Part shown: in pieces, positions 1 to 60,597 of the stretch
Numbering within the stretch: position 1 is the first letter of the stretch
How the letters are laid out: each line of letters begins with the position of its first letter
DNA from: an uncultured Lachnospiraceae bacterium
GTDB taxonomy: Bacteria; Bacillota; Clostridia; Lachnospirales; Lachnospiraceae
NCBI GenBank assembly: GCA_947626365.1
Contig: CANQRW010000011.1
Coordinates: 1-60,597 of the forward strand
Length of the DNA stretch: 60,597 nucleotides
Reading direction: 5' to 3'
The notes under the pieces: model-generated
What the model saw: only the letters and a program-made list of their open reading frames with translations
Databases searched by the model: none
Told to the model about the DNA's origin: nothing
Program-made: the position numbers and the translations under genes

Positions 1-2
1 TC

Positions 3-845
3 ATGTATATCGCCGTCTTCGGCGTCAGCATTCTGGTCTGGCTGAAATACCGCAAAAAATATTTTCGGGGGAGCTGCGTCTTCGCGGCCAGCGCCATCGG
101 CGGTTACCTTCTTCTCAGCATAACCTTTACCCGGTTCTGTCAGCCAATGATCCCGGCAGACGCAGGTGCCTCCATGTCCGTATTCTCGCAGACGCTGGCC
201 AGGGCTTATGAACTGGAGCCGGAGCTGTGGACCCACGAGGAACTGGCCGCCTACAGCCGGTATTTCGGCGGAACGGACACCCAGTATATCGCCGAGAACG
301 CAGATCCTGTCAAAAGCCGTCTCTGGACGAATGGAAACACCTGGGAATTTCTGAAGTTCTGGGGCAAAGTCGGATTAAAGCATAAAAAATGCTATCTTGA
401 CGCTGTCCTCGCCGGTACGCGGCAAATGTGGTTTCCGGCCTCGGTTATCGACGGATATCTGGAATCAGGAACATCCGATTATCTTCCATTTGAAAAATGT
501 TATTATTTCTATTCCGACAGCATAGAAGAACCCGGTGTATTTATCAATCTTCTTCCTGCTGTCAATGGATTTTACCAGAGGATCGGCCTGTTCATTTCTT
601 TCGAACGGATTCCGATTCTGTCAATGCTTTTCTCAATCGGATTTCAGTTCTGGATTCTTCTGAACTGCGCGTTCTATATCGCATATCGAAGATGCCGCCG
701 CCTATACGTCCCGGTCTTAATTTTGATGGGCTATATGATAGGATCCGCTTTTGTTCCATTAGTTCTGCTGCGCTACTTCATCGCGATCTTTTTCGCGCTG
801 CCCCTGGTTCTGACATTTTCGCTGCAGCCGACGATGAAATACTGA
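3..845 (+). CDS. Membrane protein, C-terminal part (gene truncated by window edge)
   Basis: The reading frame is open from the first bases of the window, so the real start is probably upstream. The visible 280 residues hold one hydrophobic segment near residues 1-15, one near 30-45, a soluble extracytoplasmic-looking stretch of about 150 residues rich in Trp/Tyr, and then three membrane segments (about 195-265). This pattern of helices around a long outside loop resembles large polytopic proteins of the glycosyltransferase/DUF6020 type in Clostridia, but no catalytic motif is visible, so the function is not assigned. Stop codon TGA at 843-845. A copy of the dispersed hairpin repeat starts right after the stop. 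Confidence 0.55.
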   Translation: MYIAVFGVSILVWLKYRKKYFRGSCVFAASAIGGYLLLSITFTRFCQPMIPADAGASMSVFSQTLARAYELEPELWTHEELAAYSRYFGGTDTQYIAENADPVKSRLWTNGNTWEFLKFWGKVGLKHKKCYLDAVLAGTRQMWFPASVIDGYLESGTSDYLPFEKCYYFYSDSIEEPGVFINLLPAVNGFYQRIGLFISFERIPILSMLFSIGFQFWILLNCAFYIAYRRCRRLYVPVLILMGYMIGSAFVPLVLLRYFIAIFFALPLVLTFSLQPTMKY

Positions 846-888
846 CGAGCAGAGCGTTACTGGCGCCCTGCCCGCATACTGACATAAT
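844..888 (+). repeat. Dispersed hairpin repeat, copy A
   Basis: Stem arms GCAGAGCG (849-856) and CGCCCTGC (864-871) with one mismatch, loop TTACTGG, tail GCATACTGACATAAT (874-888). It sits between two convergent genes. It is one of seven relatives in the window that share loop and tail while the stem differs. Confidence 0.75.
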
Positions 889-932
889 GAAACCGGTCGT
901 ATTCGTCGTGGTCTTTGTTGTGCCCTTTTCGA

Positions 933-2414
933 TTATTCCACTTTCTCCTTAGCCGCGGCCGACGCAAGGGCGCGGTATTTCTCCTTCTCCGCCGCCATCT
1001 CCTCCACGGTCTTGGTCTTCAGGGTGAAGCCCTTCACCGGGCGGTAGGGAACGGTCTTATGCTCCAGCCGCGCCTTGGCCCGCTCGATCTCTTCCTTATA
1101 TTGAGGCAGCCACTCCGCGCCTGCCACCAGCATCTCATCCACCATCTGCCTGATCTCATCCGGCGTGCAGACGGCTCCGGTCAGAGGATCCATCATAGCC
1201 GCCTGATAGAGCAGATTGATATCGGCGTGAACCGCCGCTTCCACCGCCAGCTTCTGGACCCACACGCTCTGGGAACAGATGGCCGCGCATCCAAGAGGAA
1301 GGTCGCCTACCTTGGGAATGGAGATGCCGTTGTAATCCACGTAGCAGGGCACCTCCACCACGCACTCATCAGGAAGATTGGTGATGGTTCCGTTGTTCAT
1401 CACATTGAAATGTCCCCGGTAGATGCGGCCGGTCTCCAGGCTCTCGATGATATAGCTGCCGTGCTCCGTGGAACGTTTTTCGGGAATGAACTCCTTGGCC
1501 GGCTCCTTCAGCCAGTTGGGGAAATCCGTCTCAAACCAGTTGCGGCTTTCCTTGCAGACCCGCAGATATCCGGCGGTCTCGCCCTGGATCCAGCTGCTGT
1601 AGTTGATCCATTGTTCCATGTCCTCGGGGCGCTTTCGGTACCACATCAGATACTCGGACAGATGGCCGTTGGATTCAGTGGAATAATAGCCGAAATTCTT
1701 CATCACATCCAGGCGGATGTTCTCATCCTTGGCAAATTCCGCCTTCTTCATGTACTCATAGAGCTCTCCCGTCCGCTCCACGCCGTCGGTCTTCACGCTG
1801 ATGTACCAGGTCTGGTGATTCAAACCGGCGCAGATGATGTCCACATCCTTCTTATCCCGGCCCAGGGCCTGAGCGATCTGCTCGTGGCCGTGCTGGACGC
1901 CGTGGCAGAGGCCGTAGGTAGGCACCCCGCCGTACTTGTTGCAGGCCCAGGTCACCATGGCGTTGGGATTGGAATAGTTCAGCAGAATGCAGCCCTCCGC
2001 CGCCACCTCACGGATGTCCTTGCAAAAGCCCAGCATAGCGTCGATTCCCCGCTGTCCGTACATGATTCCGCCGATACACAGGGTATCGCCTACGCACTGG
2101 TCCACGCCGTATTTCAGGGGGATCTCCACATCAGTGGCGAAGGCTTCCAGCATGCCGATGCGCACGCAGTTGATCACATATTTGGCGTCCCTGAAAGCTT
2201 CCCGCCGGTCCAGCGTGGCGTGAATCTTAATGGAAAGGCCGTTCTCGTCAATATCTCTCTGGCACAGCTGGGTGACCATCCGCAGATTATCCGGATTGAT
2301 ATCCGTGAAGGCCACCTCGATATCATGAAATTCCGGAACCGTCAGAATATCCGCCAGAAGTCCTCTGGTGAAACCAATGCTGCCGGCCCCGATAAAGGCA
2401 ATTTTAAATGACAT
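933..2414 (-). CDS. Glycoside hydrolase family 4 (alpha-glucosidase/alpha-galactosidase type)
   Basis: This 493-residue protein belongs to family GH4, NAD- and divalent-metal-dependent glycosidases that act by a redox elimination mechanism in the cytoplasm. Visible signatures: N-terminal Rossmann motif IAFIGAGSIGFTRG (residues 5-18), the NYSNPNAM motif (about 146-153), the metal-site Cys at C170 in GLCHG and His at H200 in GLNHQ. The CHG variant resembles AglA-type alpha-glucosidases rather than the CHS of MelA, so its substrate probably differs from that of the adjacent GH4. Start ATG preceded by GGGAGGAA. It lies downstream of melA on the same strand, 171 bp apart, probably in the same transcript. 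Exact sugar specificity is not decidable here. Confidence 0.88.
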   Translation of the reverse strand: MSFKIAFIGAGSIGFTRGLLADILTVPEFHDIEVAFTDINPDNLRMVTQLCQRDIDENGLSIKIHATLDRREAFRDAKYVINCVRIGMLEAFATDVEIPLKYGVDQCVGDTLCIGGIMYGQRGIDAMLGFCKDIREVAAEGCILLNYSNPNAMVTWACNKYGGVPTYGLCHGVQHGHEQIAQALGRDKKDVDIICAGLNHQTWYISVKTDGVERTGELYEYMKKAEFAKDENIRLDVMKNFGYYSTESNGHLSEYLMWYRKRPEDMEQWINYSSWIQGETAGYLRVCKESRNWFETDFPNWLKEPAKEFIPEKRSTEHGSYIIESLETGRIYRGHFNVMNNGTITNLPDECVVEVPCYVDYNGISIPKVGDLPLGCAAICSQSVWVQKLAVEAAVHADINLLYQAAMMDPLTGAVCTPDEIRQMVDEMLVAGAEWLPQYKEEIERAKARLEHKTVPYRPVKGFTLKTKTVEEMAAEKEKYRALASAAAKEKVE

Positions 2415-2449
2415 TGCAAATTCCTCCCGAACTATTTATGTAATGAGTT

Positions 2450-2514
2450 GGGGCAAAAGGTATTTTGACCCCCATGATGCACGGATTGCTCCGCGCTTTG
2501 CGCTCCCGCAATCC
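2450..2514. repeat. Two intergenic hairpins between the GH4 genes
   Basis: GGGG...CCCC hairpin at 2450-2472 with A/T inner stem, then GGATTGC (2483-2489) pairing with GCAATCC (2508-2514) around an inner GCGC-TTT-GCGC stem (2493-2503). No U-tract follows on the minus strand, so these look like mRNA-stabilising or attenuating structures rather than a classic terminator. Confidence 0.5.
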
Positions 2515-2538
2515 TAAAGCACCTCAAATCCGCCCCTT

Positions 2539-2579
2539 TTACCTGTACTTAGGCAGAAGTCCCCGTGGACCTCCATAGC
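2539..2579 (-). repeat. Degenerate duplicate of the melA 3' end
   Basis: The 18 bases TTACCTGTACTTAGGCAG occur at 2539-2556 and again at 2586-2603, where they encode the last residues and stop of melA. Similarity continues for about 20 more bases with substitutions and a one-base deletion, so the outer copy no longer reads in frame. Period is 47 bp. It is a relic of a tandem duplication of the stop-codon region. Confidence 0.8.
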
Positions 2580-2585
2580 CGATTA

Positions 2586-3914
2586 TTACCTGTACTTAGG
2601 CAGGTAGTCACCATGGGCTTCCATCAGCTCGTCACACAGTTTGATGATGGTGTCGATATCCAGCTCCGCGGAAGTGTGGGGATCCAGCATGGCCGCCAGA
2701 TAGACGTCGTCCTTCTTCCGGCTCCGAGCCGCCTCGATAGTCATCAGCTGGCAGTTGATGTTGGTCATGTTGAGAGCCGCGCAGGCCGTAGGCAGGGCGC
2801 CGATCCGGGTGGGATGAATGCCCATGCCGTCCACCAGGCAGGGAACCTCCACGCAGGCTTCCTCCGGGAAGTTGGTGATCAGATGATTGGTGTTCAGCAC
2901 ATTTCCGCCGATCTTGTAAGGCGTGTTGGTAACAATGGACTCCATGATATGGGACGCGTACTCTCTGGAGCGCTCAAACTCCCTGACTCCGGTCTCCTTC
3001 AGCTTGCCGTACTCTTCCTTCCACTTGGCGATCTGATCGATACATCTTCTGGGATACTCATCCAGCGGGATCTTGTGCCGGTCGATCAGCTCCGGATATT
3101 TGGACTTGATGAAATAGGGGTTGTACTCCGCGTTGTGCTCGCTGGACTCGGTGCAGTAATATCCGAACCGCTGAATGTAGATATTCCGTACCTGATCGGT
3201 GAACTCCGGATCCTCCGCCAGCTTCTGGCTCGATCTTCTCCGGATCTCCGGATACAGGTCGTTGCCGTCCTTATCCGTAATCTCCAGAAGCCAGGCCTGA
3301 TGATTGATTCCGGCGATCAGCTCCCGACGCTCCTCTTCATACTGCTCCATGCCCAGCTCCTTGAGAATGGTGGGGGCGCAGACCTGGACGGAATGGCAGA
3401 GGCCGATGGTATTGGGGAAGGCGTAGCGCTGCATATAGCCGGTGATCATGGCCATGGGATTCACGTAGTTCAAAAACAGGGCGTCCGGACAGACTTCGTT
3501 CATATCGCGGGCAAAATCATCTACCACAGGAATAGTTCTGAGAGCTCTCATGATCCCGCCGATGCCCAGGGTATCGGCAATGGTCTGGCGCAGGCCGTAT
3601 TTCTTGGGAATCTCAAAATCGATGATGGTGCAGGGATCGTAACCGCCTACCTGGATGGCGTTCACCACAAACCTGGCGCCCTTTAAAGCCTCTTTCCGGT
3701 TCTCAACTCCCAGATGGGTCGTCACTTTCACCGGATTGCCTACGGTATGGTTCATGGCCTCGACGATGACCCGGCTCTCTTCCAGCCTGGACGCGTCGAT
3801 GTCGTAAAGGGCAAATTCGCTGTCCTTTAAGCAGTCCGTCATCAGGCAGTCTCCGATAATATTTCTCACAAAAACCGTACTTCCCGCTCCCATAAATGTA
3901 ATCTTGATTGACAT
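2586..3914 (-). CDS. melA: GH4 alpha-galactosidase
   Basis: This 442-residue GH4 enzyme is close in length to Bacillus MelA (about 432) and should hydrolyse alpha-galactosides such as melibiose or raffinose products in the cytoplasm using NAD and Mn. Signatures: Rossmann motif ITFMGAGSTVF (5-15), acidic D38/D40 after strand 2, LNYVNPMAM (148-156), CHSVQ with metal Cys C173, and INHQAW with H205. The CHS triplet is the form seen in alpha-galactosidase/galacturonidase members; LplD-type galacturonidase is the main alternative. Start ATG has AAAGGAGG eleven bases upstream. Divergent from an AraC regulator, a common arrangement for alpha-galactoside operons. Confidence 0.87.
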   Translation of the reverse strand: MSIKITFMGAGSTVFVRNIIGDCLMTDCLKDSEFALYDIDASRLEESRVIVEAMNHTVGNPVKVTTHLGVENRKEALKGARFVVNAIQVGGYDPCTIIDFEIPKKYGLRQTIADTLGIGGIMRALRTIPVVDDFARDMNEVCPDALFLNYVNPMAMITGYMQRYAFPNTIGLCHSVQVCAPTILKELGMEQYEEERRELIAGINHQAWLLEITDKDGNDLYPEIRRRSSQKLAEDPEFTDQVRNIYIQRFGYYCTESSEHNAEYNPYFIKSKYPELIDRHKIPLDEYPRRCIDQIAKWKEEYGKLKETGVREFERSREYASHIMESIVTNTPYKIGGNVLNTNHLITNFPEEACVEVPCLVDGMGIHPTRIGALPTACAALNMTNINCQLMTIEAARSRKKDDVYLAAMLDPHTSAELDIDTIIKLCDELMEAHGDYLPKYR

Positions 3915-3944
3915 AAGAAGCCTCCTTTTTGTATTTTTTTGATG

Positions 3945-3973
3945 TTTACTTTTTTGATACAGTCTGATAAAAT
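3945..3973 (+). promoter_or_regulatory. Probable promoter of the AraC-family gene
   Basis: TTTACT (3945-3950), 17-base spacer, TAAAAT (3968-3973). It overlaps the region between the divergent genes, so one regulator site could control both. Confidence 0.4.
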
Positions 3974-3991
3974 CATCCTGTAATTGTCTTT

Positions 3992-4020
3992 ATAATATTC
4001 GGCTTTTCCAGGACTTTCAA
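3992..4020 (-). promoter_or_regulatory. Probable promoter of melA operon
   Basis: On the minus strand TTGAAA (4015-4020), 17-base spacer, TATTAT (3992-3997), giving a leader of about 70 bases to the melA start. Confidence 0.6.
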
Positions 4021-4054
4021 TCGTAATAATTTGATAAAAAGGGGTAATTTTTTG

Positions 4055-4927
4055 ATGGGTGAATTTCAGGATATTCAGGACGACTACGGATTTCATTTTC
4101 TGGACGACGTGACGCACCCTCTGATCAGGATGAACGCCGTCGGCATCGAGTCCAGATACTCCGGCCAGTACTACTGGGATAACTCCGACCGGCCGGGCGG
4201 CTGGCTCTTTCAATACACCTTAAGCGGTAGCGGCACTGTGGAAATCGGCGGCAGAAAGCAGGTTCTGGAGCCTGGCATGGGATTCTTCGTGAAGCTGCCG
4301 GGGCCGGAGCGCTACTACTTTGACGAGGGACGCAACGCCGCCCCATGGAAACTTATTTTCATTCTCTTTGAGTGCCGGGAGGAAAGCTACTACCAATATA
4401 TCGAAGAACGACTGGGCAAGGTCTTCTCCGTTCCCTATTACAGCGATGCCATTCAGCTTCTGTTCGACATCCACCGCCAGGCAAAGGAGGGCAAAAATCT
4501 CAATCCTTTCTTTTTCAACAGCAAGGTCTTCGAATTCCTGTGCTGTCTCTGCGCTCTGGACAAGGACGCCAAAGCCGACCAGTCCGGCCTGATCCTCCGC
4601 GCCCGCAAATATCTGGACAGCCATTTTGACGGCCCCATCGGCATCGGCGATACCGCGGATTTCCTGGGCGTCAGCCAAAGCCATCTGTCCCGGGAATTTT
4701 ACCGGGCCACCGGCATGAAGCCTGTGGATTACCTGACCCGCCTGCGCTTAAAGCGCGCTATCCATCTGCTCCACACCACTGCATGGAAAATGGAGGAGGT
4801 CAGCAGCGCATGCGGCTTCTCCTCCTCCAACTATTTCAATAAGGTCTTCAAAAAATACATGGATATGACCCCTCAGCAGTTTCGGACCTACGCGAAAACC
4901 CAAGGGTACATCAGCGTGCAGATCTGA
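4055..4927 (+). CDS. AraC-family transcriptional regulator
   Basis: Start chosen at ATG 4055 because AAAAAGGGG ends ten bases upstream; a TTG at 4031 would put that site inside the gene. The 290-residue protein has an N-terminal cupin-like ligand domain (sugar-arm type, about residues 20-140, with the SGSGTVEIGGR turn) and a C-terminal double helix-turn-helix (about 190-285): SQSHLSREFYRATGMKPVDY and the second helix pair ending in CGFSSSNYFNKVFKKYMDMTPQQF. Divergently placed to the two GH4 genes, it is inferred to be their sugar-responsive activator. Family and architecture are clear; the effector is inferred only from context. Confidence 0.9.
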   Translation: MGEFQDIQDDYGFHFLDDVTHPLIRMNAVGIESRYSGQYYWDNSDRPGGWLFQYTLSGSGTVEIGGRKQVLEPGMGFFVKLPGPERYYFDEGRNAAPWKLIFILFECREESYYQYIEERLGKVFSVPYYSDAIQLLFDIHRQAKEGKNLNPFFFNSKVFEFLCCLCALDKDAKADQSGLILRARKYLDSHFDGPIGIGDTADFLGVSQSHLSREFYRATGMKPVDYLTRLRLKRAIHLLHTTAWKMEEVSSACGFSSSNYFNKVFKKYMDMTPQQFRTYAKTQGYISVQI

Positions 4928-5028
4928 TTCCGGAAGTCCGCATGTCCGGGCCATCGGCCGCCGGCCTGGCCTGACAGAGTTCTGTCCATCCTTCAGCAGC
5001 ACACTGCGCTGCCGGCCGGGCCCTCTGC

Positions 5029-6267
5029 TCAGCCGACCTTCCGCTCAGCCACAGCCTTGGCGATGGAAATATCCGCCGGGGCATAGGGGATCAGAGTCGC
5101 CTGAAACGCGTGGTAAAGGTCGGATTTGCCGGGCCATACCGTACCGATCAGGCGGTTCTGACGATCCAGCTGGTGGAACCAGGAGCCATGGACATGATCT
5201 GCGACCTTCTCATCCAGATACTCCATGAATTTCGCGTAATCCTCCGCATACCGCTCCTTCTTCGTCACCCGGTACAGAACCGCGGAGGTATTGATGGCCT
5301 CCGCCAGGGTCCAGTGCATCCGGTCATGAACCACCGGGGCCCCCGTCCAGTCCGTGGTGTACACGATTCCTGGAGCGCCGTCCGCGTCCCAGGCGTCCGC
5401 CACGGCCCGCTGGTACAGCTGCTCCGCCGCCTCCAGATAGGGGGCAGCCTCGGCTTCTCCGTCCGTCCAGGTGGACAGAGCCCACTGGGTGATGAGCCGC
5501 GCCCACTCAATGCCGTGGCCCGGCGTGGCCCCGTAGGGCTTAAAGGGATCGGCAGGGTTGTCTTTATTGCACTCCAGATCCGCTGCCCAGTCGCTGGTGA
5601 AATGCTCCGGGATCCGCCACTCATTTTGCGACGCCCAGCCGATGACGTGATCGATGATCCGTCCCGCCCGCACCCGGTATTTCTCGTCGCCGGTCACATC
5701 CGCCGCCGCCAGAAAAGCCTCCACGGAATGCATGTTGGCGTTCAGCCCCCGGTAGCTGCTCAGTTCCGTAAACTCCGTATTCCAGGTATCGCAGGCCAGA
5801 CCCTCCTCCTCGTTCCAGAACCGGAGGTCATAAAGGGCCAGGGCTTCCTTCAGAAGCTTCTCCGCTCCGGGCCTTCCCGCCAGCAGAGCCGATGATGCCG
5901 CCAGGATCACAAAGGCGTGGGCGTAGCACTGTTTGCTGGGCAGAATCCCTCCGTCCGCCGTAACCCCCGCGTACCAGCCGCCGTTTTCCTTATCCCAAAG
6001 CTCTCCCAAAAGCCCCCTTACCGCGGCGTCCGCCAGGGCCCCGCAGCCCTCCCGTCCCATCAGAGTACCGATGCTGTACACATGGGCCATCCGGCTGGTG
6101 ATCCAGGTTTCCCGGGGCCGGTCGGTCCAGGGCGTACCGTCGTCTCCCAGATAATAGGACGAGCCGCCCTCCGACGGAAACCTCCGGCCGAAGGCCAGCA
6201 GGTTCTCTCTCAGTTCTCCGAGAAAAGCCTTATTCTCCGGCGTATCGATGATGTATTTTTCTTTCAT
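5029..6267 (-). CDS. AGE/YihS-family aldose-ketose isomerase
   Basis: Start placed at ATG 6267 because AAGGAGGAG lies immediately upstream; a longer GTG start would include this site in the coding region. The 412-residue product matches the length of E. coli YihS (413) and shows the (alpha/alpha)6-barrel signatures of the N-acylglucosamine 2-epimerase/YihS group: ETWITSRMAHVYSIG (53-67), PSKQCYAHAFV (110-120), LNANMHSVEAFLAA (175-188) with H180, and GATPGHGIEWAR (246-257) with H251. DLYHAFQATL near the C terminus offers the third catalytic His. YihS acts on sulfoquinovose, and relatives act on mannose/fructose or related sugars; no other sulfoglycolysis gene is present, so a mannose/hexose isomerase role is as likely. 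Convergent with the AraC gene. Confidence 0.85.
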   Translation of the reverse strand: MKEKYIIDTPENKAFLGELRENLLAFGRRFPSEGGSSYYLGDDGTPWTDRPRETWITSRMAHVYSIGTLMGREGCGALADAAVRGLLGELWDKENGGWYAGVTADGGILPSKQCYAHAFVILAASSALLAGRPGAEKLLKEALALYDLRFWNEEEGLACDTWNTEFTELSSYRGLNANMHSVEAFLAAADVTGDEKYRVRAGRIIDHVIGWASQNEWRIPEHFTSDWAADLECNKDNPADPFKPYGATPGHGIEWARLITQWALSTWTDGEAEAAPYLEAAEQLYQRAVADAWDADGAPGIVYTTDWTGAPVVHDRMHWTLAEAINTSAVLYRVTKKERYAEDYAKFMEYLDEKVADHVHGSWFHQLDRQNRLIGTVWPGKSDLYHAFQATLIPYAPADISIAKAVAERKVG

Positions 6268-6310
6268 GACTATCTCCTCCTTCTGCACTTTTCGCAGATT
6301 TTAATGAATA

Positions 6311-7390
6311 TCATGAGCCAAGGGACAAATGGGTCATTTCCAGCATCTCGTAGGTCCCCGCCTTTTTCATGGCCTGGCAGATCTCTGCGCTGTCATACTC
6401 CGGCGCAAAGGACTGAGCAGCGTCACAGACCGCCTGAACAAGCGCAGGCTCCTCTTCCAACTCTTCTGATATCATCTCAGGCGTCTTTCCCCTGGATAGT
6501 TTTCGGACAATCATGCTGATGAGCGTTTCCGCACGTCCCTCTTTTCTACCTTCTTTTCTTCCTTCTTCTCGCCCTTTTTCTCGTCCTTCCTCCATCGCTT
6601 CCTTCCTCACAATGCGGTCATGCCGCTCCACGGAATACAGTTCCGTCATAAGATCCATCGTGGCCTCCTCTCTGTGCTTTGTCAGAAACTCCTCCAGGAT
6701 TCCTTCTTTCAGGCAGTCGTCAATTGCCAGATCAATCGCATTTTTCAATGTCAGCCCCTCCTTCAAATGACAGCGTACCATGCTGACCAGATATGCATAC
6801 TCATACAGGCGATGACAATTTTCCATCAGCTTTTGATTGTGGCCAAAGTTGATGTTCAGAACCGTCGCCGTACATTCCAGCCCAAAGGAACCGGTTTTAA
6901 CCTCATAAGAATCTGACAGCTTCAGCTCCATCCGCTCCGCTTCGTCCCTCGTCCCATTATAGAAGATGATATATCTGGGTGTCGGCAGCTTATGATGAAC
7001 GCTGGAATAGATATCCAACCCATGGACCGCCACATAGCCCTTGTATAACCTGCTGAAATAGAACAGTCCACGAAGCGGCATATTAGGATTCCATGTAGAC
7101 TGGGTCTCATACAGATTCATCTCGCTTCCGATCAAAAAGGATACGTCATTTTTCATTCCCAGATACAGGACATCTTCCAGCGTATTGACCACCAGCCGGC
7201 TGGCATCCGTATAGTGAGAATCATTGACCGCGTTATAAAGCGCCAGCAGCTCTTTAGGTTCCTGAAACAGACGGATAAACAAGCGGTTTTTGTACTCCCG
7301 GACCGCCGGCGCCCCCTTCTGTCTTTTTTCTGAATGCCGTTCCGGTCTTTCTTTCCGTGTCTCCGACCGATTTTTTCCTTGTTTCGCCAT
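6311..7390 (-). CDS. Rpn-family recombination-promoting nuclease / PDDEXK-type putative transposase
   Basis: Start ATG 7390 follows AAAGGAGAA; longer versions lack a site. The 359-residue protein has a basic, charged N terminus (residues 1-35), the LFIRLFQEPKELLALYNA opening typical of this family, a PD-(D/E)XK-like core (about 60-200, including YIIFYNG), and a C-terminal region with four or five EGRxxG-type charged repeats (about 285-310) forming a likely helical/coiled segment. The family is common in multiple copies in Clostridia; the E. coli relatives (RpnA-E) cut DNA and stimulate recA-independent recombination. Catalytic residues cannot be placed with certainty. It stands alone with its own promoter. 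Confidence 0.75.
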   Translation of the reverse strand: MAKQGKNRSETRKERPERHSEKRQKGAPAVREYKNRLFIRLFQEPKELLALYNAVNDSHYTDASRLVVNTLEDVLYLGMKNDVSFLIGSEMNLYETQSTWNPNMPLRGLFYFSRLYKGYVAVHGLDIYSSVHHKLPTPRYIIFYNGTRDEAERMELKLSDSYEVKTGSFGLECTATVLNINFGHNQKLMENCHRLYEYAYLVSMVRCHLKEGLTLKNAIDLAIDDCLKEGILEEFLTKHREEATMDLMTELYSVERHDRIVRKEAMEEGREKGREEGRKEGRKEGRAETLISMIVRKLSRGKTPEMISEELEEEPALVQAVCDAAQSFAPEYDSAEICQAMKKAGTYEMLEMTHLSLGS

Positions 7391-7405
7391 ATCATTTCTC
7401 CTTTC

Positions 7406-7434
7406 ATTGTACAATACTTCTGCCTGCTTTGCAA
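7406..7434 (-). promoter_or_regulatory. Probable promoter of the Rpn-family gene
   Basis: TTGCAA (7429-7434), 17-base spacer, TACAAT (7406-7411) on the minus strand. The start site would lie only about ten bases before the start codon. Confidence 0.5.
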
Positions 7435-7510
7435 AAGATTTTTGGGATTCCGGCTGAAATTCCGGGGCCGGTTTCCGCGGAGTCAGACACACTGTCCGCG
7501 GTTCCAGACA

Positions 7511-7533
7511 GAACCGGTTTTCAAAACCGGTTC
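7511..7533. repeat. Perfect 11-bp-arm palindrome
   Basis: Arms GAACCGGTTTT and AAAACCGGTTC around a single central base. It is about 75 bases upstream of the Rpn promoter and downstream of the DUF4143 ATPase gene. It could be an operator or a bidirectional terminator hairpin. Confidence 0.6.
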
Positions 7534-7623
7534 AGATACTAAGAACGGGAAAAGAATTCCCTGTGAAAATGATACGACGCCTGACGAAAAAAATCAAATA
7601 AATTATTTATAAATTTAATTTAA

Positions 7624-7666
7624 TACGAGCATAGCGTCACTGGCGCGTTTTTTATACTGACGTAAT
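7624..7666 (+). repeat. Dispersed hairpin repeat, copy B
   Basis: AATACGAGC head, GCG-TCACTGG-CGC hairpin (7634-7646), tail ATACTGACGTAAT (7654-7666). The tail overlaps the last codons and stop of the ATPase gene, so the repeat supplies that protein's C terminus (ITSV). The outer stem is weak here. Confidence 0.7.
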
Positions 7667-8950
7667 CTGATCTATGGCGTACAGCGGCAGATTAACAAGC
7701 CATTCTTCCTTCTTATAGTCCGACATAGACGCGCGGACAGAAATTTCAGGCGCGAATTTTTCCCGATAAGTTTTAAGGCTTTTGGCCTTGAGATTTACCT
7801 CCGCCTTTACTTCAACAGGAACAATACGCTGACCTGTATCAACGACAAAATCCACCTCACAGGAACCTCTGTCATTGGTGTAATAATAAACATCCAAATC
7901 CTCAATGGTTTTTAATTGCTGACAAACATACTGTTCCGTGAGGGCACCCTTGAATTCAGCGAAAAGATCATTACCGTCAAGCAAAGTGTGCTGATGAAGT
8001 CCGGCCATACAGCCAAGAAGTCCCACATCAACCAGAAACAGCTTAAATGCTTTCAGATCTTCATACGCTCTCAGCGGGATGCCTGCCGAGTTCACACGGC
8101 TGATCTTGTGGGCAAGCCCGCAATCACTGAGCCACATGATCGCGGTTTCGTAGTCTTTCGCGCGGGCGCCTTCGCGAACAAGCCCATAGATGAATTTTTT
8201 ATTTTCTTTCGCCAGCTGAGAAGGAATACTGTTCCATACCATACGAAGTCTCGGAACGATTTCATTTGGAGCATGCTTGGAAAAATCCTGTTCATAAGCT
8301 GCCAGGATTCGCTTTTGAATTTCACGGACCTCATTAAAGTCCTTATCCTCCGCGAAACTTTGTACCGCTTCCGGCATGCCTCCAACAAAGTAATATTGCT
8401 TCAAAGCGTCAATATATGTCTGTTTGAAGCTTGTAATCATTTGAAAATCCTGCTTATCCAGCAGCTCCGCAAATCGTTCTTTGTCGGTCGCCATAAGGAA
8501 TTCCTTGAAAGAGAGGGGATAAAGCTTTAAGAAATCCACCTTGCCCACAGGAAAGGACGTGCCCTCGTGCAGAGCAATGCCAAGCAAAGAGCCGGCACAT
8601 ATAATGTGATACCGCGGCGCATTTTCGCAGAAATATTTCAGTGATGTCAATGCCCTCGGAACTTCCTGCACTTCATCAAAAATCAGCAGAGTATTATCAG
8701 GATCAATTTTGCGGCCCGCATACAGTTCCAAGCCCATAATCAAGCGGTCCGTATCCAGATCAGAGGCAAACAGTTCCGCCATTCTGGAATTGGAGTCGAA
8801 ATTGATATATATGGTATCCCTATAGGCCTGTCTGCCAAACTCTCTCATCAGCCAGGTCTTACCGACCTGACGCGCCCCTTCGATAATCAAAGGCTTACGG
8901 CGTTTGCTCTCTTTCCATTTTAACAGCTCTTTCATTGCAATTCGGTACAT
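7652..8950 (-). CDS. AAA-type ATP-binding protein with DUF4143
   Basis: Start ATG 8950 chosen for the GGAGG eight bases upstream; the frame extends further but without a site. The 432-residue protein has an N-terminal AAA_14 P-loop domain (Walker A GARQVGKTW near residues 25-33, Walker B LLIFDEVQE near 90-98) and a C-terminal DUF4143 domain with the nuclease-like core EVDFVVDTGQRIVPVEVKAE (about 375-395), which has the D...ExK layout of PD-(D/E)XK enzymes. Such proteins are abundant in gut anaerobes; the role is unproven, with stress or defence suggested. Its last codons come from a dispersed repeat. Flanked by a strong promoter with an inverted repeat. Confidence 0.85.
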   Translation of the reverse strand: MYRIAMKELLKWKESKRRKPLIIEGARQVGKTWLMREFGRQAYRDTIYINFDSNSRMAELFASDLDTDRLIMGLELYAGRKIDPDNTLLIFDEVQEVPRALTSLKYFCENAPRYHIICAGSLLGIALHEGTSFPVGKVDFLKLYPLSFKEFLMATDKERFAELLDKQDFQMITSFKQTYIDALKQYYFVGGMPEAVQSFAEDKDFNEVREIQKRILAAYEQDFSKHAPNEIVPRLRMVWNSIPSQLAKENKKFIYGLVREGARAKDYETAIMWLSDCGLAHKISRVNSAGIPLRAYEDLKAFKLFLVDVGLLGCMAGLHQHTLLDGNDLFAEFKGALTEQYVCQQLKTIEDLDVYYYTNDRGSCEVDFVVDTGQRIVPVEVKAEVNLKAKSLKTYREKFAPEISVRASMSDYKKEEWLVNLPLYAIDQITSV

Positions 8951-8973
8951 ATGCGTGCCTCCATTATTATAAT

Positions 8974-9010
8974 GCATGTGTAGTATAATACATGCTTGCA
9001 AAAATTGCAA
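8974..9010 (-). promoter_or_regulatory. Promoter with overlapping inverted repeat for the DUF4143 gene
   Basis: TTGCAA (9005-9010), 17-base spacer, TATACT (8982-8987). The -10 box lies between the arms GCATGT (8974-8979) and ACATGC (8990-8995), an arrangement expected for a repressor site. Confidence 0.55.
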
Positions 9011-9188
9011 CGATTTTTGTATTGATATAAACACTTTTTACAGTGAAAATATGCTTATCAGCACAAAAAGGGGGAGAAACAATTTGGTGTCAAACTTGTG
9101 TCAGAACGTCCGCTCGGGAAAATCAGCCTTTCAAAATCCAGTCGAAAAAATTCTGCAAACCCTTGAAAAATAAGGCAAAACTCGAAAA

Positions 9189-9228
9189 AATACCCCGTCC
9201 GCCACACCATTGCAACGAACAGGGTATT
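9189..9228 (-). terminator. Second terminator of the peptide operon
   Basis: Thirteen-base arms (9189-9201 and 9216-9228) pair with two G-U wobbles around a 14-base loop and are followed on the minus strand by a U-tract (9184-9188). Confidence 0.75.
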
Positions 9229-9233
9229 AAAAA

Positions 9234-9284
9234 GGGGAGGATAAGTATTAATCTTCTCTTTGGTACTAATCACATTATCTCCCC
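9234..9284 (-). terminator. First terminator of the peptide operon
   Basis: GGGGAGATAA-type arms (9275-9284 and 9234-9244, one bulge) followed on the minus strand by five U (9229-9233). With the neighbouring hairpin it forms a tandem terminator about 90 bases beyond the last ABC gene. Confidence 0.7.
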
Positions 9285-9332
9285 ATCCTGGCATTTTATA
9301 CACCATATAAAAAAATTTTTCAGGCGGAAGAT

Positions 9333-9350
9333 TCTGCCACGCCTGGCAGA
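9333..9350 (-). repeat. Short hairpin after the last ABC gene
   Basis: TCTGCCA and TGGCAGA arms around a four-base loop, 19 bases beyond the stop codon. A T-rich run lies further downstream; it may protect the mRNA 3' end or act as a weak terminator. The rest of 9035-9368 holds the two terminators and the ATPase promoter; no gene is visible. Confidence 0.5.
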
Positions 9351-9368
9351 GGCCCTGCGCCGCTGCTC

Positions 9369-10343
9369 TCACGGCTTCCCGCCGCAGAAATGGCAGCAGC
9401 ACATATGCCCGTTCCCCAGATCTACCTGGGGCGGCGCCTGCTGGCTGCAGACAGGCTGCGCCTGGGGGCAGCGGGTATGGAAGCGGCAGCCTGACGGCGG
9501 ATCGATAGGGCTGGGAATGTCGCCTTCCAGGATCGTCCTGTGCTCTACGGCGTCATTTCCCACTTCAGGCACAGCCGAAAGAAGGGCGCGGGTGTAGGGG
9601 TGAACCGGATTTTCATAAATATCCTTTTTGCACCCGGACTCCACTACCACTCCCAGATACATGACCACGATCCGGTCGCAGAGATGCTTTACCACCCGCA
9701 GGTCATGAGAAATAAACAGATAAGTCAGCCCATGCTCCTTCTGCAGCTTGCGTATCAGGTTCACCACCTGGGCCTGGACCGACACGTCCAGGGCGGACAC
9801 CGGCTCGTCGCACACGATAAAACGGGGATTGATGGCGATCGCCCGCGCGATCCCGATCCTCTGACGCTGGCCGCCGGAAAATTCATGGGGGAACCGGTCG
9901 ATATAATCGGCCCTGAGGCCTACCTCCTCCATCAGCTCCAAAACCCTCTTCTTAAGCTGCTCCCTGTCCTTCATGCCGTGAACCTTAAGAGGCGCGGCAA
10001 TCAGCTCAAACACAGTCTTTCTGGGATCCAGGCACCCGTATGGGTCCTGAAAGATGATCTGCATTTCAGAGCGGAGAGGACGCATCTGCTTCTCCGTGTA
10101 ATGAGTGATGTTCTGACCGTCAAACCATACTTCTCCCTCTGTGGCAGGCGTAAGCCCCAGAATGACCCGGCCCATGGTTGTCTTGCCGCAGCCGCTCTCT
10201 CCCACCAGGCCCAGGGTCTCCCCCTGATAGATATCAAAAGTGATGCCGTCCAGGGCCTTGGCCGCTTTCTTGCTTCCGAAACCGCCTACGGGGAAATATT
10301 TTTTCAGGTTTTTTACCTGTATCAAAACTTGTTCCTGTCCCAT
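9369..10343 (-). CDS. Oligopeptide/dipeptide ABC transporter ATP-binding protein (OppF/DppF type)
   Basis: The 324-residue ATPase carries Walker A GESGCGKTT (about 43-51), the signature FSGGQRQRIGIARA, Walker B FIVCDEPVSALD, and the C-terminal oligopeptide-transporter extension with the four-Cys pattern (CRFHTRCP ... C ... C) typical of OppF/DppF. It energises peptide import together with the adjacent OppD-like ATPase and the two permeases. Start ATG has GGGAGGAG nine bases upstream and lies 4 bases from the preceding stop. Last gene of the operon. Confidence 0.95.
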   Translation of the reverse strand: MGQEQVLIQVKNLKKYFPVGGFGSKKAAKALDGITFDIYQGETLGLVGESGCGKTTMGRVILGLTPATEGEVWFDGQNITHYTEKQMRPLRSEMQIIFQDPYGCLDPRKTVFELIAAPLKVHGMKDREQLKKRVLELMEEVGLRADYIDRFPHEFSGGQRQRIGIARAIAINPRFIVCDEPVSALDVSVQAQVVNLIRKLQKEHGLTYLFISHDLRVVKHLCDRIVVMYLGVVVESGCKKDIYENPVHPYTRALLSAVPEVGNDAVEHRTILEGDIPSPIDPPSGCRFHTRCPQAQPVCSQQAPPQVDLGNGHMCCCHFCGGKP

Positions 10344-10346
10344 CGC

Positions 10347-11330
10347 TTACTCCTCCCACGCTTTTGAATACCGGTGGCACCGGCTGCAGTGTCCCGGTCC
10401 CACTTCCAGAAGCTCAGGCGCCTGGCTTCGGCAGATTTCCCTGGCATAGGGGCATCTGGGGTGGAAACGGCAGCCTTTCGGGATATCATAAAGGCTGGGC
10501 ACCATCCCTTCAATGGCGGTCAGCTCCTCCACCTCCTCCGAAAGCCGGGGAATGGAATTCAGAAGCCCCTCCGTATAAGGATGGCTCATATGGTGAAATA
10601 CTTCCTTCATCGTCCCGGATTCCACGATCTGGCCGCAGTACATGACCACCACATCGTCGGCCATCTCCGATATGATCCCCAGATCGTGAGTGATCATGAT
10701 CAGGGACGTATGCAGCTGCTTCTGAAGGTTCTTCATCAGCTCCAGGATCTGGGCCTGAATGGTCACATCCAGGGCCGTCGTCGGCTCGTCGGCGATCAGA
10801 AGCTCTGGATTGCAGGCCAGGGCTATGGCGATGACCACGCGCTGGCGCATACCGCCGGACAGCTGGTGGGGGTAATTGTCTACCCTGGTCTCCGGGCTGG
10901 GGATCCCTACCAGCCGAAGCATCTCGATGGCCTTCTGCCTGGCTTCCTTCTTCTTCATTTTCTGCCGGACAATGAAAACCTCCGCGATCTGGGTTCCCAC
11001 CGTGTAAACCGGATTTAAAGCCGTCATAGGCTCCTGGAAGATCATGGAAATATGAGCGCCGCGGATCTCCTGCATTTCTTTTTCCGTCAGTTTCACCAGG
11101 TCCCGGCCGTTAAACAGGATCTGACCGTCCACGATCCGGCCTGCCGGCTCCTGCAAAAGCCTCATGATCGACAGGGACGTAACGCTTTTTCCCGAACCGG
11201 ATTCCCCGACGATCCCCAGTGTCTTTCCTTTTTCCAGGCGGAAGCTGACCCCGTCTACCGCAGGGGCCACGCCGCGCTCCGTAAAGAAATGAGTGCTCAG
11301 ATTTTTGACTTCCAACAATGTCTCGCTCAT
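10347..11330 (-). CDS. Oligopeptide/dipeptide ABC transporter ATP-binding protein (OppD/DppD type)
   Basis: The 327-residue ATPase has Walker [10 protein letters not shown] (about 40-48), signature [15 protein letters not shown], Walker [17 protein letters not shown] and the C-terminal OppC-interaction/Cys-rich extension ([11 protein letters not shown] ... C). It pairs with the following OppF-type protein. Start ATG follows GAGGAG. Position within peptidase and permease genes supports a peptide substrate. Confidence 0.95.
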
Positions 11331-11346
11331 AAGACAAACTCCTCTT

Positions 11347-12483
11347 CTATCCCAGGATCACCAGGTCCTTCGTCACCTTGTTCAGATATTCAAAGCCAAT
11401 CGGAGTTACCAAAACCACATCCTCCACTCTCGTCAGGCCCTTTCCCGGCAGAAACAGGCTGGGCTCGTCGGTAAAGCACATGCCGGGCTGCACAATGGTA
11501 TCTTCTCCCTCAGCCATAAAGGGACGCTCATGGACGTCCATACCGATACAATGACCCATCCGGTGAATGAAATGCTCATCCATCCCCGCGTCCTTCATCA
11601 CCTGATGGCAGGCGCGGTTCAGATCCTTGCAGGCAGATACGCCGACCACCGCGGCGTCCAAAGCCGCCTTCTGAGCCATCATCACCAGCTCATGGCAGCG
11701 GCGAAGCTCCGCCGACGGCTCCCGGAGAAACACAGTCCTTCCGAAATCAGAGCAATAACCTTTGTAAACCACTCCGTAATCAAAAGCAATCACATGGTCT
11801 TCCCTCAGAAGCCCGTAAGGCTCGCCGATCCGGTTTCCTGCCAGAGGGCCGTAATTCAAAACCTCCGCAGGGAAAGAACTGTAAGAACAGTCATAGGTCT
11901 CCAGAAGACGCTCGATCTCATGCTCGATATCGCGGATGGGCGTGCCCGGCTTCAGCATGGGCAGCACATCATAATAAATCTGGTCGGCCACCTGGCTGGC
12001 ATGGCGCATCAGGGCAATCTCATCCTCATCCTTAATCGCCCGCATGGCGTCCAGCTCCGCCGAGATATCTTTTACTTTCGCGTCATGGCGATCCAAAAGC
12101 CGCAGCGTCAGCATGGAAGAAATGTCCCTGGTCACCCCCAGAGTCTTTCCGTCCAGCCCCTGGGCCGTCACTTCCTTATCAAAGGCTTCCCCGTAAATAT
12201 CCACATCGGGGAATTCCACCAGCTTGTCCACCTGGGGAAACTGCTCCATGCGGAAAGAAAATCCCAGGGCAGACAGCCTCGGACAAAAAGCGGTCACCGC
12301 CTTCTGCGTCACCAAAAGGCTGGCGAATTCCAGGCTGTTCTGCCTGTTTTTCGTATTGCCGTGTCCTGCCCTCGGCAGGCCGGTCATATATTCCCATGAG
12401 GCGTCATTGGCAATGAAAGCGCCGTCCACGCCGGCTTTTTCCATTCTGGCCCGCAGCGTCTCGATTCTTTTTCCGTAATCCAT
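11347..12483 (-). CDS. M24 family Xaa-Pro peptidase/dipeptidase
   Basis: The 378-residue protein has the creatinase-like N domain (1-150) and a pita-bread catalytic domain with all five metal ligands visible: D235 (FDYGVVY), D246 (SDFGRT), H311 (GHCIGMDVHE), E340 (TDEPSLF) and E354 (RVEDVV). It should be a cytoplasmic Mn/Co aminopeptidase P or prolidase that cuts imported short peptides ahead of or after proline. Start ATG preceded by GGAGGA. It sits between permease and ATPase genes of a peptide transporter, 15 bases from each, so it is co-transcribed. It lacks a signal peptide. PepQ and PepP cannot be told apart here. Confidence 0.9.
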   Translation of the reverse strand: MDYGKRIETLRARMEKAGVDGAFIANDASWEYMTGLPRAGHGNTKNRQNSLEFASLLVTQKAVTAFCPRLSALGFSFRMEQFPQVDKLVEFPDVDIYGEAFDKEVTAQGLDGKTLGVTRDISSMLTLRLLDRHDAKVKDISAELDAMRAIKDEDEIALMRHASQVADQIYYDVLPMLKPGTPIRDIEHEIERLLETYDCSYSSFPAEVLNYGPLAGNRIGEPYGLLREDHVIAFDYGVVYKGYCSDFGRTVFLREPSAELRRCHELVMMAQKAALDAAVVGVSACKDLNRACHQVMKDAGMDEHFIHRMGHCIGMDVHERPFMAEGEDTIVQPGMCFTDEPSLFLPGKGLTRVEDVVLVTPIGFEYLNKVTKDLVILG

Positions 12484-12498
12484 ATATAATCCTCCTGA

Positions 12499-13335
12499 TC
12501 AGACCTCTGTTTTCATCCTCGGATCCAGAATATCCCGGATCGCGTCACCGATAAAGTTGGCGCCGATGGATACCAGGAATATGGACGCTCCCGGGAAGAA
12601 GCTGATCCACCAATATTCCAGGATCGCCACGCCGTCAGATACCATATAGCCCCATTCCGCCGTAGGCGGGGACACACCCATTCCCAAAAAGCTCAGCCCG
12701 GCGAAGGTCAAAATGGCGGTTCCCACATCTGTAGACGCCAATACCAGCACCGAGGACATACAGTTGGGAATGATCGTTTTCAAAAGAATCGTCATCCTGT
12801 TCTGTCCGATGACCCTTTCACTGGTCACATACTCCGATTCCCGAACCGTCAGAACCAGGCCCCTCATCATACGGGCGTATTTGGGCCAGGCCACCACCGC
12901 GATAGCCAAGATAGCGTTGAGAACGCTTTTCCCCAGGGCCGCCGCCAAAGCCATAGCCAGCAGAATCGCCGGGAAAGAAAGGATGATGTCGGCGATACGC
13001 ATCAGAACCTCATCTACCACTTTCCCGAAATATCCTGCCACCGCCCCGTAAAGGCTTCCGAAAGCGCATGACAGGATCACTACAAGAATGCCGGATGGAA
13101 TGGAGATCTGCGCTCCGTAAATGACACGGCTGAAAATATCACGCCCAAAGGAATCCGTTCCAAACCAGTGGGCGCTCCCGGGCGCCTGAAAACGACTGGC
13201 CAGATCCTGAACCGCAGGGTCATAGGGAGCTATCACCGGCGCCAGGACCGCGCACAGGATAAACACCGCCCAGATCACGATCCCCACCGCCGCCAGAGGA
13301 TTTTTGCGAATGAATTTTTGCACTGAATGTTTCAT
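12499..13335 (-). CDS. Oligopeptide ABC transporter permease (DppC/OppC type)
   Basis: Start ATG 13335 preceded by GAGGAGGGAG; a longer frame overlaps the upstream permease gene and is not used. The 278-residue protein has the OppC N-terminal signature (FGTDSFGRDIFSRVIYGAQISI), about six membrane helices, and the EAA loop near RMMRGLVLTVRESEYV...ASDV. It forms the membrane channel with the DppB-type permease. Confidence 0.94.
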   Translation of the reverse strand: MKHSVQKFIRKNPLAAVGIVIWAVFILCAVLAPVIAPYDPAVQDLASRFQAPGSAHWFGTDSFGRDIFSRVIYGAQISIPSGILVVILSCAFGSLYGAVAGYFGKVVDEVLMRIADIILSFPAILLAMALAAALGKSVLNAILAIAVVAWPKYARMMRGLVLTVRESEYVTSERVIGQNRMTILLKTIIPNCMSSVLVLASTDVGTAILTFAGLSFLGMGVSPPTAEWGYMVSDGVAILEYWWISFFPGASIFLVSIGANFIGDAIRDILDPRMKTEV

Positions 13336-13346
13336 AAGCTCCCTCC

Positions 13347-14363
13347 TCAATAGCGAATCCGCGGGTCGATCACCGCATAGATAATATCCACCAGAAAATT
13401 CATCAGGACGTTGACCGCCGCGATGAAAAGCGTAGTTCCCATGATAGCCGGGAAATCCAGGGTGGTCGCCGCCTTGTAAGCGTAAAGGCCCACCCCCGGG
13501 TAAGAGAAGATCGTCTCCACCAGCACGGTGCCTCCCAGAAGGGAACCGTAGCTTAAGCCAAACATAGTCACAGAGGGGATCAGCCCGTTCTTTAAAACGT
13601 GGCACCGCAGGATCCGCCCCTCAGACAAGCCTTTGGCTTTGGCCGTCCGCAGGTAATCCTGCTGCATGACCTCAAGCATACTGGAGCGGACCGTCCTGGT
13701 CAGGATTCCCATGGTGGAAGCCGCCAGAACGAAGGACGGCAGGATCAGATGTCCCAGGGCGTCCCGCAAAAGATCCGGCTCTCCGTAGGCAATGGCGTCG
13801 AAAATCAGAAATCCCGTAGGAAATTTGGCGCCCAGCCAGTCCGAGCCCACTCTTCCGGAACCGGGGACGACGCCCAGCCTCAGGTAAAACACATACAAAA
13901 GCAGAATGGACAGCCAGAAGGCCGGTATGGAAATCCCCATGAGAGAAAACACCCTCAGGATATGGTCCGGCAGCTTATTGTGCCTGGCCGCGCTGAGCAG
14001 CCCGAACAAAAGGCCGAACAGGATACTGAAAATCGTGGCGATGGTCGCCATCTCAAAGGTGGCCGGAATATACTGGGCCAGATCTGACAGCACCGGCTGT
14101 TTGGTCCGGATGGAGGTTCCCATATCGCCGTGGAACAGGTTTTTCATATAATTGATATACTGGACATGCAGAGGCTGATCCAGTCCCCATTTCGCCTCAT
14201 AAGCCGCCACGATCTCAGGATCGCTCATGGCAGTCTGTCCCAGATTGGCCGCCAGGGGATCGCCGGGAACCAGATGGGAGATGCAGAAGGTGATAATGGA
14301 AATTCCAAACATGACCACCAGCATCAGAATCAGTCTTCGGCCAATGTATTTTAGCATGTTCAT
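13347..14363 (-). CDS. Oligopeptide ABC transporter permease (DppB/OppB type)
   Basis: Start ATG 14363 has AAAGGA eight bases upstream; a longer frame is unlikely. The 338-residue protein begins with the typical MLKYIGRRLILMLVVMFGISIITF helix, contains the HLVPGDP motif and about six helices, and the EAA-like loop RTVRSSMLEVMQQDYLRTAKAKG. The paired DppC starts 12 bases after its stop. Confidence 0.94.
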   Translation of the reverse strand: MNMLKYIGRRLILMLVVMFGISIITFCISHLVPGDPLAANLGQTAMSDPEIVAAYEAKWGLDQPLHVQYINYMKNLFHGDMGTSIRTKQPVLSDLAQYIPATFEMATIATIFSILFGLLFGLLSAARHNKLPDHILRVFSLMGISIPAFWLSILLLYVFYLRLGVVPGSGRVGSDWLGAKFPTGFLIFDAIAYGEPDLLRDALGHLILPSFVLAASTMGILTRTVRSSMLEVMQQDYLRTAKAKGLSEGRILRCHVLKNGLIPSVTMFGLSYGSLLGGTVLVETIFSYPGVGLYAYKAATTLDFPAIMGTTLFIAAVNVLMNFLVDIIYAVIDPRIRY

Positions 14364-14410
14364 AGTCAAGATCCTTTCTGCCCGGCACTTGGAAAACCGT
14401 CGGGCGGAAT

Positions 14411-14453
14411 ACAGATAAAGCGTCACCGGCGCTTTATTTGCATACTGACGTAA
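14411..14453 (+). repeat. Dispersed hairpin repeat, copy C
   Basis: Perfect arms ATAAAGCG (14415-14422) and CGCTTTAT (14430-14437), loop TCACCGG, tail GCATACTGACGTAA (14440-14453). Between dppA and dppB in the operon; an adjacent hairpin is at 14459-14488. Confidence 0.8.
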
Positions 14454-14458
14454 CGCCG

Positions 14459-14488
14459 GAAGCGGGGCCGTATCACAGACCCCGCTTC
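14459..14488. repeat. GC-rich hairpin between solute-binding protein and permease genes
   Basis: GAAGCGGGG (14459-14467) pairs with CCCCGCTTC (14480-14488). No U-tract on the minus strand. A hairpin here is commonly used to keep binding-protein mRNA more abundant than permease mRNA. Confidence 0.6.
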
Positions 14489-14527
14489 GACTTTTTATCC
14501 GGCGCCGAGCACAGCGCCGCGTATCCT

Positions 14528-16219
14528 TTACTGAGCTACTTTCAGATCAGCAAATTCCAGTACAAAAGCCGCGCTGGGAACGATATTCTGTACTCTGCTG
14601 TTTACGGCCCAGGTACGGCCTGCCTGCAGATATACGATATAGGGAGCGTCAGCCTCATCCATCATTTTCTGAATATCCAAGAACTGCTGTTCACGAACGG
14701 TATCGTCCGTCTCCTGAGCCGCCTCTGCGCCAAGGGCCGCCAGCTCCGGAGCCATGTCCTCCGTCCATCCGGCGCGAAGGCCTACCGTGTTGCCGGGCAG
14801 GAAGGCCAGCTGGTTGTTGGAATCGTAGTAGTCAGGACCCCACTGTCCGATAACCGCCTGCTCCGTGCCGTCGCGGTAGCTTTCCAGATATACGGAAACT
14901 TCCTGGGAATCAATGTTCATGGTCACGCCGACCTCTGCCAGGTCAGACTGGATCTTCTCCGCGTTCATCATGAAGGACACGCCGTCGGGGGCCATATCCG
15001 GGATCACGCCGCAGTTAAAGGTGAAGCCGTCCGGATATCCGGCTTCCGCCAGAAGGGATTTTGCCTTCTCCACATCCCTGGTCACCGTGCTCTCTCCCGC
15101 GTATCCCAAAAAGCCTGAAGGGATAATGCCCGCGGGAGTGAAAGCTCCGTTTCCGGCCAGAGCGCAGATGCCCTCGTAATCGATAGCGTACTTCAGGGCC
15201 TCGCGGACCTTGGGATTGGCCAGTTCTTTTCCGTACTCTTCGCTGGCGTTAAGCATCAGGAAGAAGATATCAAAGGTCTTGCTGGTGACGGTCTGAAGGT
15301 TTTCCTTGCCCTCCAGAAGAGCCGTCTGGTCAGCTGTCAGATCCAGGGCGAAATCAATGTCTCCCGCCTCGATCTCCATCTGCTGGGTGCTTGCGTCCGG
15401 AATATTGCGGATGATCACCTTATCGATGCTGCCCTGCTTCTGGGCGTCCGCGTATTTCTCCATGATCACTTCAGAACCGCTGGTATATGCGGTGATCTGA
15501 TAGGAACCGGCGCCCATGGAAGGATTGGCGTCAATGTAGGCTTGGAAGGTATCGCTCTCGTCGCAGGTACCGCCGTTGGCGGCCGCTACCTCAGAATCAT
15601 AGATCGCCATGGAACCACGGGTAAGGATGCTGAGCAGGGCCGGATTCACGGCATTCAATTTCACAGTCACCTCATAATCTCCCGTCGCCTCAACGCTGTC
15701 CACCGTATCCAGCAGGAAGGAGGGATTGCCCTTGACTCCCTTTACACGGTTTAAGCAGTAGGCCACATCCTCCGCTTTCATTTCTTTGCCGGTAGTAAAC
15801 TTTACGCCTTCGTTCAGAGTAAACACATAGGTCAGTCCGTCGTCGGAAATAGTCCACTCCTTAGCCGCGCTGGGAAGAATCTTGGATTCATCCGTCGGGT
15901 CTACGGTTACCATGGACTGATATACGGAATGAAGCACCATCTCGGCGTCCCAGTCATAGCTGTGAGCCGGGTCAAGGCTGGAATAAGTCATAGCGCTGCC
16001 GATAATAATCTGGCTTGCGGAAGCTTCTTCCTCCGCTGCCGCTGTCGTCTCTTCGCCTGCCGCGGCCTCGGTTCCAGCCGCCTCGCTGCTTTCCGGCGCA
16101 GCTGCCGCTGTAGTGGAATCGCCTGCTTTTTCGATTCCCTTGCCGCCTCCGCAGGCTGACAGGCTCATGGCCATGGCAGCCGCCAGTATTACGGCAGTCA
16201 TTTTTTTCATAGATCTCAT
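14528..16219 (-). CDS. Peptide ABC transporter substrate-binding lipoprotein (SBP family 5)
   Basis: Start ATG 16219 follows GAGGAGGAA; the longer frame has no site. The 563-residue protein has a lipoprotein signal with lipobox LSAC (C23), an Ala/Thr/Glu-rich linker (about 30-70) and a family 5 body (SSLDPAHSYDWDAEMVLHSVYQSMV, then EWTISDDGLTYVFTLNEGVKFTTGKEMKAEDV). It captures peptides, or a related solute, outside the membrane for the adjacent Dpp-type permeases. Family 5 also includes nickel and sugar binders, but the neighbouring peptidase favours peptides. Confidence 0.93.
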   Translation of the reverse strand: MRSMKKMTAVILAAAMAMSLSACGGGKGIEKAGDSTTAAAAPESSEAAGTEAAAGEETTAAAEEEASASQIIIGSAMTYSSLDPAHSYDWDAEMVLHSVYQSMVTVDPTDESKILPSAAKEWTISDDGLTYVFTLNEGVKFTTGKEMKAEDVAYCLNRVKGVKGNPSFLLDTVDSVEATGDYEVTVKLNAVNPALLSILTRGSMAIYDSEVAAANGGTCDESDTFQAYIDANPSMGAGSYQITAYTSGSEVIMEKYADAQKQGSIDKVIIRNIPDASTQQMEIEAGDIDFALDLTADQTALLEGKENLQTVTSKTFDIFFLMLNASEEYGKELANPKVREALKYAIDYEGICALAGNGAFTPAGIIPSGFLGYAGESTVTRDVEKAKSLLAEAGYPDGFTFNCGVIPDMAPDGVSFMMNAEKIQSDLAEVGVTMNIDSQEVSVYLESYRDGTEQAVIGQWGPDYYDSNNQLAFLPGNTVGLRAGWTEDMAPELAALGAEAAQETDDTVREQQFLDIQKMMDEADAPYIVYLQAGRTWAVNSRVQNIVPSAAFVLEFADLKVAQ

Positions 16220-16276
16220 ATCTTCGTTCCTCCTCGTATTAAACTGCACAGCCGGATATCTCTGCCTTCCCAACTC

Positions 16277-16318
16277 GAACAAAGCATCACTGGCTCTTTG
16301 TTCGCATACTGACGTAAT
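16277..16318 (+). repeat. Dispersed hairpin repeat, copy D
   Basis: Arms GAACAAAG (16277-16284) and CTTTGTTC (16296-16303) with ATCACTGG in the loop and tail GCATACTGACGTAAT (16304-16318). Lies between the C-S lyase gene and dppA; the rest of 16220-16443 shows no gene and no convincing promoter. Confidence 0.8.
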
Positions 16319-16443
16319 CCGAGCCGCGCTTATCATTCAGCCGGCTTTTCATCCACCGGCGGAACTTCATTAATCATGTGGTCTGACGTTCCCCTTCTTC
16401 CGATAAAGGATTACGGTATGCCCCTTATTCCTTCCGGTGAAAA

Positions 16444-17634
16444 TCAGAACGCTTTACCGCTTCCGCAAAGAGCCTCCAGCCCCGCTTCCATCCGGTCCAG
16501 GCCTTCCTTCAGTATCCTGCGGCTGGTAGCGATACAGATTCGGATATGCCCTTCCGAACCCGGTCCGAAGAACTGCTCGCCTCCCGGCACCAGCGCCACC
16601 TTATATTCCTTCTTCAGATACTCGGTCAGCGTTACCGCGTCCATGCCGGTTCCACTGATATCGGGGAACAGCACGAAAGTAGCCTGCGGCGTGTGGCAGG
16701 TGACGCCCGACATGGCCCGAAGCCTTTCCAGGGCGTAATCCCTGTTCTCCGTCAGGAACCCGCGAAACTCGTCCAGCCAGGGATAGCATTCATCTACACA
16801 GGCCTTGGCCGCCACCTGGGACAGGGAACTTATGCCGCCCGCCGTGGTTTCCACTGCCGACGCCTCCACCAGCCGGTCAAAGGCGGCCTTATCCGTACAG
16901 TAGACGCAGCCGGCTCTCAGCCCGGCAATGCCGAAGCTTTTGGAAAAGCCAAATACCGACAGCACCTTATCCGTCGGTCCAACCGTCATGATACTGCGGA
17001 ATTTCTCACCGGAATAGACGATGTCGCTCCATATCTCGTCATTCATGATCCACAGATCATGCCTCTGGGATATATCCAGAATGTGCCGCAGATCCTCCTC
17101 CGGATAGAGAAGCCCCAGAGGATTATGAGGATTGCACAGGCCGATCATCCTGGTTCTGGGCGTCACATAGCGCTCCAGTTCCGACAGATCGATCTTTCCG
17201 TCCTTTATCCTGGCGGGAAACCGAACCGGAACCGCTCCTGCGCTCAGAACCGATTCCCGGAACAGAAAATCCACCGGGTCGAAAATAATGGCCTCATCCC
17301 CCGGCTTCAGGACCGCCTTCGCAATAATATACATTCCTCTGGCGGCGCTGTCCACAGGAAGAAGCAGGTTCGGATCCGCCGGTTCGCCTTTTCTCTCCCG
17401 AAGGGCCCTGGCTATGCTCTCCCGCACATCCGGCATGCCCAGCTTGGGGACATAAGGGAAATATCCCTCGGATATATAGTCTGTCAGCGCCCTGCGGATG
17501 GGCTCCGGCGGAAGAAAATCCATATCGGCGGCCGTCAGGGGGATCACCCCCTCCTCCTGTTCCGCCCACCGCAGATTAAAGGCCTTTCTTCTCAGCACAT
17601 CCAGGCGGATGCTCCGATCCGTAAACTCGTACAT
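16444..17634 (-). CDS. MalY/PatB-family PLP enzyme (putative C-S lyase / aminotransferase)
   Basis: The 396-residue fold-type I PLP protein has the family signatures AADMDFLPPEPIRRAL (35-50), CNPHNPLG (167-174), DE at 199-200 and the PLP lysine K232 in FSKSFGIAGLR. MalY/PatB members cleave cystathionine and other cysteine S-conjugates, giving thiol, pyruvate and ammonia. It is first in what looks like one transcript with a peptide importer and an M24 peptidase, which suggests a scavenging route for cysteine-containing peptides; this is inference. A true aminotransferase function cannot be ruled out. Start ATG with AGGAGGAATC upstream. Confidence 0.85.
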   Translation of the reverse strand: MYEFTDRSIRLDVLRRKAFNLRWAEQEEGVIPLTAADMDFLPPEPIRRALTDYISEGYFPYVPKLGMPDVRESIARALRERKGEPADPNLLLPVDSAARGMYIIAKAVLKPGDEAIIFDPVDFLFRESVLSAGAVPVRFPARIKDGKIDLSELERYVTPRTRMIGLCNPHNPLGLLYPEEDLRHILDISQRHDLWIMNDEIWSDIVYSGEKFRSIMTVGPTDKVLSVFGFSKSFGIAGLRAGCVYCTDKAAFDRLVEASAVETTAGGISSLSQVAAKACVDECYPWLDEFRGFLTENRDYALERLRAMSGVTCHTPQATFVLFPDISGTGMDAVTLTEYLKKEYKVALVPGGEQFFGPGSEGHIRICIATSRRILKEGLDRMEAGLEALCGSGKAF

Positions 17635-17683
17635 GATTCCTCCTGACTCCAGTTCTTCCGGCGCTCCCTCTCTGATTATGAAA

Positions 17684-17720
17684 AATGGCGTACTCCTCTG
17701 AAGCAGGAAATAACGCCATT
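17684..17720 (-). promoter_or_regulatory. Leader hairpin upstream of the PatB-like gene
   Basis: AATGGCGT (minus strand, 17713-17720) pairs with ACGCCATT (17684-17691) and is followed by UUUC. The 130-base leader between the promoter and the start codon contains it; it could be an attenuator. No known riboswitch class is recognised. Confidence 0.45.
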
Positions 17721-17771
17721 GTCACATTTCATCTATTTAATACATTACATTGTCGAATCGCGCCGTCAGCT

Positions 17772-17800
17772 ATTGTACCATCTCACGCATTGGCTGTCAA
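17772..17800 (-). promoter_or_regulatory. Promoter of the PatB-peptide operon
   Basis: TTGACA (17795-17800), exactly 17 bases, TACAAT (17772-17777) on the minus strand; probable start near 17765. Confidence 0.75.
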
Positions 17801-17817
17801 TGGTTTTCAGCTTATAT

Positions 17818-19596
17818 TTATTCAAACTGAGATGCATAAAGCTTATAATAGAATCCCTTCTGAACCATCAGCTCCTCGTGGGTTCCCTGCTCCACCACAT
17901 CGCCGTGATTCACCACCAGAATCCGGTCAGCGTTCTGAATGGTGGAAAGACGGTGGGCGATGACGAAGCAGGTCTTGCCCGCCATCAGCCGGCGCATGGC
18001 CTGCTGCACCTGCCGCTCCGTGGAGGTGTCCACATTGCTGGTAGCCTCATCCAGGATCAGCATGTGGGTGTTGTAAAGCATGGCCCGGGCGATGGTCAAA
18101 AGCTGCTTCTGGCCCTTGCTGATGTTGCCGCCGTCCTCGCTGATGACCGTCTGATAGCCGTCGGGCAGCTTCATCACATAGCCGTGAATCCTGGCCGCCT
18201 TAGCTGCCGCCACCACTTCCTCCATGGTGGCCCCCTCCTTGCCGTAGGCTATATTTTCATAAATGGTTCCGCGGAACACCCAGGTATCCTGAAGCACCAT
18301 GGCGTAAGTCCGCCGCAGGCTGTCCCTGGTGACCCTGCGGATCTCATTGCCGTCCACCAATATAGCCCCGTCGTCCACGTCATAAAACCGCATGAGAAGA
18401 TTGATAATGGTCGTCTTGCCGGCTCCCGTAGGGCCTACGATAGCGATGGTCTGCCCCGGATTGGCCTTCAGGTTCAGGTCATGGAGAATCGTCTTCCCAG
18501 GCATATAGCCGAAAGACACATGCTGGGCCTCCACATCGCCATCCACCTGCTCCAGCACTTTCGCTCCGTAGACGTCCTTGATCTCCTCCGGCTCGTCCAG
18601 CAGGCGGAAGACCCGCTCCGCCGCGGCCAGCGCCGAGTAGATCTCATTGATGATATTGGCAATCTCATTGATGGGTCCGGAAAATTTTCTGGAATACAGC
18701 ACAAAGGAAGAAATCTGCCCCAGATCCACGATTCCCCACAGGTAGAACAGCGCTCCCACCAGTCCGATCATGGAAAGTCCCAGATTGTTGATAAATCCGA
18801 TAGTAGGGCCCATGGTCATGCCCAGGGAATCCGCGTCCCGGTAAGCGTCGGCCGCCGCATGGTTGATGGCGGAAAACTCCTCGCAGACGCCGTCCTCATA
18901 AGCGTAGGCCAGGATGGTCTTCTGCCCCGTGAACATTTCCTCCACAAAGCCGTTCATACGGCCGTAGGCAGCGCTTCGCCTGGAATAGCGGGGCCTGGTC
19001 AGCCGCCCCATATACCGGGTATAGAGAATGGCCGTGGGAATGGTCACCAGCATACACACCACCAGAGGAAGGGAGATCATGCACATCATAACGAAGGAGC
19101 CTGCCACCGTCACCACGCTTGTGATGATCTGCACCACATCCGTGGACAGGCTGGTGCCGATGACGTCGATATCATAGCTGACGCGGCTGATGATATCGCC
19201 CGCCTGGTTCCGGTCAAAGAATCCTACCGGCAGGGTCATCAGCTTGTTGAACACGTCTTCTCTCATCTTCCGGACGATCTTCCGGCTGACCCGCATCATC
19301 CCCAGATTGACCAGGAATGTCAGAATGCCGCTGAAAATATAGGCGAAAAGCATACATTTCCCATAATAGAACACCACGCCGAAATCCACCTGCCCCGCGC
19401 CTGCTCCGGCCGCCTGAATGGCTTTTCCCGCGAAATCAGGCCCCAGCAGGTTGCCGATATTGCTGGCGAAGGCACAGCAGGACAGGCCGATGACAGCCCA
19501 TCGGTACTCATTCAGATATGACAGGATCCGCCTGAGAGTACCCTTGGCGTCCCTTGGTTTTTCTTTCTTCCCTCCCCGGTCTCCAGGTCCCGGCAT
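17818..19596 (-). CDS. ABC exporter half-transporter (heterodimer partner 2)
   Basis: The 592-residue protein is a fused transmembrane domain (six helices, about 30-330) plus nucleotide-binding domain. Walker A is VGPTGAGKTT, Walker B ends with a catalytic Glu (LILDEATSNVD), but the signature is NISKGQKQLL instead of LSGGQ. Its partner gene just upstream has the opposite pattern, so the pair should form a heterodimer with one degenerate ATP site. Such exporters move drugs, lipids or peptides; substrate unknown. Start ATG has AAAGGAGG eight bases upstream. Confidence 0.92.
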   Translation of the reverse strand: MPGPGDRGGKKEKPRDAKGTLRRILSYLNEYRWAVIGLSCCAFASNIGNLLGPDFAGKAIQAAGAGAGQVDFGVVFYYGKCMLFAYIFSGILTFLVNLGMMRVSRKIVRKMREDVFNKLMTLPVGFFDRNQAGDIISRVSYDIDVIGTSLSTDVVQIITSVVTVAGSFVMMCMISLPLVVCMLVTIPTAILYTRYMGRLTRPRYSRRSAAYGRMNGFVEEMFTGQKTILAYAYEDGVCEEFSAINHAAADAYRDADSLGMTMGPTIGFINNLGLSMIGLVGALFYLWGIVDLGQISSFVLYSRKFSGPINEIANIINEIYSALAAAERVFRLLDEPEEIKDVYGAKVLEQVDGDVEAQHVSFGYMPGKTILHDLNLKANPGQTIAIVGPTGAGKTTIINLLMRFYDVDDGAILVDGNEIRRVTRDSLRRTYAMVLQDTWVFRGTIYENIAYGKEGATMEEVVAAAKAARIHGYVMKLPDGYQTVISEDGGNISKGQKQLLTIARAMLYNTHMLILDEATSNVDTSTERQVQQAMRRLMAGKTCFVIAHRLSTIQNADRILVVNHGDVVEQGTHEELMVQKGFYYKLYASQFE

Positions 19597-19691
19597 GGCT
19601 GCCGCCTCCTTTCTCTCATTCCTGTGCCTTTTCCTGCGGACTGCAGTCTGCCCGCTCCATATATCTGCCGCCGGCCGAAACGCATCCGCGC

Positions 19692-21500
19692 TCAGGCCAG
19701 CGCTCCCATCTGCGTCTTAAAGATCTCCCTGTATTCCTGGCAGGTTTCAAGGAGATGTTCGTGATTTCCGTATCCGATGCATCTGCCGTTATCCATGACC
19801 AGAATGTTGGTCATATTCATGACCGAACTGACACGCTGGGCGATCATAATGGTCGTGGTTCCGCTGTAATTTTCGAAAATCGCCTTTCTCAGGGAAGCGT
19901 CCGTCTTATAATCCAGGGCCGATGAGGAATCGTCCAGGATCAGGATCTCCGGCTTTGCCGCCAGCGCCCTGGCGATGAGAAGCCGCTGCTTCTGGCCGCC
20001 GGACAGGTTGGCTCCCTTGATATCCGCCATATAGTCCAGGCCGTCGTCCAGAACGGAGATATACTCCGCCGCCATGGCGTCCTCTGTGGCCCTCTTAAGG
20101 TCTTCCTCCGTCACCTGCCGGCCGAAGGAAATATTTCTCCGAAGGGTATCGTTGAACACCATATCGTTCTGGAACACCACGCCGAATTTCCGGTGAAGCT
20201 CGTCTTTGTCATAGGCCCGCACGTCCCGGCCGTCCACAAAGACCCCTCCGTCTGTCACGTCGTAAAAACGCATCAGCAGGTTGATGATAGTAGTCTTACC
20301 GCAGCCGGTAGGCCCGATGATTCCCAGGCTCTCTCCCTTTTTCACGGCGAAATCAATGTCCTCCAGACACAGCTCTCGATCCGTGCCTGCAAATGCCTCG
20401 GCACGGGAAAATGTTCTTTCTTCCCTGCCGTTTTTACGGCTTCCGCTCTCGCTGTCCGAATCTTCCATTTCTCCATAGCCGAAATTCACATGCTCGAAGC
20501 GGATAAATTCATCGCCGGAAGGCTGCTTCGCCTCGTCAGGGCCCAGCACTCTCTGGTCCTGGGGAGTCGCCAGGATCAGCCCGATCCGGTCTGCGGAAGC
20601 GGAGGCTTTGCTGACCATCATAAAGATACGGTTAATGGCCATAACGCCCTGAAGGATCAGATTGAAATAGGTGAGGAAGGCCAGGATCACGCCGGGCTGC
20701 ATCTGTCCGTTATTGACCCGGACCGCTCCGATGAACACCACCAGGGTCAGGCCCATGTTCAGGCTGATCTGCATAATGGGCCCCGGCAGGGCCATCACTG
20801 TGCCGGCCTTGATGTCATTTCTGGTCATGGCGTCGTTGCTGGCCGCAAACCGCCGTTTTTCATAATCGGTTTTGGACAGGGCCTTCACCACGCGGATGCC
20901 GGTGATATTCTCACGCATGACCCGGACTACGTCATCCAGGCTTTCCTGTACTTTATTGTACAGAGGAATACCGTACCGGGAGACGCCCAGGATCACCGCC
21001 AGCATAATGGGCAGCATGACGCAGAGCACGCCGGAAAGGGCCCAGTCCATGGTCATGGTGACGATGATTCCGCCTACCATCATAATGGGCGCGCGGACGC
21101 AGAGGGTCTGCAGAGACTGAGCGCAGGACTGGACGTTATAGCTGTCGCTGGTCATGCGGCTGATAAGGCTGGGCAGGCCATAGGCGTCAAACTGGCTGCC
21201 GGACAGATTGGCTGTCCGGATAAAAAGATCCTGACGGATATGATAGGAAATATTGTGAGCGTTCTCAACAGCTCCCCGGTTGGCGGTCACATTCAGCTGC
21301 CTGGTCACCATGGCCGTGAGAATCATAAGAAGTCCCCAGAGAAAAATCCGGTCCAGACGGCCGGTGGGGACGGTCACATCAATAATATGTTCCAGTATGT
21401 ATGGCAGCATCAGCTCGGTCATGGTGCCGGAAAGCTTGACAAGCATAACCCAGGTGATGGCTTTTCTGTAAGGCTTCATGTAGCGGAAGATCAGTTTCAT
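19692..21500 (-). CDS. ABC exporter half-transporter (heterodimer partner 1)
   Basis: Start ATG 21500 chosen for the conserved MKLIFRYMKPYRKAITW opening; the ribosome site (AGAAGTGG) is weak. The 602-residue protein has six helices and an NBD with Walker A IGPTGCGKTT and an intact LSGGQKQRLLIARA signature, but Walker B ends LILDDSSSALD, with Asp in place of the catalytic Glu. An acidic insertion (about residues 355-385, DSDSESGSRKNGREE) lies just before the NBD. Together with the downstream partner it gives one consensus and one degenerate nucleotide site, as in TM287/288-type exporters. Confidence 0.93.
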   Translation of the reverse strand: MKLIFRYMKPYRKAITWVMLVKLSGTMTELMLPYILEHIIDVTVPTGRLDRIFLWGLLMILTAMVTRQLNVTANRGAVENAHNISYHIRQDLFIRTANLSGSQFDAYGLPSLISRMTSDSYNVQSCAQSLQTLCVRAPIMMVGGIIVTMTMDWALSGVLCVMLPIMLAVILGVSRYGIPLYNKVQESLDDVVRVMRENITGIRVVKALSKTDYEKRRFAASNDAMTRNDIKAGTVMALPGPIMQISLNMGLTLVVFIGAVRVNNGQMQPGVILAFLTYFNLILQGVMAINRIFMMVSKASASADRIGLILATPQDQRVLGPDEAKQPSGDEFIRFEHVNFGYGEMEDSDSESGSRKNGREERTFSRAEAFAGTDRELCLEDIDFAVKKGESLGIIGPTGCGKTTIINLLMRFYDVTDGGVFVDGRDVRAYDKDELHRKFGVVFQNDMVFNDTLRRNISFGRQVTEEDLKRATEDAMAAEYISVLDDGLDYMADIKGANLSGGQKQRLLIARALAAKPEILILDDSSSALDYKTDASLRKAIFENYSGTTTIMIAQRVSSVMNMTNILVMDNGRCIGYGNHEHLLETCQEYREIFKTQMGALA

Positions 21501-21574
21501 ATTCCACTTCTTTCTTAAGTGCGGCCAACGTAGCGATATCCGGCGTTGGCTGTGACACAACGTAACGCCCTACC

Positions 21575-21603
21575 AGTATAATCGATTTTATAGAATTTTG
21601 CAA
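21575..21603 (-). promoter_or_regulatory. Promoter of the ABC exporter pair
   Basis: TTGCAA (21598-21603), 17 bases, TATACT (21575-21580). The leader to the start codon holds an imperfect inverted repeat (GGCGTT ... AACGCC, about 21539-21566), a possible regulator site; no MarR-type regulator gene is adjacent, though such exporters often have one. Confidence 0.65.
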
Positions 21604-21663
21604 ATACCCTTTTGCGATTATTTTTGTGGTTATTTTTGTGTGTCCAGAAACGACTTTGCCAGC

Positions 21664-21689
21664 GGGACTGTCCCCAGGCAGGCAGTCCC
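21664..21689 (-). terminator. Hairpin after the SpoIID-domain gene
   Basis: GGGACTG (21664-21670) and CAGTCCC (21683-21689) arms about 60 bases past the stop codon. No clear U-tract, so termination strength is doubtful. Confidence 0.4.
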
Positions 21690-21748
21690 TTCTCTTCTGA
21701 CCCCGGTATCCTGCGAAATCCGGATCCTGGCGGCCGCGTATCAGATTC

Positions 21749-24142
21749 TCACCAGGTATGCAGGTTCGTCCCCTCGTAGAAAAATCCCAGGATCTCATCA
21801 TACTTCCAGCCCCGCTCGGCCATAGCCTGGGCTCCGTTCTGGCTCATGCCGATGCCGTGTCCGTATCCTCCGCCATAGATTTTGAAAGCGGTTCCCTGGC
21901 CCTCCTCCGGCCGGCACTGCTCGATGGCAATAAACGCGCTTGGCAGGGAAGTCCATCCCGTCAGCACTTTTCCATCCTGCCTTCGGATCCCCACGGAAGC
22001 GCTGCCCAACGCAGAACGGATCTGTCCTTCTCCCCGGATTTCTTTCGTGCCGGCTGTTCCCTCGATCACCAGTGTCTTCCCGATTCCCCCTTCTCCCCGT
22101 TCCGTTATTTCCGCATTCGTAATGGTTCCCAGCTCCGGAAATTTTTCCTGAAGCCGGGCAGCGGTTATCTCTGCGGTCCATCGGTACATTCCATAGCCGG
22201 ATTCAAATCCCTCCGGGCAGCCTTTAATGAACTCCGCGAAAACATCATTGCCGGTCAGGTCTCTTCTCCCTCCGCCGTCGCGAACAGCTTTGGCATAGAG
22301 ATAGGGGGCCTTCCCCAGATCCTCCCCCCAGACGGTCACATCCGCCGTGTGGCCGCAGGAAGTGGAAAAATAGTAGGTGTCCGCCACCTGATCTCCATAC
22401 ATGAGAATCTGCCCGTAGGTCTCATTGACCGCTGTGTCGGAGGCAGTTCCCGCGGGAGCATTGTTGTACACCTGGAACCGGGTGCTGTCGTCAACATGGG
22501 CGCCGTATTCTTTGTAGGTATTCCCCTGAATCTGTCTGTACGCATAGGTTCTGGCGCAGACTGCCTGGGCCTTCAGCGCTTCCTTCTCGTAACTGGCCGG
22601 CATCTCGCTGGGCACCACCCGCTTCAGATAATCCTCCAGATACAGATCGTTGACCACCGCAAGCCCCTGTTCCTCCTGTGAGATTTCCAGCCTGCCCGGA
22701 TAGACCGGCCCCTTCCCGCTTCCCCGCTCCAGAGAAAGGATGCGGATTCCTGCGCTCTCGTCGGCAGGCCGGAACACAATCCGACCTTCCTTCAGAAGAG
22801 GATCTCCCGTCTCCAAAGTCATTCGTTCCCCTTTGCGGAACGCGGTCTTCTTCTCATCCTGAATCATCAGGCCGTCGCTTGCAAATTCCAGTTCCACCTT
22901 CTGATGGAACGGAGAATGAAAACCGGTGTCCATAAGCAGCACCCGGATATTCGCGGCGTCAAAGGTCCGCACAATGAGAGCCGCGCACAGCCTGCCGCCT
23001 GCGGCTGCAAATTCCTGGGTGTCATATCCTACCAGAATATCGGAGAGATCCTGCGCTTCAAACTGCCCGTAGGTTTTGTAGACCCTAAAATGCTCATCCA
23101 GCTCCACCGGGCCGTAGCCCTCCAGCTCGATGGCATCCTCCTTCACCGCCAGAACTCTGGCAGTGATCCGGTCCTTCTTCAGCACGATTTTTTCCACCTG
23201 ACCGTCCGTCAGATAAAGATCGGCCAGCTGATTCACCAGTCCCTCTGTCTCTGCAATTTTCCGTTCCGCGGGAAAAGTTCGCACAATCTCGCCGGCATAT
23301 CCTTTGATGCCAGCCTCGCCGGCTTCGGAAATCCAGGCATTATGGCAGACAATGCTCCTGGATACCAGTTCCGTTACCTGGATAATCTCCCTGTCCTTTG
23401 CCAGCACGCGGATTTCCGTATCCAGATACCGGTCCAGGCTCAGGCCCTCAAAACCGTAGGTCCCCCGGTCCGTATAAGCGGTCCAGGCCGGAACCGGGGC
23501 GGTCTCCGCGCTGCCCGGCGTACCGTAAATCTGAAGTGTCAGTTCCTCAATCCGGGCACCGCAGATTTCCATGTACCGGCTCCACCATTCCTCCGCCGAA
23601 AGCAGGCTGCGCTCCCTTTTCGAGGCAGCTGCTTCTTTCTTCGGCATCTCTCCGTCCGAGGCAGCCGCGCTCCCCTCCTGCATATTCTTGCCTGGAACAG
23701 AAACCTCTTCTCCTGGAATTTCCTCGTCCCGGGCAGCAGCATCCCCCTCCGGCACTTCCCCGTCTGCGCCGGCTTCCGCCTCCAGCACATATTCCAGCAT
23801 CTCCAGAATCGATTCCGCCTCCCCGCAGGTCAGAAAGCCTTCCGCGGTTTCAGAATCCGCCGGAGTCGATTCCTCTGACAGAATCCCGCGGCGGTACAGA
23901 AAATCTCCGTATTTTACATACCATTTTCCCTGATCTGCCGCCGGAAAGAAGGACTTCTCCTCCTCCGCCTCCTTCCTGCATTCCTCGGCGGTTGCTGCAC
24001 AAAGGGCCGCAGCCTTATAGACTGCGGCCCTGGATATTCCTTCGTGCTCAGGCCTGCTCCACAGGATAACCGCCGTCAGTGCGGTCACCGCTGCCAAAAG
24101 GCCCGGTATCCATAATAAATGTTTCTTTTTTTTCTTTTTCAT
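21749..24142 (-). CDS. SpoIID/LytB-domain cell-wall protein
   Basis: The 797-residue protein starts with a Lys-rich cytoplasmic stub and a single membrane anchor (about 9-27), then a long extracytoplasmic region with an Ala/Glu/Pro-rich segment (about 115-165), and a C-terminal SpoIID domain (about 500-790): YLEDYLKRVVPSEMPASYEKEALKAQAV, STSCGHTADVTVWG, and GYGHGIGMSQNGAQAMAERG. SpoIID is a peptidoglycan lytic transglycosylase that removes stem-less glycan during engulfment. This protein is much longer than SpoIID, so it is a relative acting at the cell surface, not necessarily in sporulation. The AI-2E-type gene ends 7 bases before its start. Confidence 0.88.
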   Translation of the reverse strand: MKKKKKKHLLWIPGLLAAVTALTAVILWSRPEHEGISRAAVYKAAALCAATAEECRKEAEEEKSFFPAADQGKWYVKYGDFLYRRGILSEESTPADSETAEGFLTCGEAESILEMLEYVLEAEAGADGEVPEGDAAARDEEIPGEEVSVPGKNMQEGSAAASDGEMPKKEAAASKRERSLLSAEEWWSRYMEICGARIEELTLQIYGTPGSAETAPVPAWTAYTDRGTYGFEGLSLDRYLDTEIRVLAKDREIIQVTELVSRSIVCHNAWISEAGEAGIKGYAGEIVRTFPAERKIAETEGLVNQLADLYLTDGQVEKIVLKKDRITARVLAVKEDAIELEGYGPVELDEHFRVYKTYGQFEAQDLSDILVGYDTQEFAAAGGRLCAALIVRTFDAANIRVLLMDTGFHSPFHQKVELEFASDGLMIQDEKKTAFRKGERMTLETGDPLLKEGRIVFRPADESAGIRILSLERGSGKGPVYPGRLEISQEEQGLAVVNDLYLEDYLKRVVPSEMPASYEKEALKAQAVCARTYAYRQIQGNTYKEYGAHVDDSTRFQVYNNAPAGTASDTAVNETYGQILMYGDQVADTYYFSTSCGHTADVTVWGEDLGKAPYLYAKAVRDGGGRRDLTGNDVFAEFIKGCPEGFESGYGMYRWTAEITAARLQEKFPELGTITNAEITERGEGGIGKTLVIEGTAGTKEIRGEGQIRSALGSASVGIRRQDGKVLTGWTSLPSAFIAIEQCRPEEGQGTAFKIYGGGYGHGIGMSQNGAQAMAERGWKYDEILGFFYEGTNLHTW

Positions 24143-24148
24143 AAATCC

Positions 24149-25387
24149 CTACCTGATCAGCGTCTTTTTCTCCACATCCACATGGTCGAGCCCCATATAT
24201 TCTTCCGTTGCGATCGGAAGCTGTTTTCTCTTAAGTCCCGCATGTACAAACTCGCTTATCAGATCGTAGATCACAGCAAAGGTAGGCACACCGATGATCA
24301 TACCCAGCGGCCCCATGATCCCGCCGAACAGCAGGATGGAGAACAGCACCCAGAAACTTGACAGACCGGTGGTATTGCCCAGAATCCTGGGTCCCAGGAT
24401 ATTGCCGTCAAACTGCTGGATCAGAAGGATGATCAGCAGAAAGATAAGGCACTGCTTCGGACTCACCAGAAGGATCAGCAGGGCGCTGGGAATCGCTCCG
24501 ATAAAGGGTCCGAAGAAGGGAATCACATTAGTGACGCCGATGATCACACTGATCAGCATAGTATAAGGCATCTTCACTATGCTGAGTATCACAAAGGTCA
24601 GAATCCCGATCAGCAGGGAATCGATCAGCTTGCCGATGATAAAGCTGCCGAACACCCTGTGAACAAAACGGCCTTTCTCCACAACCTGATTCGCCAGCTT
24701 CAAAGACAGGGCAGCGTAGACAATCTTTTTGGCCTGAGCCACCAGAGTATCTTTGATATTCAGCAGGTAGATCATGACGATAACACCGATCAGGCTGTTC
24801 ATGACAAAGTTATAGACGCCCATAATCCCGGAATACACTCCGGATACCAGAATCTCCACATTGGGCATCCAGTTTGAGGTGGACTGAGTCCAGCTGATCA
24901 GCTGATCGGCCCCCTGCTGATAAAGCGACATGACCGTATTCTCCAGATCCGGATTGTTGGCAAGGGCCGTCTCGATCCATCCGGAAACCTGTACCACAAA
25001 GGCAGGCACAGAATTGACGATTCCCATGATACTGCTCCACACGGAAGGTATGATCAGGGAAATCAGTCCGGAAATGATAGTGAACAGAAACAGCAGGCTT
25101 CCCGCGGTCGCAGCGGATTTCGCCGCAAATTTTCTTTTGCTGTCCTTCTTCACGATCCCGGACAGCAGTTTCTCAAACCAACCGCGGACGCGGTTGTACA
25201 CAGGGGACAGCAGGTAAGCCAGAATCGCCCCGTAAGTGATCGGCGCCAGGATATCATTCAAAGAATGGATCGCTCCCCGCACCGTCTCCCAGCGAACGAA
25301 TACCATCACTGCCATTATACTCAAAAGGATTACCAGAAATGCCGTAACTCCCCAAAAAAGATATTTCCGCGACTTGTTCTCTTTCAT
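24149..25387 (-). CDS. AI-2E family transporter (PerM/YtvI-like membrane protein)
   Basis: Start ATG 25387 follows GAGAGGCTAAAG; longer frames have no site. The 412-residue protein has the family layout: two N-terminal helices, a soluble middle part (about 75-230) and a C-terminal block of helices with IGVTNVIPFFGPFIGAIPSALLIL. Members include AI-2 exporters (TqsA), Na/H antiporters and YtvI of sporulating bacteria; the actual cargo is unknown. Confidence 0.9.
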   Translation of the reverse strand: MKENKSRKYLFWGVTAFLVILLSIMAVMVFVRWETVRGAIHSLNDILAPITYGAILAYLLSPVYNRVRGWFEKLLSGIVKKDSKRKFAAKSAATAGSLLFLFTIISGLISLIIPSVWSSIMGIVNSVPAFVVQVSGWIETALANNPDLENTVMSLYQQGADQLISWTQSTSNWMPNVEILVSGVYSGIMGVYNFVMNSLIGVIVMIYLLNIKDTLVAQAKKIVYAALSLKLANQVVEKGRFVHRVFGSFIIGKLIDSLLIGILTFVILSIVKMPYTMLISVIIGVTNVIPFFGPFIGAIPSALLILLVSPKQCLIFLLIILLIQQFDGNILGPRILGNTTGLSSFWVLFSILLFGGIMGPLGMIIGVPTFAVIYDLISEFVHAGLKRKQLPIATEEYMGLDHVDVEKKTLIR

Positions 25388-25557
25388 CTTTAGCCTCTCG
25401 CCATGGTAAATTTCCTTCTTTAGCGTATCACATTTTTCCCCCTCGTACAAGTCCAAACACAGAATCTTCTGCGGCGGCTCTTTCAGGCTCGCCCTGTCTG
25501 ATATATTCTTCAAGTTCAAACTGCCAATTCTTATCCGGCATATTTGCCCCTCCGAAA

Positions 25558-25977
25558 TCAATTCCTTTTCTGATTATGAATTTCTTTTAAATCCTCTATG
25601 GCAAGCTCAGGATCCATCGTGTGAAACATCATATAATTTCGTTTCATTGTTCGGATGGGAGCTTGTTTATAAATCTTTGCGCTGTCCTCACCATTGTAAT
25701 AGTGCCAATAGCGGTAGATATAGCCTATCCAGTACAACACATCTGCAGAAAATATCTCTCCATCTCTTGTAAGCGATTCACCTGCAGCAGAGGCGACTTC
25801 CTCAAGCAGGTATTCTTCTCCTGCCCACTGCATACGGTTATATGTTGAATCAAGCTCCTTTGCGGTATCGGACATCATAAACGCCTTGATAAAAGCGACA
25901 CTGTTATATTTTTTCTCGGCTGATAATTCAAATAATCTGCCTTGAATATCACAAAGCTTTAACTGAAGCTCGTTCAT
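25558..25977 (-). CDS. Small conserved protein, partner of the HTH-ART gene
   Basis: The 139-residue soluble protein is rich in aromatic and acidic residues (YWIGYIYRYWHYYNGEDSAKIYKQ, about 82-105). It starts inside the preceding gene's stop (ATGA overlap at 25974-25977), so it is translationally coupled. I recall proteins of this type lying next to DUF3990 genes in gut Firmicutes, which would fit an antitoxin or modulator, but no domain name can be claimed from sequence alone. Confidence 0.7.
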   Translation of the reverse strand: MNELQLKLCDIQGRLFELSAEKKYNSVAFIKAFMMSDTAKELDSTYNRMQWAGEEYLLEEVASAAGESLTRDGEIFSADVLYWIGYIYRYWHYYNGEDSAKIYKQAPIRTMKRNYMMFHTMDPELAIEDLKEIHNQKRN

Positions 25978-26852
25978 TGCTTTCCTCCACTCTTAGCTTC
26001 ATCGAGTATTTCATCAAAGAACATACCCTCACGACGATAATTCCTGCAAATATCTTTGGCAAGGGAAATCCCTCTCGCCCGGTTTTCTTCGGCTGCTTCT
26101 TTCATAAACAGTCTTTCAAGGTAAGAAAGCGCAACCTCTGTTTCGATATGAACAGCATCACAGCCCTTTTGTGAAACAGCCACATACTGCTTACCAAGCT
26201 GAAGAGCAGAAAGACTATTGATAAGTGCCATATCGGTCACATTGCCGACAAAAAAATTATCAATAACGAAAAACATGCGGTCGTTCGCGATGCTTCCGAT
26301 AATTAAATCCTTGTTTAATGTCATATCACGGTACTTGTTGTAGAAAGGCGTACCGCTTAATTTTTCCATTTTTCCTCTGTGATATGCGACAAGCATTGCC
26401 CAGTCAATATCAGCGGAAACTTCAGTCTGAGCGAGCTCACCCACGCTTACAGAAACAATGTAGAACTTAGACTTATCATAGTCACAGATCAAAGTAAGCG
26501 CCTGACCGGGATCGGTTCCCATATAGAAGCCCTTGCCAAAGTCACATTGTTTTCGGCTTTTGGGCTCAACAGGTCCCTCAATACCCGATTTTGAGCCATG
26601 ATAAAGAAGCACTCGGTCCGCATCCAACTTAATGGCTTCCGATTCCTCTGCAATCCTTTTCAGAGTCATATTATAAACAGGGACGTGCTTTTCCTTGCAT
26701 AAATCAAACATCTTTGATTGTGCCAATTTGTTAGGCACAGCACGGCCATTCTCCCAACGATTCACGGTTTGGAAGGTAACATTAAGTTGTTCGGCGAACT
26801 CGGTTTGACTCATATTTAAATATGCTCTTATCTGTTTTATAAGTTTCAGCAT
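25974..26852 (-). CDS. HTH-XRE protein fused to DUF3990 (ADP-ribosyltransferase-like)
   Basis: The 292-residue protein has an N-terminal XRE/Cro helix-turn-helix (about 4-55: MSQTEFAEQLNVTFQTVNRWENGRAVP) followed by a DUF3990-type domain (about 80-245) with LLYHGSKSGIEGP (82-94; H85) and DFGKGFYMGTDPGQA (104-118). DUF3990 belongs to the ADP-ribosyltransferase clan. The third family motif, usually ending in Glu, reads QYVAVSQKG (222-230) here, so catalytic activity is uncertain. The DNA-binding head and operator repeats in its own promoter point to autoregulation as in toxin-antitoxin loci. Start ATG lies close to the end of the operator region; no strong ribosome site (GAGGTGC). Confidence 0.85.
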   Translation of the reverse strand: MLKLIKQIRAYLNMSQTEFAEQLNVTFQTVNRWENGRAVPNKLAQSKMFDLCKEKHVPVYNMTLKRIAEESEAIKLDADRVLLYHGSKSGIEGPVEPKSRKQCDFGKGFYMGTDPGQALTLICDYDKSKFYIVSVSVGELAQTEVSADIDWAMLVAYHRGKMEKLSGTPFYNKYRDMTLNKDLIIGSIANDRMFFVIDNFFVGNVTDMALINSLSALQLGKQYVAVSQKGCDAVHIETEVALSYLERLFMKEAAEENRARGISLAKDICRNYRREGMFFDEILDEAKSGGKQ

Positions 26853-26866
26853 AATGCACCTCTAAA

Positions 26867-26917
26867 TATAACATTGTTTCTATTTAATGTTATATCTAAT
26901 GTTATACTTCATGTCAA
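26867..26917 (-). promoter_or_regulatory. Promoter and operator of the HTH-ART operon
   Basis: TTGACA (26912-26917), 17 bases, TATAAC (26889-26894). The nine-mer TATAACATT occurs three times: minus strand at 26898-26906 and 26886-26894 (12 bp apart, the second covering the -10 box) and plus strand at 26867-26875. This direct plus inverted arrangement is what an XRE repressor bound to its own promoter would need. Confidence 0.75.
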
Positions 26918-26975
26918 TGCATTTTGCTCAGAAATTGATGCAATTATCATACAAACAGTTACTTTTCACACGGCA

Positions 26976-27004
26976 GTAAAAAAGCAGCGATTGCTCGCTG
27001 CTTT
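26976..27004 (-). terminator. Terminator of the 6S RNA
   Basis: Ten-base perfect arms AAAGCAGCGA (26981-26990) and TCGCTGCTTT (26995-27004), four-base loop, followed on the minus strand by six U. Confidence 0.85.
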
Positions 27005-27009
27005 TCTCA

Positions 27010-27205
27010 TTTGTAATCCCAAAGTGCCGGTTCTTACTGTTTGACGCCTAGCCAAGCTAGGTGGGCAACCGCACTCCGGCTTCTGCCTTCCACTGCAACG
27101 GAGGCCTGACATCTACCGGAAAATATTGGAATCCCTTCTGTCATAATGTAGGTTCAAAGTAAGTAAGAGTATCGAACACCCCAGGAATCACTTTCTCTTT
27201 TGTCT
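27010..27205 (-). ncRNA. ssrS: 6S RNA
   Basis: The RNA of about 190-200 nt regulates sigma-70 RNA polymerase by mimicking an open promoter. Visible support: it lies directly between a strong promoter and a terminator with no coding frame. Its ends form a ten-base closing stem, TCCTGGGGTG (minus strand 27177-27186) with CACTTTGGGA (27017-27026), G-U pairs included. The central part (TTTGAACCTACATTATGAC, then GGGATTCC) and the 3' half (GGTTGCCCACCT, AGTAAGAACCGGCAC) match what I recall of Clostridial 6S sequences. Exact ends are inferred. Confidence 0.82.
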
Positions 27206-27211
27206 GTTAAT

Positions 27212-27240
27212 ACTATACCATAAGATATGTATTTTATCAA
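27212..27240 (-). promoter_or_regulatory. Promoter of the 6S RNA
   Basis: TTGATA (27235-27240), 17 bases, TATAGT (27212-27217) on the minus strand; start expected near 27205. Confidence 0.75.
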
Positions 27241-27276
27241 CAGGATATTGTAAAAAATCACTGGAAAAATGTGAGA

Positions 27277-28599
27277 CTAATACCAGACGGTTCCCTCACC
27301 CGTCACCCTGGCATAGACCAGCTTCCTGGGCCTGGGGGCCTGCTCCCCGATGGCGCATGCCTGAAGGAATCGCTCCTCCGCCGGGTCAAGGAGTCGCTCA
27401 TCGGAAGCGTAAAGCTCCGCAAGCACATCTCCCTCCTTCACCAAGTCTCCGTACTTTCTGTAAAGACAGATTCCGGCACTGTAATCGATGGAGTCCTCCT
27501 TCTTCACCCGGCCGGCGCCCAGCATGGCCGATGCGATTCCGCAGCCTTCCGTATCCATATGGGTAATATATCCGCCGGCGGGAGCCGTCACCTTCCTGAC
27601 ATAAGCCGCTTTGGCAAACCGGTCCGTATCATATATGAAAGATTCATCGCCGCCCTGGGCCCGCACCATGTCGGCCAGAACCTTCACGCCCCGTCCGTCC
27701 CTCATGGCGCTCTCAGCCATAGCGCGGCATGCTTCCAGACTGCCTTTTCCGGCCAGGAAAAGAAGATTGGCAGTCAGCTGCAGACACACCTCTGTCAGAT
27801 CCGCCGGTCCCTGCCCTCTCAGTGTCTGAACTGCCTCCGTCACCTCCAGGGCGTTGCCGATGGCCCGGCCCAGAGGCACATCCATATCGGTAATCAGGGC
27901 GCAGCATTTCTTTCCGGCTCCTTCACCGATGGCTACCATTTCCCTGGCCAGAGCCTCCGAATCCTCCATTGTCTTCATAAACGCCCCGCTGCCGGTCTTC
28001 ACATCCAGCACAATGGCGTCGCTCCCCGCTGCCAGTTTCTTGCTCATAATGGACGAGGCGATCAGCGGAATGCTGTCCACGGTAGCCGTCACATCCCGGA
28101 GGGCATAGAGTTTTTTGTCCGCCGGAACCATATTGCCGGACTGGCCGATGACGGCAATGCCAACCTGGTTGACGATCCGGCAGAACCGGTCTCCGGGAAT
28201 GGTGGTCGTCAGTCCCGGTATGGATTCCAGCTTATCCAGGGTGCCTCCCGTATGTCCCAGCCCCCGGCCGGACATTTTGGCCACCTTCACTCCCAGGGAA
28301 GCCGCCAGCGGACCTGCGATCAGCGTGGTTTTATCTCCTACTCCGCCGGTACTATGCTTGTCCGCTTTGATTCCCTCAATAGAGGAAAGATCCGCCGTAT
28401 CCCCGGAGTGAGCCATCTCCATCGTCAGATCTGTAGTCTCCTGCCGGTTCATCCCCTGAAAACAGACCGCCATCATCATGGCGGACATCTGATAATCAGG
28501 AATCTCGCCGGACACATAGCCGGCGATCATCTCATGAATCTCCTGTCTGGTCAGGCTGCCGCCATGCTTCTTCTTCTCAATCAGATCATACATGCGCAT
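27277..28599 (-). CDS. pdp: Pyrimidine-nucleoside phosphorylase
   Basis: Start ATG 28599 has GGGAGGTGG six bases upstream. The 440-residue product matches the 430-450 of the family. It carries the signature region KMSGRGLGHTGGTLDKLESIPG (about 107-128) and the phosphate-binding KADKHSTGGVGDKTTL (about 78-93). It phosphorolyses uridine, deoxyuridine and thymidine to base plus (deoxy)ribose-1-phosphate. Part of an operon with cdd and deoC; thymidine phosphorylase (deoA) is the near alternative. Confidence 0.93.
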   Translation of the reverse strand: MRMYDLIEKKKHGGSLTRQEIHEMIAGYVSGEIPDYQMSAMMMAVCFQGMNRQETTDLTMEMAHSGDTADLSSIEGIKADKHSTGGVGDKTTLIAGPLAASLGVKVAKMSGRGLGHTGGTLDKLESIPGLTTTIPGDRFCRIVNQVGIAVIGQSGNMVPADKKLYALRDVTATVDSIPLIASSIMSKKLAAGSDAIVLDVKTGSGAFMKTMEDSEALAREMVAIGEGAGKKCCALITDMDVPLGRAIGNALEVTEAVQTLRGQGPADLTEVCLQLTANLLFLAGKGSLEACRAMAESAMRDGRGVKVLADMVRAQGGDESFIYDTDRFAKAAYVRKVTAPAGGYITHMDTEGCGIASAMLGAGRVKKEDSIDYSAGICLYRKYGDLVKEGDVLAELYASDERLLDPAEERFLQACAIGEQAPRPRKLVYARVTGEGTVWY

Positions 28600-28614
28600 G
28601 AAACCACCTCCCAA

Positions 28615-29025
28615 TCACGCCAGATTCTCCGGCCCGAAACTGCGGGGCAGAAGCTCTTTCAGGGTCATCTCCACATAATCTTCCGGGCTTTTCGCCATAA
28701 TCACCAGGAAATCCGCCGGGCTGCAAAACTCTCTCATCACCTGGCGGCAGACGCCGCAGGGGGCGCAATAATCTGTGATGACGCCGTCTTTTCCGCCGCA
28801 GACAGCGATAGCTTCAAACTCCCTCTTTCCGTCGCACACCGCCCGGAAAATAGCGCTCCGCTCCGCGCAGACCGCAGCGGAATAGGCGGCGTTCTCGATA
28901 TTAAAGCCTGTATAGATGCTGCCGTCCCTGCACAAAAGCGCTGCCGACACCTGAAAATGGGAATAGGGCGCGTAGGCGCCGGGCAGATTGTCAATGGCCG
29001 CTCGAATCAATTTCTCTTTCTCCAT
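28615..29025 (-). CDS. cdd: Cytidine deaminase
   Basis: Start ATG 29025 follows GGAGAGGGAG. The 136-residue homotetrameric-type enzyme has the substrate region NIENAAYSAAVCAERSAIF with the CAE motif (zinc Cys and catalytic Glu) and the second zinc pair PCGVCRQ. It converts (deoxy)cytidine to (deoxy)uridine, feeding the phosphorylase 15 bases downstream. Confidence 0.96.
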   Translation of the reverse strand: MEKEKLIRAAIDNLPGAYAPYSHFQVSAALLCRDGSIYTGFNIENAAYSAAVCAERSAIFRAVCDGKREFEAIAVCGGKDGVITDYCAPCGVCRQVMREFCSPADFLVIMAKSPEDYVEMTLKELLPRSFGPENLA

Positions 29026-29051
29026 ATTCGCTCCCTCTCCTGTCCTGTGAC

Positions 29052-29116
29052 TGTCCACAGGCTTTATCCGGCCTTCGCCTTCCCCATGTCCGCAGGCATT
29101 ATCTGCCTTCCGCCTT
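29052..29116 (-). repeat. Tandem duplication of the deoC stop-codon region
   Basis: Thirty bases at 29087-29116, which contain the last deoC codons and the TAA, recur at 29052-29081 with about 85% identity (TGTCC-CAGGC-TTATC-GCCTT core). Period is 35 bp. Confidence 0.8.
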
Positions 29117-29755
29117 TGCCAGCTTTACGATGCGGCTGGTTCCCAGGCGGGACGCCCCCAGTTCCAGAAACCGTTCCGCATCTTCAAAGGAAGCGATACC
29201 GCCGGCTGCTTTCATCTTCACCTGAGGACCGATATGCCTGCCGAACAGCTCAATATCCTCAAATGTAGCTCCGCCTTTGGAAAATCCGGTGGAGGTCTTG
29301 ATATAATCCGCTCCGGCCTCCGTCACCAGCCGGCACATGGTTATCTTCTCCTCCTCAGTCAGAAGGCAGGTCTCAATGATCACCTTCAGGATATGGCTCC
29401 CGCAAGCCGCCTTGACAGCCCGGATCTCTTCCAGTATTTTTCCGTAATTCTTATCCTTCAGGTCGCCGATATTGATGACCATATCGATCTCATCGGCTCC
29501 GTGTTCCAGGGCGTCCTTTGTCTCAAAAACCTTTACCGCCGTCGTATTATATCCGTTGGGAAATCCGATGACCGTACAGACCGCCATCCTGTCCCCCAGA
29601 TATTCCCTGGCGCGCGCCACATAGGACGGCGGAATACACACAGACGCCGTCTGATAATGGACAGCGTCATCACAGATCTGCCGTATCTCTTCCCATGTGG
29701 CTCCCGGGGCCAGCAGGGTATGATCCACCGCCTGAAAAATCTTCTCCCGCTCCAT
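29099..29755 (-). CDS. deoC: Deoxyribose-phosphate aldolase
   Basis: The 218-residue class I aldolase has the Schiff-base lysine region [16 protein letters not shown] and the second conserved lysine in [20 protein letters not shown]. It splits deoxyribose-5-phosphate into acetaldehyde and glyceraldehyde-3-phosphate, completing deoxynucleoside catabolism with pdp and cdd. A phosphopentomutase gene is not in the window. Start ATG follows GGGAAAGGA. Confidence 0.96.
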
Positions 29756-29786
29756 ATGACATCCTTTCCCATCGCTTATGTATTAT

Positions 29787-30575
29787 TTATTGTTCTTCCG
29801 TCTCCTTCAGCCGATACACCTGGTATTCGCCCTCGTAGACATATCCCAGTTTCTCCGCCAGTCCAACCGACTGGAGATTCACCGCATCCCAGTTGGGAGT
29901 CAATCCTTTCTCCAGACACTCCAGCACAAACGCGGCGCTGCAGGCCAGAGCCAGTCCCTTCCTCCGCCAGTCCTTTCGGGTGTCCACTTCAATCTCCATC
30001 CAGCCTTCGCTGACGCCGTAAGCGGAACAGCCGGCTACCATCTCCCAGCCCCTCAATGCCACGTAACCGAAACAGTATTCAGAAAAATGCCCATAGTCTT
30101 CAAAATTATCGCAGAGCGCGCGGCTCCACGGATTCCTGAGTGCCATCCGATACAGCCGCTCGTCGATACGCCGGATCCGTATCCCGGCCGGAACCGCAGC
30201 CATATATCCCCGAAGCCTGTCCATATCGAAATGGTGCTCGTCCTTCTTCAGGGCATAACGGATCACCGGCCTTATCAGCCCCAGAAATTCATCCTCCAGC
30301 CAGTCCGCCCACCGCTCATTCTGAGGATACAGAAACGCGCGGTCCGCCGACTGATAAATCTGGCTCTTCAGATCCAGAGCCTGCTCTCCCTTCGGCGGAA
30401 GTCCCAGCAGGTAGGCGAAATCCCCTACCACCACCAGACAATAGGGAGAATCCGCAAGACTGGGCACCCACACACGGCCCATAGCGCCTTCCAATGCGCC
30501 CCTCAGAAGCACATCCCTGCTGTCCGCGCAGAACCGCCGGATACTCTGACGCTTCTCTCTGCCAAGTTCAATCAT
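29787..30575 (-). CDS. GNAT-type acetyltransferase
   Basis: Start ATG 30575 has GGGAGG eight bases upstream. The 262-residue protein resembles the GNAT_acetyltransf_2 group: an N-terminal variable half and a C-terminal GNAT fold with EIEVDTRKDWRRKGLALACSAAFV (the RxxGxA acetyl-CoA site, about 194-217) and NLQSVGLAEKLGYVYEGEYQVY at the end. The acceptor is unknown. It lies 31 bases upstream of deoC on the same strand, so it may head the salvage operon. Confidence 0.85.
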   Translation of the reverse strand: MIELGREKRQSIRRFCADSRDVLLRGALEGAMGRVWVPSLADSPYCLVVVGDFAYLLGLPPKGEQALDLKSQIYQSADRAFLYPQNERWADWLEDEFLGLIRPVIRYALKKDEHHFDMDRLRGYMAAVPAGIRIRRIDERLYRMALRNPWSRALCDNFEDYGHFSEYCFGYVALRGWEMVAGCSAYGVSEGWMEIEVDTRKDWRRKGLALACSAAFVLECLEKGLTPNWDAVNLQSVGLAEKLGYVYEGEYQVYRLKETEEQ

Positions 30576-30725
30576 ACGCCGCACCTCCCGCCTGCCCTGT
30601 TTCCCATTCCGGAGACTGTCGCAGAAATATTACTGTGAAATTTTGAATATCCACTGCAGCATTCTGCAGCGATCTCTTCTTACATCATTCTACCACACTT
30701 TCCGGTAAAAATCCACGACAATAAT

Positions 30726-30754
30726 TGAAGACAAACCGGCCATGCAGTCGTTAT
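30726..30754 (+). promoter_or_regulatory. Possible ECF-type promoter of the sigma-factor operon
   Basis: TGAAGA (30726-30731), 17 bases, CGTTAT (30749-30754) resembles the TGAAAC/CGTC pattern used by many ECF sigma factors, suggesting autoregulation. A vegetative -10 (TATAAT, 30752-30757) overlaps but lacks a properly spaced -35. Confidence 0.35.
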
Positions 30755-30771
30755 AATAGAGGAGGAAGGAG

Positions 30772-31296
30772 GTGATGGGAATCAACAATACAGAACAGCT
30801 TGAACAATGGATCGACCAGTATCAGAACCTGATCTACTCTATCTGCTTCCAGATGACCGGCGACTATTTTGAGGCCCAGGATCTGACACAGGAGACCTTC
30901 CTCTCCGCCTACAAATGCTCCGCTTATTTTGACGGGCGGAATCCCAGGGCCTGGCTGTGCCGGATCGCCTCCAACAAATGCCTGGATTACCTGAAGGCCA
31001 ACGGCCGGCGGCAGATTCCCACTGACGACCGGTTTTTCCTGACATACCAGGATTCCTCTCCCCCGCCGGAACGGTCTCTCACAGAAAAGGATATTCGACA
31101 GCAGCTGTACGCGTGCTGTATGCGGCTGAAGCCGCCTTACCGGGAAGCGGCCCTGGATTATTATTATTACGAGATGGACATTCGGCAGATGGCCGAAAAA
31201 ACCGGCAAAAACATAAAAACCCTGCAGACACATATCTACCGCGCCAAGGCCATGCTGCGGAAAATGCTTCGAAAGGAGGATCTGGAAGATGGATAA
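30772..31296 (+). CDS. ECF-type RNA polymerase sigma factor
   Basis: The 174-residue protein has region 2 (IYSICFQMTGDYFEAQDLTQETFLSAYK, about 21-48, then RAWLCRIASNKCLDYLK) and region 4 (LKPPYREAALDYYYYEMDIRQMAEKTGKNIKTLQTHIYRAKAMLRKML, about 118-165) and lacks regions 1 and 3. Translation starts at GTG 30772 or ATG 30775 within a GGAGGAAGGAGGTG site. Its gene overlaps the next by 8 bases, the usual link of an ECF factor with its anti-sigma factor. Confidence 0.94.
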   Translation: MMGINNTEQLEQWIDQYQNLIYSICFQMTGDYFEAQDLTQETFLSAYKCSAYFDGRNPRAWLCRIASNKCLDYLKANGRRQIPTDDRFFLTYQDSSPPPERSLTEKDIRQQLYACCMRLKPPYREAALDYYYYEMDIRQMAEKTGKNIKTLQTHIYRAKAMLRKMLRKEDLEDG

Positions 31297-31735
31297 TACA
31301 GAATATCCCACTTATCTCAATGAATACCAGGCGGAACGTCTGGCGGATCTGGTGGAAAGCAAGGGGCTTATGACTGCTCCCGCCAATCTGAAATCCGCCA
31401 TTCTGGAACGAAGCCGGCAGACGGATGTACAGATGATTGCCGGGGCCAACCGTCTGGGCAGACAGGCGGAACTGCTCTTCTACGGCCTGAAGGTCGGCGC
31501 CGCTGTAGTCTGTTCCATCAGTTTGATTCTGGCGGCGCCCCTGATACGTCAGACACAGATGGAACATCAGTCAGAACGTCAGAACAGGCAGTCCTCTGAT
31601 CTTCAAAATGGCAGGCAGGACGAAGCCCGGCTTCCCCTGCATGACCGGTTTCACCGCTCTCTCATGGAATTTTCAGAACGGGCAGGAGCATTCATAAGCG
31701 AACCAATCGATATGGAGGTATTTTTCAATGACTAA
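31289..31735 (+). CDS. Putative anti-sigma factor, single-pass membrane protein
   Basis: The 148-residue protein has a cytoplasmic N-terminal part (1-60), one membrane helix (about 65-85: LKVGAAVVCSISLILAAPL) and a polar Gln/Arg-rich outer part. Topology plus 8-base overlap with an ECF sigma gene indicates an anti-sigma role; no ZAS zinc motif (HxxxCxxC) is present, so the class would be atypical. Confidence 0.7.
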   Translation: MDNTEYPTYLNEYQAERLADLVESKGLMTAPANLKSAILERSRQTDVQMIAGANRLGRQAELLFYGLKVGAAVVCSISLILAAPLIRQTQMEHQSERQNRQSSDLQNGRQDEARLPLHDRFHRSLMEFSERAGAFISEPIDMEVFFND

Positions 31736-32399
31736 AAAGAAAAGCAGATTTATGACATTTTTAATCTCTCTGATGCCGGGGGCCGGGGAAATGTATCTGG
31801 GATTTTACAAATGCGGCGCCAGCATCATGGTCCTGTTTCTGGGTGGAATGGTGGTCTTTGGCGCCCTGATTCCCCAGCTTCTCTACCTGCTGACTGTCCT
31901 GTGGTTTTACAGCTTCTTCCATACCAACAACATCAACAGTCTGCCGGATGAGGAATTCTACGCTCTGGAAGACGACTATTTCATGTCCATGAGCCCGGAG
32001 AACGTCAAAAGCTTCTGCGGGCGCTACAAAAAATACATCGGCATCGCCCTGCTTCTTCTGGGCGTCAGCGTGGCGTGGAACGGGGCCTATGAACTGGTCC
32101 GGGCCTTCTTTACCCGCCTTGGACTCCCGGATGAAGATTTCACAATCCTTTATCGAGGCAGAGACGCCATCTCCCAGCTGATTGCGGCCGTCATCATCAT
32201 CGTCATGGGCTGCAGCCTTTTTAAGGCCAAGAAAGAATCCTTACAGGCCCCTCCATATCTGTCTGATACGGCGGTCTCGGCCGGCCCTGCGTCCGCATCG
32301 GCGGACGCAGCCGCAAAACCATCCGTACCCGAAGAAAAGAAATCCCGGGACACCTCAGATGAAGTCCCCCGGGAAACGCCGTCCGGCACGGATTCATAA
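31728..32399 (+). CDS. Membrane protein of the sigma operon
   Basis: The 223-residue protein overlaps the anti-sigma gene by 8 bases. It opens with a TM2-like hairpin (LMPGAGEMYLGFYKCGASIMVLFLGGMVVFG), has two more hydrophobic segments (about 105-125, 150-165) and a polar, Ala/Pro/Ser-rich cytoplasmic tail (about 170-223). Its place in the operon suggests a sensor or target of the sigma system; the function is unknown. Confidence 0.75.
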   Translation: MTKKKSRFMTFLISLMPGAGEMYLGFYKCGASIMVLFLGGMVVFGALIPQLLYLLTVLWFYSFFHTNNINSLPDEEFYALEDDYFMSMSPENVKSFCGRYKKYIGIALLLLGVSVAWNGAYELVRAFFTRLGLPDEDFTILYRGRDAISQLIAAVIIIVMGCSLFKAKKESLQAPPYLSDTAVSAGPASASADAAAKPSVPEEKKSRDTSDEVPRETPSGTDS

Positions 32400-32470
32400 T
32401 GCGAGCCTGCAGATCAAACGCTGGCCAACACGGATTCATAGCGCAGAATCACAGATTAAACCTCGCAGAC
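32387..32470 (+). repeat. Tandem duplication of a stop-codon region
   Basis: CACGGATTCATA, which carries the last Ser codon and the TAA of the membrane gene, occurs at 32387-32398 and at 32429-32440, with weaker similarity (CAGAT-AAAC) over the rest of each 42-bp unit. Confidence 0.7.
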
Positions 32471-32476
32471 CCGCGT

Positions 32477-33730
32477 CTAGTTGGCCTTCCGATTAATATA
32501 TTCCGTCCTGGTCTTGGAGTAAGCGAATTTCTGGCTCTTGTACAGACCATAGTATCCGGAAAGGGTGAAGGTGACGGCGATGGCGATTCCGAAGTAAGGC
32601 ATGGCCCCGGCGCCGCACATTTCCAGCCCGATGATCAGGCTGGAGATGGGACAGTTGGTAACGCCGGCAAACAGGCACACCATGCCGCAGGCCGCGCAAA
32701 GGGACGGGGAAAAGCCGAAAATGGTTCCCAGGACACAGCCGAAGGTGGCTCCCACGCACAGGGTAGGCACAATCTCGCCGCCTTTGTAGCCTGCTCCCAG
32801 CGTCACCGCCGTAAACAGCATTTTCAGAAGGAAGGCCTCATAGCGGACATGTCCCTCCATGGCCTCCTCAATGAGAATCATGCTGCTTCCGTTGTAATCC
32901 CTGGTCCCCACGATCAGGGTCAGGCCGATGAGAATCACACTGCCCGCCAGAATCCGGATGTAGGGATTTTTAAAATAATGCTCATACAGATGCTCTCCGG
33001 TGTGCAGCACCAGGCACAGAAGGATGCTGACCAGAGCGCACAGCACTCCCACCGCCACGATGATCACGGCGGAGCGAAGCTCAAAGGCCGGTATCTCCTG
33101 AATGGTGAAATGCTCCCCGGAAAGTCCCATGAGCTGAGCCACTCCCGCGCCCACGAAGGACGCGAAGACGCAAGGCACCAGCGCCGCGTAGTACATGATA
33201 CCGATACTGATCACCTCCATGGAGAACACCCCGGCCGCCAGCGGCGTCCCGAACAGCGCCCCGAAACAGGCGCTCATGCCGCACATGACCGCGATCTTCC
33301 GGTCCTTCTCGTCCAGATGGATGGCCTTGCCCAGCATGCTTCCGATGCTGCCGCCCAGCTGCAGCGCCGCTCCCTCGCGGCCGGCGGAGCCGCCGGTCAG
33401 GTGGGTAAGGATGGTGCTTATAAAGATCAGCGGTCCCGTCGCCGGGGTAATCTCCTCATTGGAGGAGATGGAATCCAGCACCATGTTGGTTCCCCGGTGC
33501 TTCTCCTGCCCCGCGATGTGATACAGAAATACGATGGCCAGGCCGGACACGGGAAGCAGAAACAGGATCCAGCTGTAGGTCTGAAACAGGGACGTGGCGT
33601 ATTTGACGCCGAGCCCGAAAATCGAGCCCACCATCCCTCCGATGACTCCGATGACGCAGGAGATCACCGTCCATTTCACAAAATACTCCACATTCTGCAT
33701 GACCGGGGTCTTAACCGCAAACCGCTCCAT
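32477..33730 (-). CDS. CLC-family transporter, CLC-F (fluoride exporter) like
   Basis: The 417-residue membrane protein shows the CLC fold with about 10 or more helices and the gating-glutamate motif SAGREGAALQLGGS (115-128, E119). Features fit the CLC-F subgroup: RGTNMVLD (79-86) in place of the GSGIP chloride motif, FGTPLAAGVFSMEV after helix F, and GGEIVPTLCVGATFG near helix N. Such proteins exchange fluoride for protons. No fluoride riboswitch is seen upstream, so a chloride transporter of divergent type is still possible. Start ATG follows GGAGGATAAG. Confidence 0.75.
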   Translation of the reverse strand: MERFAVKTPVMQNVEYFVKWTVISCVIGVIGGMVGSIFGLGVKYATSLFQTYSWILFLLPVSGLAIVFLYHIAGQEKHRGTNMVLDSISSNEEITPATGPLIFISTILTHLTGGSAGREGAALQLGGSIGSMLGKAIHLDEKDRKIAVMCGMSACFGALFGTPLAAGVFSMEVISIGIMYYAALVPCVFASFVGAGVAQLMGLSGEHFTIQEIPAFELRSAVIIVAVGVLCALVSILLCLVLHTGEHLYEHYFKNPYIRILAGSVILIGLTLIVGTRDYNGSSMILIEEAMEGHVRYEAFLLKMLFTAVTLGAGYKGGEIVPTLCVGATFGCVLGTIFGFSPSLCAACGMVCLFAGVTNCPISSLIIGLEMCGAGAMPYFGIAIAVTFTLSGYYGLYKSQKFAYSKTRTEYINRKAN

Positions 33731-33779
33731 ACTCTTATCCTCCGTAATGTCTCGATTTCTTTCCCTAAAATCTATGTCT

Positions 33780-33808
33780 ATTGTAGAACAGTTCAGCCCA
33801 TATTACAA
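33780..33808 (-). promoter_or_regulatory. Promoter of the CLC-F-like gene
   Basis: TTGTAA (33803-33808), 17 bases, TACAAT (33780-33785) on the minus strand. Confidence 0.6.
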
Positions 33809-33859
33809 CTGGTTTAGAAGGTCATTTTTCTGTTCCAACCATCTTGCTGTCCCGCAATA

Positions 33860-33973
33860 TCATAACTTCATCAAACATGAATTTGAATCCGAATAGCAAT
33901 ATCGCTCTGCCAACTCTCCGAACCTGGCCAATACCGGAAAATCGATATTTAAAAACTCAAAATTGGACTTCAT
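33860..33973 (-). pseudogene. 5' stump of an hsdR-like (type I restriction/DUF4145) gene
   Basis: Immediately after the subtilase stop codon there is GGAGG and, seven bases on, an ATG opening a 37-codon frame, MKSNFEFLNIDFPVLARFGELA..., ending at TGA. This matches the characteristic N terminus of HsdR-type/DUF4145 helicase-nucleases (S-N-F-x-F-L ... ELAExYxYxDxNxCLxKL). Everything after about 33860 is missing, replaced by the CLC promoter region. It overlaps the operon downstream of the IetAS-type pair and implies that a restriction gene was once linked to it and was deleted. Confidence 0.7.
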
Positions 33974-33984
33974 GACGGTTCCTC

Positions 33985-36249
33985 CTAATCAAAGGTTATC
34001 TCCTCTTGATTTTTATTGTAAAGCGTTAACCTGTTTTCAAGATTTATCTCATTTACGATCCAGCCCCTTAATGTGCATGCCATAATAAAATCTTGTATTC
34101 TGTTAACACCATTAATTTCTCGAAGAGTAACGACAACGCCAAAATTTAAATTCGAAGTTATAGAAGCAGCCAGCCGTTCCTTCGAGGTAATCGATATACC
34201 CCACAACCGTTCATCATAAGACGTAAGAGATCTATTTTTTTTCAAAATTTTAGAAATAAATTTCGTATTTTCCCATTTTCTGAACTCTTTGCGGGACTTG
34301 CGTTCATCAACGGCATACCCGATATCATCCTGAATGTTTTCATTGATATCATCAATATTACCGTTTCTGTTCACTCGGCCAAATTTTAAAGATAATTCTC
34401 TGGATGTATAATCTACTCCCTGGGTTCTGGAACACTGAGGAAAATAGCATAGTGCAGCACGTGCAATATAGGGATATTTATTATCCGCATCCCGCGGAAC
34501 CGGAATCGAATAATTTGAAGTAACATATGAACTTGCCGTACCATATAAAACAAATCGTATCTCTCTGTTATCTGATTCCAAAATATCTGATATTTTTATT
34601 GGAACAATACCATAACCAATCTGGTTTTGTATTTTATATGTAGATGTCTTAAAATCCCATCCTGCTGCCGAATCTATAATCAGCGCCTTGGCTACTTCTC
34701 TGGGAAATCCCATAATATCAATTAAAAAAGCCAGCTTTCTCGCAATCCAGGGGGCCGCAAATGATGTCCCGTACACTTCCTCTACATCTTTGGAAGAACA
34801 TGCTCTTATACGCTCTCCTGCCTCATAATCTCCGCCATAATAAGAGACATCCGGCTTATTAAAAAAGGATAAAATATTACCCTTCCTTGTGTAGGAAGCA
34901 GGCATTCCATTACGTTTCACTGAGTTCACAACGACTGCATTCAATGAATCTGCAGGAGAGCCGACCCGCAGCATATCATTTTTTGCAATCCGATTATCAT
35001 TTGTTCCCGACACAACAAAAATAATATTCTTATTTGCCTGCAGCTCATCCAGCACGGCTCCATCATACGAGATAAAATTTTTTGATACTTCATCATCTGT
35101 TCCAAGCGACAGATTCCATACATGAATATCCGGATTATCATTTATAATTTTTCTGATTTTATTTACCAATCGCGGGACTGAAATTCTGTCTACACACACG
35201 CCAAAATGACGCACCTTAAACCGGCCGCATCCATCATCCAGCCACGGATTCAAATCCGGGCCGTCTACAATGATAGATGTCACCTCTGTTCCATGATCCC
35301 GCAAAACATCTTTGCCTGTAACCGATTCAAACTCATCAAGATAATCCTCATTCTCAACCCATTCGGAAAAGTAAACGCTCTCATCAAACAAATTATCGAT
35401 AACGCCTATTGTAGGTTCATTGGCAGGCCTTGGAATATTACGCATATACTTTGGTTTTGATTCATCAAGGACTTCCCATGTGATCTTTGACCAATCTGAA
35501 GAAATCATCGAAATCATGTATGGAACTTTTCCTTGAAGAACCTGATATAGATTCCAATCTACTGAAATCGTATCTTTCCCGTAAAAAGTATACGGATATT
35601 GATAGCGGTCTATTTTGAGCTTTTCCAGTATGTCGGACAGAGAACATTCTGTCTGAAAAAATGTCAGCAAAAAAGATTCTTTATATGTATTAGCTGTTAC
35701 ATTGGGAACCGTCATAGATTCTACAACAGAACAATCCACGATCATGCCGCGTATAATGCTTTTTGGGATTGTATACCCCTTATAATCCAAATTAGTTTCT
35801 TTTTCTATTGTCTCATTAAAATTCTCCGATGTCGCTTTACCATTCAATTTATCTGTCAAAAATCGTTTTGTTTCCTCAAGTCTCTCCAATGTTCTGTTAA
35901 CTGTCTTTTCATCAACATAATAAGTGATGATATGGTTTTCTTGTCCCTCCGGCGCCTCTGAAAAGCGGGCCCCTACCACCACATCATTTGTCTGTTTTCC
36001 ACTAGGTTTAAGCAATTCGCTTATTCTTTTGGATTTTGCAATAATGTCATTATAATTGACATCAATCAGATACCCTTTTAAATATTGGGGAGATGAATTA
36101 TAATACCGGATTATCGCCCTTAGATTCTCCTGTAATTGTTGTATTTTCTCGACAGTCGTCTCTCCACTCTTTTTAAGGTTTACCAAAATAGGACTGCCTT
36201 GCCGTCCTCTGCGATTATATCGAACTTTTACCTCTAACAGATGATTCAT
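33985..36249 (-). CDS. Subtilisin-like S8 serine protease, IetS type
   Basis: The 754-residue protease has a long N-terminal region (1-275) and an S8 catalytic domain with the full triad visible: D285 in TIGVIDNLFD, H319 in RDHGTEVTSI, S496 in YGTSFAAPWIA, with oxyanion N417 in SGTNDN. No signal peptide, so it acts in the cytoplasm. The gene begins inside the stop codon of the AAA gene (ATGA, 36246-36249). AAA ATPase plus subtilase is the architecture of IetAS, known from Agrobacterium Ti plasmids as a toxin/antitoxin-like pair and found to protect against phage. The protease would be the toxic effector held in check by the ATPase. The gene is markedly AT-richer than its neighbours, consistent with horizontal transfer. 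Confidence 0.9.
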   Translation of the reverse strand: MNHLLEVKVRYNRRGRQGSPILVNLKKSGETTVEKIQQLQENLRAIIRYYNSSPQYLKGYLIDVNYNDIIAKSKRISELLKPSGKQTNDVVVGARFSEAPEGQENHIITYYVDEKTVNRTLERLEETKRFLTDKLNGKATSENFNETIEKETNLDYKGYTIPKSIIRGMIVDCSVVESMTVPNVTANTYKESFLLTFFQTECSLSDILEKLKIDRYQYPYTFYGKDTISVDWNLYQVLQGKVPYMISMISSDWSKITWEVLDESKPKYMRNIPRPANEPTIGVIDNLFDESVYFSEWVENEDYLDEFESVTGKDVLRDHGTEVTSIIVDGPDLNPWLDDGCGRFKVRHFGVCVDRISVPRLVNKIRKIINDNPDIHVWNLSLGTDDEVSKNFISYDGAVLDELQANKNIIFVVSGTNDNRIAKNDMLRVGSPADSLNAVVVNSVKRNGMPASYTRKGNILSFFNKPDVSYYGGDYEAGERIRACSSKDVEEVYGTSFAAPWIARKLAFLIDIMGFPREVAKALIIDSAAGWDFKTSTYKIQNQIGYGIVPIKISDILESDNREIRFVLYGTASSYVTSNYSIPVPRDADNKYPYIARAALCYFPQCSRTQGVDYTSRELSLKFGRVNRNGNIDDINENIQDDIGYAVDERKSRKEFRKWENTKFISKILKKNRSLTSYDERLWGISITSKERLAASITSNLNFGVVVTLREINGVNRIQDFIMACTLRGWIVNEINLENRLTLYNKNQEEITFD

Positions 36250-37292
36250 CCGGAAACTCCTCCTTTCAGTTTGCGCGACACGCTGCTTTTCGGAACCCGG
36301 GCCAGTATCTCTATCTCTCTTGTTGTAAATCCCTGTTCCGAAAGTGTCTGAATACTCACTGTCTTCGGATTGTCATTTAGCGCAAGATAGATTTTTCGTA
36401 AATAGTCATATTTATTTGTTTCATCACTAAATGCAATAGAAGTCTTTATCATTTGCTTCATATCCCCTGGATACGGTATCGCGTTTAGTTTATTTAGTAT
36501 TTTATTAAACAATCTCATATCCTGGCTCGAATTAACTGCCTTTTTTATATTGGATGTCAGCATGGCATCGGCAATTTCAATCAGATCTTCTCTTGAATAT
36601 CTGTCAAATGAAACCATCGCGTCAAATCTTCTGGTCAGCGCCTTGTCAAATCTTTCAAACAGATTCGTCGTGGCAATCACTACAATCTGATCGCTCAGGG
36701 TATCCAATTCTTTTAAAAAGGTTGATGTCACTCTGCTCATTTCGCGAAGGTCATTTTCACTGCTTCTATTTAAAACTAAAGCATCCAACTCATCAAATAT
36801 CACAATAACCCTGTCATACATTAGATGATTGATTTCATCAAACAATCGAATTACATTTTTCGATGTCTCTCCCAGCCTGCTGTCAATCAGTTGTTCCATA
36901 TGCACAGAAAGAATATCTCTTTCAAGCAAACGGGCTATTTGAAAAGCGGACTCTGTCTTTCCTGTCCCCGGCATCCCATAAAAAAGAAATTTAGACATCC
37001 CAGTCTTATTTCTAATTGCCCGTACAATTCCAATAACATCCTCTTCAATAATATTAGGAAGCATAAGCGGATTAGATGAATATTCGATTTTTTCCAAAAA
37101 CTGAAGATTTCGATAATTAGCCTGTGGTATATAGACATTTGCATTTGAAATCAAATCCATCAAATACTGAGCCACCTCATAATCGCCATTGGAATCGAAC
37201 TCCCTGGCTATTTCAGACACTTCGGAAACAAAGGCCGTATTATTCTGTTCCACATGATATTTTACAAGATTGATAATGTTTTGCTTCTTCAT
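36246..37292 (-). CDS. AAA+ ATPase, IetA type
   Basis: The 348-residue protein carries a AAA+ core with Walker A GMPGTGKT (106-113), Walker B VIVIFDELDAL (162-172), sensor-1 asparagine (N210 in ATTN) and arginine finger region LTRRF (219-223). A C-terminal helix-turn-helix (about 318-348: FTTREIEILARVPKSSVSRKLKGG) is unusual and suggests DNA binding. Coupled translation with the downstream subtilase. In IetAS the ATPase controls the protease. Paired repeats around the promoter fit autoregulation by this helix-turn-helix. Confidence 0.9.
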   Translation of the reverse strand: MKKQNIINLVKYHVEQNNTAFVSEVSEIAREFDSNGDYEVAQYLMDLISNANVYIPQANYRNLQFLEKIEYSSNPLMLPNIIEEDVIGIVRAIRNKTGMSKFLFYGMPGTGKTESAFQIARLLERDILSVHMEQLIDSRLGETSKNVIRLFDEINHLMYDRVIVIFDELDALVLNRSSENDLREMSRVTSTFLKELDTLSDQIVVIATTNLFERFDKALTRRFDAMVSFDRYSREDLIEIADAMLTSNIKKAVNSSQDMRLFNKILNKLNAIPYPGDMKQMIKTSIAFSDETNKYDYLRKIYLALNDNPKTVSIQTLSEQGFTTREIEILARVPKSSVSRKLKGGVSG

Positions 37293-37328
37293 TGCGCTAT
37301 CATCCTCCCATGCCTTCTATCATAATAT

Positions 37329-37370
37329 ATTATAATTATTTATGGGACATTTGTCAATTGTTTTGGGACA
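37329..37370 (-). promoter_or_regulatory. Promoter and paired operators of the IetAS operon
   Basis: Consensus promoter TTGACA (37352-37357), 17 bases, TATAAT (37329-37334). Two identical heptamers TGGGACA (plus strand 37343-37349 and 37364-37370) are exactly 21 bp apart, two helical turns, one between -35 and -10 and one upstream of -35. Confidence 0.7.
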
Positions 37371-37426
37371 ATATTTCATTTTCCCAGACTGTCCATAACC
37401 AGATAATTCTGTATTTCTCAAATGCA

Positions 37427-37512
37427 GAAAGTGCGCCACCGGTACCCTATCCTGCATACTGACGTAATACAAAAAACGTATCACTGGCGCGTTTTTTGCA
37501 TACTAACGTAAT
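37427..37512 (+). repeat. Dispersed hairpin repeats, copies E1 and E2 in tandem
   Basis: E1 (37427-37468) has a weak stem and the tail GCATACTGACGTAAT (37454-37468). E2 (37469-37512) follows at once with perfect arms AAAAAACG (37471-37478) and CGTTTTTT (37490-37497), TATCACTGG in the loop, and tail GCATACTAACGTAAT (37498-37512). The pair shows a 44-bp tandem unit and lies upstream of the IetAS promoter. Confidence 0.8.
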
Positions 37513-37541
37513 AAAAGGACCATGTATTTCTACACGGTCCT
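37511..37541 (-). terminator. Terminator of the threonine dehydratase gene
   Basis: Eleven-base arms AGGACCATGTA (37516-37526) and TACACGGTCCT (37531-37541), one G-U pair, four-base loop, followed on the minus strand by TTTTAT. Confidence 0.85.
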
Positions 37542-37587
37542 GACAATCGGCAATCTGTATTTTGTTTTCGATACCAAAATTCGACCT

Positions 37588-38805
37588 TTAGAACGCCCCC
37601 GTGGATTTCACCACCTTGGGACGGTAACCCGCGTCGTTCAGCGCCTGCACAATCTCGTTCTTGTGGTCGGTGCCGTAGGCCTCCAGGGTGATCCGCAGCT
37701 CCACCGCCGCGTTCCGGTTGATGCTGATGAACTGGTTGTGCTCCAGCTTGATGACGTTGCCCTGGTGTTCCGCCAGAAGGGTGGACACCTGAGCCAGCTG
37801 GCCGGGCTTATCCGGCAGAAGGACGGACACCGTAAACACCCGGTCTCTCTGGATCAGACCGTGCTGCACCAGAGACGCCATGGTGATCACGTCCATGTTG
37901 CCGCCGCTTAAAATGGATACGATCTTTTTCTTCTGCACGTCCATGTGGCGAAGGGCCGCCACGGTGAGAAGGCCGGAATTCTCCACGATCATCTTGTGGT
38001 TCTCCATCATGTCCAGAAACGCCACGATCAGCTCATTGTCCTCCACGGTGATGATATCGTCCACGTTCTCCTGGATGTAGGGGAAAATTTTCTCGCCGGG
38101 GCACTTGACCGCCGTGCCGTCCGCGATGGTGCTGATGGAGGGAAGGGACACCACATGTCCGGCCCGCAGGGATTCCTCCATACAGTTGGCCCCGGCCGGC
38201 TCCACGCCGATGACCTTGATCTTGGGATTCAGCAGCTTGGCCAGGGTGGAGACGCCGGCCGCCAGGCCGCCTCCACCGATGGGTACCAGGATATAATCTA
38301 CCGTAGGCAGCTCCTTGATGATCTCCATGGCGATGGTTCCCTGGCCGGTGGCTACCGCCAGATCGTCGAAGGGATGGACGAAAGTCATGCCCTTCTCCTC
38401 CGCCATCTGCTCCGCGTAAGCGCAGGCATCATCAAACACATCTCCGTACAGCACCACGTCGGCGCCGTAGGCCTTGGTCCGATTGATCTTGATCAGCGGG
38501 GTGGAGGTAGGCATGACGATGGTCGCCGGGATCCCGGCCTGCTTGGCCGCGTAGGCCACGCCCTGGGCGTGGTTTCCGGCGGAAGCCGCCACCAGCCCAC
38601 GTTTCCTCTCTTCTTCAGACAGGGTGTTGATCTTATAATAGGCGCCTCGTACTTTGTACGCGCCGGTATACTGCATGTTCTCCGGCTTGAAATACACCTT
38701 GTTGCCGGTCTGCTCGGAATAATACTCACTGTAGACCAGCTTGGTCTCCTGGGTTACCTTCGCGACGACCTCCGTCGCTTCCTCAAAACTTTCCAATGTC
38801 ATCAT
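37588..38805 (-). CDS. ilvA: Threonine ammonia-lyase (threonine dehydratase)
   Basis: The 405-residue fold-type II PLP enzyme has the PLP-lysine motif NMQYTGAYKVRGA (K51), the SAGNHAQGVA loop (about 76-85), the glycine-rich phosphate cradle PIGGGGLAAGVS (about 185-195) and a C-terminal ACT domain (about 330-400: VSVLLPDKPGQLAQVSTLL). It deaminates threonine to 2-oxobutanoate. The single ACT domain and length fit the catabolic/isoleucine-insensitive short type. Start ATG or the next ATG; a weak AAAGGA lies upstream. Confidence 0.93.
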   Translation of the reverse strand: MMTLESFEEATEVVAKVTQETKLVYSEYYSEQTGNKVYFKPENMQYTGAYKVRGAYYKINTLSEEERKRGLVAASAGNHAQGVAYAAKQAGIPATIVMPTSTPLIKINRTKAYGADVVLYGDVFDDACAYAEQMAEEKGMTFVHPFDDLAVATGQGTIAMEIIKELPTVDYILVPIGGGGLAAGVSTLAKLLNPKIKVIGVEPAGANCMEESLRAGHVVSLPSISTIADGTAVKCPGEKIFPYIQENVDDIITVEDNELIVAFLDMMENHKMIVENSGLLTVAALRHMDVQKKKIVSILSGGNMDVITMASLVQHGLIQRDRVFTVSVLLPDKPGQLAQVSTLLAEHQGNVIKLEHNQFISINRNAAVELRITLEAYGTDHKNEIVQALNDAGYRPKVVKSTGAF

Positions 38806-38895
38806 ATTGCTTTCTGTCCTTTCTGTCTCTTTCTATAATATAATAAATCCCCGCACCTGGCACCCGCGGTCCGGGATACTCTTGCCGCTCCCGCC

Positions 38896-38990
38896 GGCTC
38901 GTGGCTGCCCGGTCGTGCCCAGCCCGTGGCTGCCCGGTCACGCCAGATCATAGCTGCCCAGTCGTGCCGGCTCATGGCTGCCGGTCACGC
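38896..38990 (-). repeat. 24-bp tandem repeat, four copies, beginning at the ftsY stop codon
   Basis: Four degenerate units on the plus strand begin GGCTCGTGGCTGCC, AGCCCGTGGCTGCC, AGATCATAGCTGCC and GGCTCATGGCTGCC, each ending GTCGTGCC or GTCACGC. The unit nearest ftsY contains the gene's own stop codon (38985-38987). Confidence 0.8.
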
Positions 38991-39908
38991 GAAAAGCGCG
39001 TTGATAAACGAATCCGCGTCGAATTTCTGCAGATCATCAATCTTCTCCCCAATACCGATGTATTTTACCGGAATCCCCAGCTCCGACTGGATGGCCACTG
39101 CAATGCCGCCTTTGGCAGTGCCGTCCAGTTTGGTCAGTATGATGCCAGTCACATCCGCCACTTCCATAAACTGTCTGGCCTGGGCCAGAGCGTTCTGGCC
39201 TGTGGTGCCGTCCAGTACCACCAGGGTCTCCCGGTACGCGTCCGGATACTCCCTGGTGATGATCCTATCGATCTTTTTCAGCTCCTCCATCAGGTTCTTT
39301 TTGTTGTGGAGCCTGCCGGCCGTGTCGCAGATCAGCACGTCCGCGTTTCTGGACTTGGCCGCCGCCACCGCGTCATAGACCACAGCCGCCGGATCGGAAC
39401 CTTCGCTCTGAGCGATGATCTCCACGCCGGCACGGTGAGCCCACTCCGTCAGCTGCTCGATGGCCGCCGCCCGGAAGGTGTCCGCCGCCGCCAGGACCAC
39501 ACGCTTTCCCTGATCCTTCAGCTGTCCCGCCAGTTTTCCCACGGAAGTGGTCTTGCCCACGCCGTTGACGCCGATGACCAGAACCACCGACCTGCGGTTC
39601 TCAAACCTGTAAGCGTTCTCGCCCAGATCCATCTGCCGTTTCAGGCTGTCCATGAGAAGCTGCTTGCACTGAGAAGGCTCCTTAATATGCAGTTCCTTCA
39701 CCTTCCTGCGCAGGTCCTCCATGACCGACATGGTGGTCTGAATTCCCAGGTCTCCCATGATCAGGGTTTCTTCCAGTTCCTCATAGAAATCCTCGTCAAT
39801 ATCCGTGAATCCGCTGAAAATGGAATCCATACCGGATATAATATTGTCCCTCGTCTTCTGAAGACCTTCTACCAGTCTTCCAAAAAATCCTTTTCTCTCC
39901 TCAGTCAT
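38985..39908 (-). CDS. ftsY: Signal recognition particle receptor FtsY
   Basis: The 307-residue GTPase has the SRP N-domain (about 20-100) and the G-domain with P-loop GVNGVGKTTSVGKLA (113-127), DTFRAAAIEQL, DTAGR and TKLDGTAKGG. It docks SRP-ribosome complexes at the membrane. It lacks the long acidic A-domain, normal for Gram-positives. It follows smc by 10 bases, the usual Bacillota order. Its stop codon region is tandemly repeated downstream. Confidence 0.97.
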   Translation of the reverse strand: MTEERKGFFGRLVEGLQKTRDNIISGMDSIFSGFTDIDEDFYEELEETLIMGDLGIQTTMSVMEDLRRKVKELHIKEPSQCKQLLMDSLKRQMDLGENAYRFENRRSVVLVIGVNGVGKTTSVGKLAGQLKDQGKRVVLAAADTFRAAAIEQLTEWAHRAGVEIIAQSEGSDPAAVVYDAVAAAKSRNADVLICDTAGRLHNKKNLMEELKKIDRIITREYPDAYRETLVVLDGTTGQNALAQARQFMEVADVTGIILTKLDGTAKGGIAVAIQSELGIPVKYIGIGEKIDDLQKFDADSFINALFA

Positions 39909-39918
39909 ATGCCCCTCC

Positions 39919-42900
39919 TTACTGATCCAGCGACCCTTCGATCAGATTCACCGATACCAGGGTGGAAATCCCCTTCTCCTGCATGGTGATGCCGTAAAGC
40001 CGGTCAGCACTTACCATGGTTCCTCTTCTGTGGGTGATAACGATAAACTGAGTATTTTTCGTCAGCTTATGGAGATAGTTGGCAAACCTCCCCACGTTGG
40101 AGTCGTCCAGCGCCGCCTCGATCTCGTCCAGCAGGCAGAAGGGCGACGGCTTCAGGTTCTGAATGGCAAACAGCAGGGCGATTGCCGTCAGGGCCTTCTC
40201 ACCGCCGGACAACTGCATCATGTTCTGCAGCTTCTTTCCCGGCGGCTGGGCGATGATCTGGATTCCCGCCTCCAGAATGTCCTCATCCTCCACCAGCTCC
40301 AGAGTTCCGTGTCCGCCTCCGAACAGTTCCTTAAACACCTTATCAAATTCCTGGCGGATGTCGCGGAATTTCTCTGTAAACTGCCGCCGCATCCCTGTAT
40401 CCAGTTCTTCCATGATCTGGAGAATGGCGGCCTCCGACTGAACCAGATCTTCATGCTGCGCCTTTTCAAACTCGTACCGCTCTGAGATCTCCTTGTAATC
40501 CTCAATGGCATTTACATTTACATTGCCCAGGGAACGGATATCATTCTTAATCTGTTCCACTGCCTTCTTCATCTGAGGAACCGAAGTCAGTTCCGGACTG
40601 CGGAACATCTCAGCAGTAGAGAATGTCAGCTCATACTCGGACCACATATAGTCTACATGGTTCTCCAGACGCTCGTCCAGTTTCTCCCTCTGGCCCTGGA
40701 GCCGAACCTGATCCCGATCCAGACCGGCCATCCTTCCCGACAGTTCCTCTCTCTTCTCGAAGAGACTCTTCTGCAGGGCGGCCTTTTCCTCCTTGCGGGC
40801 CGCATGGCCGTCAATCTCCTGATCCAGCACGGCCATATGGTTCTCCGCCGCCCGGATATGTCCCCGCAGTTCTTCAATCTCCCGGTTCTTGCCTGCAATC
40901 ACATCTTCCGAATCATGAGTTCCCCGGGAAAGTCCTTCCTTTTCCTCTTCCAGCCGGTGGATTTCTTCTTTGACACGGTTTACATTCTCCATGACGAAGT
41001 CGTACTTCTGCTTCCAGTTGGCCGTATCCACGCGGATCCGGGACAGTTCCTCCGCCATCTGCTCCCGCCTGGTCCTGGCTTCCTCCAGACGGCTGCTCAT
41101 GGATGCAATGTCTTCGCTGGCCTGCATATTCCGGCTTTCCAGGCCTTCCACATCCTCCGCCAGACTTCCCTGGTCTTTCTTCAGTTCCTGAATCTGCTCC
41201 TCCAGCTGCTGGTTTTCAATCACCATATCCCGGGCAGAATCGGCGATCTCCTGGATCTTCTCCTCCAGCTGACTCAGATTCACCTGAATGGTATTCCGCT
41301 CCAGATACGCGCTCTGCAGCTCCTCACGGATGTGGGGCAGCTCCTCCCGTTTCTCCTTCAGCAGACCGGCGTTTAGTTCCAGATCCTTCTGAAGCTTCTC
41401 CGTCTGCCGGAGTATCTTCTGACAGGACGCCTCCAGTTCCTCGATCTCCCGCTTTCTTCCCAGAAGGTTGCTGCTGTTTCTGAACGCGCCGCCGGTCATG
41501 GAACCGCCTGCGCTGAGCAGCTCGCCCTCCAGCGTAACGATACGCAGAGAATGTCTGTATTTTCTCGCCAAAGCGATTGCGTGATCCATGTTATCGGCTA
41601 CCACTACCCGGCCCAGCAGATAATCCGCCAGTCCCCGATACTGGGGCGACACCTCCACCAGCTGGCTTGCAAGGCCCAGGACCCCCGGTTCTTTTAATGC
41701 GCCTTCCTGGCTGAAACCACCGTTTCTGCCTACGCTGTCCAGAGGAAGAAAGGTAGCGCGGCCGTATTTATTTCTCTTCAGATGCTCAATCAGCTGTTTT
41801 GCCGTCATCTCCGAATCGGTGACAATATTCTGAATATTGCCGCCAAGAGCCGTCTCAATGGCAGTCTCATACTCTTTTTTCGTGGTGATGATATCGGCCA
41901 CCACGCCGTGGATCCCCTTCACGCGGTCACGGACCTCCATGACTCTGCGGATGCTTCCTCCGTAGCCGTCATAGCGCTCCGCCAGGTTCCGCAGGGACTC
42001 CAGCTTCGTATGGGCGGTGTGGTAATCCTGCTGGCTGCTGCTGACCGCCCGGTTCAGCCTGCGTTCCTCCTCTTCGTACTGCCCGATCATCTCCTCGCAG
42101 GCCGTCTGTCTTTCCGATAATCCGCTGATCCGGCTTTCCATCCCGGCAAGCTGCTCCCCGGCCGTCCTGGCCAGCTCCTCCTGAACGGACTCGTTGCTTT
42201 TGGACCTCAGAAGGCGCTGGGCCACCTCGGAATGGCGGACCATAACCTGTTCCAGCATGGTCTCATAATGCTGCTGCCTGGCAGTGAGGGAAGCCTTCTC
42301 ATTCAGATTATCGATGATGCCGGCCTTGGTATCCTCAATCCGCTGGTCCAACAGCATGATCTCCTCGTCCTGCCGCCGCAGATTATCCTCGGCCTCCTCC
42401 TGCCGCTTCAGTCCGGCCCGGGTCTGTTCCATAATATCCGCATGGTCCGTCTCGTATCCGGCGATCTGCTCCTGCCGCGCGGCCACCTCCTGTTCAATGA
42501 CCGACAGCCGCTGGTTCACATGCTCCCGGCTTAACTGTTCCGTCCTGATCTGTTCCAGAAGCACATTGATCTGGCCTTCCAGATTGCCTTTCAGAAGCTG
42601 TTCCTGATTCTTCTGGCTGCGGCTCTCCTCCATCTGACGGTCAATCTCCGCCAGCGCCTGGTCCAGTTCATCATAGGTGACACGGATCTGATCGGACTGC
42701 TGCCTGGTCTCCTCCAGATCAGCCGCCACAATCTTCTCCCGCTCCGTCACTTCCTTCAGCTGATTTTTAATCGCCTCTCCTTCATTCAGAAACAGGTTGA
42801 CCTCCTGAACCTTCAGCTCCTCTTTCAGCCGCAGGTACTCTCTGGCCGTCTCCGACTGGCGTTTTAAGGGACCTACCTGTTTCTCCAGTTCAGACAGGAT

Positions 42901-43479
42901 ATCCTCTACCCTCTGCCGGTTCATCTGCTCGTTCTCCAGCCGTTTCTGAGCAATGCTCTTCCGCCGCTTGAATTTCACGATTCCTGCCGCCTCGTCGAAC
43001 AGTTCCCGGCGGTCCTCCGGCTTGCCGCTTAAAATCTTGTCAATCTGTCCCTGTCCGATGATGGAATAACCTTCCTTGCCGATACCGGTATCATAAAACA
43101 GTTCGTTAATGTCCTTCAGCCGGCAGGCGCTGCCGTTCAGCAGATACTCGCTCTCTCCCGACCGATAGATCCGTCTGGCCACCGTCACCTCATCATAATC
43201 GATAGCCAGCTGATGATCCGAATTATCCAGCGTAATGGCCACATAGGCAAATCCCTGGGGTTTTCTGGACTCCGTACCGGCAAAAATCACGTCCTGCATG
43301 CTGGCTCCCCGAAGCTGCTTGATCCTCTGCTCGCCCAGCACCCAGCGGACCGCATCCGCCACGTTGGATTTGCCGCTGCCGTTAGGTCCCACGATTCCGG
43401 TGATCCCGTTATGGAACTCGAACACGATCTTATTGGCAAATGATTTAAACCCCTGTACCTCGATACTTTTTAAATACAT
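39919..43479 (-). CDS. smc: Chromosome segregation protein SMC
   Basis: The 1186-residue protein is full length for the family (about 1190). Walker A GPNGSGKSN (32-40), long coiled coils (about 170-500 and 670-1015) rich in Glu/Gln/Lys, a hinge domain (about 510-660, GIHGVVADII ... GLASQLVEVSPQYRGLADYLLGRVVV), signature LSGGEKALTA, and Walker B FCLLDEIEAALDD. It dimerises and, with ScpA/ScpB, organises the chromosome. Start ATG follows the rnc stop by 7 bases (AGGTGCCGT). Confidence 0.98.
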   Translation of the reverse strand: MYLKSIEVQGFKSFANKIVFEFHNGITGIVGPNGSGKSNVADAVRWVLGEQRIKQLRGASMQDVIFAGTESRKPQGFAYVAITLDNSDHQLAIDYDEVTVARRIYRSGESEYLLNGSACRLKDINELFYDTGIGKEGYSIIGQGQIDKILSGKPEDRRELFDEAAGIVKFKRRKSIAQKRLENEQMNRQRVEDILSELEKQVGPLKRQSETAREYLRLKEELKVQEVNLFLNEGEAIKNQLKEVTEREKIVAADLEETRQQSDQIRVTYDELDQALAEIDRQMEESRSQKNQEQLLKGNLEGQINVLLEQIRTEQLSREHVNQRLSVIEQEVAARQEQIAGYETDHADIMEQTRAGLKRQEEAEDNLRRQDEEIMLLDQRIEDTKAGIIDNLNEKASLTARQQHYETMLEQVMVRHSEVAQRLLRSKSNESVQEELARTAGEQLAGMESRISGLSERQTACEEMIGQYEEEERRLNRAVSSSQQDYHTAHTKLESLRNLAERYDGYGGSIRRVMEVRDRVKGIHGVVADIITTKKEYETAIETALGGNIQNIVTDSEMTAKQLIEHLKRNKYGRATFLPLDSVGRNGGFSQEGALKEPGVLGLASQLVEVSPQYRGLADYLLGRVVVADNMDHAIALARKYRHSLRIVTLEGELLSAGGSMTGGAFRNSSNLLGRKREIEELEASCQKILRQTEKLQKDLELNAGLLKEKREELPHIREELQSAYLERNTIQVNLSQLEEKIQEIADSARDMVIENQQLEEQIQELKKDQGSLAEDVEGLESRNMQASEDIASMSSRLEEARTRREQMAEELSRIRVDTANWKQKYDFVMENVNRVKEEIHRLEEEKEGLSRGTHDSEDVIAGKNREIEELRGHIRAAENHMAVLDQEIDGHAARKEEKAALQKSLFEKREELSGRMAGLDRDQVRLQGQREKLDERLENHVDYMWSEYELTFSTAEMFRSPELTSVPQMKKAVEQIKNDIRSLGNVNVNAIEDYKEISERYEFEKAQHEDLVQSEAAILQIMEELDTGMRRQFTEKFRDIRQEFDKVFKELFGGGHGTLELVEDEDILEAGIQIIAQPPGKKLQNMMQLSGGEKALTAIALLFAIQNLKPSPFCLLDEIEAALDDSNVGRFANYLHKLTKNTQFIVITHRRGTMVSADRLYGITMQEKGISTLVSVNLIEGSLDQ

Positions 43480-43486
43480 ACGGCAC

Positions 43487-44173
43487 CTACATGTCTTTCA
43501 GTTTTAGTATGGCGTGATAGGCAGCCATGGCCTCCGCCAGCTTTTTGCTTCTGCCGGTCCCCCTGCCCATCTCCCGGTCCTCCACCAGAACCCGGACCTC
43601 GAATTTCTTGTCATGGTCCGGCCCTGCTTCCGCGATGATCTCATAAACCGGAGATCTGTCCCCCTCAGACTGAACCATCTCCTGTAAAATAGTCTTGCTA
43701 TCATAAAAGAGTCTTTTGTGTTCGATATCATTCAGCACAAACCGATGAATGAACTCCTTTGCACTAGCAAAACCACCATCCAGATAAATTGCTCCGATCA
43801 AGGCCTCCATGGCGTCGGACACAATGGAATTCCTGCCGCGGCCGCCGGTCATCTCCTCCCCTTTGCCAAGAAGAAGATACTCGCCCAGTTTCAGTTCCTC
43901 GGCACAGTAGGCCAGGGTGGGCTCACAGACAATACTGGCCCTCAGCTTGGTCATCTCTCCCTCCGGCTTGTCCTCATACCGGGAAAACAGGAAATCGCTG
44001 CATACCAGTTCCAGAACCGCATCGCCCAAAAATTCCAGTCTCTCGTTGCACTCTTTCTTGTCCATCTTGTGCTCATTAGCGTAGGAACTGTGGGTCATGG
44101 ATCTGCGAAACAGCTTCCTGTCCGTAAATTCATAGCCTGTCTTCTTCTCAAGTTCTCTTAAATCTCTGTTCAT
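43487..44173 (-). CDS. rnc: Ribonuclease III
   Basis: The 228-residue endonuclease has the family signature NERLEFLGDAVLEL (43-56; E47, D51), the second catalytic pair in SDAMEALIGAIYLDGG and a C-terminal dsRNA-binding domain (about 155-225, GRGTGRSKKLAEAMAAYHAI). It processes rRNA and dsRNA. Position between acpP and smc is conserved in Bacillota. Start ATG follows TTGGAGG. Confidence 0.97.
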   Translation of the reverse strand: MNRDLRELEKKTGYEFTDRKLFRRSMTHSSYANEHKMDKKECNERLEFLGDAVLELVCSDFLFSRYEDKPEGEMTKLRASIVCEPTLAYCAEELKLGEYLLLGKGEEMTGGRGRNSIVSDAMEALIGAIYLDGGFASAKEFIHRFVLNDIEHKRLFYDSKTILQEMVQSEGDRSPVYEIIAEAGPDHDKKFEVRVLVEDREMGRGTGRSKKLAEAMAAYHAILKLKDM

Positions 44174-44189
44174 TCTGCCTCCAAAAATA

Positions 44190-44226
44190 CAGGCGCTGCC
44201 TGGGATTCCCGATTCAGCAGCGCCTG
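44190..44226 (-). terminator. Attenuator-like hairpin between acpP and rnc
   Basis: Ten-base perfect arms CAGGCGCTGC (44190-44199) and GCAGCGCCTG (44217-44226) followed on the minus strand by TATTTTT. It should reduce read-through from acpP, which is needed in far larger amounts than rnc. Confidence 0.75.
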
Positions 44227-44239
44227 TCTGATCCTGCTA

Positions 44240-44470
44240 TTAGTTCAAAGCGTTCTTAATCTGCTCGACTGCGTCGCCCACCGTGGTGATGTGCTCCACA
44301 GCATCCTGGGGAATCTCGATATCAAACTCTTCTTCAATCCCCATGATAATCTGAAAAACGTCCAGGGAGTCCGCACCCAAGTCGTCCACAAAGGTCGTAG
44401 CCATGGTTATGTCTTCCGCCTCAATGTTCAAAACCTCTGCAATAATCTCCTGTAATTTCTCAAACTCCAT
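44240..44470 (-). CDS. acpP: Acyl carrier protein
   Basis: The 76-residue acidic protein has the phosphopantetheine site GADSLD with S35. It carries growing acyl chains in fatty-acid synthesis. Start ATG preceded by AAAGGAG. Located between plsX and rnc. Confidence 0.97.
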   Translation of the reverse strand: MEFEKLQEIIAEVLNIEAEDITMATTFVDDLGADSLDVFQIIMGIEEEFDIEIPQDAVEHITTVGDAVEQIKNALN

Positions 44471-44491
44471 AATGTCGGCTCCTTTCTTTCT

Positions 44492-45529
44492 TTATTTTTG
44501 ACGCTCTTCTCCCGGCTCCTCCTTCGCAGCTTCCGCTGCAGCCAGGCTCTCCTTTATCTTTTCATTAATATTCTGTTCTTTAAATGTGACACACTGAATA
44601 ATGGAATTGCTGATCTCCACGGCCCTGGCGCTGCCGTGAGTCTTCACCACCAGACCGTTCAGTCCCAGAAGAGGCGCGCCGCCGTACTGGCTGGCGTCAA
44701 ACTTCTTCAAAGTCTCCTTGAGGGCCGGCTTCACCAGAAGCCCGCCAATCTTGCTCCGAAGGCTTCCCATCATTCCCTGCTTCACCATGCTGATGAGCGT
44801 GGCTCCCACGCCCTCATAAAGCTTCAATATCACGTTGCCTGTAAACGCCTCCGTGACGATCACATCCGCCCCTCCATGGGGTATCTCTCTGGCCTCGATG
44901 CTTCCGATAAAATGAATATCTCCGCACTGTTTGAGCATGGGAAACGTCTCTTTCACCAGGGCATTGCCCTTCTCTTCCTCCACGCCGATATTGACAATGG
45001 CTGTCCTGGGCTGTTTGATACCTATGACATGCTCCATATAAATAGAACCCATTTTCGCAAACTGAACCAGGTCCGCCGGACGGGCATCTACATTAGCTCC
45101 GCAGTCGATCAGCAGGGATACGCCCTTCTCCGTGGGAATCAGCGGCGCAAGGGGCGGTCTGCGGATTCCCGGAATCCTTCCCACCAGTGTCTGTCCTCCC
45201 ACCAGAATGGCGCCTGTACTGCCTGCGGACACGAAGGCATCCGCTTCCCCGCGCTTCACCATCTTCATCGCCGCCACAATGGAGGAATCCTTCTTGGTAT
45301 GGATAGCCTGAACCGGAGGCTCCCCGGTCTCAATCACCTGACTGGCGTTCACCACGGAAATTCTGGACGGATCATAATTATGCTTCGCCAGTTCCGCTCT
45401 CACCGCTTCCTCACGGCCCACCAGGATTACCTGAACCTGCTCATGCCGGCTGATGGCATCTACGGCTCCAGCCACAGTCTCAGACGGCGCGTAATCGCCT
45501 CCCATGGCATCTACCGCTATCTTAATCAT
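44492..45529 (-). CDS. plsX: Phosphate acyltransferase PlsX
   Basis: The 345-residue enzyme has the N-terminal KIAVDAMGGDYAPSETVAGA motif, GSTGAILVGGQTLVGRIPGI and AFTGNVILKLYEGVG. It converts acyl-ACP to acyl-phosphate for phospholipid synthesis. Start ATG has AAAGGAGCGG upstream. Heads the plsX-acpP-rnc-smc-ftsY transcript from its own promoter. Confidence 0.97.
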   Translation of the reverse strand: MIKIAVDAMGGDYAPSETVAGAVDAISRHEQVQVILVGREEAVRAELAKHNYDPSRISVVNASQVIETGEPPVQAIHTKKDSSIVAAMKMVKRGEADAFVSAGSTGAILVGGQTLVGRIPGIRRPPLAPLIPTEKGVSLLIDCGANVDARPADLVQFAKMGSIYMEHVIGIKQPRTAIVNIGVEEEKGNALVKETFPMLKQCGDIHFIGSIEAREIPHGGADVIVTEAFTGNVILKLYEGVGATLISMVKQGMMGSLRSKIGGLLVKPALKETLKKFDASQYGGAPLLGLNGLVVKTHGSARAVEISNSIIQCVTFKEQNINEKIKESLAAAEAAKEEPGEERQK

Positions 45530-45570
45530 TTCCCGCCGCTCCTTTCGGTCTGCACAACCAATCTATCAAT

Positions 45571-45599
45571 AATATATCTCATATCTTTCTATAACGCAA
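45571..45599 (-). promoter_or_regulatory. Promoter of plsX operon
   Basis: TTGCGT (45594-45599), 17 bases, TATATT (45571-45576) on the minus strand. No FapR-type palindrome was noticed nearby. Confidence 0.6.
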
Positions 45600-45682
45600 C
45601 AACATTTTCGCATCAATCAATGAAAAGAATCTGTCGAACGCGGGACACAGGCGAACTGCAGCCGAGGCAGATTTATTGCCCA

Positions 45683-45712
45683 CAAAAAACGGCACAGGCT
45701 TACCTGCGCCGT
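45683..45712 (-). terminator. Second terminator after rpmF
   Basis: Ten-base arms with one G-U pair, ACGGCGCAGG (minus strand) and CCTGTGCCGT, four-base loop, then a run of T on the minus strand. Confidence 0.85.
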
Positions 45713-45732
45713 CCCAGTTTCATGCATCACGC

Positions 45733-45754
45733 AAAAAAGCCGCCTTACGGCCGG
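45733..45754 (-). terminator. First terminator after rpmF
   Basis: GC-rich imperfect hairpin (minus strand GGCCGTAAGGCGGC) followed by six T. With the next hairpin it separates the yceD-rpmF transcript from plsX. Confidence 0.65.
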
Positions 45755-45772
45755 CCTTCTGCATCACACAAA

Positions 45773-45955
45773 TCAATCATCCATCTTGATGATCTCTCTC
45801 TTATTGTAGGTACCACAAGCCTTGCAAACTCTGTGGGGCATCATCAATGCTCCGCATCTGGGACACTTCACCAGATTCACGGCACCCATCTTCCAGTTCG
45901 CTCTCCGCTTATCTCTCCTGGCCTTGGAAGTACGATTCTTGGGACAGATAGACAT
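45773..45955 (-). CDS. rpmF: 50S ribosomal protein L32
   Basis: The 60-residue protein begins with MSICPKNRTSKARRDKRRANW and has the four-cysteine zinc ribbon CPRC (31-34) ... CKAC (44-47). It is 3 bases downstream of yceD, the conserved arrangement. Start ATG follows TAAGGAGGTG. Confidence 0.97.
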   Translation of the reverse strand: MSICPKNRTSKARRDKRRANWKMGAVNLVKCPRCGALMMPHRVCKACGTYNKREIIKMDD

Positions 45956-45958
45956 GGT

Positions 45959-46486
45959 TTACACCTCCTTAAACTGTTTAAAAATATCCTGGATCACAGA
46001 CATCCGAGGGTCCAATGAGCTCCTGTCGCAGTCACAGGTCTGCACATTGAGATTGACCCCACATCTATTACAAATCCCTTTGCAATCTTCCTTGCACAGG
46101 ACCTTCATAGGCAGGTTCGGCAACAGTTCGTCGCGGACCAGCTGGTCAACATCCAGATTATAGCCTTGCAGATAGGGTTGTTCATCCAGCTCCTCCGCCC
46201 TCTGCTCCTGGGACTTGTTCATATCGAATGTCCTCTCCAGGACCAGGGAGAATGGAACCTTCACCGGTTCAAGACATCTGCTGCATGGAATCATCAGAGC
46301 AAGCTCCGCATGTCCATCCAGAACCAGGGTCCTGTCCCCCACATTGGTAAAATGGAGAACTGCCGGCTTCTTGTCCACCACCTGGCATTCGCCATCCGGC
46401 TGCCGGAACTGAGCCATCTCCACATCTACCGTGTAAGTTTTCTCTTTTCCGTCTCTGGTAAACAACTCTGTTAGATTGATTAGCAT
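45959..46486 (-). CDS. YceD-family DUF177 protein
   Basis: The 175-residue protein has the family's CSRCLEPV motif (about 92-99) and a Cys-rich C-terminal zinc-like part (CKEDCKGICNRCGVNLN). The bacterial family (YceD) is linked to 23S rRNA/L32 biogenesis and is nearly always upstream of rpmF. Start ATG after TTAGGAGATAGT. Confidence 0.92.
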   Translation of the reverse strand: MLINLTELFTRDGKEKTYTVDVEMAQFRQPDGECQVVDKKPAVLHFTNVGDRTLVLDGHAELALMIPCSRCLEPVKVPFSLVLERTFDMNKSQEQRAEELDEQPYLQGYNLDVDQLVRDELLPNLPMKVLCKEDCKGICNRCGVNLNVQTCDCDRSSLDPRMSVIQDIFKQFKEV

Positions 46487-46511
46487 ACTATCTCCTAACG
46501 CACACTACATC

Positions 46512-46540
46512 ATTATACTCACGCGAAATCCATTTGTCAA
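46512..46540 (-). promoter_or_regulatory. Promoter of yceD-rpmF
   Basis: Full consensus TTGACA (46535-46540), 17 bases, TATAAT (46512-46517) on the minus strand; start expected about 20 bases before the yceD start codon. Confidence 0.85.
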
Positions 46541-46553
46541 CCGATTTTTGCGA

Positions 46554-46658
46554 TTATTTCGCGGCCACTTCACTGGTCACTTCACTGTCACTTCACTGGT
46601 CACTTCACTGCCACTTCACCTGCCACTTCACTGCCATTTCGCGGCCTTATTTCGCGGC
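46554..46658 (-). repeat. 11-12-bp tandem repeat starting at the DUF2264-gene stop codon
   Basis: About six units of CACTTCACTG[GT/T/C] (46566-46632) followed by a CATTTCGCGGC unit lie between two identical 12-mers TTATTTCGCGGC at 46554-46565 and 46647-46658. The inner 12-mer is the end of the DUF2264 gene including its TAA stop. The array fills the whole interval to the yceD promoter. Confidence 0.85.
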
Positions 46659-48377
46659 AGAGGTCACCAGCGTCTCCAGAAGAATGCCGCCCTGAGGGAT
46701 CTCATATTTCACCGCCGGGATTACGGTGTTGGGACTGTACAGGCTGGTGTTGGGCCATGCTTCAATCACCATCCCTTTGCCGCCGCTTCTGCTCTCCACC
46801 CTGCAGGAAAGGCCGCCGCCTTCCGCTTCCGCCGCGTTTTCCTCCGCTTCCGCCGAAAAATCCGGGACAAATCTTGGCACGGCAAAGCCGCAGTCATAAG
46901 CGGCGCAGGCAATCCTGCTTTTAACTGTGTGACGGCGCAGATGACCGCCATCGCAGGGGATCAGTTCCGTCGTTACCTGAACACCGGGCAGAGGCGACCA
47001 CTGGCTGATCAGACGATCCTCTGACAGACGGAAGCTTTGGCTGTGCCGCCGCACAAACACCCAGCCGCCGTCCTCGCCAGACAGCACAAAAGCCAGCATA
47101 CTGTCCGGAGCCGCCTGCTCCAGCTGTACGCCGCTTCTGCTGGCCGAAAAACCAAAGCGGGTATTGTAGCAGAACTTAGCGTATTTTTCCGCGAACTGGC
47201 CGTGCTCGCTCTTCTCTGTCACGGCAGGCGCGTAGGCGTTTAACTGGCCGTCCGGAAGCCGCTGGAGAAGCAGTCCCGCGGCGTACTGAGGACAGACGCC
47301 GAAAGCGGCTATATCTTCCGGCAGAGGCGCTTCCGATGCCGTCCAGAAAGGATGCTCATCCGGCAGAGCCAGCAAAAGAAAAGTCTTCATGGCCCAATAG
47401 GGGCTTCCGGGGGCGTTATACCGCTCCGACATGTAGAGATTCGGATAGCAGTATCCTACCGTCAGCACCCCGTCCCGATCGAAGATGGGCCGCTCCATCC
47501 ACCACTGAAGGTTGCGGACGATGATGCCCTTCATCACCGGAAGGGGCAGAGGATTCAGACCGGCCCACACGCAGGCGGAGTAAAAGGCGCACTGTCCGAA
47601 CCGGTAGGTCAGGCTGCGGCCGTAAGGCAGGGCAGCCCCGTTTTCATCAAACCAGAGGGCAAAGCTCTTCCCGAACTCCAGAGCCCGTTCGCGGAACCTG
47701 CCGGCACGTTCCGGGTCGCGCTTTCCGGCAAATACGCTGTAGAGCACGCCGTAATACTGCAGGGCCCAGGGAACATAGTAGTCCTTCTGCGGCTTTTCTT
47801 CCGGCGGCCCGTCGGTATACCAGCCGTCGCCCACATACCAGCTCTCGATCTCCTCCAGGTCCTTTTCGGCCAGGGCCAGATCCGCCGTCATGCCGACGCT
47901 GTCCAGGGCCAGATTCACCAGCACCCGGAAGAACCGCCAGTTGCAGTGAGGCACGAAATGGGTATTGATCTCATAGAGCCAGTCTGCCAGATTCTGCCGT
48001 TCCTTCCCGGTCAGAGGCTCCCAGACCATGTGAGGCACTTCCAGTATGGCGCAGGCGATAGCAGCCATCTCCACGAAGCACTGGTCATAATCCTCCGTGC
48101 GGCCCCAGTATTCCGGATGTTCAGGATCGCTGCCGCTGGCAAGCCCCCTTTGGTAAATCGACGCAAACGGCTCCGGCTCCCCGCCTCCCATCCAGTAAGG
48201 CGCCAGGGCCCACAATGGCCGGGAAAAGCCCTCCAGACCAATGGCTCTCTCCCCGTAGCTCGCGCCGGCGCCTCCCGGCGTCATGCGGGCTCCTCCCGGC
48301 GAATACAGGGGAAGGAGCGGATCCAGCAGCCGGCGCATAAGGCCGGTAAAATCCTGCTTGCTATGCAGCTTTAACAT
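46647..48377 (-). CDS. DUF2264 family protein (probable glycoside hydrolase acting on uronic-acid sugars)
   Basis: The 576-residue protein has an N-terminal all-alpha toroid half (1-370: GRTEDYDQCFVEMAAIACAI, HFVPHCNWRFFRVLVNLAL, DGWYTDGPPEEKPQKDYYVPWALQYYG) and a C-terminal beta half (about 380-576). DUF2264 proteins, as I recall, include family GH154 beta-glucuronidases. No signal peptide, so cytoplasmic. It follows GH88 by 12 bases in the same operon, so a role in trimming imported uronic-acid oligosaccharides is likely. Start ATG after AAGGAGGAGAG. Confidence 0.82.
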   Translation of the reverse strand: MLKLHSKQDFTGLMRRLLDPLLPLYSPGGARMTPGGAGASYGERAIGLEGFSRPLWALAPYWMGGGEPEPFASIYQRGLASGSDPEHPEYWGRTEDYDQCFVEMAAIACAILEVPHMVWEPLTGKERQNLADWLYEINTHFVPHCNWRFFRVLVNLALDSVGMTADLALAEKDLEEIESWYVGDGWYTDGPPEEKPQKDYYVPWALQYYGVLYSVFAGKRDPERAGRFRERALEFGKSFALWFDENGAALPYGRSLTYRFGQCAFYSACVWAGLNPLPLPVMKGIIVRNLQWWMERPIFDRDGVLTVGYCYPNLYMSERYNAPGSPYWAMKTFLLLALPDEHPFWTASEAPLPEDIAAFGVCPQYAAGLLLQRLPDGQLNAYAPAVTEKSEHGQFAEKYAKFCYNTRFGFSASRSGVQLEQAAPDSMLAFVLSGEDGGWVFVRRHSQSFRLSEDRLISQWSPLPGVQVTTELIPCDGGHLRRHTVKSRIACAAYDCGFAVPRFVPDFSAEAEENAAEAEGGGLSCRVESRSGGKGMVIEAWPNTSLYSPNTVIPAVKYEIPQGGILLETLVTSAAK

Positions 48378-48389
48378 CTTCTCTCCTCC

Positions 48390-49553
48390 TTACCAGTAAA
48401 GCTTCCAGTCCGTCAGGAAACGGGTCAGGGCTTCCATATAGAAATAATCGCCCCAGCTGACGCATTCGTCCACTCCCTCCTGCGTACAGGTGTTGTAAGG
48501 GCTTTTCTTGCTGTAGGTGCCATGGCACACAAGTCCGATGCCGGCGGGCCCTTCTTTGACCGCGTATGCCTCGGCTACGCTTCTCAGCATCTGGGCCGCC
48601 AGCTTCCGGTAAGTCCTGCTCTCTTCTTCGGGAACGTACTTCGCGGCCTCCAGAAGTCCGCAGGCGGCAATAGACGCCGAGGAAGAATCCCGCGGTTCGC
48701 TGTCTCCGTCTGTGAAAGTCATATCCCAGTAAGGCACCATGTCCCCGGGCAAACGGTCGAGATAATAAGCCAGCACCCTCCGGAAAGCGTCTAAATATTC
48801 CGGCCGGCGGACGTAGGTGTAGCTGATAGCGGTTCCGTATACGCCCCACGCCTGGCCCCTGGCCCAGCAGCTGTCGTCCCGATAGCCCTGGCAGGTAGCG
48901 CCCCGCACCGGCGCTCCCGTATCCGGGTCCATAAAAAAGGTATGATAGGTAGAGCCGTCCGGCCGGATCGAATTGGCCAGGCAAGTAGCCACATGGCGAC
49001 CGGCCAGTTCCGCGTAGCGTTCCTCTCCCGTCGTCTCGGCGGCCCAGTACAGAAGCGGCACGTTCAGCAGGCAGTCGATGATATAGCGGTAATTATCCGC
49101 GGCGCCCAAAGGCCCCCACGCCTGGAAAAAGCCGCCTTTCTCCTGGAAGCGGGTACACAGCTGGTCTGCGGCCAGCAGCGCGGCCCTGCGGCCTGTCTCG
49201 CTTCCGGTCAGCTTCCAGGCCGCCACGCAGGACGGGCTGTAAAGAAAGCCCATATCATGGTGGTCCACTTCAATCTTATGTTCTATGCGCCTCAGAAAGC
49301 TGTCAACCAGAGTCAGGGCGGCGGCCTTAAAGGCTTCTTCGCCGGTACGCTCCCAGGAAAGCCAGATTTCGCCTGGCCAGAAGCCGCAGGTCCACTGGGT
49401 ATTCTCACAGGCAGGATAAATATTGTTCACGCTGGAATGGTTCTGGCAGCGCGTGGTAAAAAGAGGCAGATTCTGACGCACAAGCGCCACCGCGTCATCC
49501 AACGCGGCGGCGGCCTGTGCTTCTGTTAAAACAGGATTCGGAAATGTTTTCAT
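48390..49553 (-). CDS. GH88 unsaturated glucuronyl hydrolase
   Basis: Start ATG 49553 has GAGGTG ten bases upstream; a TTG six bases earlier is less likely. The 387-residue protein has the (alpha/alpha)6 GH88 motifs with both catalytic Asp: DHHDMGFL (D100) and RYIIDCLLN (D160). GH88 enzymes remove the unsaturated uronic acid left by polysaccharide lyases on glycosaminoglycan or other uronate oligosaccharides. It is cytoplasmic (no signal), placed behind the ABC importer that would deliver its substrate. Confidence 0.93.
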   Translation of the reverse strand: MKTFPNPVLTEAQAAAALDDAVALVRQNLPLFTTRCQNHSSVNNIYPACENTQWTCGFWPGEIWLSWERTGEEAFKAAALTLVDSFLRRIEHKIEVDHHDMGFLYSPSCVAAWKLTGSETGRRAALLAADQLCTRFQEKGGFFQAWGPLGAADNYRYIIDCLLNVPLLYWAAETTGEERYAELAGRHVATCLANSIRPDGSTYHTFFMDPDTGAPVRGATCQGYRDDSCWARGQAWGVYGTAISYTYVRRPEYLDAFRRVLAYYLDRLPGDMVPYWDMTFTDGDSEPRDSSSASIAACGLLEAAKYVPEEESRTYRKLAAQMLRSVAEAYAVKEGPAGIGLVCHGTYSKKSPYNTCTQEGVDECVSWGDYFYMEALTRFLTDWKLYW

Positions 49554-49583
49554 TGACAATCACCTCAACGCTTTCCTCGGACT

Positions 49584-50447
49584 TCAGCCCTTCACGCCGG
49601 AAGACGCGACTCCCTGCACGAAATATTTCTGCAGCGACAGAAAGACGATCAGTACGGGAATCAAAGCGATCACCGACGCGGCCATAATAAGGCCGTACTC
49701 CGCCGAATACTGGCTGATGAACATGCGCAGCCCGATCTGTATGGTTTTCAGGTCGTTTTTCGTCAGATAGATCAATGGGCCCAGGAAATCGTTCCAGGTA
49801 TTGACGAAGGTGAAGATCACCAGTGTCGAGATGGCCGGCAGGGACAAAGGCAGCATGATCCTGGCGTAGATTCCGTATTCGGAAAGCCCGTCAATGCGGG
49901 CCGCCTCGCACAACTCGTCCGGCACTCCCTCGTAAAACTGCTTCATCAGGAACACGCCGAAAGCGGAAAACGCCTGAAGGCAGATGATAGCCAGATGGGT
50001 GTTGTTCAGGTGCCAGGAGCGCATCATCATAAACTGAGGCACCATATATGCCTGCCAGGGCACGGCAATGGTGGCGATATAGCCCAGAAACAGGGTGTTC
50101 TTTCCCTTAAAGTGCAGCTTCGCGAAAGCATATGCCGCGAGGGACGATGTAAGTACCTGCAGGAATGTGACGATAATCGTCAGCTTGGCCGTGTTCTTGA
50201 TAAAGGTAAGCAGCGGGATCTTGGTCCAGATGTCAATGTAATTGCGCGGACGCGGGTTGGACGGTATCCACTCGATGGGGAATACGAACACATCCTTATT
50301 CATCTTGAAGGATGCGGAAATCATCCACACAAAGGGTATCAGCATCAGAGCCGAGATCAGGATAAGAATCGCGTAGATCAGAATCCTTGTCACCATATTC
50401 TGGCGCTTTATGGAGGAGTTCCTCATGTTTTCTTTTTGAGCAGCCAT
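49584..50447 (-). CDS. Carbohydrate ABC transporter permease (MalG type)
   Basis: The 287-residue inner-membrane protein has six helices and the EAA loop EAARIDGLSEYGIYARIMLPLSLPAISTL (about 181-209). It pairs with the MalF-type protein encoded just upstream. Start ATG preceded by GGGGGAAAGGAT. Confidence 0.95.
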   Translation of the reverse strand: MAAQKENMRNSSIKRQNMVTRILIYAILILISALMLIPFVWMISASFKMNKDVFVFPIEWIPSNPRPRNYIDIWTKIPLLTFIKNTAKLTIIVTFLQVLTSSLAAYAFAKLHFKGKNTLFLGYIATIAVPWQAYMVPQFMMMRSWHLNNTHLAIICLQAFSAFGVFLMKQFYEGVPDELCEAARIDGLSEYGIYARIMLPLSLPAISTLVIFTFVNTWNDFLGPLIYLTKNDLKTIQIGLRMFISQYSAEYGLIMAASVIALIPVLIVFLSLQKYFVQGVASSGVKG

Positions 50448-50463
50448 ATCCTTTCCCCCTTCC

Positions 50464-51384
50464 CTAATTATTGCCGGCAGAGCCCTTGAACTGAATCAGC
50501 GTAACGACCAGCACCAGGACAAACAAAACCATGGCGATGGCACTGGCGTAGCCGTACTTGGGCGTATTGACAAAGGCCACATTGTAGATATCGTAAACCA
50601 ACGTAATCGTAGCGTTGCCGGGACCTCCCTGGGTAATCATGAACATCTGGTCATACACCTTGAAGGAGGCGATGGTCAGCATGATGACCACAAAAAAGGT
50701 GGTGGGACGCAGCTGGGGCAGAGTCACATGACGGAAAATCTGCCAGCGGGTGGCGCCGTCCATCTTGGCGGCCTCCTCCAGTTCAGGGTTGGTCCCCTGA
50801 AGTCCGGCCAGGTAGATAACCATATAGTAGCCCATATTTTTCCACACGCTGAACAGGATTACGGTAATCATGGCCGTCTCTTTGCCGGCGGCCCAGCGGG
50901 GCAGGTTTTCCACCCCCATACTGGACAGCAGCATGTTGACAGGCCCCATGGAAGGACTGAAGATCATGTTCCACACAGCAGCCACCGCCACCAGGGATGC
51001 TACATAGGGGAAGAATGCCACAGTTCGGAAAAAATTGCGGAACCTGACGTTCTGGTTCAGCAGCATGGCAAGACCCAGGCTGCACACCAGAGTCAGGGGC
51101 ACAGTGCCTACGGAATAGACAATGGTATTGATAAACGCGGTTTTAAACGTGTTGTCCTTCGCGAGATCCATAAAATTTTTCAGGCCGACAAACTCAATGG
51201 CATGTACTCCGTCCCAATTGCAGAAAGACAGCGCGATAGCGAACAGCATGGGCACCAGCGTGAATACGCAAAAGCCGATAAAGTTTGGCGCGATAAAGCT
51301 GTAGGCAATCAGGTTTTCCCGGGTGGACTTTTTCAGTCCCGCCCGGGAGGGAACGGCTTTGGCGGCCGACGACGTTTTTAACAT
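50464..51384 (-). CDS. Carbohydrate ABC transporter permease (MalF type)
   Basis: The 306-residue protein has six helices and the EAA loop EEAAKMDGATRWQIFRHVTLPQLRPT (about 203-228). As in most Gram-positive sugar importers no ATPase gene is nearby; a shared MsmK-type ATPase encoded elsewhere would energise it. Start ATG follows AAGGAGGGG. Confidence 0.95.
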   Translation of the reverse strand: MLKTSSAAKAVPSRAGLKKSTRENLIAYSFIAPNFIGFCVFTLVPMLFAIALSFCNWDGVHAIEFVGLKNFMDLAKDNTFKTAFINTIVYSVGTVPLTLVCSLGLAMLLNQNVRFRNFFRTVAFFPYVASLVAVAAVWNMIFSPSMGPVNMLLSSMGVENLPRWAAGKETAMITVILFSVWKNMGYYMVIYLAGLQGTNPELEEAAKMDGATRWQIFRHVTLPQLRPTTFFVVIMLTIASFKVYDQMFMITQGGPGNATITLVYDIYNVAFVNTPKYGYASAIAMVLFVLVLVVTLIQFKGSAGNN

Positions 51385-51430
51385 ACAACCCCTCCTTAAA
51401 ACACGGCCCCTTTCAGGCCCGGAAATTTAC

Positions 51431-51465
51431 GCGCGGCAGAAAAGGAAAACGCTGTCCTGCCGCGC
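51431..51465 (-). repeat. Hairpin between solute-binding protein and permease genes
   Basis: Perfect arms GCGCGGCAG (51431-51439) and CTGCCGCGC (51457-51465). In this position it would allow more binding protein than permease to be made. Confidence 0.65.
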
Positions 51466-51531
51466 ATAAAGGGAGGACGGGGACAGCCCGCCCTCCGGTT
51501 AGTTTTTCATTTACCGCATAGACCCGTTCTC

Positions 51532-52908
51532 TCAGTCGCTGAGAATAGCGGAAACCTGCTCGTTCATATTGGCGATACCTTCGTCGATGGTCTCTGCGCC
51601 TGTCATGATGGCGTCATGCTCGGCGTTCAGAACCGTCTCGATCTCGCTGGCCTTATCAGACAGCGGCATCTCCAGATAAACAGCCGCAGTATTCAGCGCC
51701 TCGATGGAGGCCTCGTCGGTGGGGAATCCCTCGGTAGCGGCGATCACAGCGTTAATATCGGCGGAGCTTACAGCCGGGAATGTTCCCACAGCGGCTACGG
51801 CGGCAGCGCCTTCCGCAGAAGCGCACCAGTTCACAAAATCAATGGCGGCTTCCTTATGCTCGGAATTCACATTAACGCCCAGGCTGGTCACAGTGCCCAG
51901 AGTAGAACCTGCTTCCACGCCGTCCGGATGGGGATATTTAACGATACCGAAATTGATGGGCTCCACGCCGTTGGCCGCGGCTTCGGCGTTGTACTGCTGC
52001 AGAGTCGCGATGAACCAGCTTCCCATGTTGATCATGGCCACGTTGCCCTGTTCAAAGGCGGCGCTGTAATGGAGTCCGCTGGTCTTCAGCTCGCCGTAAT
52101 CCATAACGATGCCATCCTCCTGCTCTTTCAAAACCATCTCATAATAGGGCTTTAAGAAGTCATAGGAGCCGTCCACGATAGAATGCTCGCCGTCCAGAAT
52201 GCCAAACAGCGTTACGTCGGAACGCCAGGTATGATAATGGTTGCCCCAAACCTTATCGGTGCCGGAACCGGAAGTCATCTGGCGGGCCAGAGCGTCGAAG
52301 TCCTCCATGGTCATATCGTTGGTGGGATAATCGACGCCGGCTTTGTCGAACAGGTCTTTATTGTAATATACAACCCAGAAATCAGAACGGAATGGAACGG
52401 CGTAGAAATTGCCGTCCGCGGCAGTCAGCTGTTCCAATACGCCGCCGAAGTCTTCCTTGGGAGTGGTCAGGTTATCGTTCATCGGCTCCAGCATTTCCAG
52501 ATTGATAAGATTGGAATATCCGGGGATATCCTTGATGGAAACCACGTCCAGTTCGCCGTTGCCGCCGGCCAGCTGGGTCGCCAGCTGAGTCATGTAATCC
52601 GTAGAACCAAGGTCCGTCATCTCGATGGTAACGCCCTCATGGGTAGCCATATAGCCGTCCGCCAGAGCTTTCCAGTAAGCGGTGGACTCCAGATCCCACA
52701 GCGCCCAGTTGAGCACGACTTCTTCTCCGCTGCCCGTATCGCCGCTGTCGGCAGCCTCAGTCTCGGCCTCGCTTGCGGCAGCCGTAGTCTCAGCCGCGCC
52801 TGCGTTCTCCGCCGCCGCGGTAGTCGCCGCGGAATCTGCCTTGCCGCCGCAGGCCGCAAGACTCAGGGTCATGGCGCCTGCTAAAACCAAAGCAATGAAT
52901 TTTCTCAT
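51532..52908 (-). CDS. Carbohydrate ABC transporter substrate-binding lipoprotein (SBP family 1)
   Basis: The 458-residue protein has a lipoprotein signal with lipobox LAAC (C20), an Ala/Thr/Glu-rich linker (about 24-62) and a family 1 fold (VVLNWALWDLESTAYWKALADGYMATHEGVTIEM ...). It binds an oligosaccharide outside the cell for the two permeases downstream. Neighbouring GH88 and heparinase-like genes suggest a uronic-acid oligosaccharide. Start ATG follows AAGGAGGAG. Confidence 0.94.
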   Translation of the reverse strand: MRKFIALVLAGAMTLSLAACGGKADSAATTAAAENAGAAETTAAASEAETEAADSGDTGSGEEVVLNWALWDLESTAYWKALADGYMATHEGVTIEMTDLGSTDYMTQLATQLAGGNGELDVVSIKDIPGYSNLINLEMLEPMNDNLTTPKEDFGGVLEQLTAADGNFYAVPFRSDFWVVYYNKDLFDKAGVDYPTNDMTMEDFDALARQMTSGSGTDKVWGNHYHTWRSDVTLFGILDGEHSIVDGSYDFLKPYYEMVLKEQEDGIVMDYGELKTSGLHYSAAFEQGNVAMINMGSWFIATLQQYNAEAAANGVEPINFGIVKYPHPDGVEAGSTLGTVTSLGVNVNSEHKEAAIDFVNWCASAEGAAAVAAVGTFPAVSSADINAVIAATEGFPTDEASIEALNTAAVYLEMPLSDKASEIETVLNAEHDAIMTGAETIDEGIANMNEQVSAILSD

Positions 52909-52984
52909 GATGTTCTTCTCCTCCTTAAAAATATAATAATTCCCGGAATCCGCGCGGGCGGATCTCCGTTGATTTTTATTTTAG

Positions 52985-53160
52985 AGTATATTTTTGCGGA
53001 TTTACATGGTTTTTCTTAAGTAAATCCTATAAAATTTTACAATATTCCACGTCACCCGGCAAAAAACATGTAATATTTCTCTCAAACCTGTAAATTTATT
53101 TCAGGCAAATTACCGATAAACAGGTTTTCTGGAATCTGAATCTTATGCAGTTTATATAAT
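52985..53160. promoter_or_regulatory. Divergent control region of the polysaccharide locus
   Basis: On the minus strand TATACT (52985-52990) is a likely -10 for the binding-protein gene, but no -35 is found at 17 bases, as expected for an activator-dependent promoter. The AT-rich stretch upstream contains several near-repeats of ATGTAA/TTTAC (53001-53030, 53085-53110), candidate sites for the adjacent response regulator. No gene is seen in 52909-53234. Confidence 0.4.
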
Positions 53161-53168
53161 CATTTCGC

Positions 53169-53197
53169 TTGACGAATTTCTTCCGCTGCGGTATGCT
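53169..53197 (+). promoter_or_regulatory. Promoter of the two-component operon
   Basis: TTGACG (53169-53174), 17 bases, TATGCT (53192-53197). Confidence 0.6.
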
Positions 53198-53234
53198 GAA
53201 ACAAAGTCAGACGATTCCATAAGGGAGGTGCGCG

Positions 53235-55037
53235 ATGGGAAATAAAAAGCCGCGCCGGGGCAGTATCCGGCGGCGTATCCTGCTGCTGGTCCTGGCCTTC
53301 ACCGTGACCGCCGCCCTGATCATCTCCGCCAACAGCGTTCAGGCAGTGGGCGAGCGTCTGGAACGCACGGTTCTTCAGTCGGCAGAATATACCCTTCAGC
53401 TGGCCAGCGCCTCCATACGCGCTAATATTCAGGAGGTGGATGCCCTGGCGGACTGGTGCTCGGCAGACCCCTCCACCCGTACCTGGCTGCTGACCGGCAG
53501 CGCTCCCGCCGCTCTGAGGCAAACGGTTTATACGACGGTTTCCGGCAAATACGGTTCCATGCGCACGCTGCCCTACCTGCAGCGTTTTCTTTGCATAAGC
53601 GCGGGAGGCGGACGCCTGAATTTCGGTATCAACAGCGCCCAGACCAGGCCTCTCACGGAAGCGGCCCTGGAAAACCTGCCCGGTTTCGGAAACGAGGGCG
53701 ACACTGCCTGGCAGCGCATTGAAACAGATCCCCTGATGCTGACCAATCTGGCCACCCGCGGCATTCCCGTCACCCGTACCCTCCGCAACGCCGGCGCGAC
53801 CAGGACGGCCCACATATACATATCCGTGTCGGAGTCTCTCATTACCGACCCCCTGAAAGACTTTGCCCTCATAGACGGCGGCGCCCTGTACTGGGGCATG
53901 GGCGGCGAACTTTATTCTGTTGAGAGCGGCGCTCTGAAAGCGGCTGAGTCCGACGGCTTCGAACTGACCCCTTATGAGGCGGAAACCCTGGACCCGGCCA
54001 CCCGGCTGTTCACGACACATAATAACGGCCAGACCCTGGTGGTATGCTATCCCATCGGCCTCCATGACCTGTATCTGATCGAGACCTTTCCCGCCGCCAC
54101 CATTTATGACCAGCTGCCTCTCCTGCTTCGCTCCGTCAGTATCGGTCTTCTGATCATCGCGGTTCTGGGCGTCGTCCTGGGCGCGCTGCTCCAGTACATG
54201 GTGGCCCGCCCCGTACAGGCCCTCCAGCGGCAGATCGAACGGCTGAGCAGCGGCGACCTTACGCCTGATCCCGGGCTGGAGTGGAACAATGAGCTGGGCG
54301 ACATCGGCCAGGGAATCAACCGTATGGCTGACAACATCAGCACACTGATGGAAAAGCGCCTTGAAGATGAAAAGCAGAAGCAGGACCTGGAGTACCGGAT
54401 GCTGCAGAATCAGATCAATCCCCATTTCATTTATAATACCCTTAACGGCATCAAATGGATGGCCACTATCCAGCATGCCGACGGCATCGCGGAGATGACG
54501 ACAGCTCTCTCAAACCTGCTCAAGAGCGTGTCCAAGGGCAACGAAAAGCTGGTTCCCCTGGAGCAGGAACTTGCGCTGCTTGACGATTATTTTACCATCC
54601 AGCAGTACCGCTACGGCGGCACCATTACGCTGACCATCGCTCCCGTTGAGGATAAAGAGCTTCTCAGCCGCTGCCTGATTCCACGGTTCACTCTGCAGCC
54701 CCTGGTGGAAAACGCCATTTTTCACGGAATCGAACCCAGCGGCCGCGCCGGGGAGATCACCCTTACTATCACCCGGGAGGAACCGGACAACGTACTGCTT
54801 TGCCTGCAGGATAACGGCGTAGGCATGACCCCGGAGCAGGCCGCCAAAGCGCTTCAGGAACCCGGTCCGGAGGAAGCGGCCGCCAAGTTCCGCCACGTAG
54901 GCATGTGGAATGTTCACCGGCGCCTGCAGTACAGTTTCGGCGACGTCTACGGCCTGTCCATCGAAAGCAGCCCGGGGAAAGGCGCATCCGTCATGATCCG
55001 TCTTCCCGGACCGAATATACAAGGAGAAAAGCCATGA
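53235..55037 (+). CDS. Sensor histidine kinase (YesM type)
   Basis: The 600-residue protein has a first membrane helix (about 13-32), an extracytoplasmic sensor part (33-293), a second helix (about 295-320), HAMP (about 321-370) and a His_kinase domain with the phospho-acceptor H397 in QNQINPHFIYNTLNGIKWMA, followed by a HATPase with LVENAIFHG and DNGVGM. Such kinases sense extracellular sugars. Start ATG after AAGGGAGGTG; the next gene overlaps its stop (ATGA). Expected to sense a product of uronic-acid polymer breakdown. Confidence 0.95.
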   Translation: MGNKKPRRGSIRRRILLLVLAFTVTAALIISANSVQAVGERLERTVLQSAEYTLQLASASIRANIQEVDALADWCSADPSTRTWLLTGSAPAALRQTVYTTVSGKYGSMRTLPYLQRFLCISAGGGRLNFGINSAQTRPLTEAALENLPGFGNEGDTAWQRIETDPLMLTNLATRGIPVTRTLRNAGATRTAHIYISVSESLITDPLKDFALIDGGALYWGMGGELYSVESGALKAAESDGFELTPYEAETLDPATRLFTTHNNGQTLVVCYPIGLHDLYLIETFPAATIYDQLPLLLRSVSIGLLIIAVLGVVLGALLQYMVARPVQALQRQIERLSSGDLTPDPGLEWNNELGDIGQGINRMADNISTLMEKRLEDEKQKQDLEYRMLQNQINPHFIYNTLNGIKWMATIQHADGIAEMTTALSNLLKSVSKGNEKLVPLEQELALLDDYFTIQQYRYGGTITLTIAPVEDKELLSRCLIPRFTLQPLVENAIFHGIEPSGRAGEITLTITREEPDNVLLCLQDNGVGMTPEQAAKALQEPGPEEAAAKFRHVGMWNVHRRLQYSFGDVYGLSIESSPGKGASVMIRLPGPNIQGEKP

Positions 55038-56311
55038 TCCGAGTTTTTCTTATTGACGATGAACCTCTGGTTCTCATCGGCATGCAGGGCATGCTGGACT
55101 GGAACTCCCTCGGCTATGAGGTGATCGGCACCGCGCGCAACGGCGGCGAGGCGCTGCCTGCCATCCGGCAGCTCCACCCCGACATTGTCATTACCGATAT
55201 CAGCATGCCGGTAATGGACGGTCTTACCCTGCTGGAACACTGCCGGGAGCAGGACTCCGTCCTGCCCGTATTCATCATGCTCACCATCTATGAAGAATTC
55301 GACTATGTTAAGCGCAGCCTCAGCCTGAACGCGGTGGAATACCTTATTAAAATGGAGCTTACCGCCGAGACCCTCAGATCCGCCCTGGACCGGGCCCGGA
55401 AGGTAGTGGAAAAGGAACTGGCCCTGCGGGCTCCCGCGGCTCCCGTCCGCAGCAATCTGACCGCCTATCGGGAACGGCTGTTTCTGCAGCTGTACGGAGG
55501 AATGTTTACGGACCGAACCGTTCTGGACCGCCTTACAGAAGCGGTGAACCTGAATTTTGACGCGCCCTTTTACACGGTAGTGCTGGCCGAACTGCAGGGT
55601 CTGCCGGAGGCTCCGGAGAACGGGGATGATCCGGAAAGGGACCGGCTGGTCTCTCTCAGCGCGGGGGTGACCGGCATGGCCGCTAAGACCATGCCCCGTT
55701 ACCTGCCCTGCTGGGTCACATGTATGGATCTGCGTCACTTCTCGGTACTGATCCCTCTGCAGAGCAGCGAGTCCCTCCGTCCGCTGCTGATCCCTGTTCT
55801 GGAAAAGACCGAACAGATCCTTCACAATTATTTCAGCGTCCGCCTGCACTGGGCTGTGGGGACGCCGGTGGCCGACATTCTTCAAATTGGCCGCAGCCAG
55901 CAGGACGCTTTTGCCGTGCTGCCTCTTCTCAGCGACGCCCAGCCGGTGCTGTTCTGCGCCGAGCGCGTCAACCCACAGCTGGACCGCCGGGCCCATCTGG
56001 TAGCCCAGGTGCAGCAGTATATCCGCGATAATCTGGACAAACGCCTTTCTCTCAATGACGTAGCGGCGGTATTCAATTTCAGTCCCAATTATCTCAGCCA
56101 GCTGTTTGCCAAAAGCGGGGAAAACAGCTATGTGGAATTTGTCACTGCTACCCGCATCGATGCCGCCAAACAGCTGATGGCCTCTACCGACCTTAAAATC
56201 TACGAAATCAGCGCCCGCATCGGTTTTGAGAGCGCGTTCTATTTCAGCCGGGTATTCAAAAAGCTGGAGGGCGTAAGCCCTCGGGAATACATACAGAAGG
56301 TGAGGAACTGA
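55034..56311 (+). CDS. Response regulator with AraC-type DNA-binding domain (YesN type)
   Basis: Start ATG 55034 follows AAGGAG and overlaps the kinase stop; longer frames would lie in the kinase gene. The 425-residue protein has a receiver domain with acidic D8/D9 and phospho-acceptor D55 (VITDISMP), a middle region (about 130-320), and a C-terminal AraC double helix-turn-helix (about 325-423: LSLNDVAAVFNFSPNYLSQLFAKSG ... SARIGFESAFYFSRVFKKLEGVSPREY). It is inferred to activate the divergent importer/GH88 operon and the lyase gene downstream. Confidence 0.95.
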   Translation: MIRVFLIDDEPLVLIGMQGMLDWNSLGYEVIGTARNGGEALPAIRQLHPDIVITDISMPVMDGLTLLEHCREQDSVLPVFIMLTIYEEFDYVKRSLSLNAVEYLIKMELTAETLRSALDRARKVVEKELALRAPAAPVRSNLTAYRERLFLQLYGGMFTDRTVLDRLTEAVNLNFDAPFYTVVLAELQGLPEAPENGDDPERDRLVSLSAGVTGMAAKTMPRYLPCWVTCMDLRHFSVLIPLQSSESLRPLLIPVLEKTEQILHNYFSVRLHWAVGTPVADILQIGRSQQDAFAVLPLLSDAQPVLFCAERVNPQLDRRAHLVAQVQQYIRDNLDKRLSLNDVAAVFNFSPNYLSQLFAKSGENSYVEFVTATRIDAAKQLMASTDLKIYEISARIGFESAFYFSRVFKKLEGVSPREYIQKVRN

Positions 56312-56315
56312 TATC

Positions 56316-58205
56316 ATGCTGCGGGAACTTTTAAACCATGCTGACTACACGCCCCAAAAACCTGTTCTCGCGCCCGGCGCGGATCAGGAAATCTGGCGGC
56401 GTCTTCCCGGGGCAAAGCGCATAACCGCGGCCGCCGACGCCCTGTTAACCTCCGCCCCACAGCCGCCGGCCCTGTCTCTTACGGACTGGCTGGCCTTCAC
56501 GGAAAAAGGAGACAGAGCCTCCTATGAAACGCCTTACTTCGCCCGCCGGCGCGGCCTGTGCAGCCTGGCCCTGGCCGCGTGCGTAACGGACGGGGAGCCT
56601 TATGTGAGAGCCGCGGCCGACTATGCCTGGGCTATCTGCGAGGAGACAGCCTGGCAGCTGCCCGCGCACAACAGCTATGAACGGGACGCTCCCCAACTTC
56701 CCCTTCCGGACCCATCCCGCCCCATCGTCGATCTGTTTGCCGCAGAGACAGGCGCACTGCTGGCTATGGTGTACGCCCTTCTTGGCCCCCGGCTGGATTT
56801 TCTGGCTCCCGGCATTTCATCAAGGCTGCAGGACGAAACCGCAAATCGCGTGCTGGCCCCTTGCCGAAGCCGGCATTTCTGGTGGATGGCTGACACCGAC
56901 GACCCCAAGGATACTCCGGTCTGCAACTGGACTCCCTGGTGCATTCAGAACGTACTGCTGACGGCGGCAGTCTTCGAGCCTGCAGACGCTCTTCCTCAGT
57001 ATATCAGGAAATTTGTCCGGGGCCTGGACCGTTTTCTGGACGCCTACGGCCCCGACGGGTGCTGCGACGAGGGGGCCCAGTACTACAGCCACGCCGCGCT
57101 GGCATTGTACAATGCTTTGGAGCTGCTGTGCCGGATGGCCCCCGGCGTCTTTGAGCCGGCATGGCGGGAGCCCAAACTGCGGAACATGGCGGAATACATC
57201 CTGCATATGCACGCGGAGGGACCTTGGTATCTGAATTTCGCGGACTGCAGTCCCAAGCCAGGCCCCCGGGGCGTAAGGGAATACCTCTTTGCCAGACGGG
57301 TAGGCAGCGCCGCCCTGGAAGCGCTGGCGGCGACGGATTTTGCCCGTACCCATGGCCAGCTGACAGATCCGTCCCAGGGACAGGTCCGGGAGTCCGTTTT
57401 GACCAGTCCCACAGAACAGCCTCCCGCTGACAACTCCCGGGACATCAACCTCTACGAGCAGGTACAGGCCGCTCTTGCGGAAACAGATATCCTGGCGGCG
57501 GCCAACCGTTTTTCCCGGCAGCTTCCATCGCCTTCCGATATATGGTATCCCAGCGTTGGTATCCTGTCCGTCCGGCGCGGCCCCTTTTTCCTTGGCGTCA
57601 AGGCCGGCTGTAACGGAGACAGCCACAACCACAATGACACCGGAAGCGTGACGCTGTATAAGAACGGACAGCCCCTGCTCATCGACATCGGCGTAGAGAC
57701 CTACACCCGCGACACTTTCGGTCCCTTACGCTACACCATTTGGACCATGCAGTCAAGCTGGCACAATCTGCCGGAATTCGACCCGGACGGCGCCGCGTAC
57801 CAGCAGCTGCCCGGCCCTCAGGCCCGCGCTTCAGAGATAGAGGTGGACGATGACCTGGGCGGTATTGCCATGGAGCTTGCCGCCGCCTACGGTCCCCCCG
57901 GTACAGTTCCCGGACTGGGCAGTTACCGGAGGCGGGTCCGCCTGACAGCGGAAGGCCTCCATATCTATGATGTTACCGATTACCCCGGCGATGTCGCTCT
58001 CTCGCTCATGAGCGCGCTTCCTCCCCGGACGCGGGGCAATGTCCTGGATTTCGGCCGTCTGGCGACCCTTACGTCAACCGGCGCAGACCGTTTCCTGATC
58101 GAGGGAATTCCTATTCTCGACCAGCGCCTGCGATCCGCCTGGCCAGATACCATTTACCGCACACGTATTTATTTCCACAATGAACTGAGTCTGGAAATTT
58201 CCTGA
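56316..58205 (+). CDS. Heparinase II/III-family polysaccharide lyase-like protein
   Basis: The 629-residue protein has an N-terminal alpha toroid (about 60-370) and a C-terminal heparinase II/III-like beta domain that opens with GCNGDSHNHNDTGSVTLYKNGQPLLIDIG (motif around 435-441, His and Asp in the DSHNHND core). These enzymes eliminate across uronic-acid glycosidic bonds, giving the unsaturated ends removed by GH88. No signal peptide is seen, so it is apparently a cytoplasmic oligosaccharide lyase that acts after import. It begins 4 bases after the response-regulator stop. Confidence 0.88.
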   Translation: MLRELLNHADYTPQKPVLAPGADQEIWRRLPGAKRITAAADALLTSAPQPPALSLTDWLAFTEKGDRASYETPYFARRRGLCSLALAACVTDGEPYVRAAADYAWAICEETAWQLPAHNSYERDAPQLPLPDPSRPIVDLFAAETGALLAMVYALLGPRLDFLAPGISSRLQDETANRVLAPCRSRHFWWMADTDDPKDTPVCNWTPWCIQNVLLTAAVFEPADALPQYIRKFVRGLDRFLDAYGPDGCCDEGAQYYSHAALALYNALELLCRMAPGVFEPAWREPKLRNMAEYILHMHAEGPWYLNFADCSPKPGPRGVREYLFARRVGSAALEALAATDFARTHGQLTDPSQGQVRESVLTSPTEQPPADNSRDINLYEQVQAALAETDILAAANRFSRQLPSPSDIWYPSVGILSVRRGPFFLGVKAGCNGDSHNHNDTGSVTLYKNGQPLLIDIGVETYTRDTFGPLRYTIWTMQSSWHNLPEFDPDGAAYQQLPGPQARASEIEVDDDLGGIAMELAAAYGPPGTVPGLGSYRRRVRLTAEGLHIYDVTDYPGDVALSLMSALPPRTRGNVLDFGRLATLTSTGADRFLIEGIPILDQRLRSAWPDTIYRTRIYFHNELSLEIS

Positions 58206-58210
58206 CACTC

Positions 58211-58240
58211 TCCGGAAGCAGACGCGTTCCGGATGTTTAT
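58211..58240 (+). terminator. Terminator of the two-component/lyase operon
   Basis: TCCGGAA (58211-58217) and TTCCGGA (58227-58233) arms followed by TGTTTATTT. Confidence 0.6.
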
Positions 58241-58249
58241 TTCAGTTAA

Positions 58250-59110
58250 AGATGCAGCACAGACAATCTACGCTTACTGACGTAGTCGCCGCCACCCGTA
58301 AAACGGGTGGCTCGGACGCGGGCTATAAGCCCGCACTACTCGGCCAGCGTCTAAAGGCGCTGGCTGTCTCTTTGCGCTATGGGAATGTCGCTCTGCGCTC
58401 CATTCCCACAGCCCCGTTCCAGCCACTTTGCTCTTAACTCATCGCCGCCGCTTAAGCGGCTTTCGTACTACTTCACCTCTGACCCTTAAAAGGGTCCTCG
58501 TACTCCTTCACACTCAGTTTATCTCTCATGATGTCTTCTCTCTCCTGGTCTTGTATGTACTTCCTTATGGTGGCTTCATTCAGCCCTACCGTGCTCACAT
58601 AGTAACCTTCTGACCAGAAATGTCGGTTTCCAAACTTATACTTCAAATTTGCGTGCCGGTCGAAGATCATCAGCGCCGATTTTCCTTTCAAATACCCCAT
58701 AAAACTCGATACACTCATCTTCGGCGGTATACTTACCAGCATATGGATATGATCCGGCATCAGATGTCCTTCTATGATCTCCACTTCCTTATAAGAACAC
58801 AGTTGTTTCAAAATCTCTCTTATGTCATCTTTCAGTTGATTATAAATTATTTTTCGTCTATACTTAGGAGTAAAGACAATATGATACTTGCACATCCATT
58901 TCGTGTGAGCTAAATCATTGGCTTTATTTGCCATAAAATCACCTTTCCTTTCTTTTTAATAGTGGCTGGATACCTCTATTATAACGGAAAGGTGATTTTT
59001 TTGTATAACTATCGTCGCGCACCCGCAAAGCGGGTGGTTGTCTGTTTCATATGTCTCCGTTTTTCGGAACACGAAAAACTCCGACATATTCAACGGGCTA
59101 AAGCCCGTAA
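58250..59110 (-). mobile_element. IS200-type insertion sequence
   Basis: Encodes an intact Y1 transposase. Both ends hold paired small hairpins of similar sequence: CCACCCGTAAAACGGGTGG (58293-58311) and CGGGCTATAAGCCCG on the left, CACCCGCAAAGCGGGTG (59020-59036) and CGGGCTAAAGCCCG (59093-59106) on the right, as expected for subterminal hairpins recognised by single-strand transposases. Exact borders are estimates. The left border carries TTACTGACGTAGT and the right border is followed by copy F of the dispersed repeat. Confidence 0.75.
58473..58934 (-). CDS. tnpA: IS200/IS605-family transposase TnpA
   Basis: The 153-residue single-strand transposase has the HUH motif DHIHMLV (H62, H64) and the catalytic Tyr Y126 in ATIRKYIQDQE. 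Full length for IS200 TnpA, no frameshift. It cuts and joins single-stranded DNA at hairpins near the element ends. No TnpB gene accompanies it. Start ATG follows GAAAGGTGA. Confidence 0.95.
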   Translation of the reverse strand: MANKANDLAHTKWMCKYHIVFTPKYRRKIIYNQLKDDIREILKQLCSYKEVEIIEGHLMPDHIHMLVSIPPKMSVSSFMGYLKGKSALMIFDRHANLKYKFGNRHFWSEGYYVSTVGLNEATIRKYIQDQEREDIMRDKLSVKEYEDPFKGQR

Positions 59111-59146
59111 TACGAGCAGAGCGTCACTGGCGCTCTGCCCGCATAC
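59110..59146 (+). repeat. Dispersed hairpin repeat, copy F (tail truncated)
   Basis: Perfect arms GCAGAGCG (59116-59123) and CGCTCTGC (59131-59138), loop TCACTGG, then GCATAC; the remaining TGACGTAAT of the tail is absent. Head AATACGAGC directly abuts the right end of the IS200-type element. Confidence 0.8.
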
Positions 59147-59155
59147 AAATATTAG

Positions 59156-59194
59156 AAGCCTCAGTCAATCCGTGTACAGGACTGGCTGAGGCTT
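59156..59194 (-). terminator. Terminator downstream of the gene remnant
   Basis: AAGCCTCAG and CTGAGGCTT arms with extended pairing towards the loop; a short U/A-rich run follows on the minus strand. Confidence 0.65.
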
Positions 59195-59201
59195 TCTCTG
59201 A

Positions 59202-59316
59202 TCATATTACAATATTCACAATCGGCCCCGTCACCAGCGAAAACACCATGGCTGCGGCTGCCGGAAAGAATGCCGGCATCCCGAAAACGGCGGAACGCAA
59301 CAGTGTAACCGCTGTC
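59202..59316 (-). pseudogene. C-terminal remnant of a membrane protein gene
   Basis: Directly after the aldo/keto reductase stop a frame of about 37 codons reads ...VTLLRSAVFGMPAFFPAAAAMVFSLVTGPIVNIVI and ends with TGA at 59202-59204. It looks like the last hydrophobic segments of a transporter with no start or ribosome site, so the rest of the gene appears deleted at the reductase boundary. Family not identified. Confidence 0.5.
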
Positions 59317-59318
59317 CC

Positions 59319-60329
59319 TTACCGATCCTGTTTGCTAAACGCGAACGTGGGATTCTGTTCTGTTTCCACATGCCCTCTGTGCCCGTAGACGGTACACGCG
59401 TTCAACGCGGATTCCAATGCGGAAAATTCTTCTTCTGTCAGGGAGACTTCGCTGGCTTTCAGATTTTCCAAAATCCGCTCCCGGTTTTTGGAACCGGGAA
59501 TGGGTACCGCATTGGAATATTTGTGAAGCATCCACGCCAGGGCAATCTGCGCGTTTGCGGCGTTCTTGGCCGTGGCAAATTGAGTTACTGCCTCCACAAT
59601 GGGGCGATTTGCGGCCAGATTTTCCGCGCTGAGCTGCGGCACAAATTTCCGCACGTCATCCCCCTCGAAACGCGTTTTCCCGGTCACTTTTCCCGAAAGC
59701 AAACCACTGGCAATGGGAGAAAACGGGACGACGCCAATCCCGTACTCCAGGCAGTACGGGAATATATCCCGCTCACAGTCCCGTTCAACCATGGAATAAA
59801 TATTTTGTACCGCCGAAACCGGCGTGACGGAATCCGCTCGGCGCAGCATCTCCCCGGACACCTGGGAAAGGCCCCATCCGCGGATGACGCCTTCCCGGAT
59901 CAAATCTCCCATCACATGGGCGACTTCCTCCAAAGGCACTGCCTCGTTAATGCGGTGAAGGTAATACAGATCCACATAGTCCGTTTGAAGATTTTTGAGG
60001 GATTGTTCCAAATGCCGCCGGATCACCTTGTCAATCTCTTCCCGCTCCGATGGCATCTCATTTCGGAAATGGAACTTGGTTGCCAGCACGATCTTCTTCC
60101 GGAATGGGAGAATTGCTTCTCCCACAAGCTGCTCGTTATGGCCGGGGTAAAACTGCTGTGTTCCATAGGTTTCCGCTGTATCGAAAAATGTACAGCCGTA
60201 CTCATAAGCCTCCTGGATGGCCCGGATGCTGTACGCACGTTCCGGTGCATTGCCGTAGCCGTGAGAAAATCCCATGCATCCCATCCCGATCTCTGAGACT
60301 TCGATTTGCCGCAATTTCCTGGTTTTCAT
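59319..60329 (-). CDS. Aldo/keto reductase
   Basis: Start ATG 60329 has GGAGGTG upstream. The 336-residue NADPH-dependent reductase shows the catalytic tetrad D50 and Y55 (FFDTAETYG), K85 (LATKFHF) and H125 (YYLHRI) and the cofactor region PIPGSKNRERILENL near the C terminus. Similar to YhdN/IolS-type AKRs; substrate unknown. Upstream of it, 60330-60597 shows a TTGACA-like box (60395-60400) without a convincing -10, and no gene. Confidence 0.92.
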   Translation of the reverse strand: MKTRKLRQIEVSEIGMGCMGFSHGYGNAPERAYSIRAIQEAYEYGCTFFDTAETYGTQQFYPGHNEQLVGEAILPFRKKIVLATKFHFRNEMPSEREEIDKVIRRHLEQSLKNLQTDYVDLYYLHRINEAVPLEEVAHVMGDLIREGVIRGWGLSQVSGEMLRRADSVTPVSAVQNIYSMVERDCERDIFPYCLEYGIGVVPFSPIASGLLSGKVTGKTRFEGDDVRKFVPQLSAENLAANRPIVEAVTQFATAKNAANAQIALAWMLHKYSNAVPIPGSKNRERILENLKASEVSLTEEEFSALESALNACTVYGHRGHVETEQNPTFAFSKQDR

Positions 60330-60597
60330 AAGACACCTCCGCACGTTTCAGCATCATTTTCCCCCTCTGTTATGAAGTGACTTTTGTCAAGAGGTAAATT
60401 TGCATTTCACAAACTTTTTTCTTCCCCTGACAAGTCTCACATTTTTGTCGTCTGACAGCGCCGGAAAAGGGCTCTGATTTTACAGTCCCCGGCAGTTGGC
60501 CACTCTGTTATTCGTGGATCGGTTACCTACAGGCTAATGGTCCGCCGATGGGCTCTGCGATCTAAAAGCGTGGATCACGGTTTTTCGTGCGCACATA

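Follow-up and report, generated by a model that had tools for sequence, protein, structure and literature searches.

The DNA analysed here (the window, 60,597 nt from an uncultured Lachnospiraceae bacterium) carries a short hairpin repeat whose apex and 3' tail are conserved and whose stem changes from copy to copy, which raises the question of whether the repeat is a selected RNA structure or a mobile piece of DNA. The original prediction placed seven copies in the window, and all seven can be read directly from the letters on the plus strand (Table 1). A covariance model of the hairpin built from 66 rows, with the copies at 16272 and 37466 among them, also recovered 7/7 on this strand, six of them with an E-value of 2.3e-4 or lower; the match to copy 5 (37421-37457) was weak, at 14.7 bits and E 0.086. 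The stem is paired at 8-9 of 10 positions in five of the seven copies and poorly at 7624 and 37427. The orthologous site of copy 1 in genome G011 is also occupied, and that of copy 3 in the same genome holds a foldback element of about 205 nt with the same ends as the repeat. In genome G018, only CTGACGTAAC is present at the copy 3 site; this seemingly empty site can equally well be explained by a deletion between CTG repeats.

Table 1. Repeat copies and associated features in the window.
Feature	Position	Strand	Description	Basis
Copy 1	844..888	+	Stem arms GAGCAGAGCG/CGCCCTGCCC; one change in the long tail	Letters, covariance model
Copy 2	7622..7666	+	3' arm degenerate; long tail	Letters, covariance model
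Copy 3	14408..14453	+		Covariance model, orthologous-site comparison
Copy 4	16272..16318	+	Long tail	Letters, covariance model
Copy 5	37421..37468	+	Stem decayed, long tail intact; unit 1 of head-to-tail pair	Weak model match
Copy 6	37466..37512	+	Unit 2 of head-to-tail pair; followed by A-run and hairpin, terminator-like on - strand	
Tail-only remnant	58272..58286	+	GCTTACTGACGTAGT; far side of the IS200-like element from copy 7	Letters
IS200-like element	58287..59108 (ends approximate)	-	tnpA 58473-58934; at GTA/ATAC junction between remnant and copy 7	
Copy 7	59109..59146	+	Tail ends early, after GCATAC	Letters, covariance model

Further copies are abundant, with about 150 in the window's own draft genome (153 matches) and 61-175 in each of nine other genomes of the same uncultured gut-bacterial genus. 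Allowing up to three mismatches, hairpin plus tail occurs 157 times in the genome and 0 times in the control; the 15-nt tail, at up to two mismatches, has 129 forward and 86 reverse hits, versus 5 and 1 for a reversed control pattern. Both counts are well beyond what chance would give. The single orientation noted earlier is a property of the window and not of the genome. Overall, the repeat was detected in 16 of the 26 genomes searched, ten of which are copy-rich, and copy-rich and copy-free species coexist within one genus. No match was found in the viral contigs, plasmids and phages searched. No Rfam family matches the repeat at the gathering score, at which 6S RNA alone matched in the window, and a resemblance to isrK in one stretch of 201 bases (E 0.94) is attributable to chance.

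The repeat has the layout AATAC-hairpin (apex TCACTGG)-GCAT-tail, and the same hairpin carries either of two exchangeable tails, a long one (ACTGACGTAA) or a short one (GGAAA), both of which are mixed in arrays. Units with the long tail are mostly 44 nt and sometimes 43 nt in length, and those with the short tail are 39 nt. Our main set of 194 units (148 long, 46 short) required a near-canonical apex and GCA, with long tails picked within three mismatches, and the 172-unit and 116-unit sets additionally required an AATAC-like left end, which removed 22 long units; because units were selected on these features, tail and left-end conservation is partly by construction. Among array-first long units with an unfiltered left end (n=108), A, A, T, A and C precede the stem in 92, 96, 84, 85 and 91 units, respectively. 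In the set filtered for an AATAC-like left end, the two bases before TAC are A in 108/116 and 113/116 units, and on the complement strand ATGC lies 5' of the stem in all 77 rows of an alignment picked for near-canonical apex and tail. The recurring unit can be written as TAC-hairpin-GCAT-tail, closing in AA.

Close pairs of units are arranged head-to-tail in 33 of 34 cases. For units with full-length arms, the period is 44 nt in 18/19 long-first pairs and 39 nt in 14/14 short-first pairs; spacings of 43 nt are missing from this count because units with a 9-nt 5' arm were dropped. Across all close long tails (n=32), the spacing is 44 nt in 22, 43 nt in eight, and 45 and 53 nt in one each. In two precise pairs of filled and empty sites (L150 vs L159, and L113/L149 vs L220), the filled site has gained a net 44 nt at A/T bases. 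A target site duplication is not recognisable in either pair, although an ambiguity of 1-2 nt remains, and both pairs sit inside other palindromic sequences. An orthologue search for further such sites yielded none that was usable, as the flanks were too diverged to align well. These comparisons suggest that whole units are inserted and that the target is not duplicated.

We therefore favour, at a probability of roughly 0.58, the reading that the repeat is a REP-like orphan, a mobile palindrome of DNA that is non-autonomous and moved in trans and whose arms stay matched without selection on a transcript. The hairpin would fold once the DNA is single-stranded, and an enzyme supplied in trans would read the apex and cut behind the AA that closes the tail; the released unit would then join after an AA elsewhere, often the terminal AA of an existing copy, which would account for the head-to-tail arrays. 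A putative HUH-type single-strand nuclease best fits this anatomy. Stems would later drift, and recombination would exchange arms between copies and so keep them matched. A more specific version is possible, though we hold it only tentatively: the units would be tiny self-standing mobile elements (39 and ~44 nt) with the hairpin as recognition body and the tail as interchangeable cut-site module, served by a non-RAYT Lachnospiraceae enzyme that places them behind AA beside terminators and links them head-to-tail.

A dedicated enzyme might be dispensable if replication slippage, hairpin-templated repair and recombination copied and homogenised a passive palindromic repeat. Such a repeat could produce tandem arrays spaced 43/44 nt, the replacement of a whole stem or a single arm at shared sites, and the chimeras of two recurrent arm types observed in 10 of 101 imperfect units, and it would agree with the failure to find a linked transposase. 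However, unrelated sequences have each gained a net 44 nt and AA is preferred at the unit edge; both observations suggest cut-and-join, which slippage does not provide, and we consider a purely passive origin unlikely.

The covariation of the stem is real. In the 77-row alignment (77 of 79 distinct arm pairs), nine of ten stem pairs are changed on both sides, a number reached in 2 of 500 shuffles, and the 91 doubly changed cells (shuffled mean 40.4) were reached in 0 of 500. The 66-row alignment represents 66 of 122 distinct units, chosen partly randomly and partly by hand; its counts lean to well-formed copies because of this selection and because misregistered rows were excluded. The earlier step from compensatory change to a selected structure is not supported as it stands, since at sites shared by related species one or both arms have been swapped wholesale, and together with the chimeric units this means that covariation can arise by exchange between copies. 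In addition, stem mismatches on the plus strand comprise 83 G.T and 80 A.C (172-unit set), and RNA transcribed from either strand should favour one of the two. The swapped arms and this symmetry argue for DNA-level processes rather than selected RNA. A proposed pseudoknot between CGTCA and TGACG cannot be general, because TGACG is absent from 45 of the 46 short-tail units, whereas CGTCA is kept in 34 of 46; CGTCA is somewhat more frequent in long-tail units (111/126), and the pairing may have a minor role there.

The position of the copies bears on the same question. As predicted, the repeat is dispersed and mostly intergenic; a purpose-made codon-usage caller put 5 of 113 copies within genes. 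Counting copies with a called gene on both sides, those between co-directional genes are antisense in 54 cases and sense in 14. Per intergenic region, the antisense and sense counts are 57 and 13 for co-directional, 19 and 16 for convergent, and 7 and 2 for divergent neighbours; at convergent sites, scored against the majority gene strand, a strand preference is not clear. Bias with respect to the replication strand is inseparable from gene orientation in these counts. Neighbouring copies lie on the same strand in 23 of 30 pairs on twelve contigs other than the window's own. An opposite-strand terminator is abutted at 30/101 3' flanks, compared with 8/115 5' flanks and 73/2020 random positions. 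Copies thus favour the outer side of such terminators, and most lie shortly beyond gene ends. A role in RNA, as a small RNA, an attenuator or a hairpin in a 3' UTR whose fold is kept by compensatory changes, would be consistent with the strong covariation, the intergenic location and, by inspection, the resemblance of certain stems (A6...T6) to bidirectional terminators. It is nevertheless improbable given the balanced mismatches, copies that are chiefly antisense and often past a neighbour's terminator, an exchangeable tail, a stem without a constant U-run, and the lack of an Rfam match.

The statement that the repeat matches no named family is correct for this exact repeat and needs to be qualified by its close likeness to REP elements. 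GTAG REP elements, associated with RAYT/TnpAREP, are described as short extragenic palindromes of high copy number whose mobilisation is believed to involve single strands (PMC3733652, PMC8266576). Like them, the repeat is a high-copy short palindrome outside genes with a conserved motif beside a hairpin of varying stem. GTAG REP elements are defined by GTAG/GTGG 0-2 nt 5' of the stem (PMC6006769); by contrast, the repeat has neither motif beside the stem on either strand, its conserved motif is 3' of the hairpin and exchangeable, its close pairs are head-to-tail where inverted (HH/TT) pairs prevail in GTAG REP, and a RAYT was not found in these draft genomes. CGTC-tagged REP elements are reported without a dedicated transposase, with stems of 8-9 bp, loops of 4-5 and a terminal unpaired CGTC, mostly in alpha-Proteobacteria, and the text describing them does not mention Firmicutes. 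The repeat has CGTC at the apex and in the complement of the long tail, but not as a terminal tag adjacent to the stem, nor in the short tail; a search of the Y1 and Y2 families linked no transposase to it. IS200/IS605 single-strand transposons and their MITEs cause no target duplication and combine a hairpin with a nearby single-stranded cut site. The repeat resembles them in the two filled and empty pairs and in its hairpin with a proposed cut site nearby, and differs from both in having one hairpin, a length of 39/44 nt and, by eye, no end sequence shared with the resident IS200 (P0002-type ends). RUP and Correia-type MITEs have terminal repeats and target site duplications; no duplication is recognisable at the two pairs.

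No transposase linked to the repeat was found among the two nuclease families sought, Y1 and Y2, in these draft genomes, and draft MAGs often miss mobile genes. Y1 (PF01797) matches occur in 4/10 copy-rich genomes and 6/16 others and do not track copy number, which argues against a RAYT/Y1 link; no RAYT gene flanked by repeats was found in these drafts, and the Y1 genes beside repeats are IS200-like. Y2 (PF04986) matches occur in 6/26 genomes, and none of the six Y2 loci scanned contains the repeat, so an IS91-type mover was rejected, as was a gene pair between two inverted copies (L112/L126), which by its open reading frames resembles a PIN-domain toxin-antitoxin system and not a transposase. 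The resident IS200 is a candidate mobiliser: P0002-type IS were seen only in copy-rich genomes (4/10 vs 0/16 others). Six loci carry an IS with 81% or higher identity to P0002 across 64 aa or more, and at four of these (L056, L064, L065 and L069) a hairpin lies near the left end of the IS: two hairpins abut an intact left end, one abuts an internally deleted IS, and one is ~60 nt off across a terminator. However, L057 and L058 lack the hairpin (near the right end, L058 has only a CTGACGTAAC string), a comparison by eye found neither sequence nor apex in common between IS ends and repeat, a Y1 match is missing in six of ten copy-rich genomes, and an IS choosing GTATT, supplied by the 5' edge of the repeat, accounts for the association equally well. 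We regard a derivative mobilised by this IS as improbable.

How REP-like palindromes spread without a dedicated transposase is left open in the published account (PMC3733652). This Lachnospiraceae family offers definable unit boundaries, two tail types and a target preference, and because copy-rich and copy-free species occur within one genus, comparing them offers a way to look for the missing enzyme. The family also shows that stems of dispersed repeats can covary strongly without this having to signal selected RNA.

All seven stretches named in the original prediction were found on the + strand of the window, and each of them is also matched by a covariance model of the hairpin, 37421-37457 only weakly. 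Further copies exist in the organism's own draft genome (3,496,966 bases in 144 contigs), where the model gives 153 matches, hairpin plus tail 157 (control, 0), and the tail alone with at most two mismatches 129 + 86 places (control pattern, 6). Within the genus, 16 of 26 genomes are positive by the model and ten have none, although these counts, which rest on 150 first-look candidates scored per genome, may be low. The copy-rich relatives (comparison genomes, G numbers) are G023 (175 matches), G010 (172), G013 (147), G012 (141), G017 (134), G015 (111), G021 (98), G011 (92) and G014 (61), followed by G016 (11), G019 (8), G018 (7), G022 (4), G025 (2) and G020 (1). Searching GTDB genomes for the exact pattern yielded at least 73 loci, each in a record named as an uncultured Lachnospiraceae MAG and bearing a Lapin isolate name. 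At family level (397 genomes), the hairpin pattern has many matches in two members of the genus and single matches in four other genomes; the covariance model (E 1e-5, 396 genomes, 17 candidates scored per genome) finds three genus members, plus a single match in each of G293 and G313. The solitary copies in G313, G055 and G293 (42, 36 and 34 bits, respectively) would be relics, transfer or contamination. Viral contigs, plasmids and phages gave no match to the repeat.

The consensus of the repeat is AATAC-AAACAAAGCG-TCACTGG-CGC.TT.TTT-GCAT-ACTGACGTAAT, and in a second, short-tail class GCATGGAAA replaces the long tail. Among 178 well-paired hairpins, 131 start GCATACTG and 27 start GCATGGAA. 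The short-tail class seems common in G017, because 11 long-tail matches compare with 116 hairpin matches there. Copies occur as singles (102), doubles (22) and triples (5), the two classes being mixed within arrays (loci L089, L050 and L111), and 33 of 34 pairs less than 250 bp apart are arranged head to tail. With full-length arms, the spacing is 44 nt after a long-tail lead unit (18/19 pairs) and 39 nt after a short-tail one (14/14). All long-tail pairs within 60 bp (n = 32) comprise 22 at 44 nt, eight at 43 nt, one at 45 nt and one at 53 nt; in those 43-nt spacings that were inspected by eye, an arm is one base shorter. Two tails face each other in L044, 56 bp apart. Tails lacking a canonical hairpin upstream (L031 at 2018, L044 at 2006 and 2062, L027 at 2008, L040 at 1990) are possibly deletion scars.

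According to the report's own gene caller, only 5 of 113 copies lie inside called genes, in keeping with the mostly intergenic placement first described. The tail-side gene is directed towards the repeat at 40/48 copies in the own genome and 47/60 related copies, and between co-directional genes antisense copies outnumber sense ones by 54 to 14 (57 vs. 13 per intergenic region). At 30/101 copies, the tail is followed by an A-run and a hairpin, which is how a terminator of the opposite strand would look; the corresponding figures are 8/115 on the 5' side and 73/2020 at random places. Target asymmetry (AA, then an A-run) could by itself fix copy orientation.

Compensatory change in the stem had been taken to imply selection on structure. 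Covariation is indeed significant: in 77 distinct copies, 9 of 10 stem pairs have changed on both sides (a level reached by 2/500 shuffles), and doubly changed cells number 91 vs. 40.4 in shuffles (reached by 0/500), with slid partners far lower. In 66 copies of both tail classes, the figures are 10/13 pairs and 110 cells vs. 43.5. Mismatches on the + strand of 172 units are divided equally between G.T/T.G (83) and A.C/C.A (80; p 0.88), and therefore neither strand looks RNA-selected. At a site shared by related species, the stem has been replaced en bloc (L033 GAGCAGAGCG/CGCTCTGCTC vs. L095 AAAAAACGCG/CGCGTTTTTT); single arms are replaced between L113 and L149 and in the second unit of L036 vs. 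L152, and at the site shared by L112 and L126 the stems are unchanged. Ten of 101 imperfect units are chimeras uniting arms of two recurrent perfect types. The swaps and chimeras indicate that exchange between copies accounts for part of the covariation; the covariation stands, but selection on an RNA is not borne out.

Two sites can be read in filled and empty form. Locus L150 (G011) has a unit embedded in another repeat that occurs uninterrupted in L159, also of G011, and GAATAT/CC (slash, junction) becomes GAATAT-ACAA...GTAAT-CC, a net 44 nt. L113 and L149 each have a unit within a palindromic sequence whose unit-free counterpart is in L220 of G017 (83% identity, 88 nt), with GGCAA/CCTGAG vs. 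G-CAA/GCTGAG and again a net gain of 44 nt. No target duplication was found at either pair beyond shared A/T bases. Among array-first long units taken regardless of left end (n = 108), the two positions 5' of TAC hold A in 92 and 96 units, respectively; in the 15-nt tails of array-terminal units (n = 101, picked with at most three mismatches), the penultimate letter is A in 100 and the final letter T in 56. From these sequences, we read the unit as TAC...GTAA, joined after AA. At copy 3 of the window, G011 has a foldback of ~205 nt that shares the ends of the repeat; the G018 sequence there, TTTCTGACGTAACGCC, could be either an empty site or the product of a deletion between CTG repeats. A second foldback family, GGGGCTGTTGCAGAA...TTCTGCAACAGCCCC (up to ~205 nt; L159 743-912, L150 2735-2947, L025 5826-5894 and others), has AATAC and GCATACTGACGTAA ends in common with the hairpin repeat in several places and takes its place at the same site in G011.

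Selected features of the window
Feature	Coordinates	Strand	Remarks
Another short repeat	2438-2533		At least six places in G011, at least one in G018
6S RNA	27012-27190	-	70.2 bits
Block	33795-37584		Absent from G011, different in G018
IetS (subtilase) + IetA (AAA) defence pair	33985-37292		PADLOC models; beside repeat pair
Repeat pair	37421-37512	+
IS200-like transposase	58473-58934		PF01797, 144.8 bits

Elsewhere, two inverted repeats surround a PIN-domain toxin-antitoxin-like pair (L112 2566-5100, L126 2-2400). Their 300-base repeat flanks are 94-100% identical between two species and the neighbouring lysyl-tRNA synthetase gene is seemingly more diverged; the segment was perhaps exchanged recently.

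In the window, the IS200-like element lies where a tail remnant meets copy 7. Six loci have an IS with 81% or more identity to its transposase, and at four of them a hairpin is close by: it abuts the IS left end in G000 (L056) and G012 (L065), is joined to an IS with an internal deletion in G023 (L069) and is separated from the IS by a terminator in G017 (L064). No hairpin was found at the two remaining loci (L057 and L058, both in G000); in L058, CTGACGTAAC lies a few bases from the IS right end. No resemblance between the IS ends and the repeat was seen by eye. Y1 transposase matches occur in 4/10 copy-rich genomes and 6/16 others; Y2 matches occur in 6/26 genomes, and the repeat is absent from the Y2 loci scanned. 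The IS is therefore often a guest of the repeat, and is a candidate for its mover.

In open-licence PMC papers, the repeat's own letters returned the 10-letter TCACTGGCGC and no 13- or 15-letter strings among the matches listed, and titles and abstract starts on REPs, RAYTs, terminator-linked MITEs and palindromic repeats in Clostridia and Lachnospiraceae do not describe the family. The word Firmicutes is absent from the text consulted of Di Nocera et al. (2013; PMC3733652). TnpAREP works on single-stranded REPs, according to the consulted part of Corneloup et al. (2021; PMC8266576). Unusual for a REP-like palindrome are the head-to-tail arrays, the two tails, the terminator edge, insertion without duplication at the two readable sites, and that a RAYT was not found. 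The enzyme is the missing piece of the repeat's mobility. Overall, the repeat is a real, abundant, genus-centred, REP-like palindrome that is probably mobile, by a mechanism that we infer.
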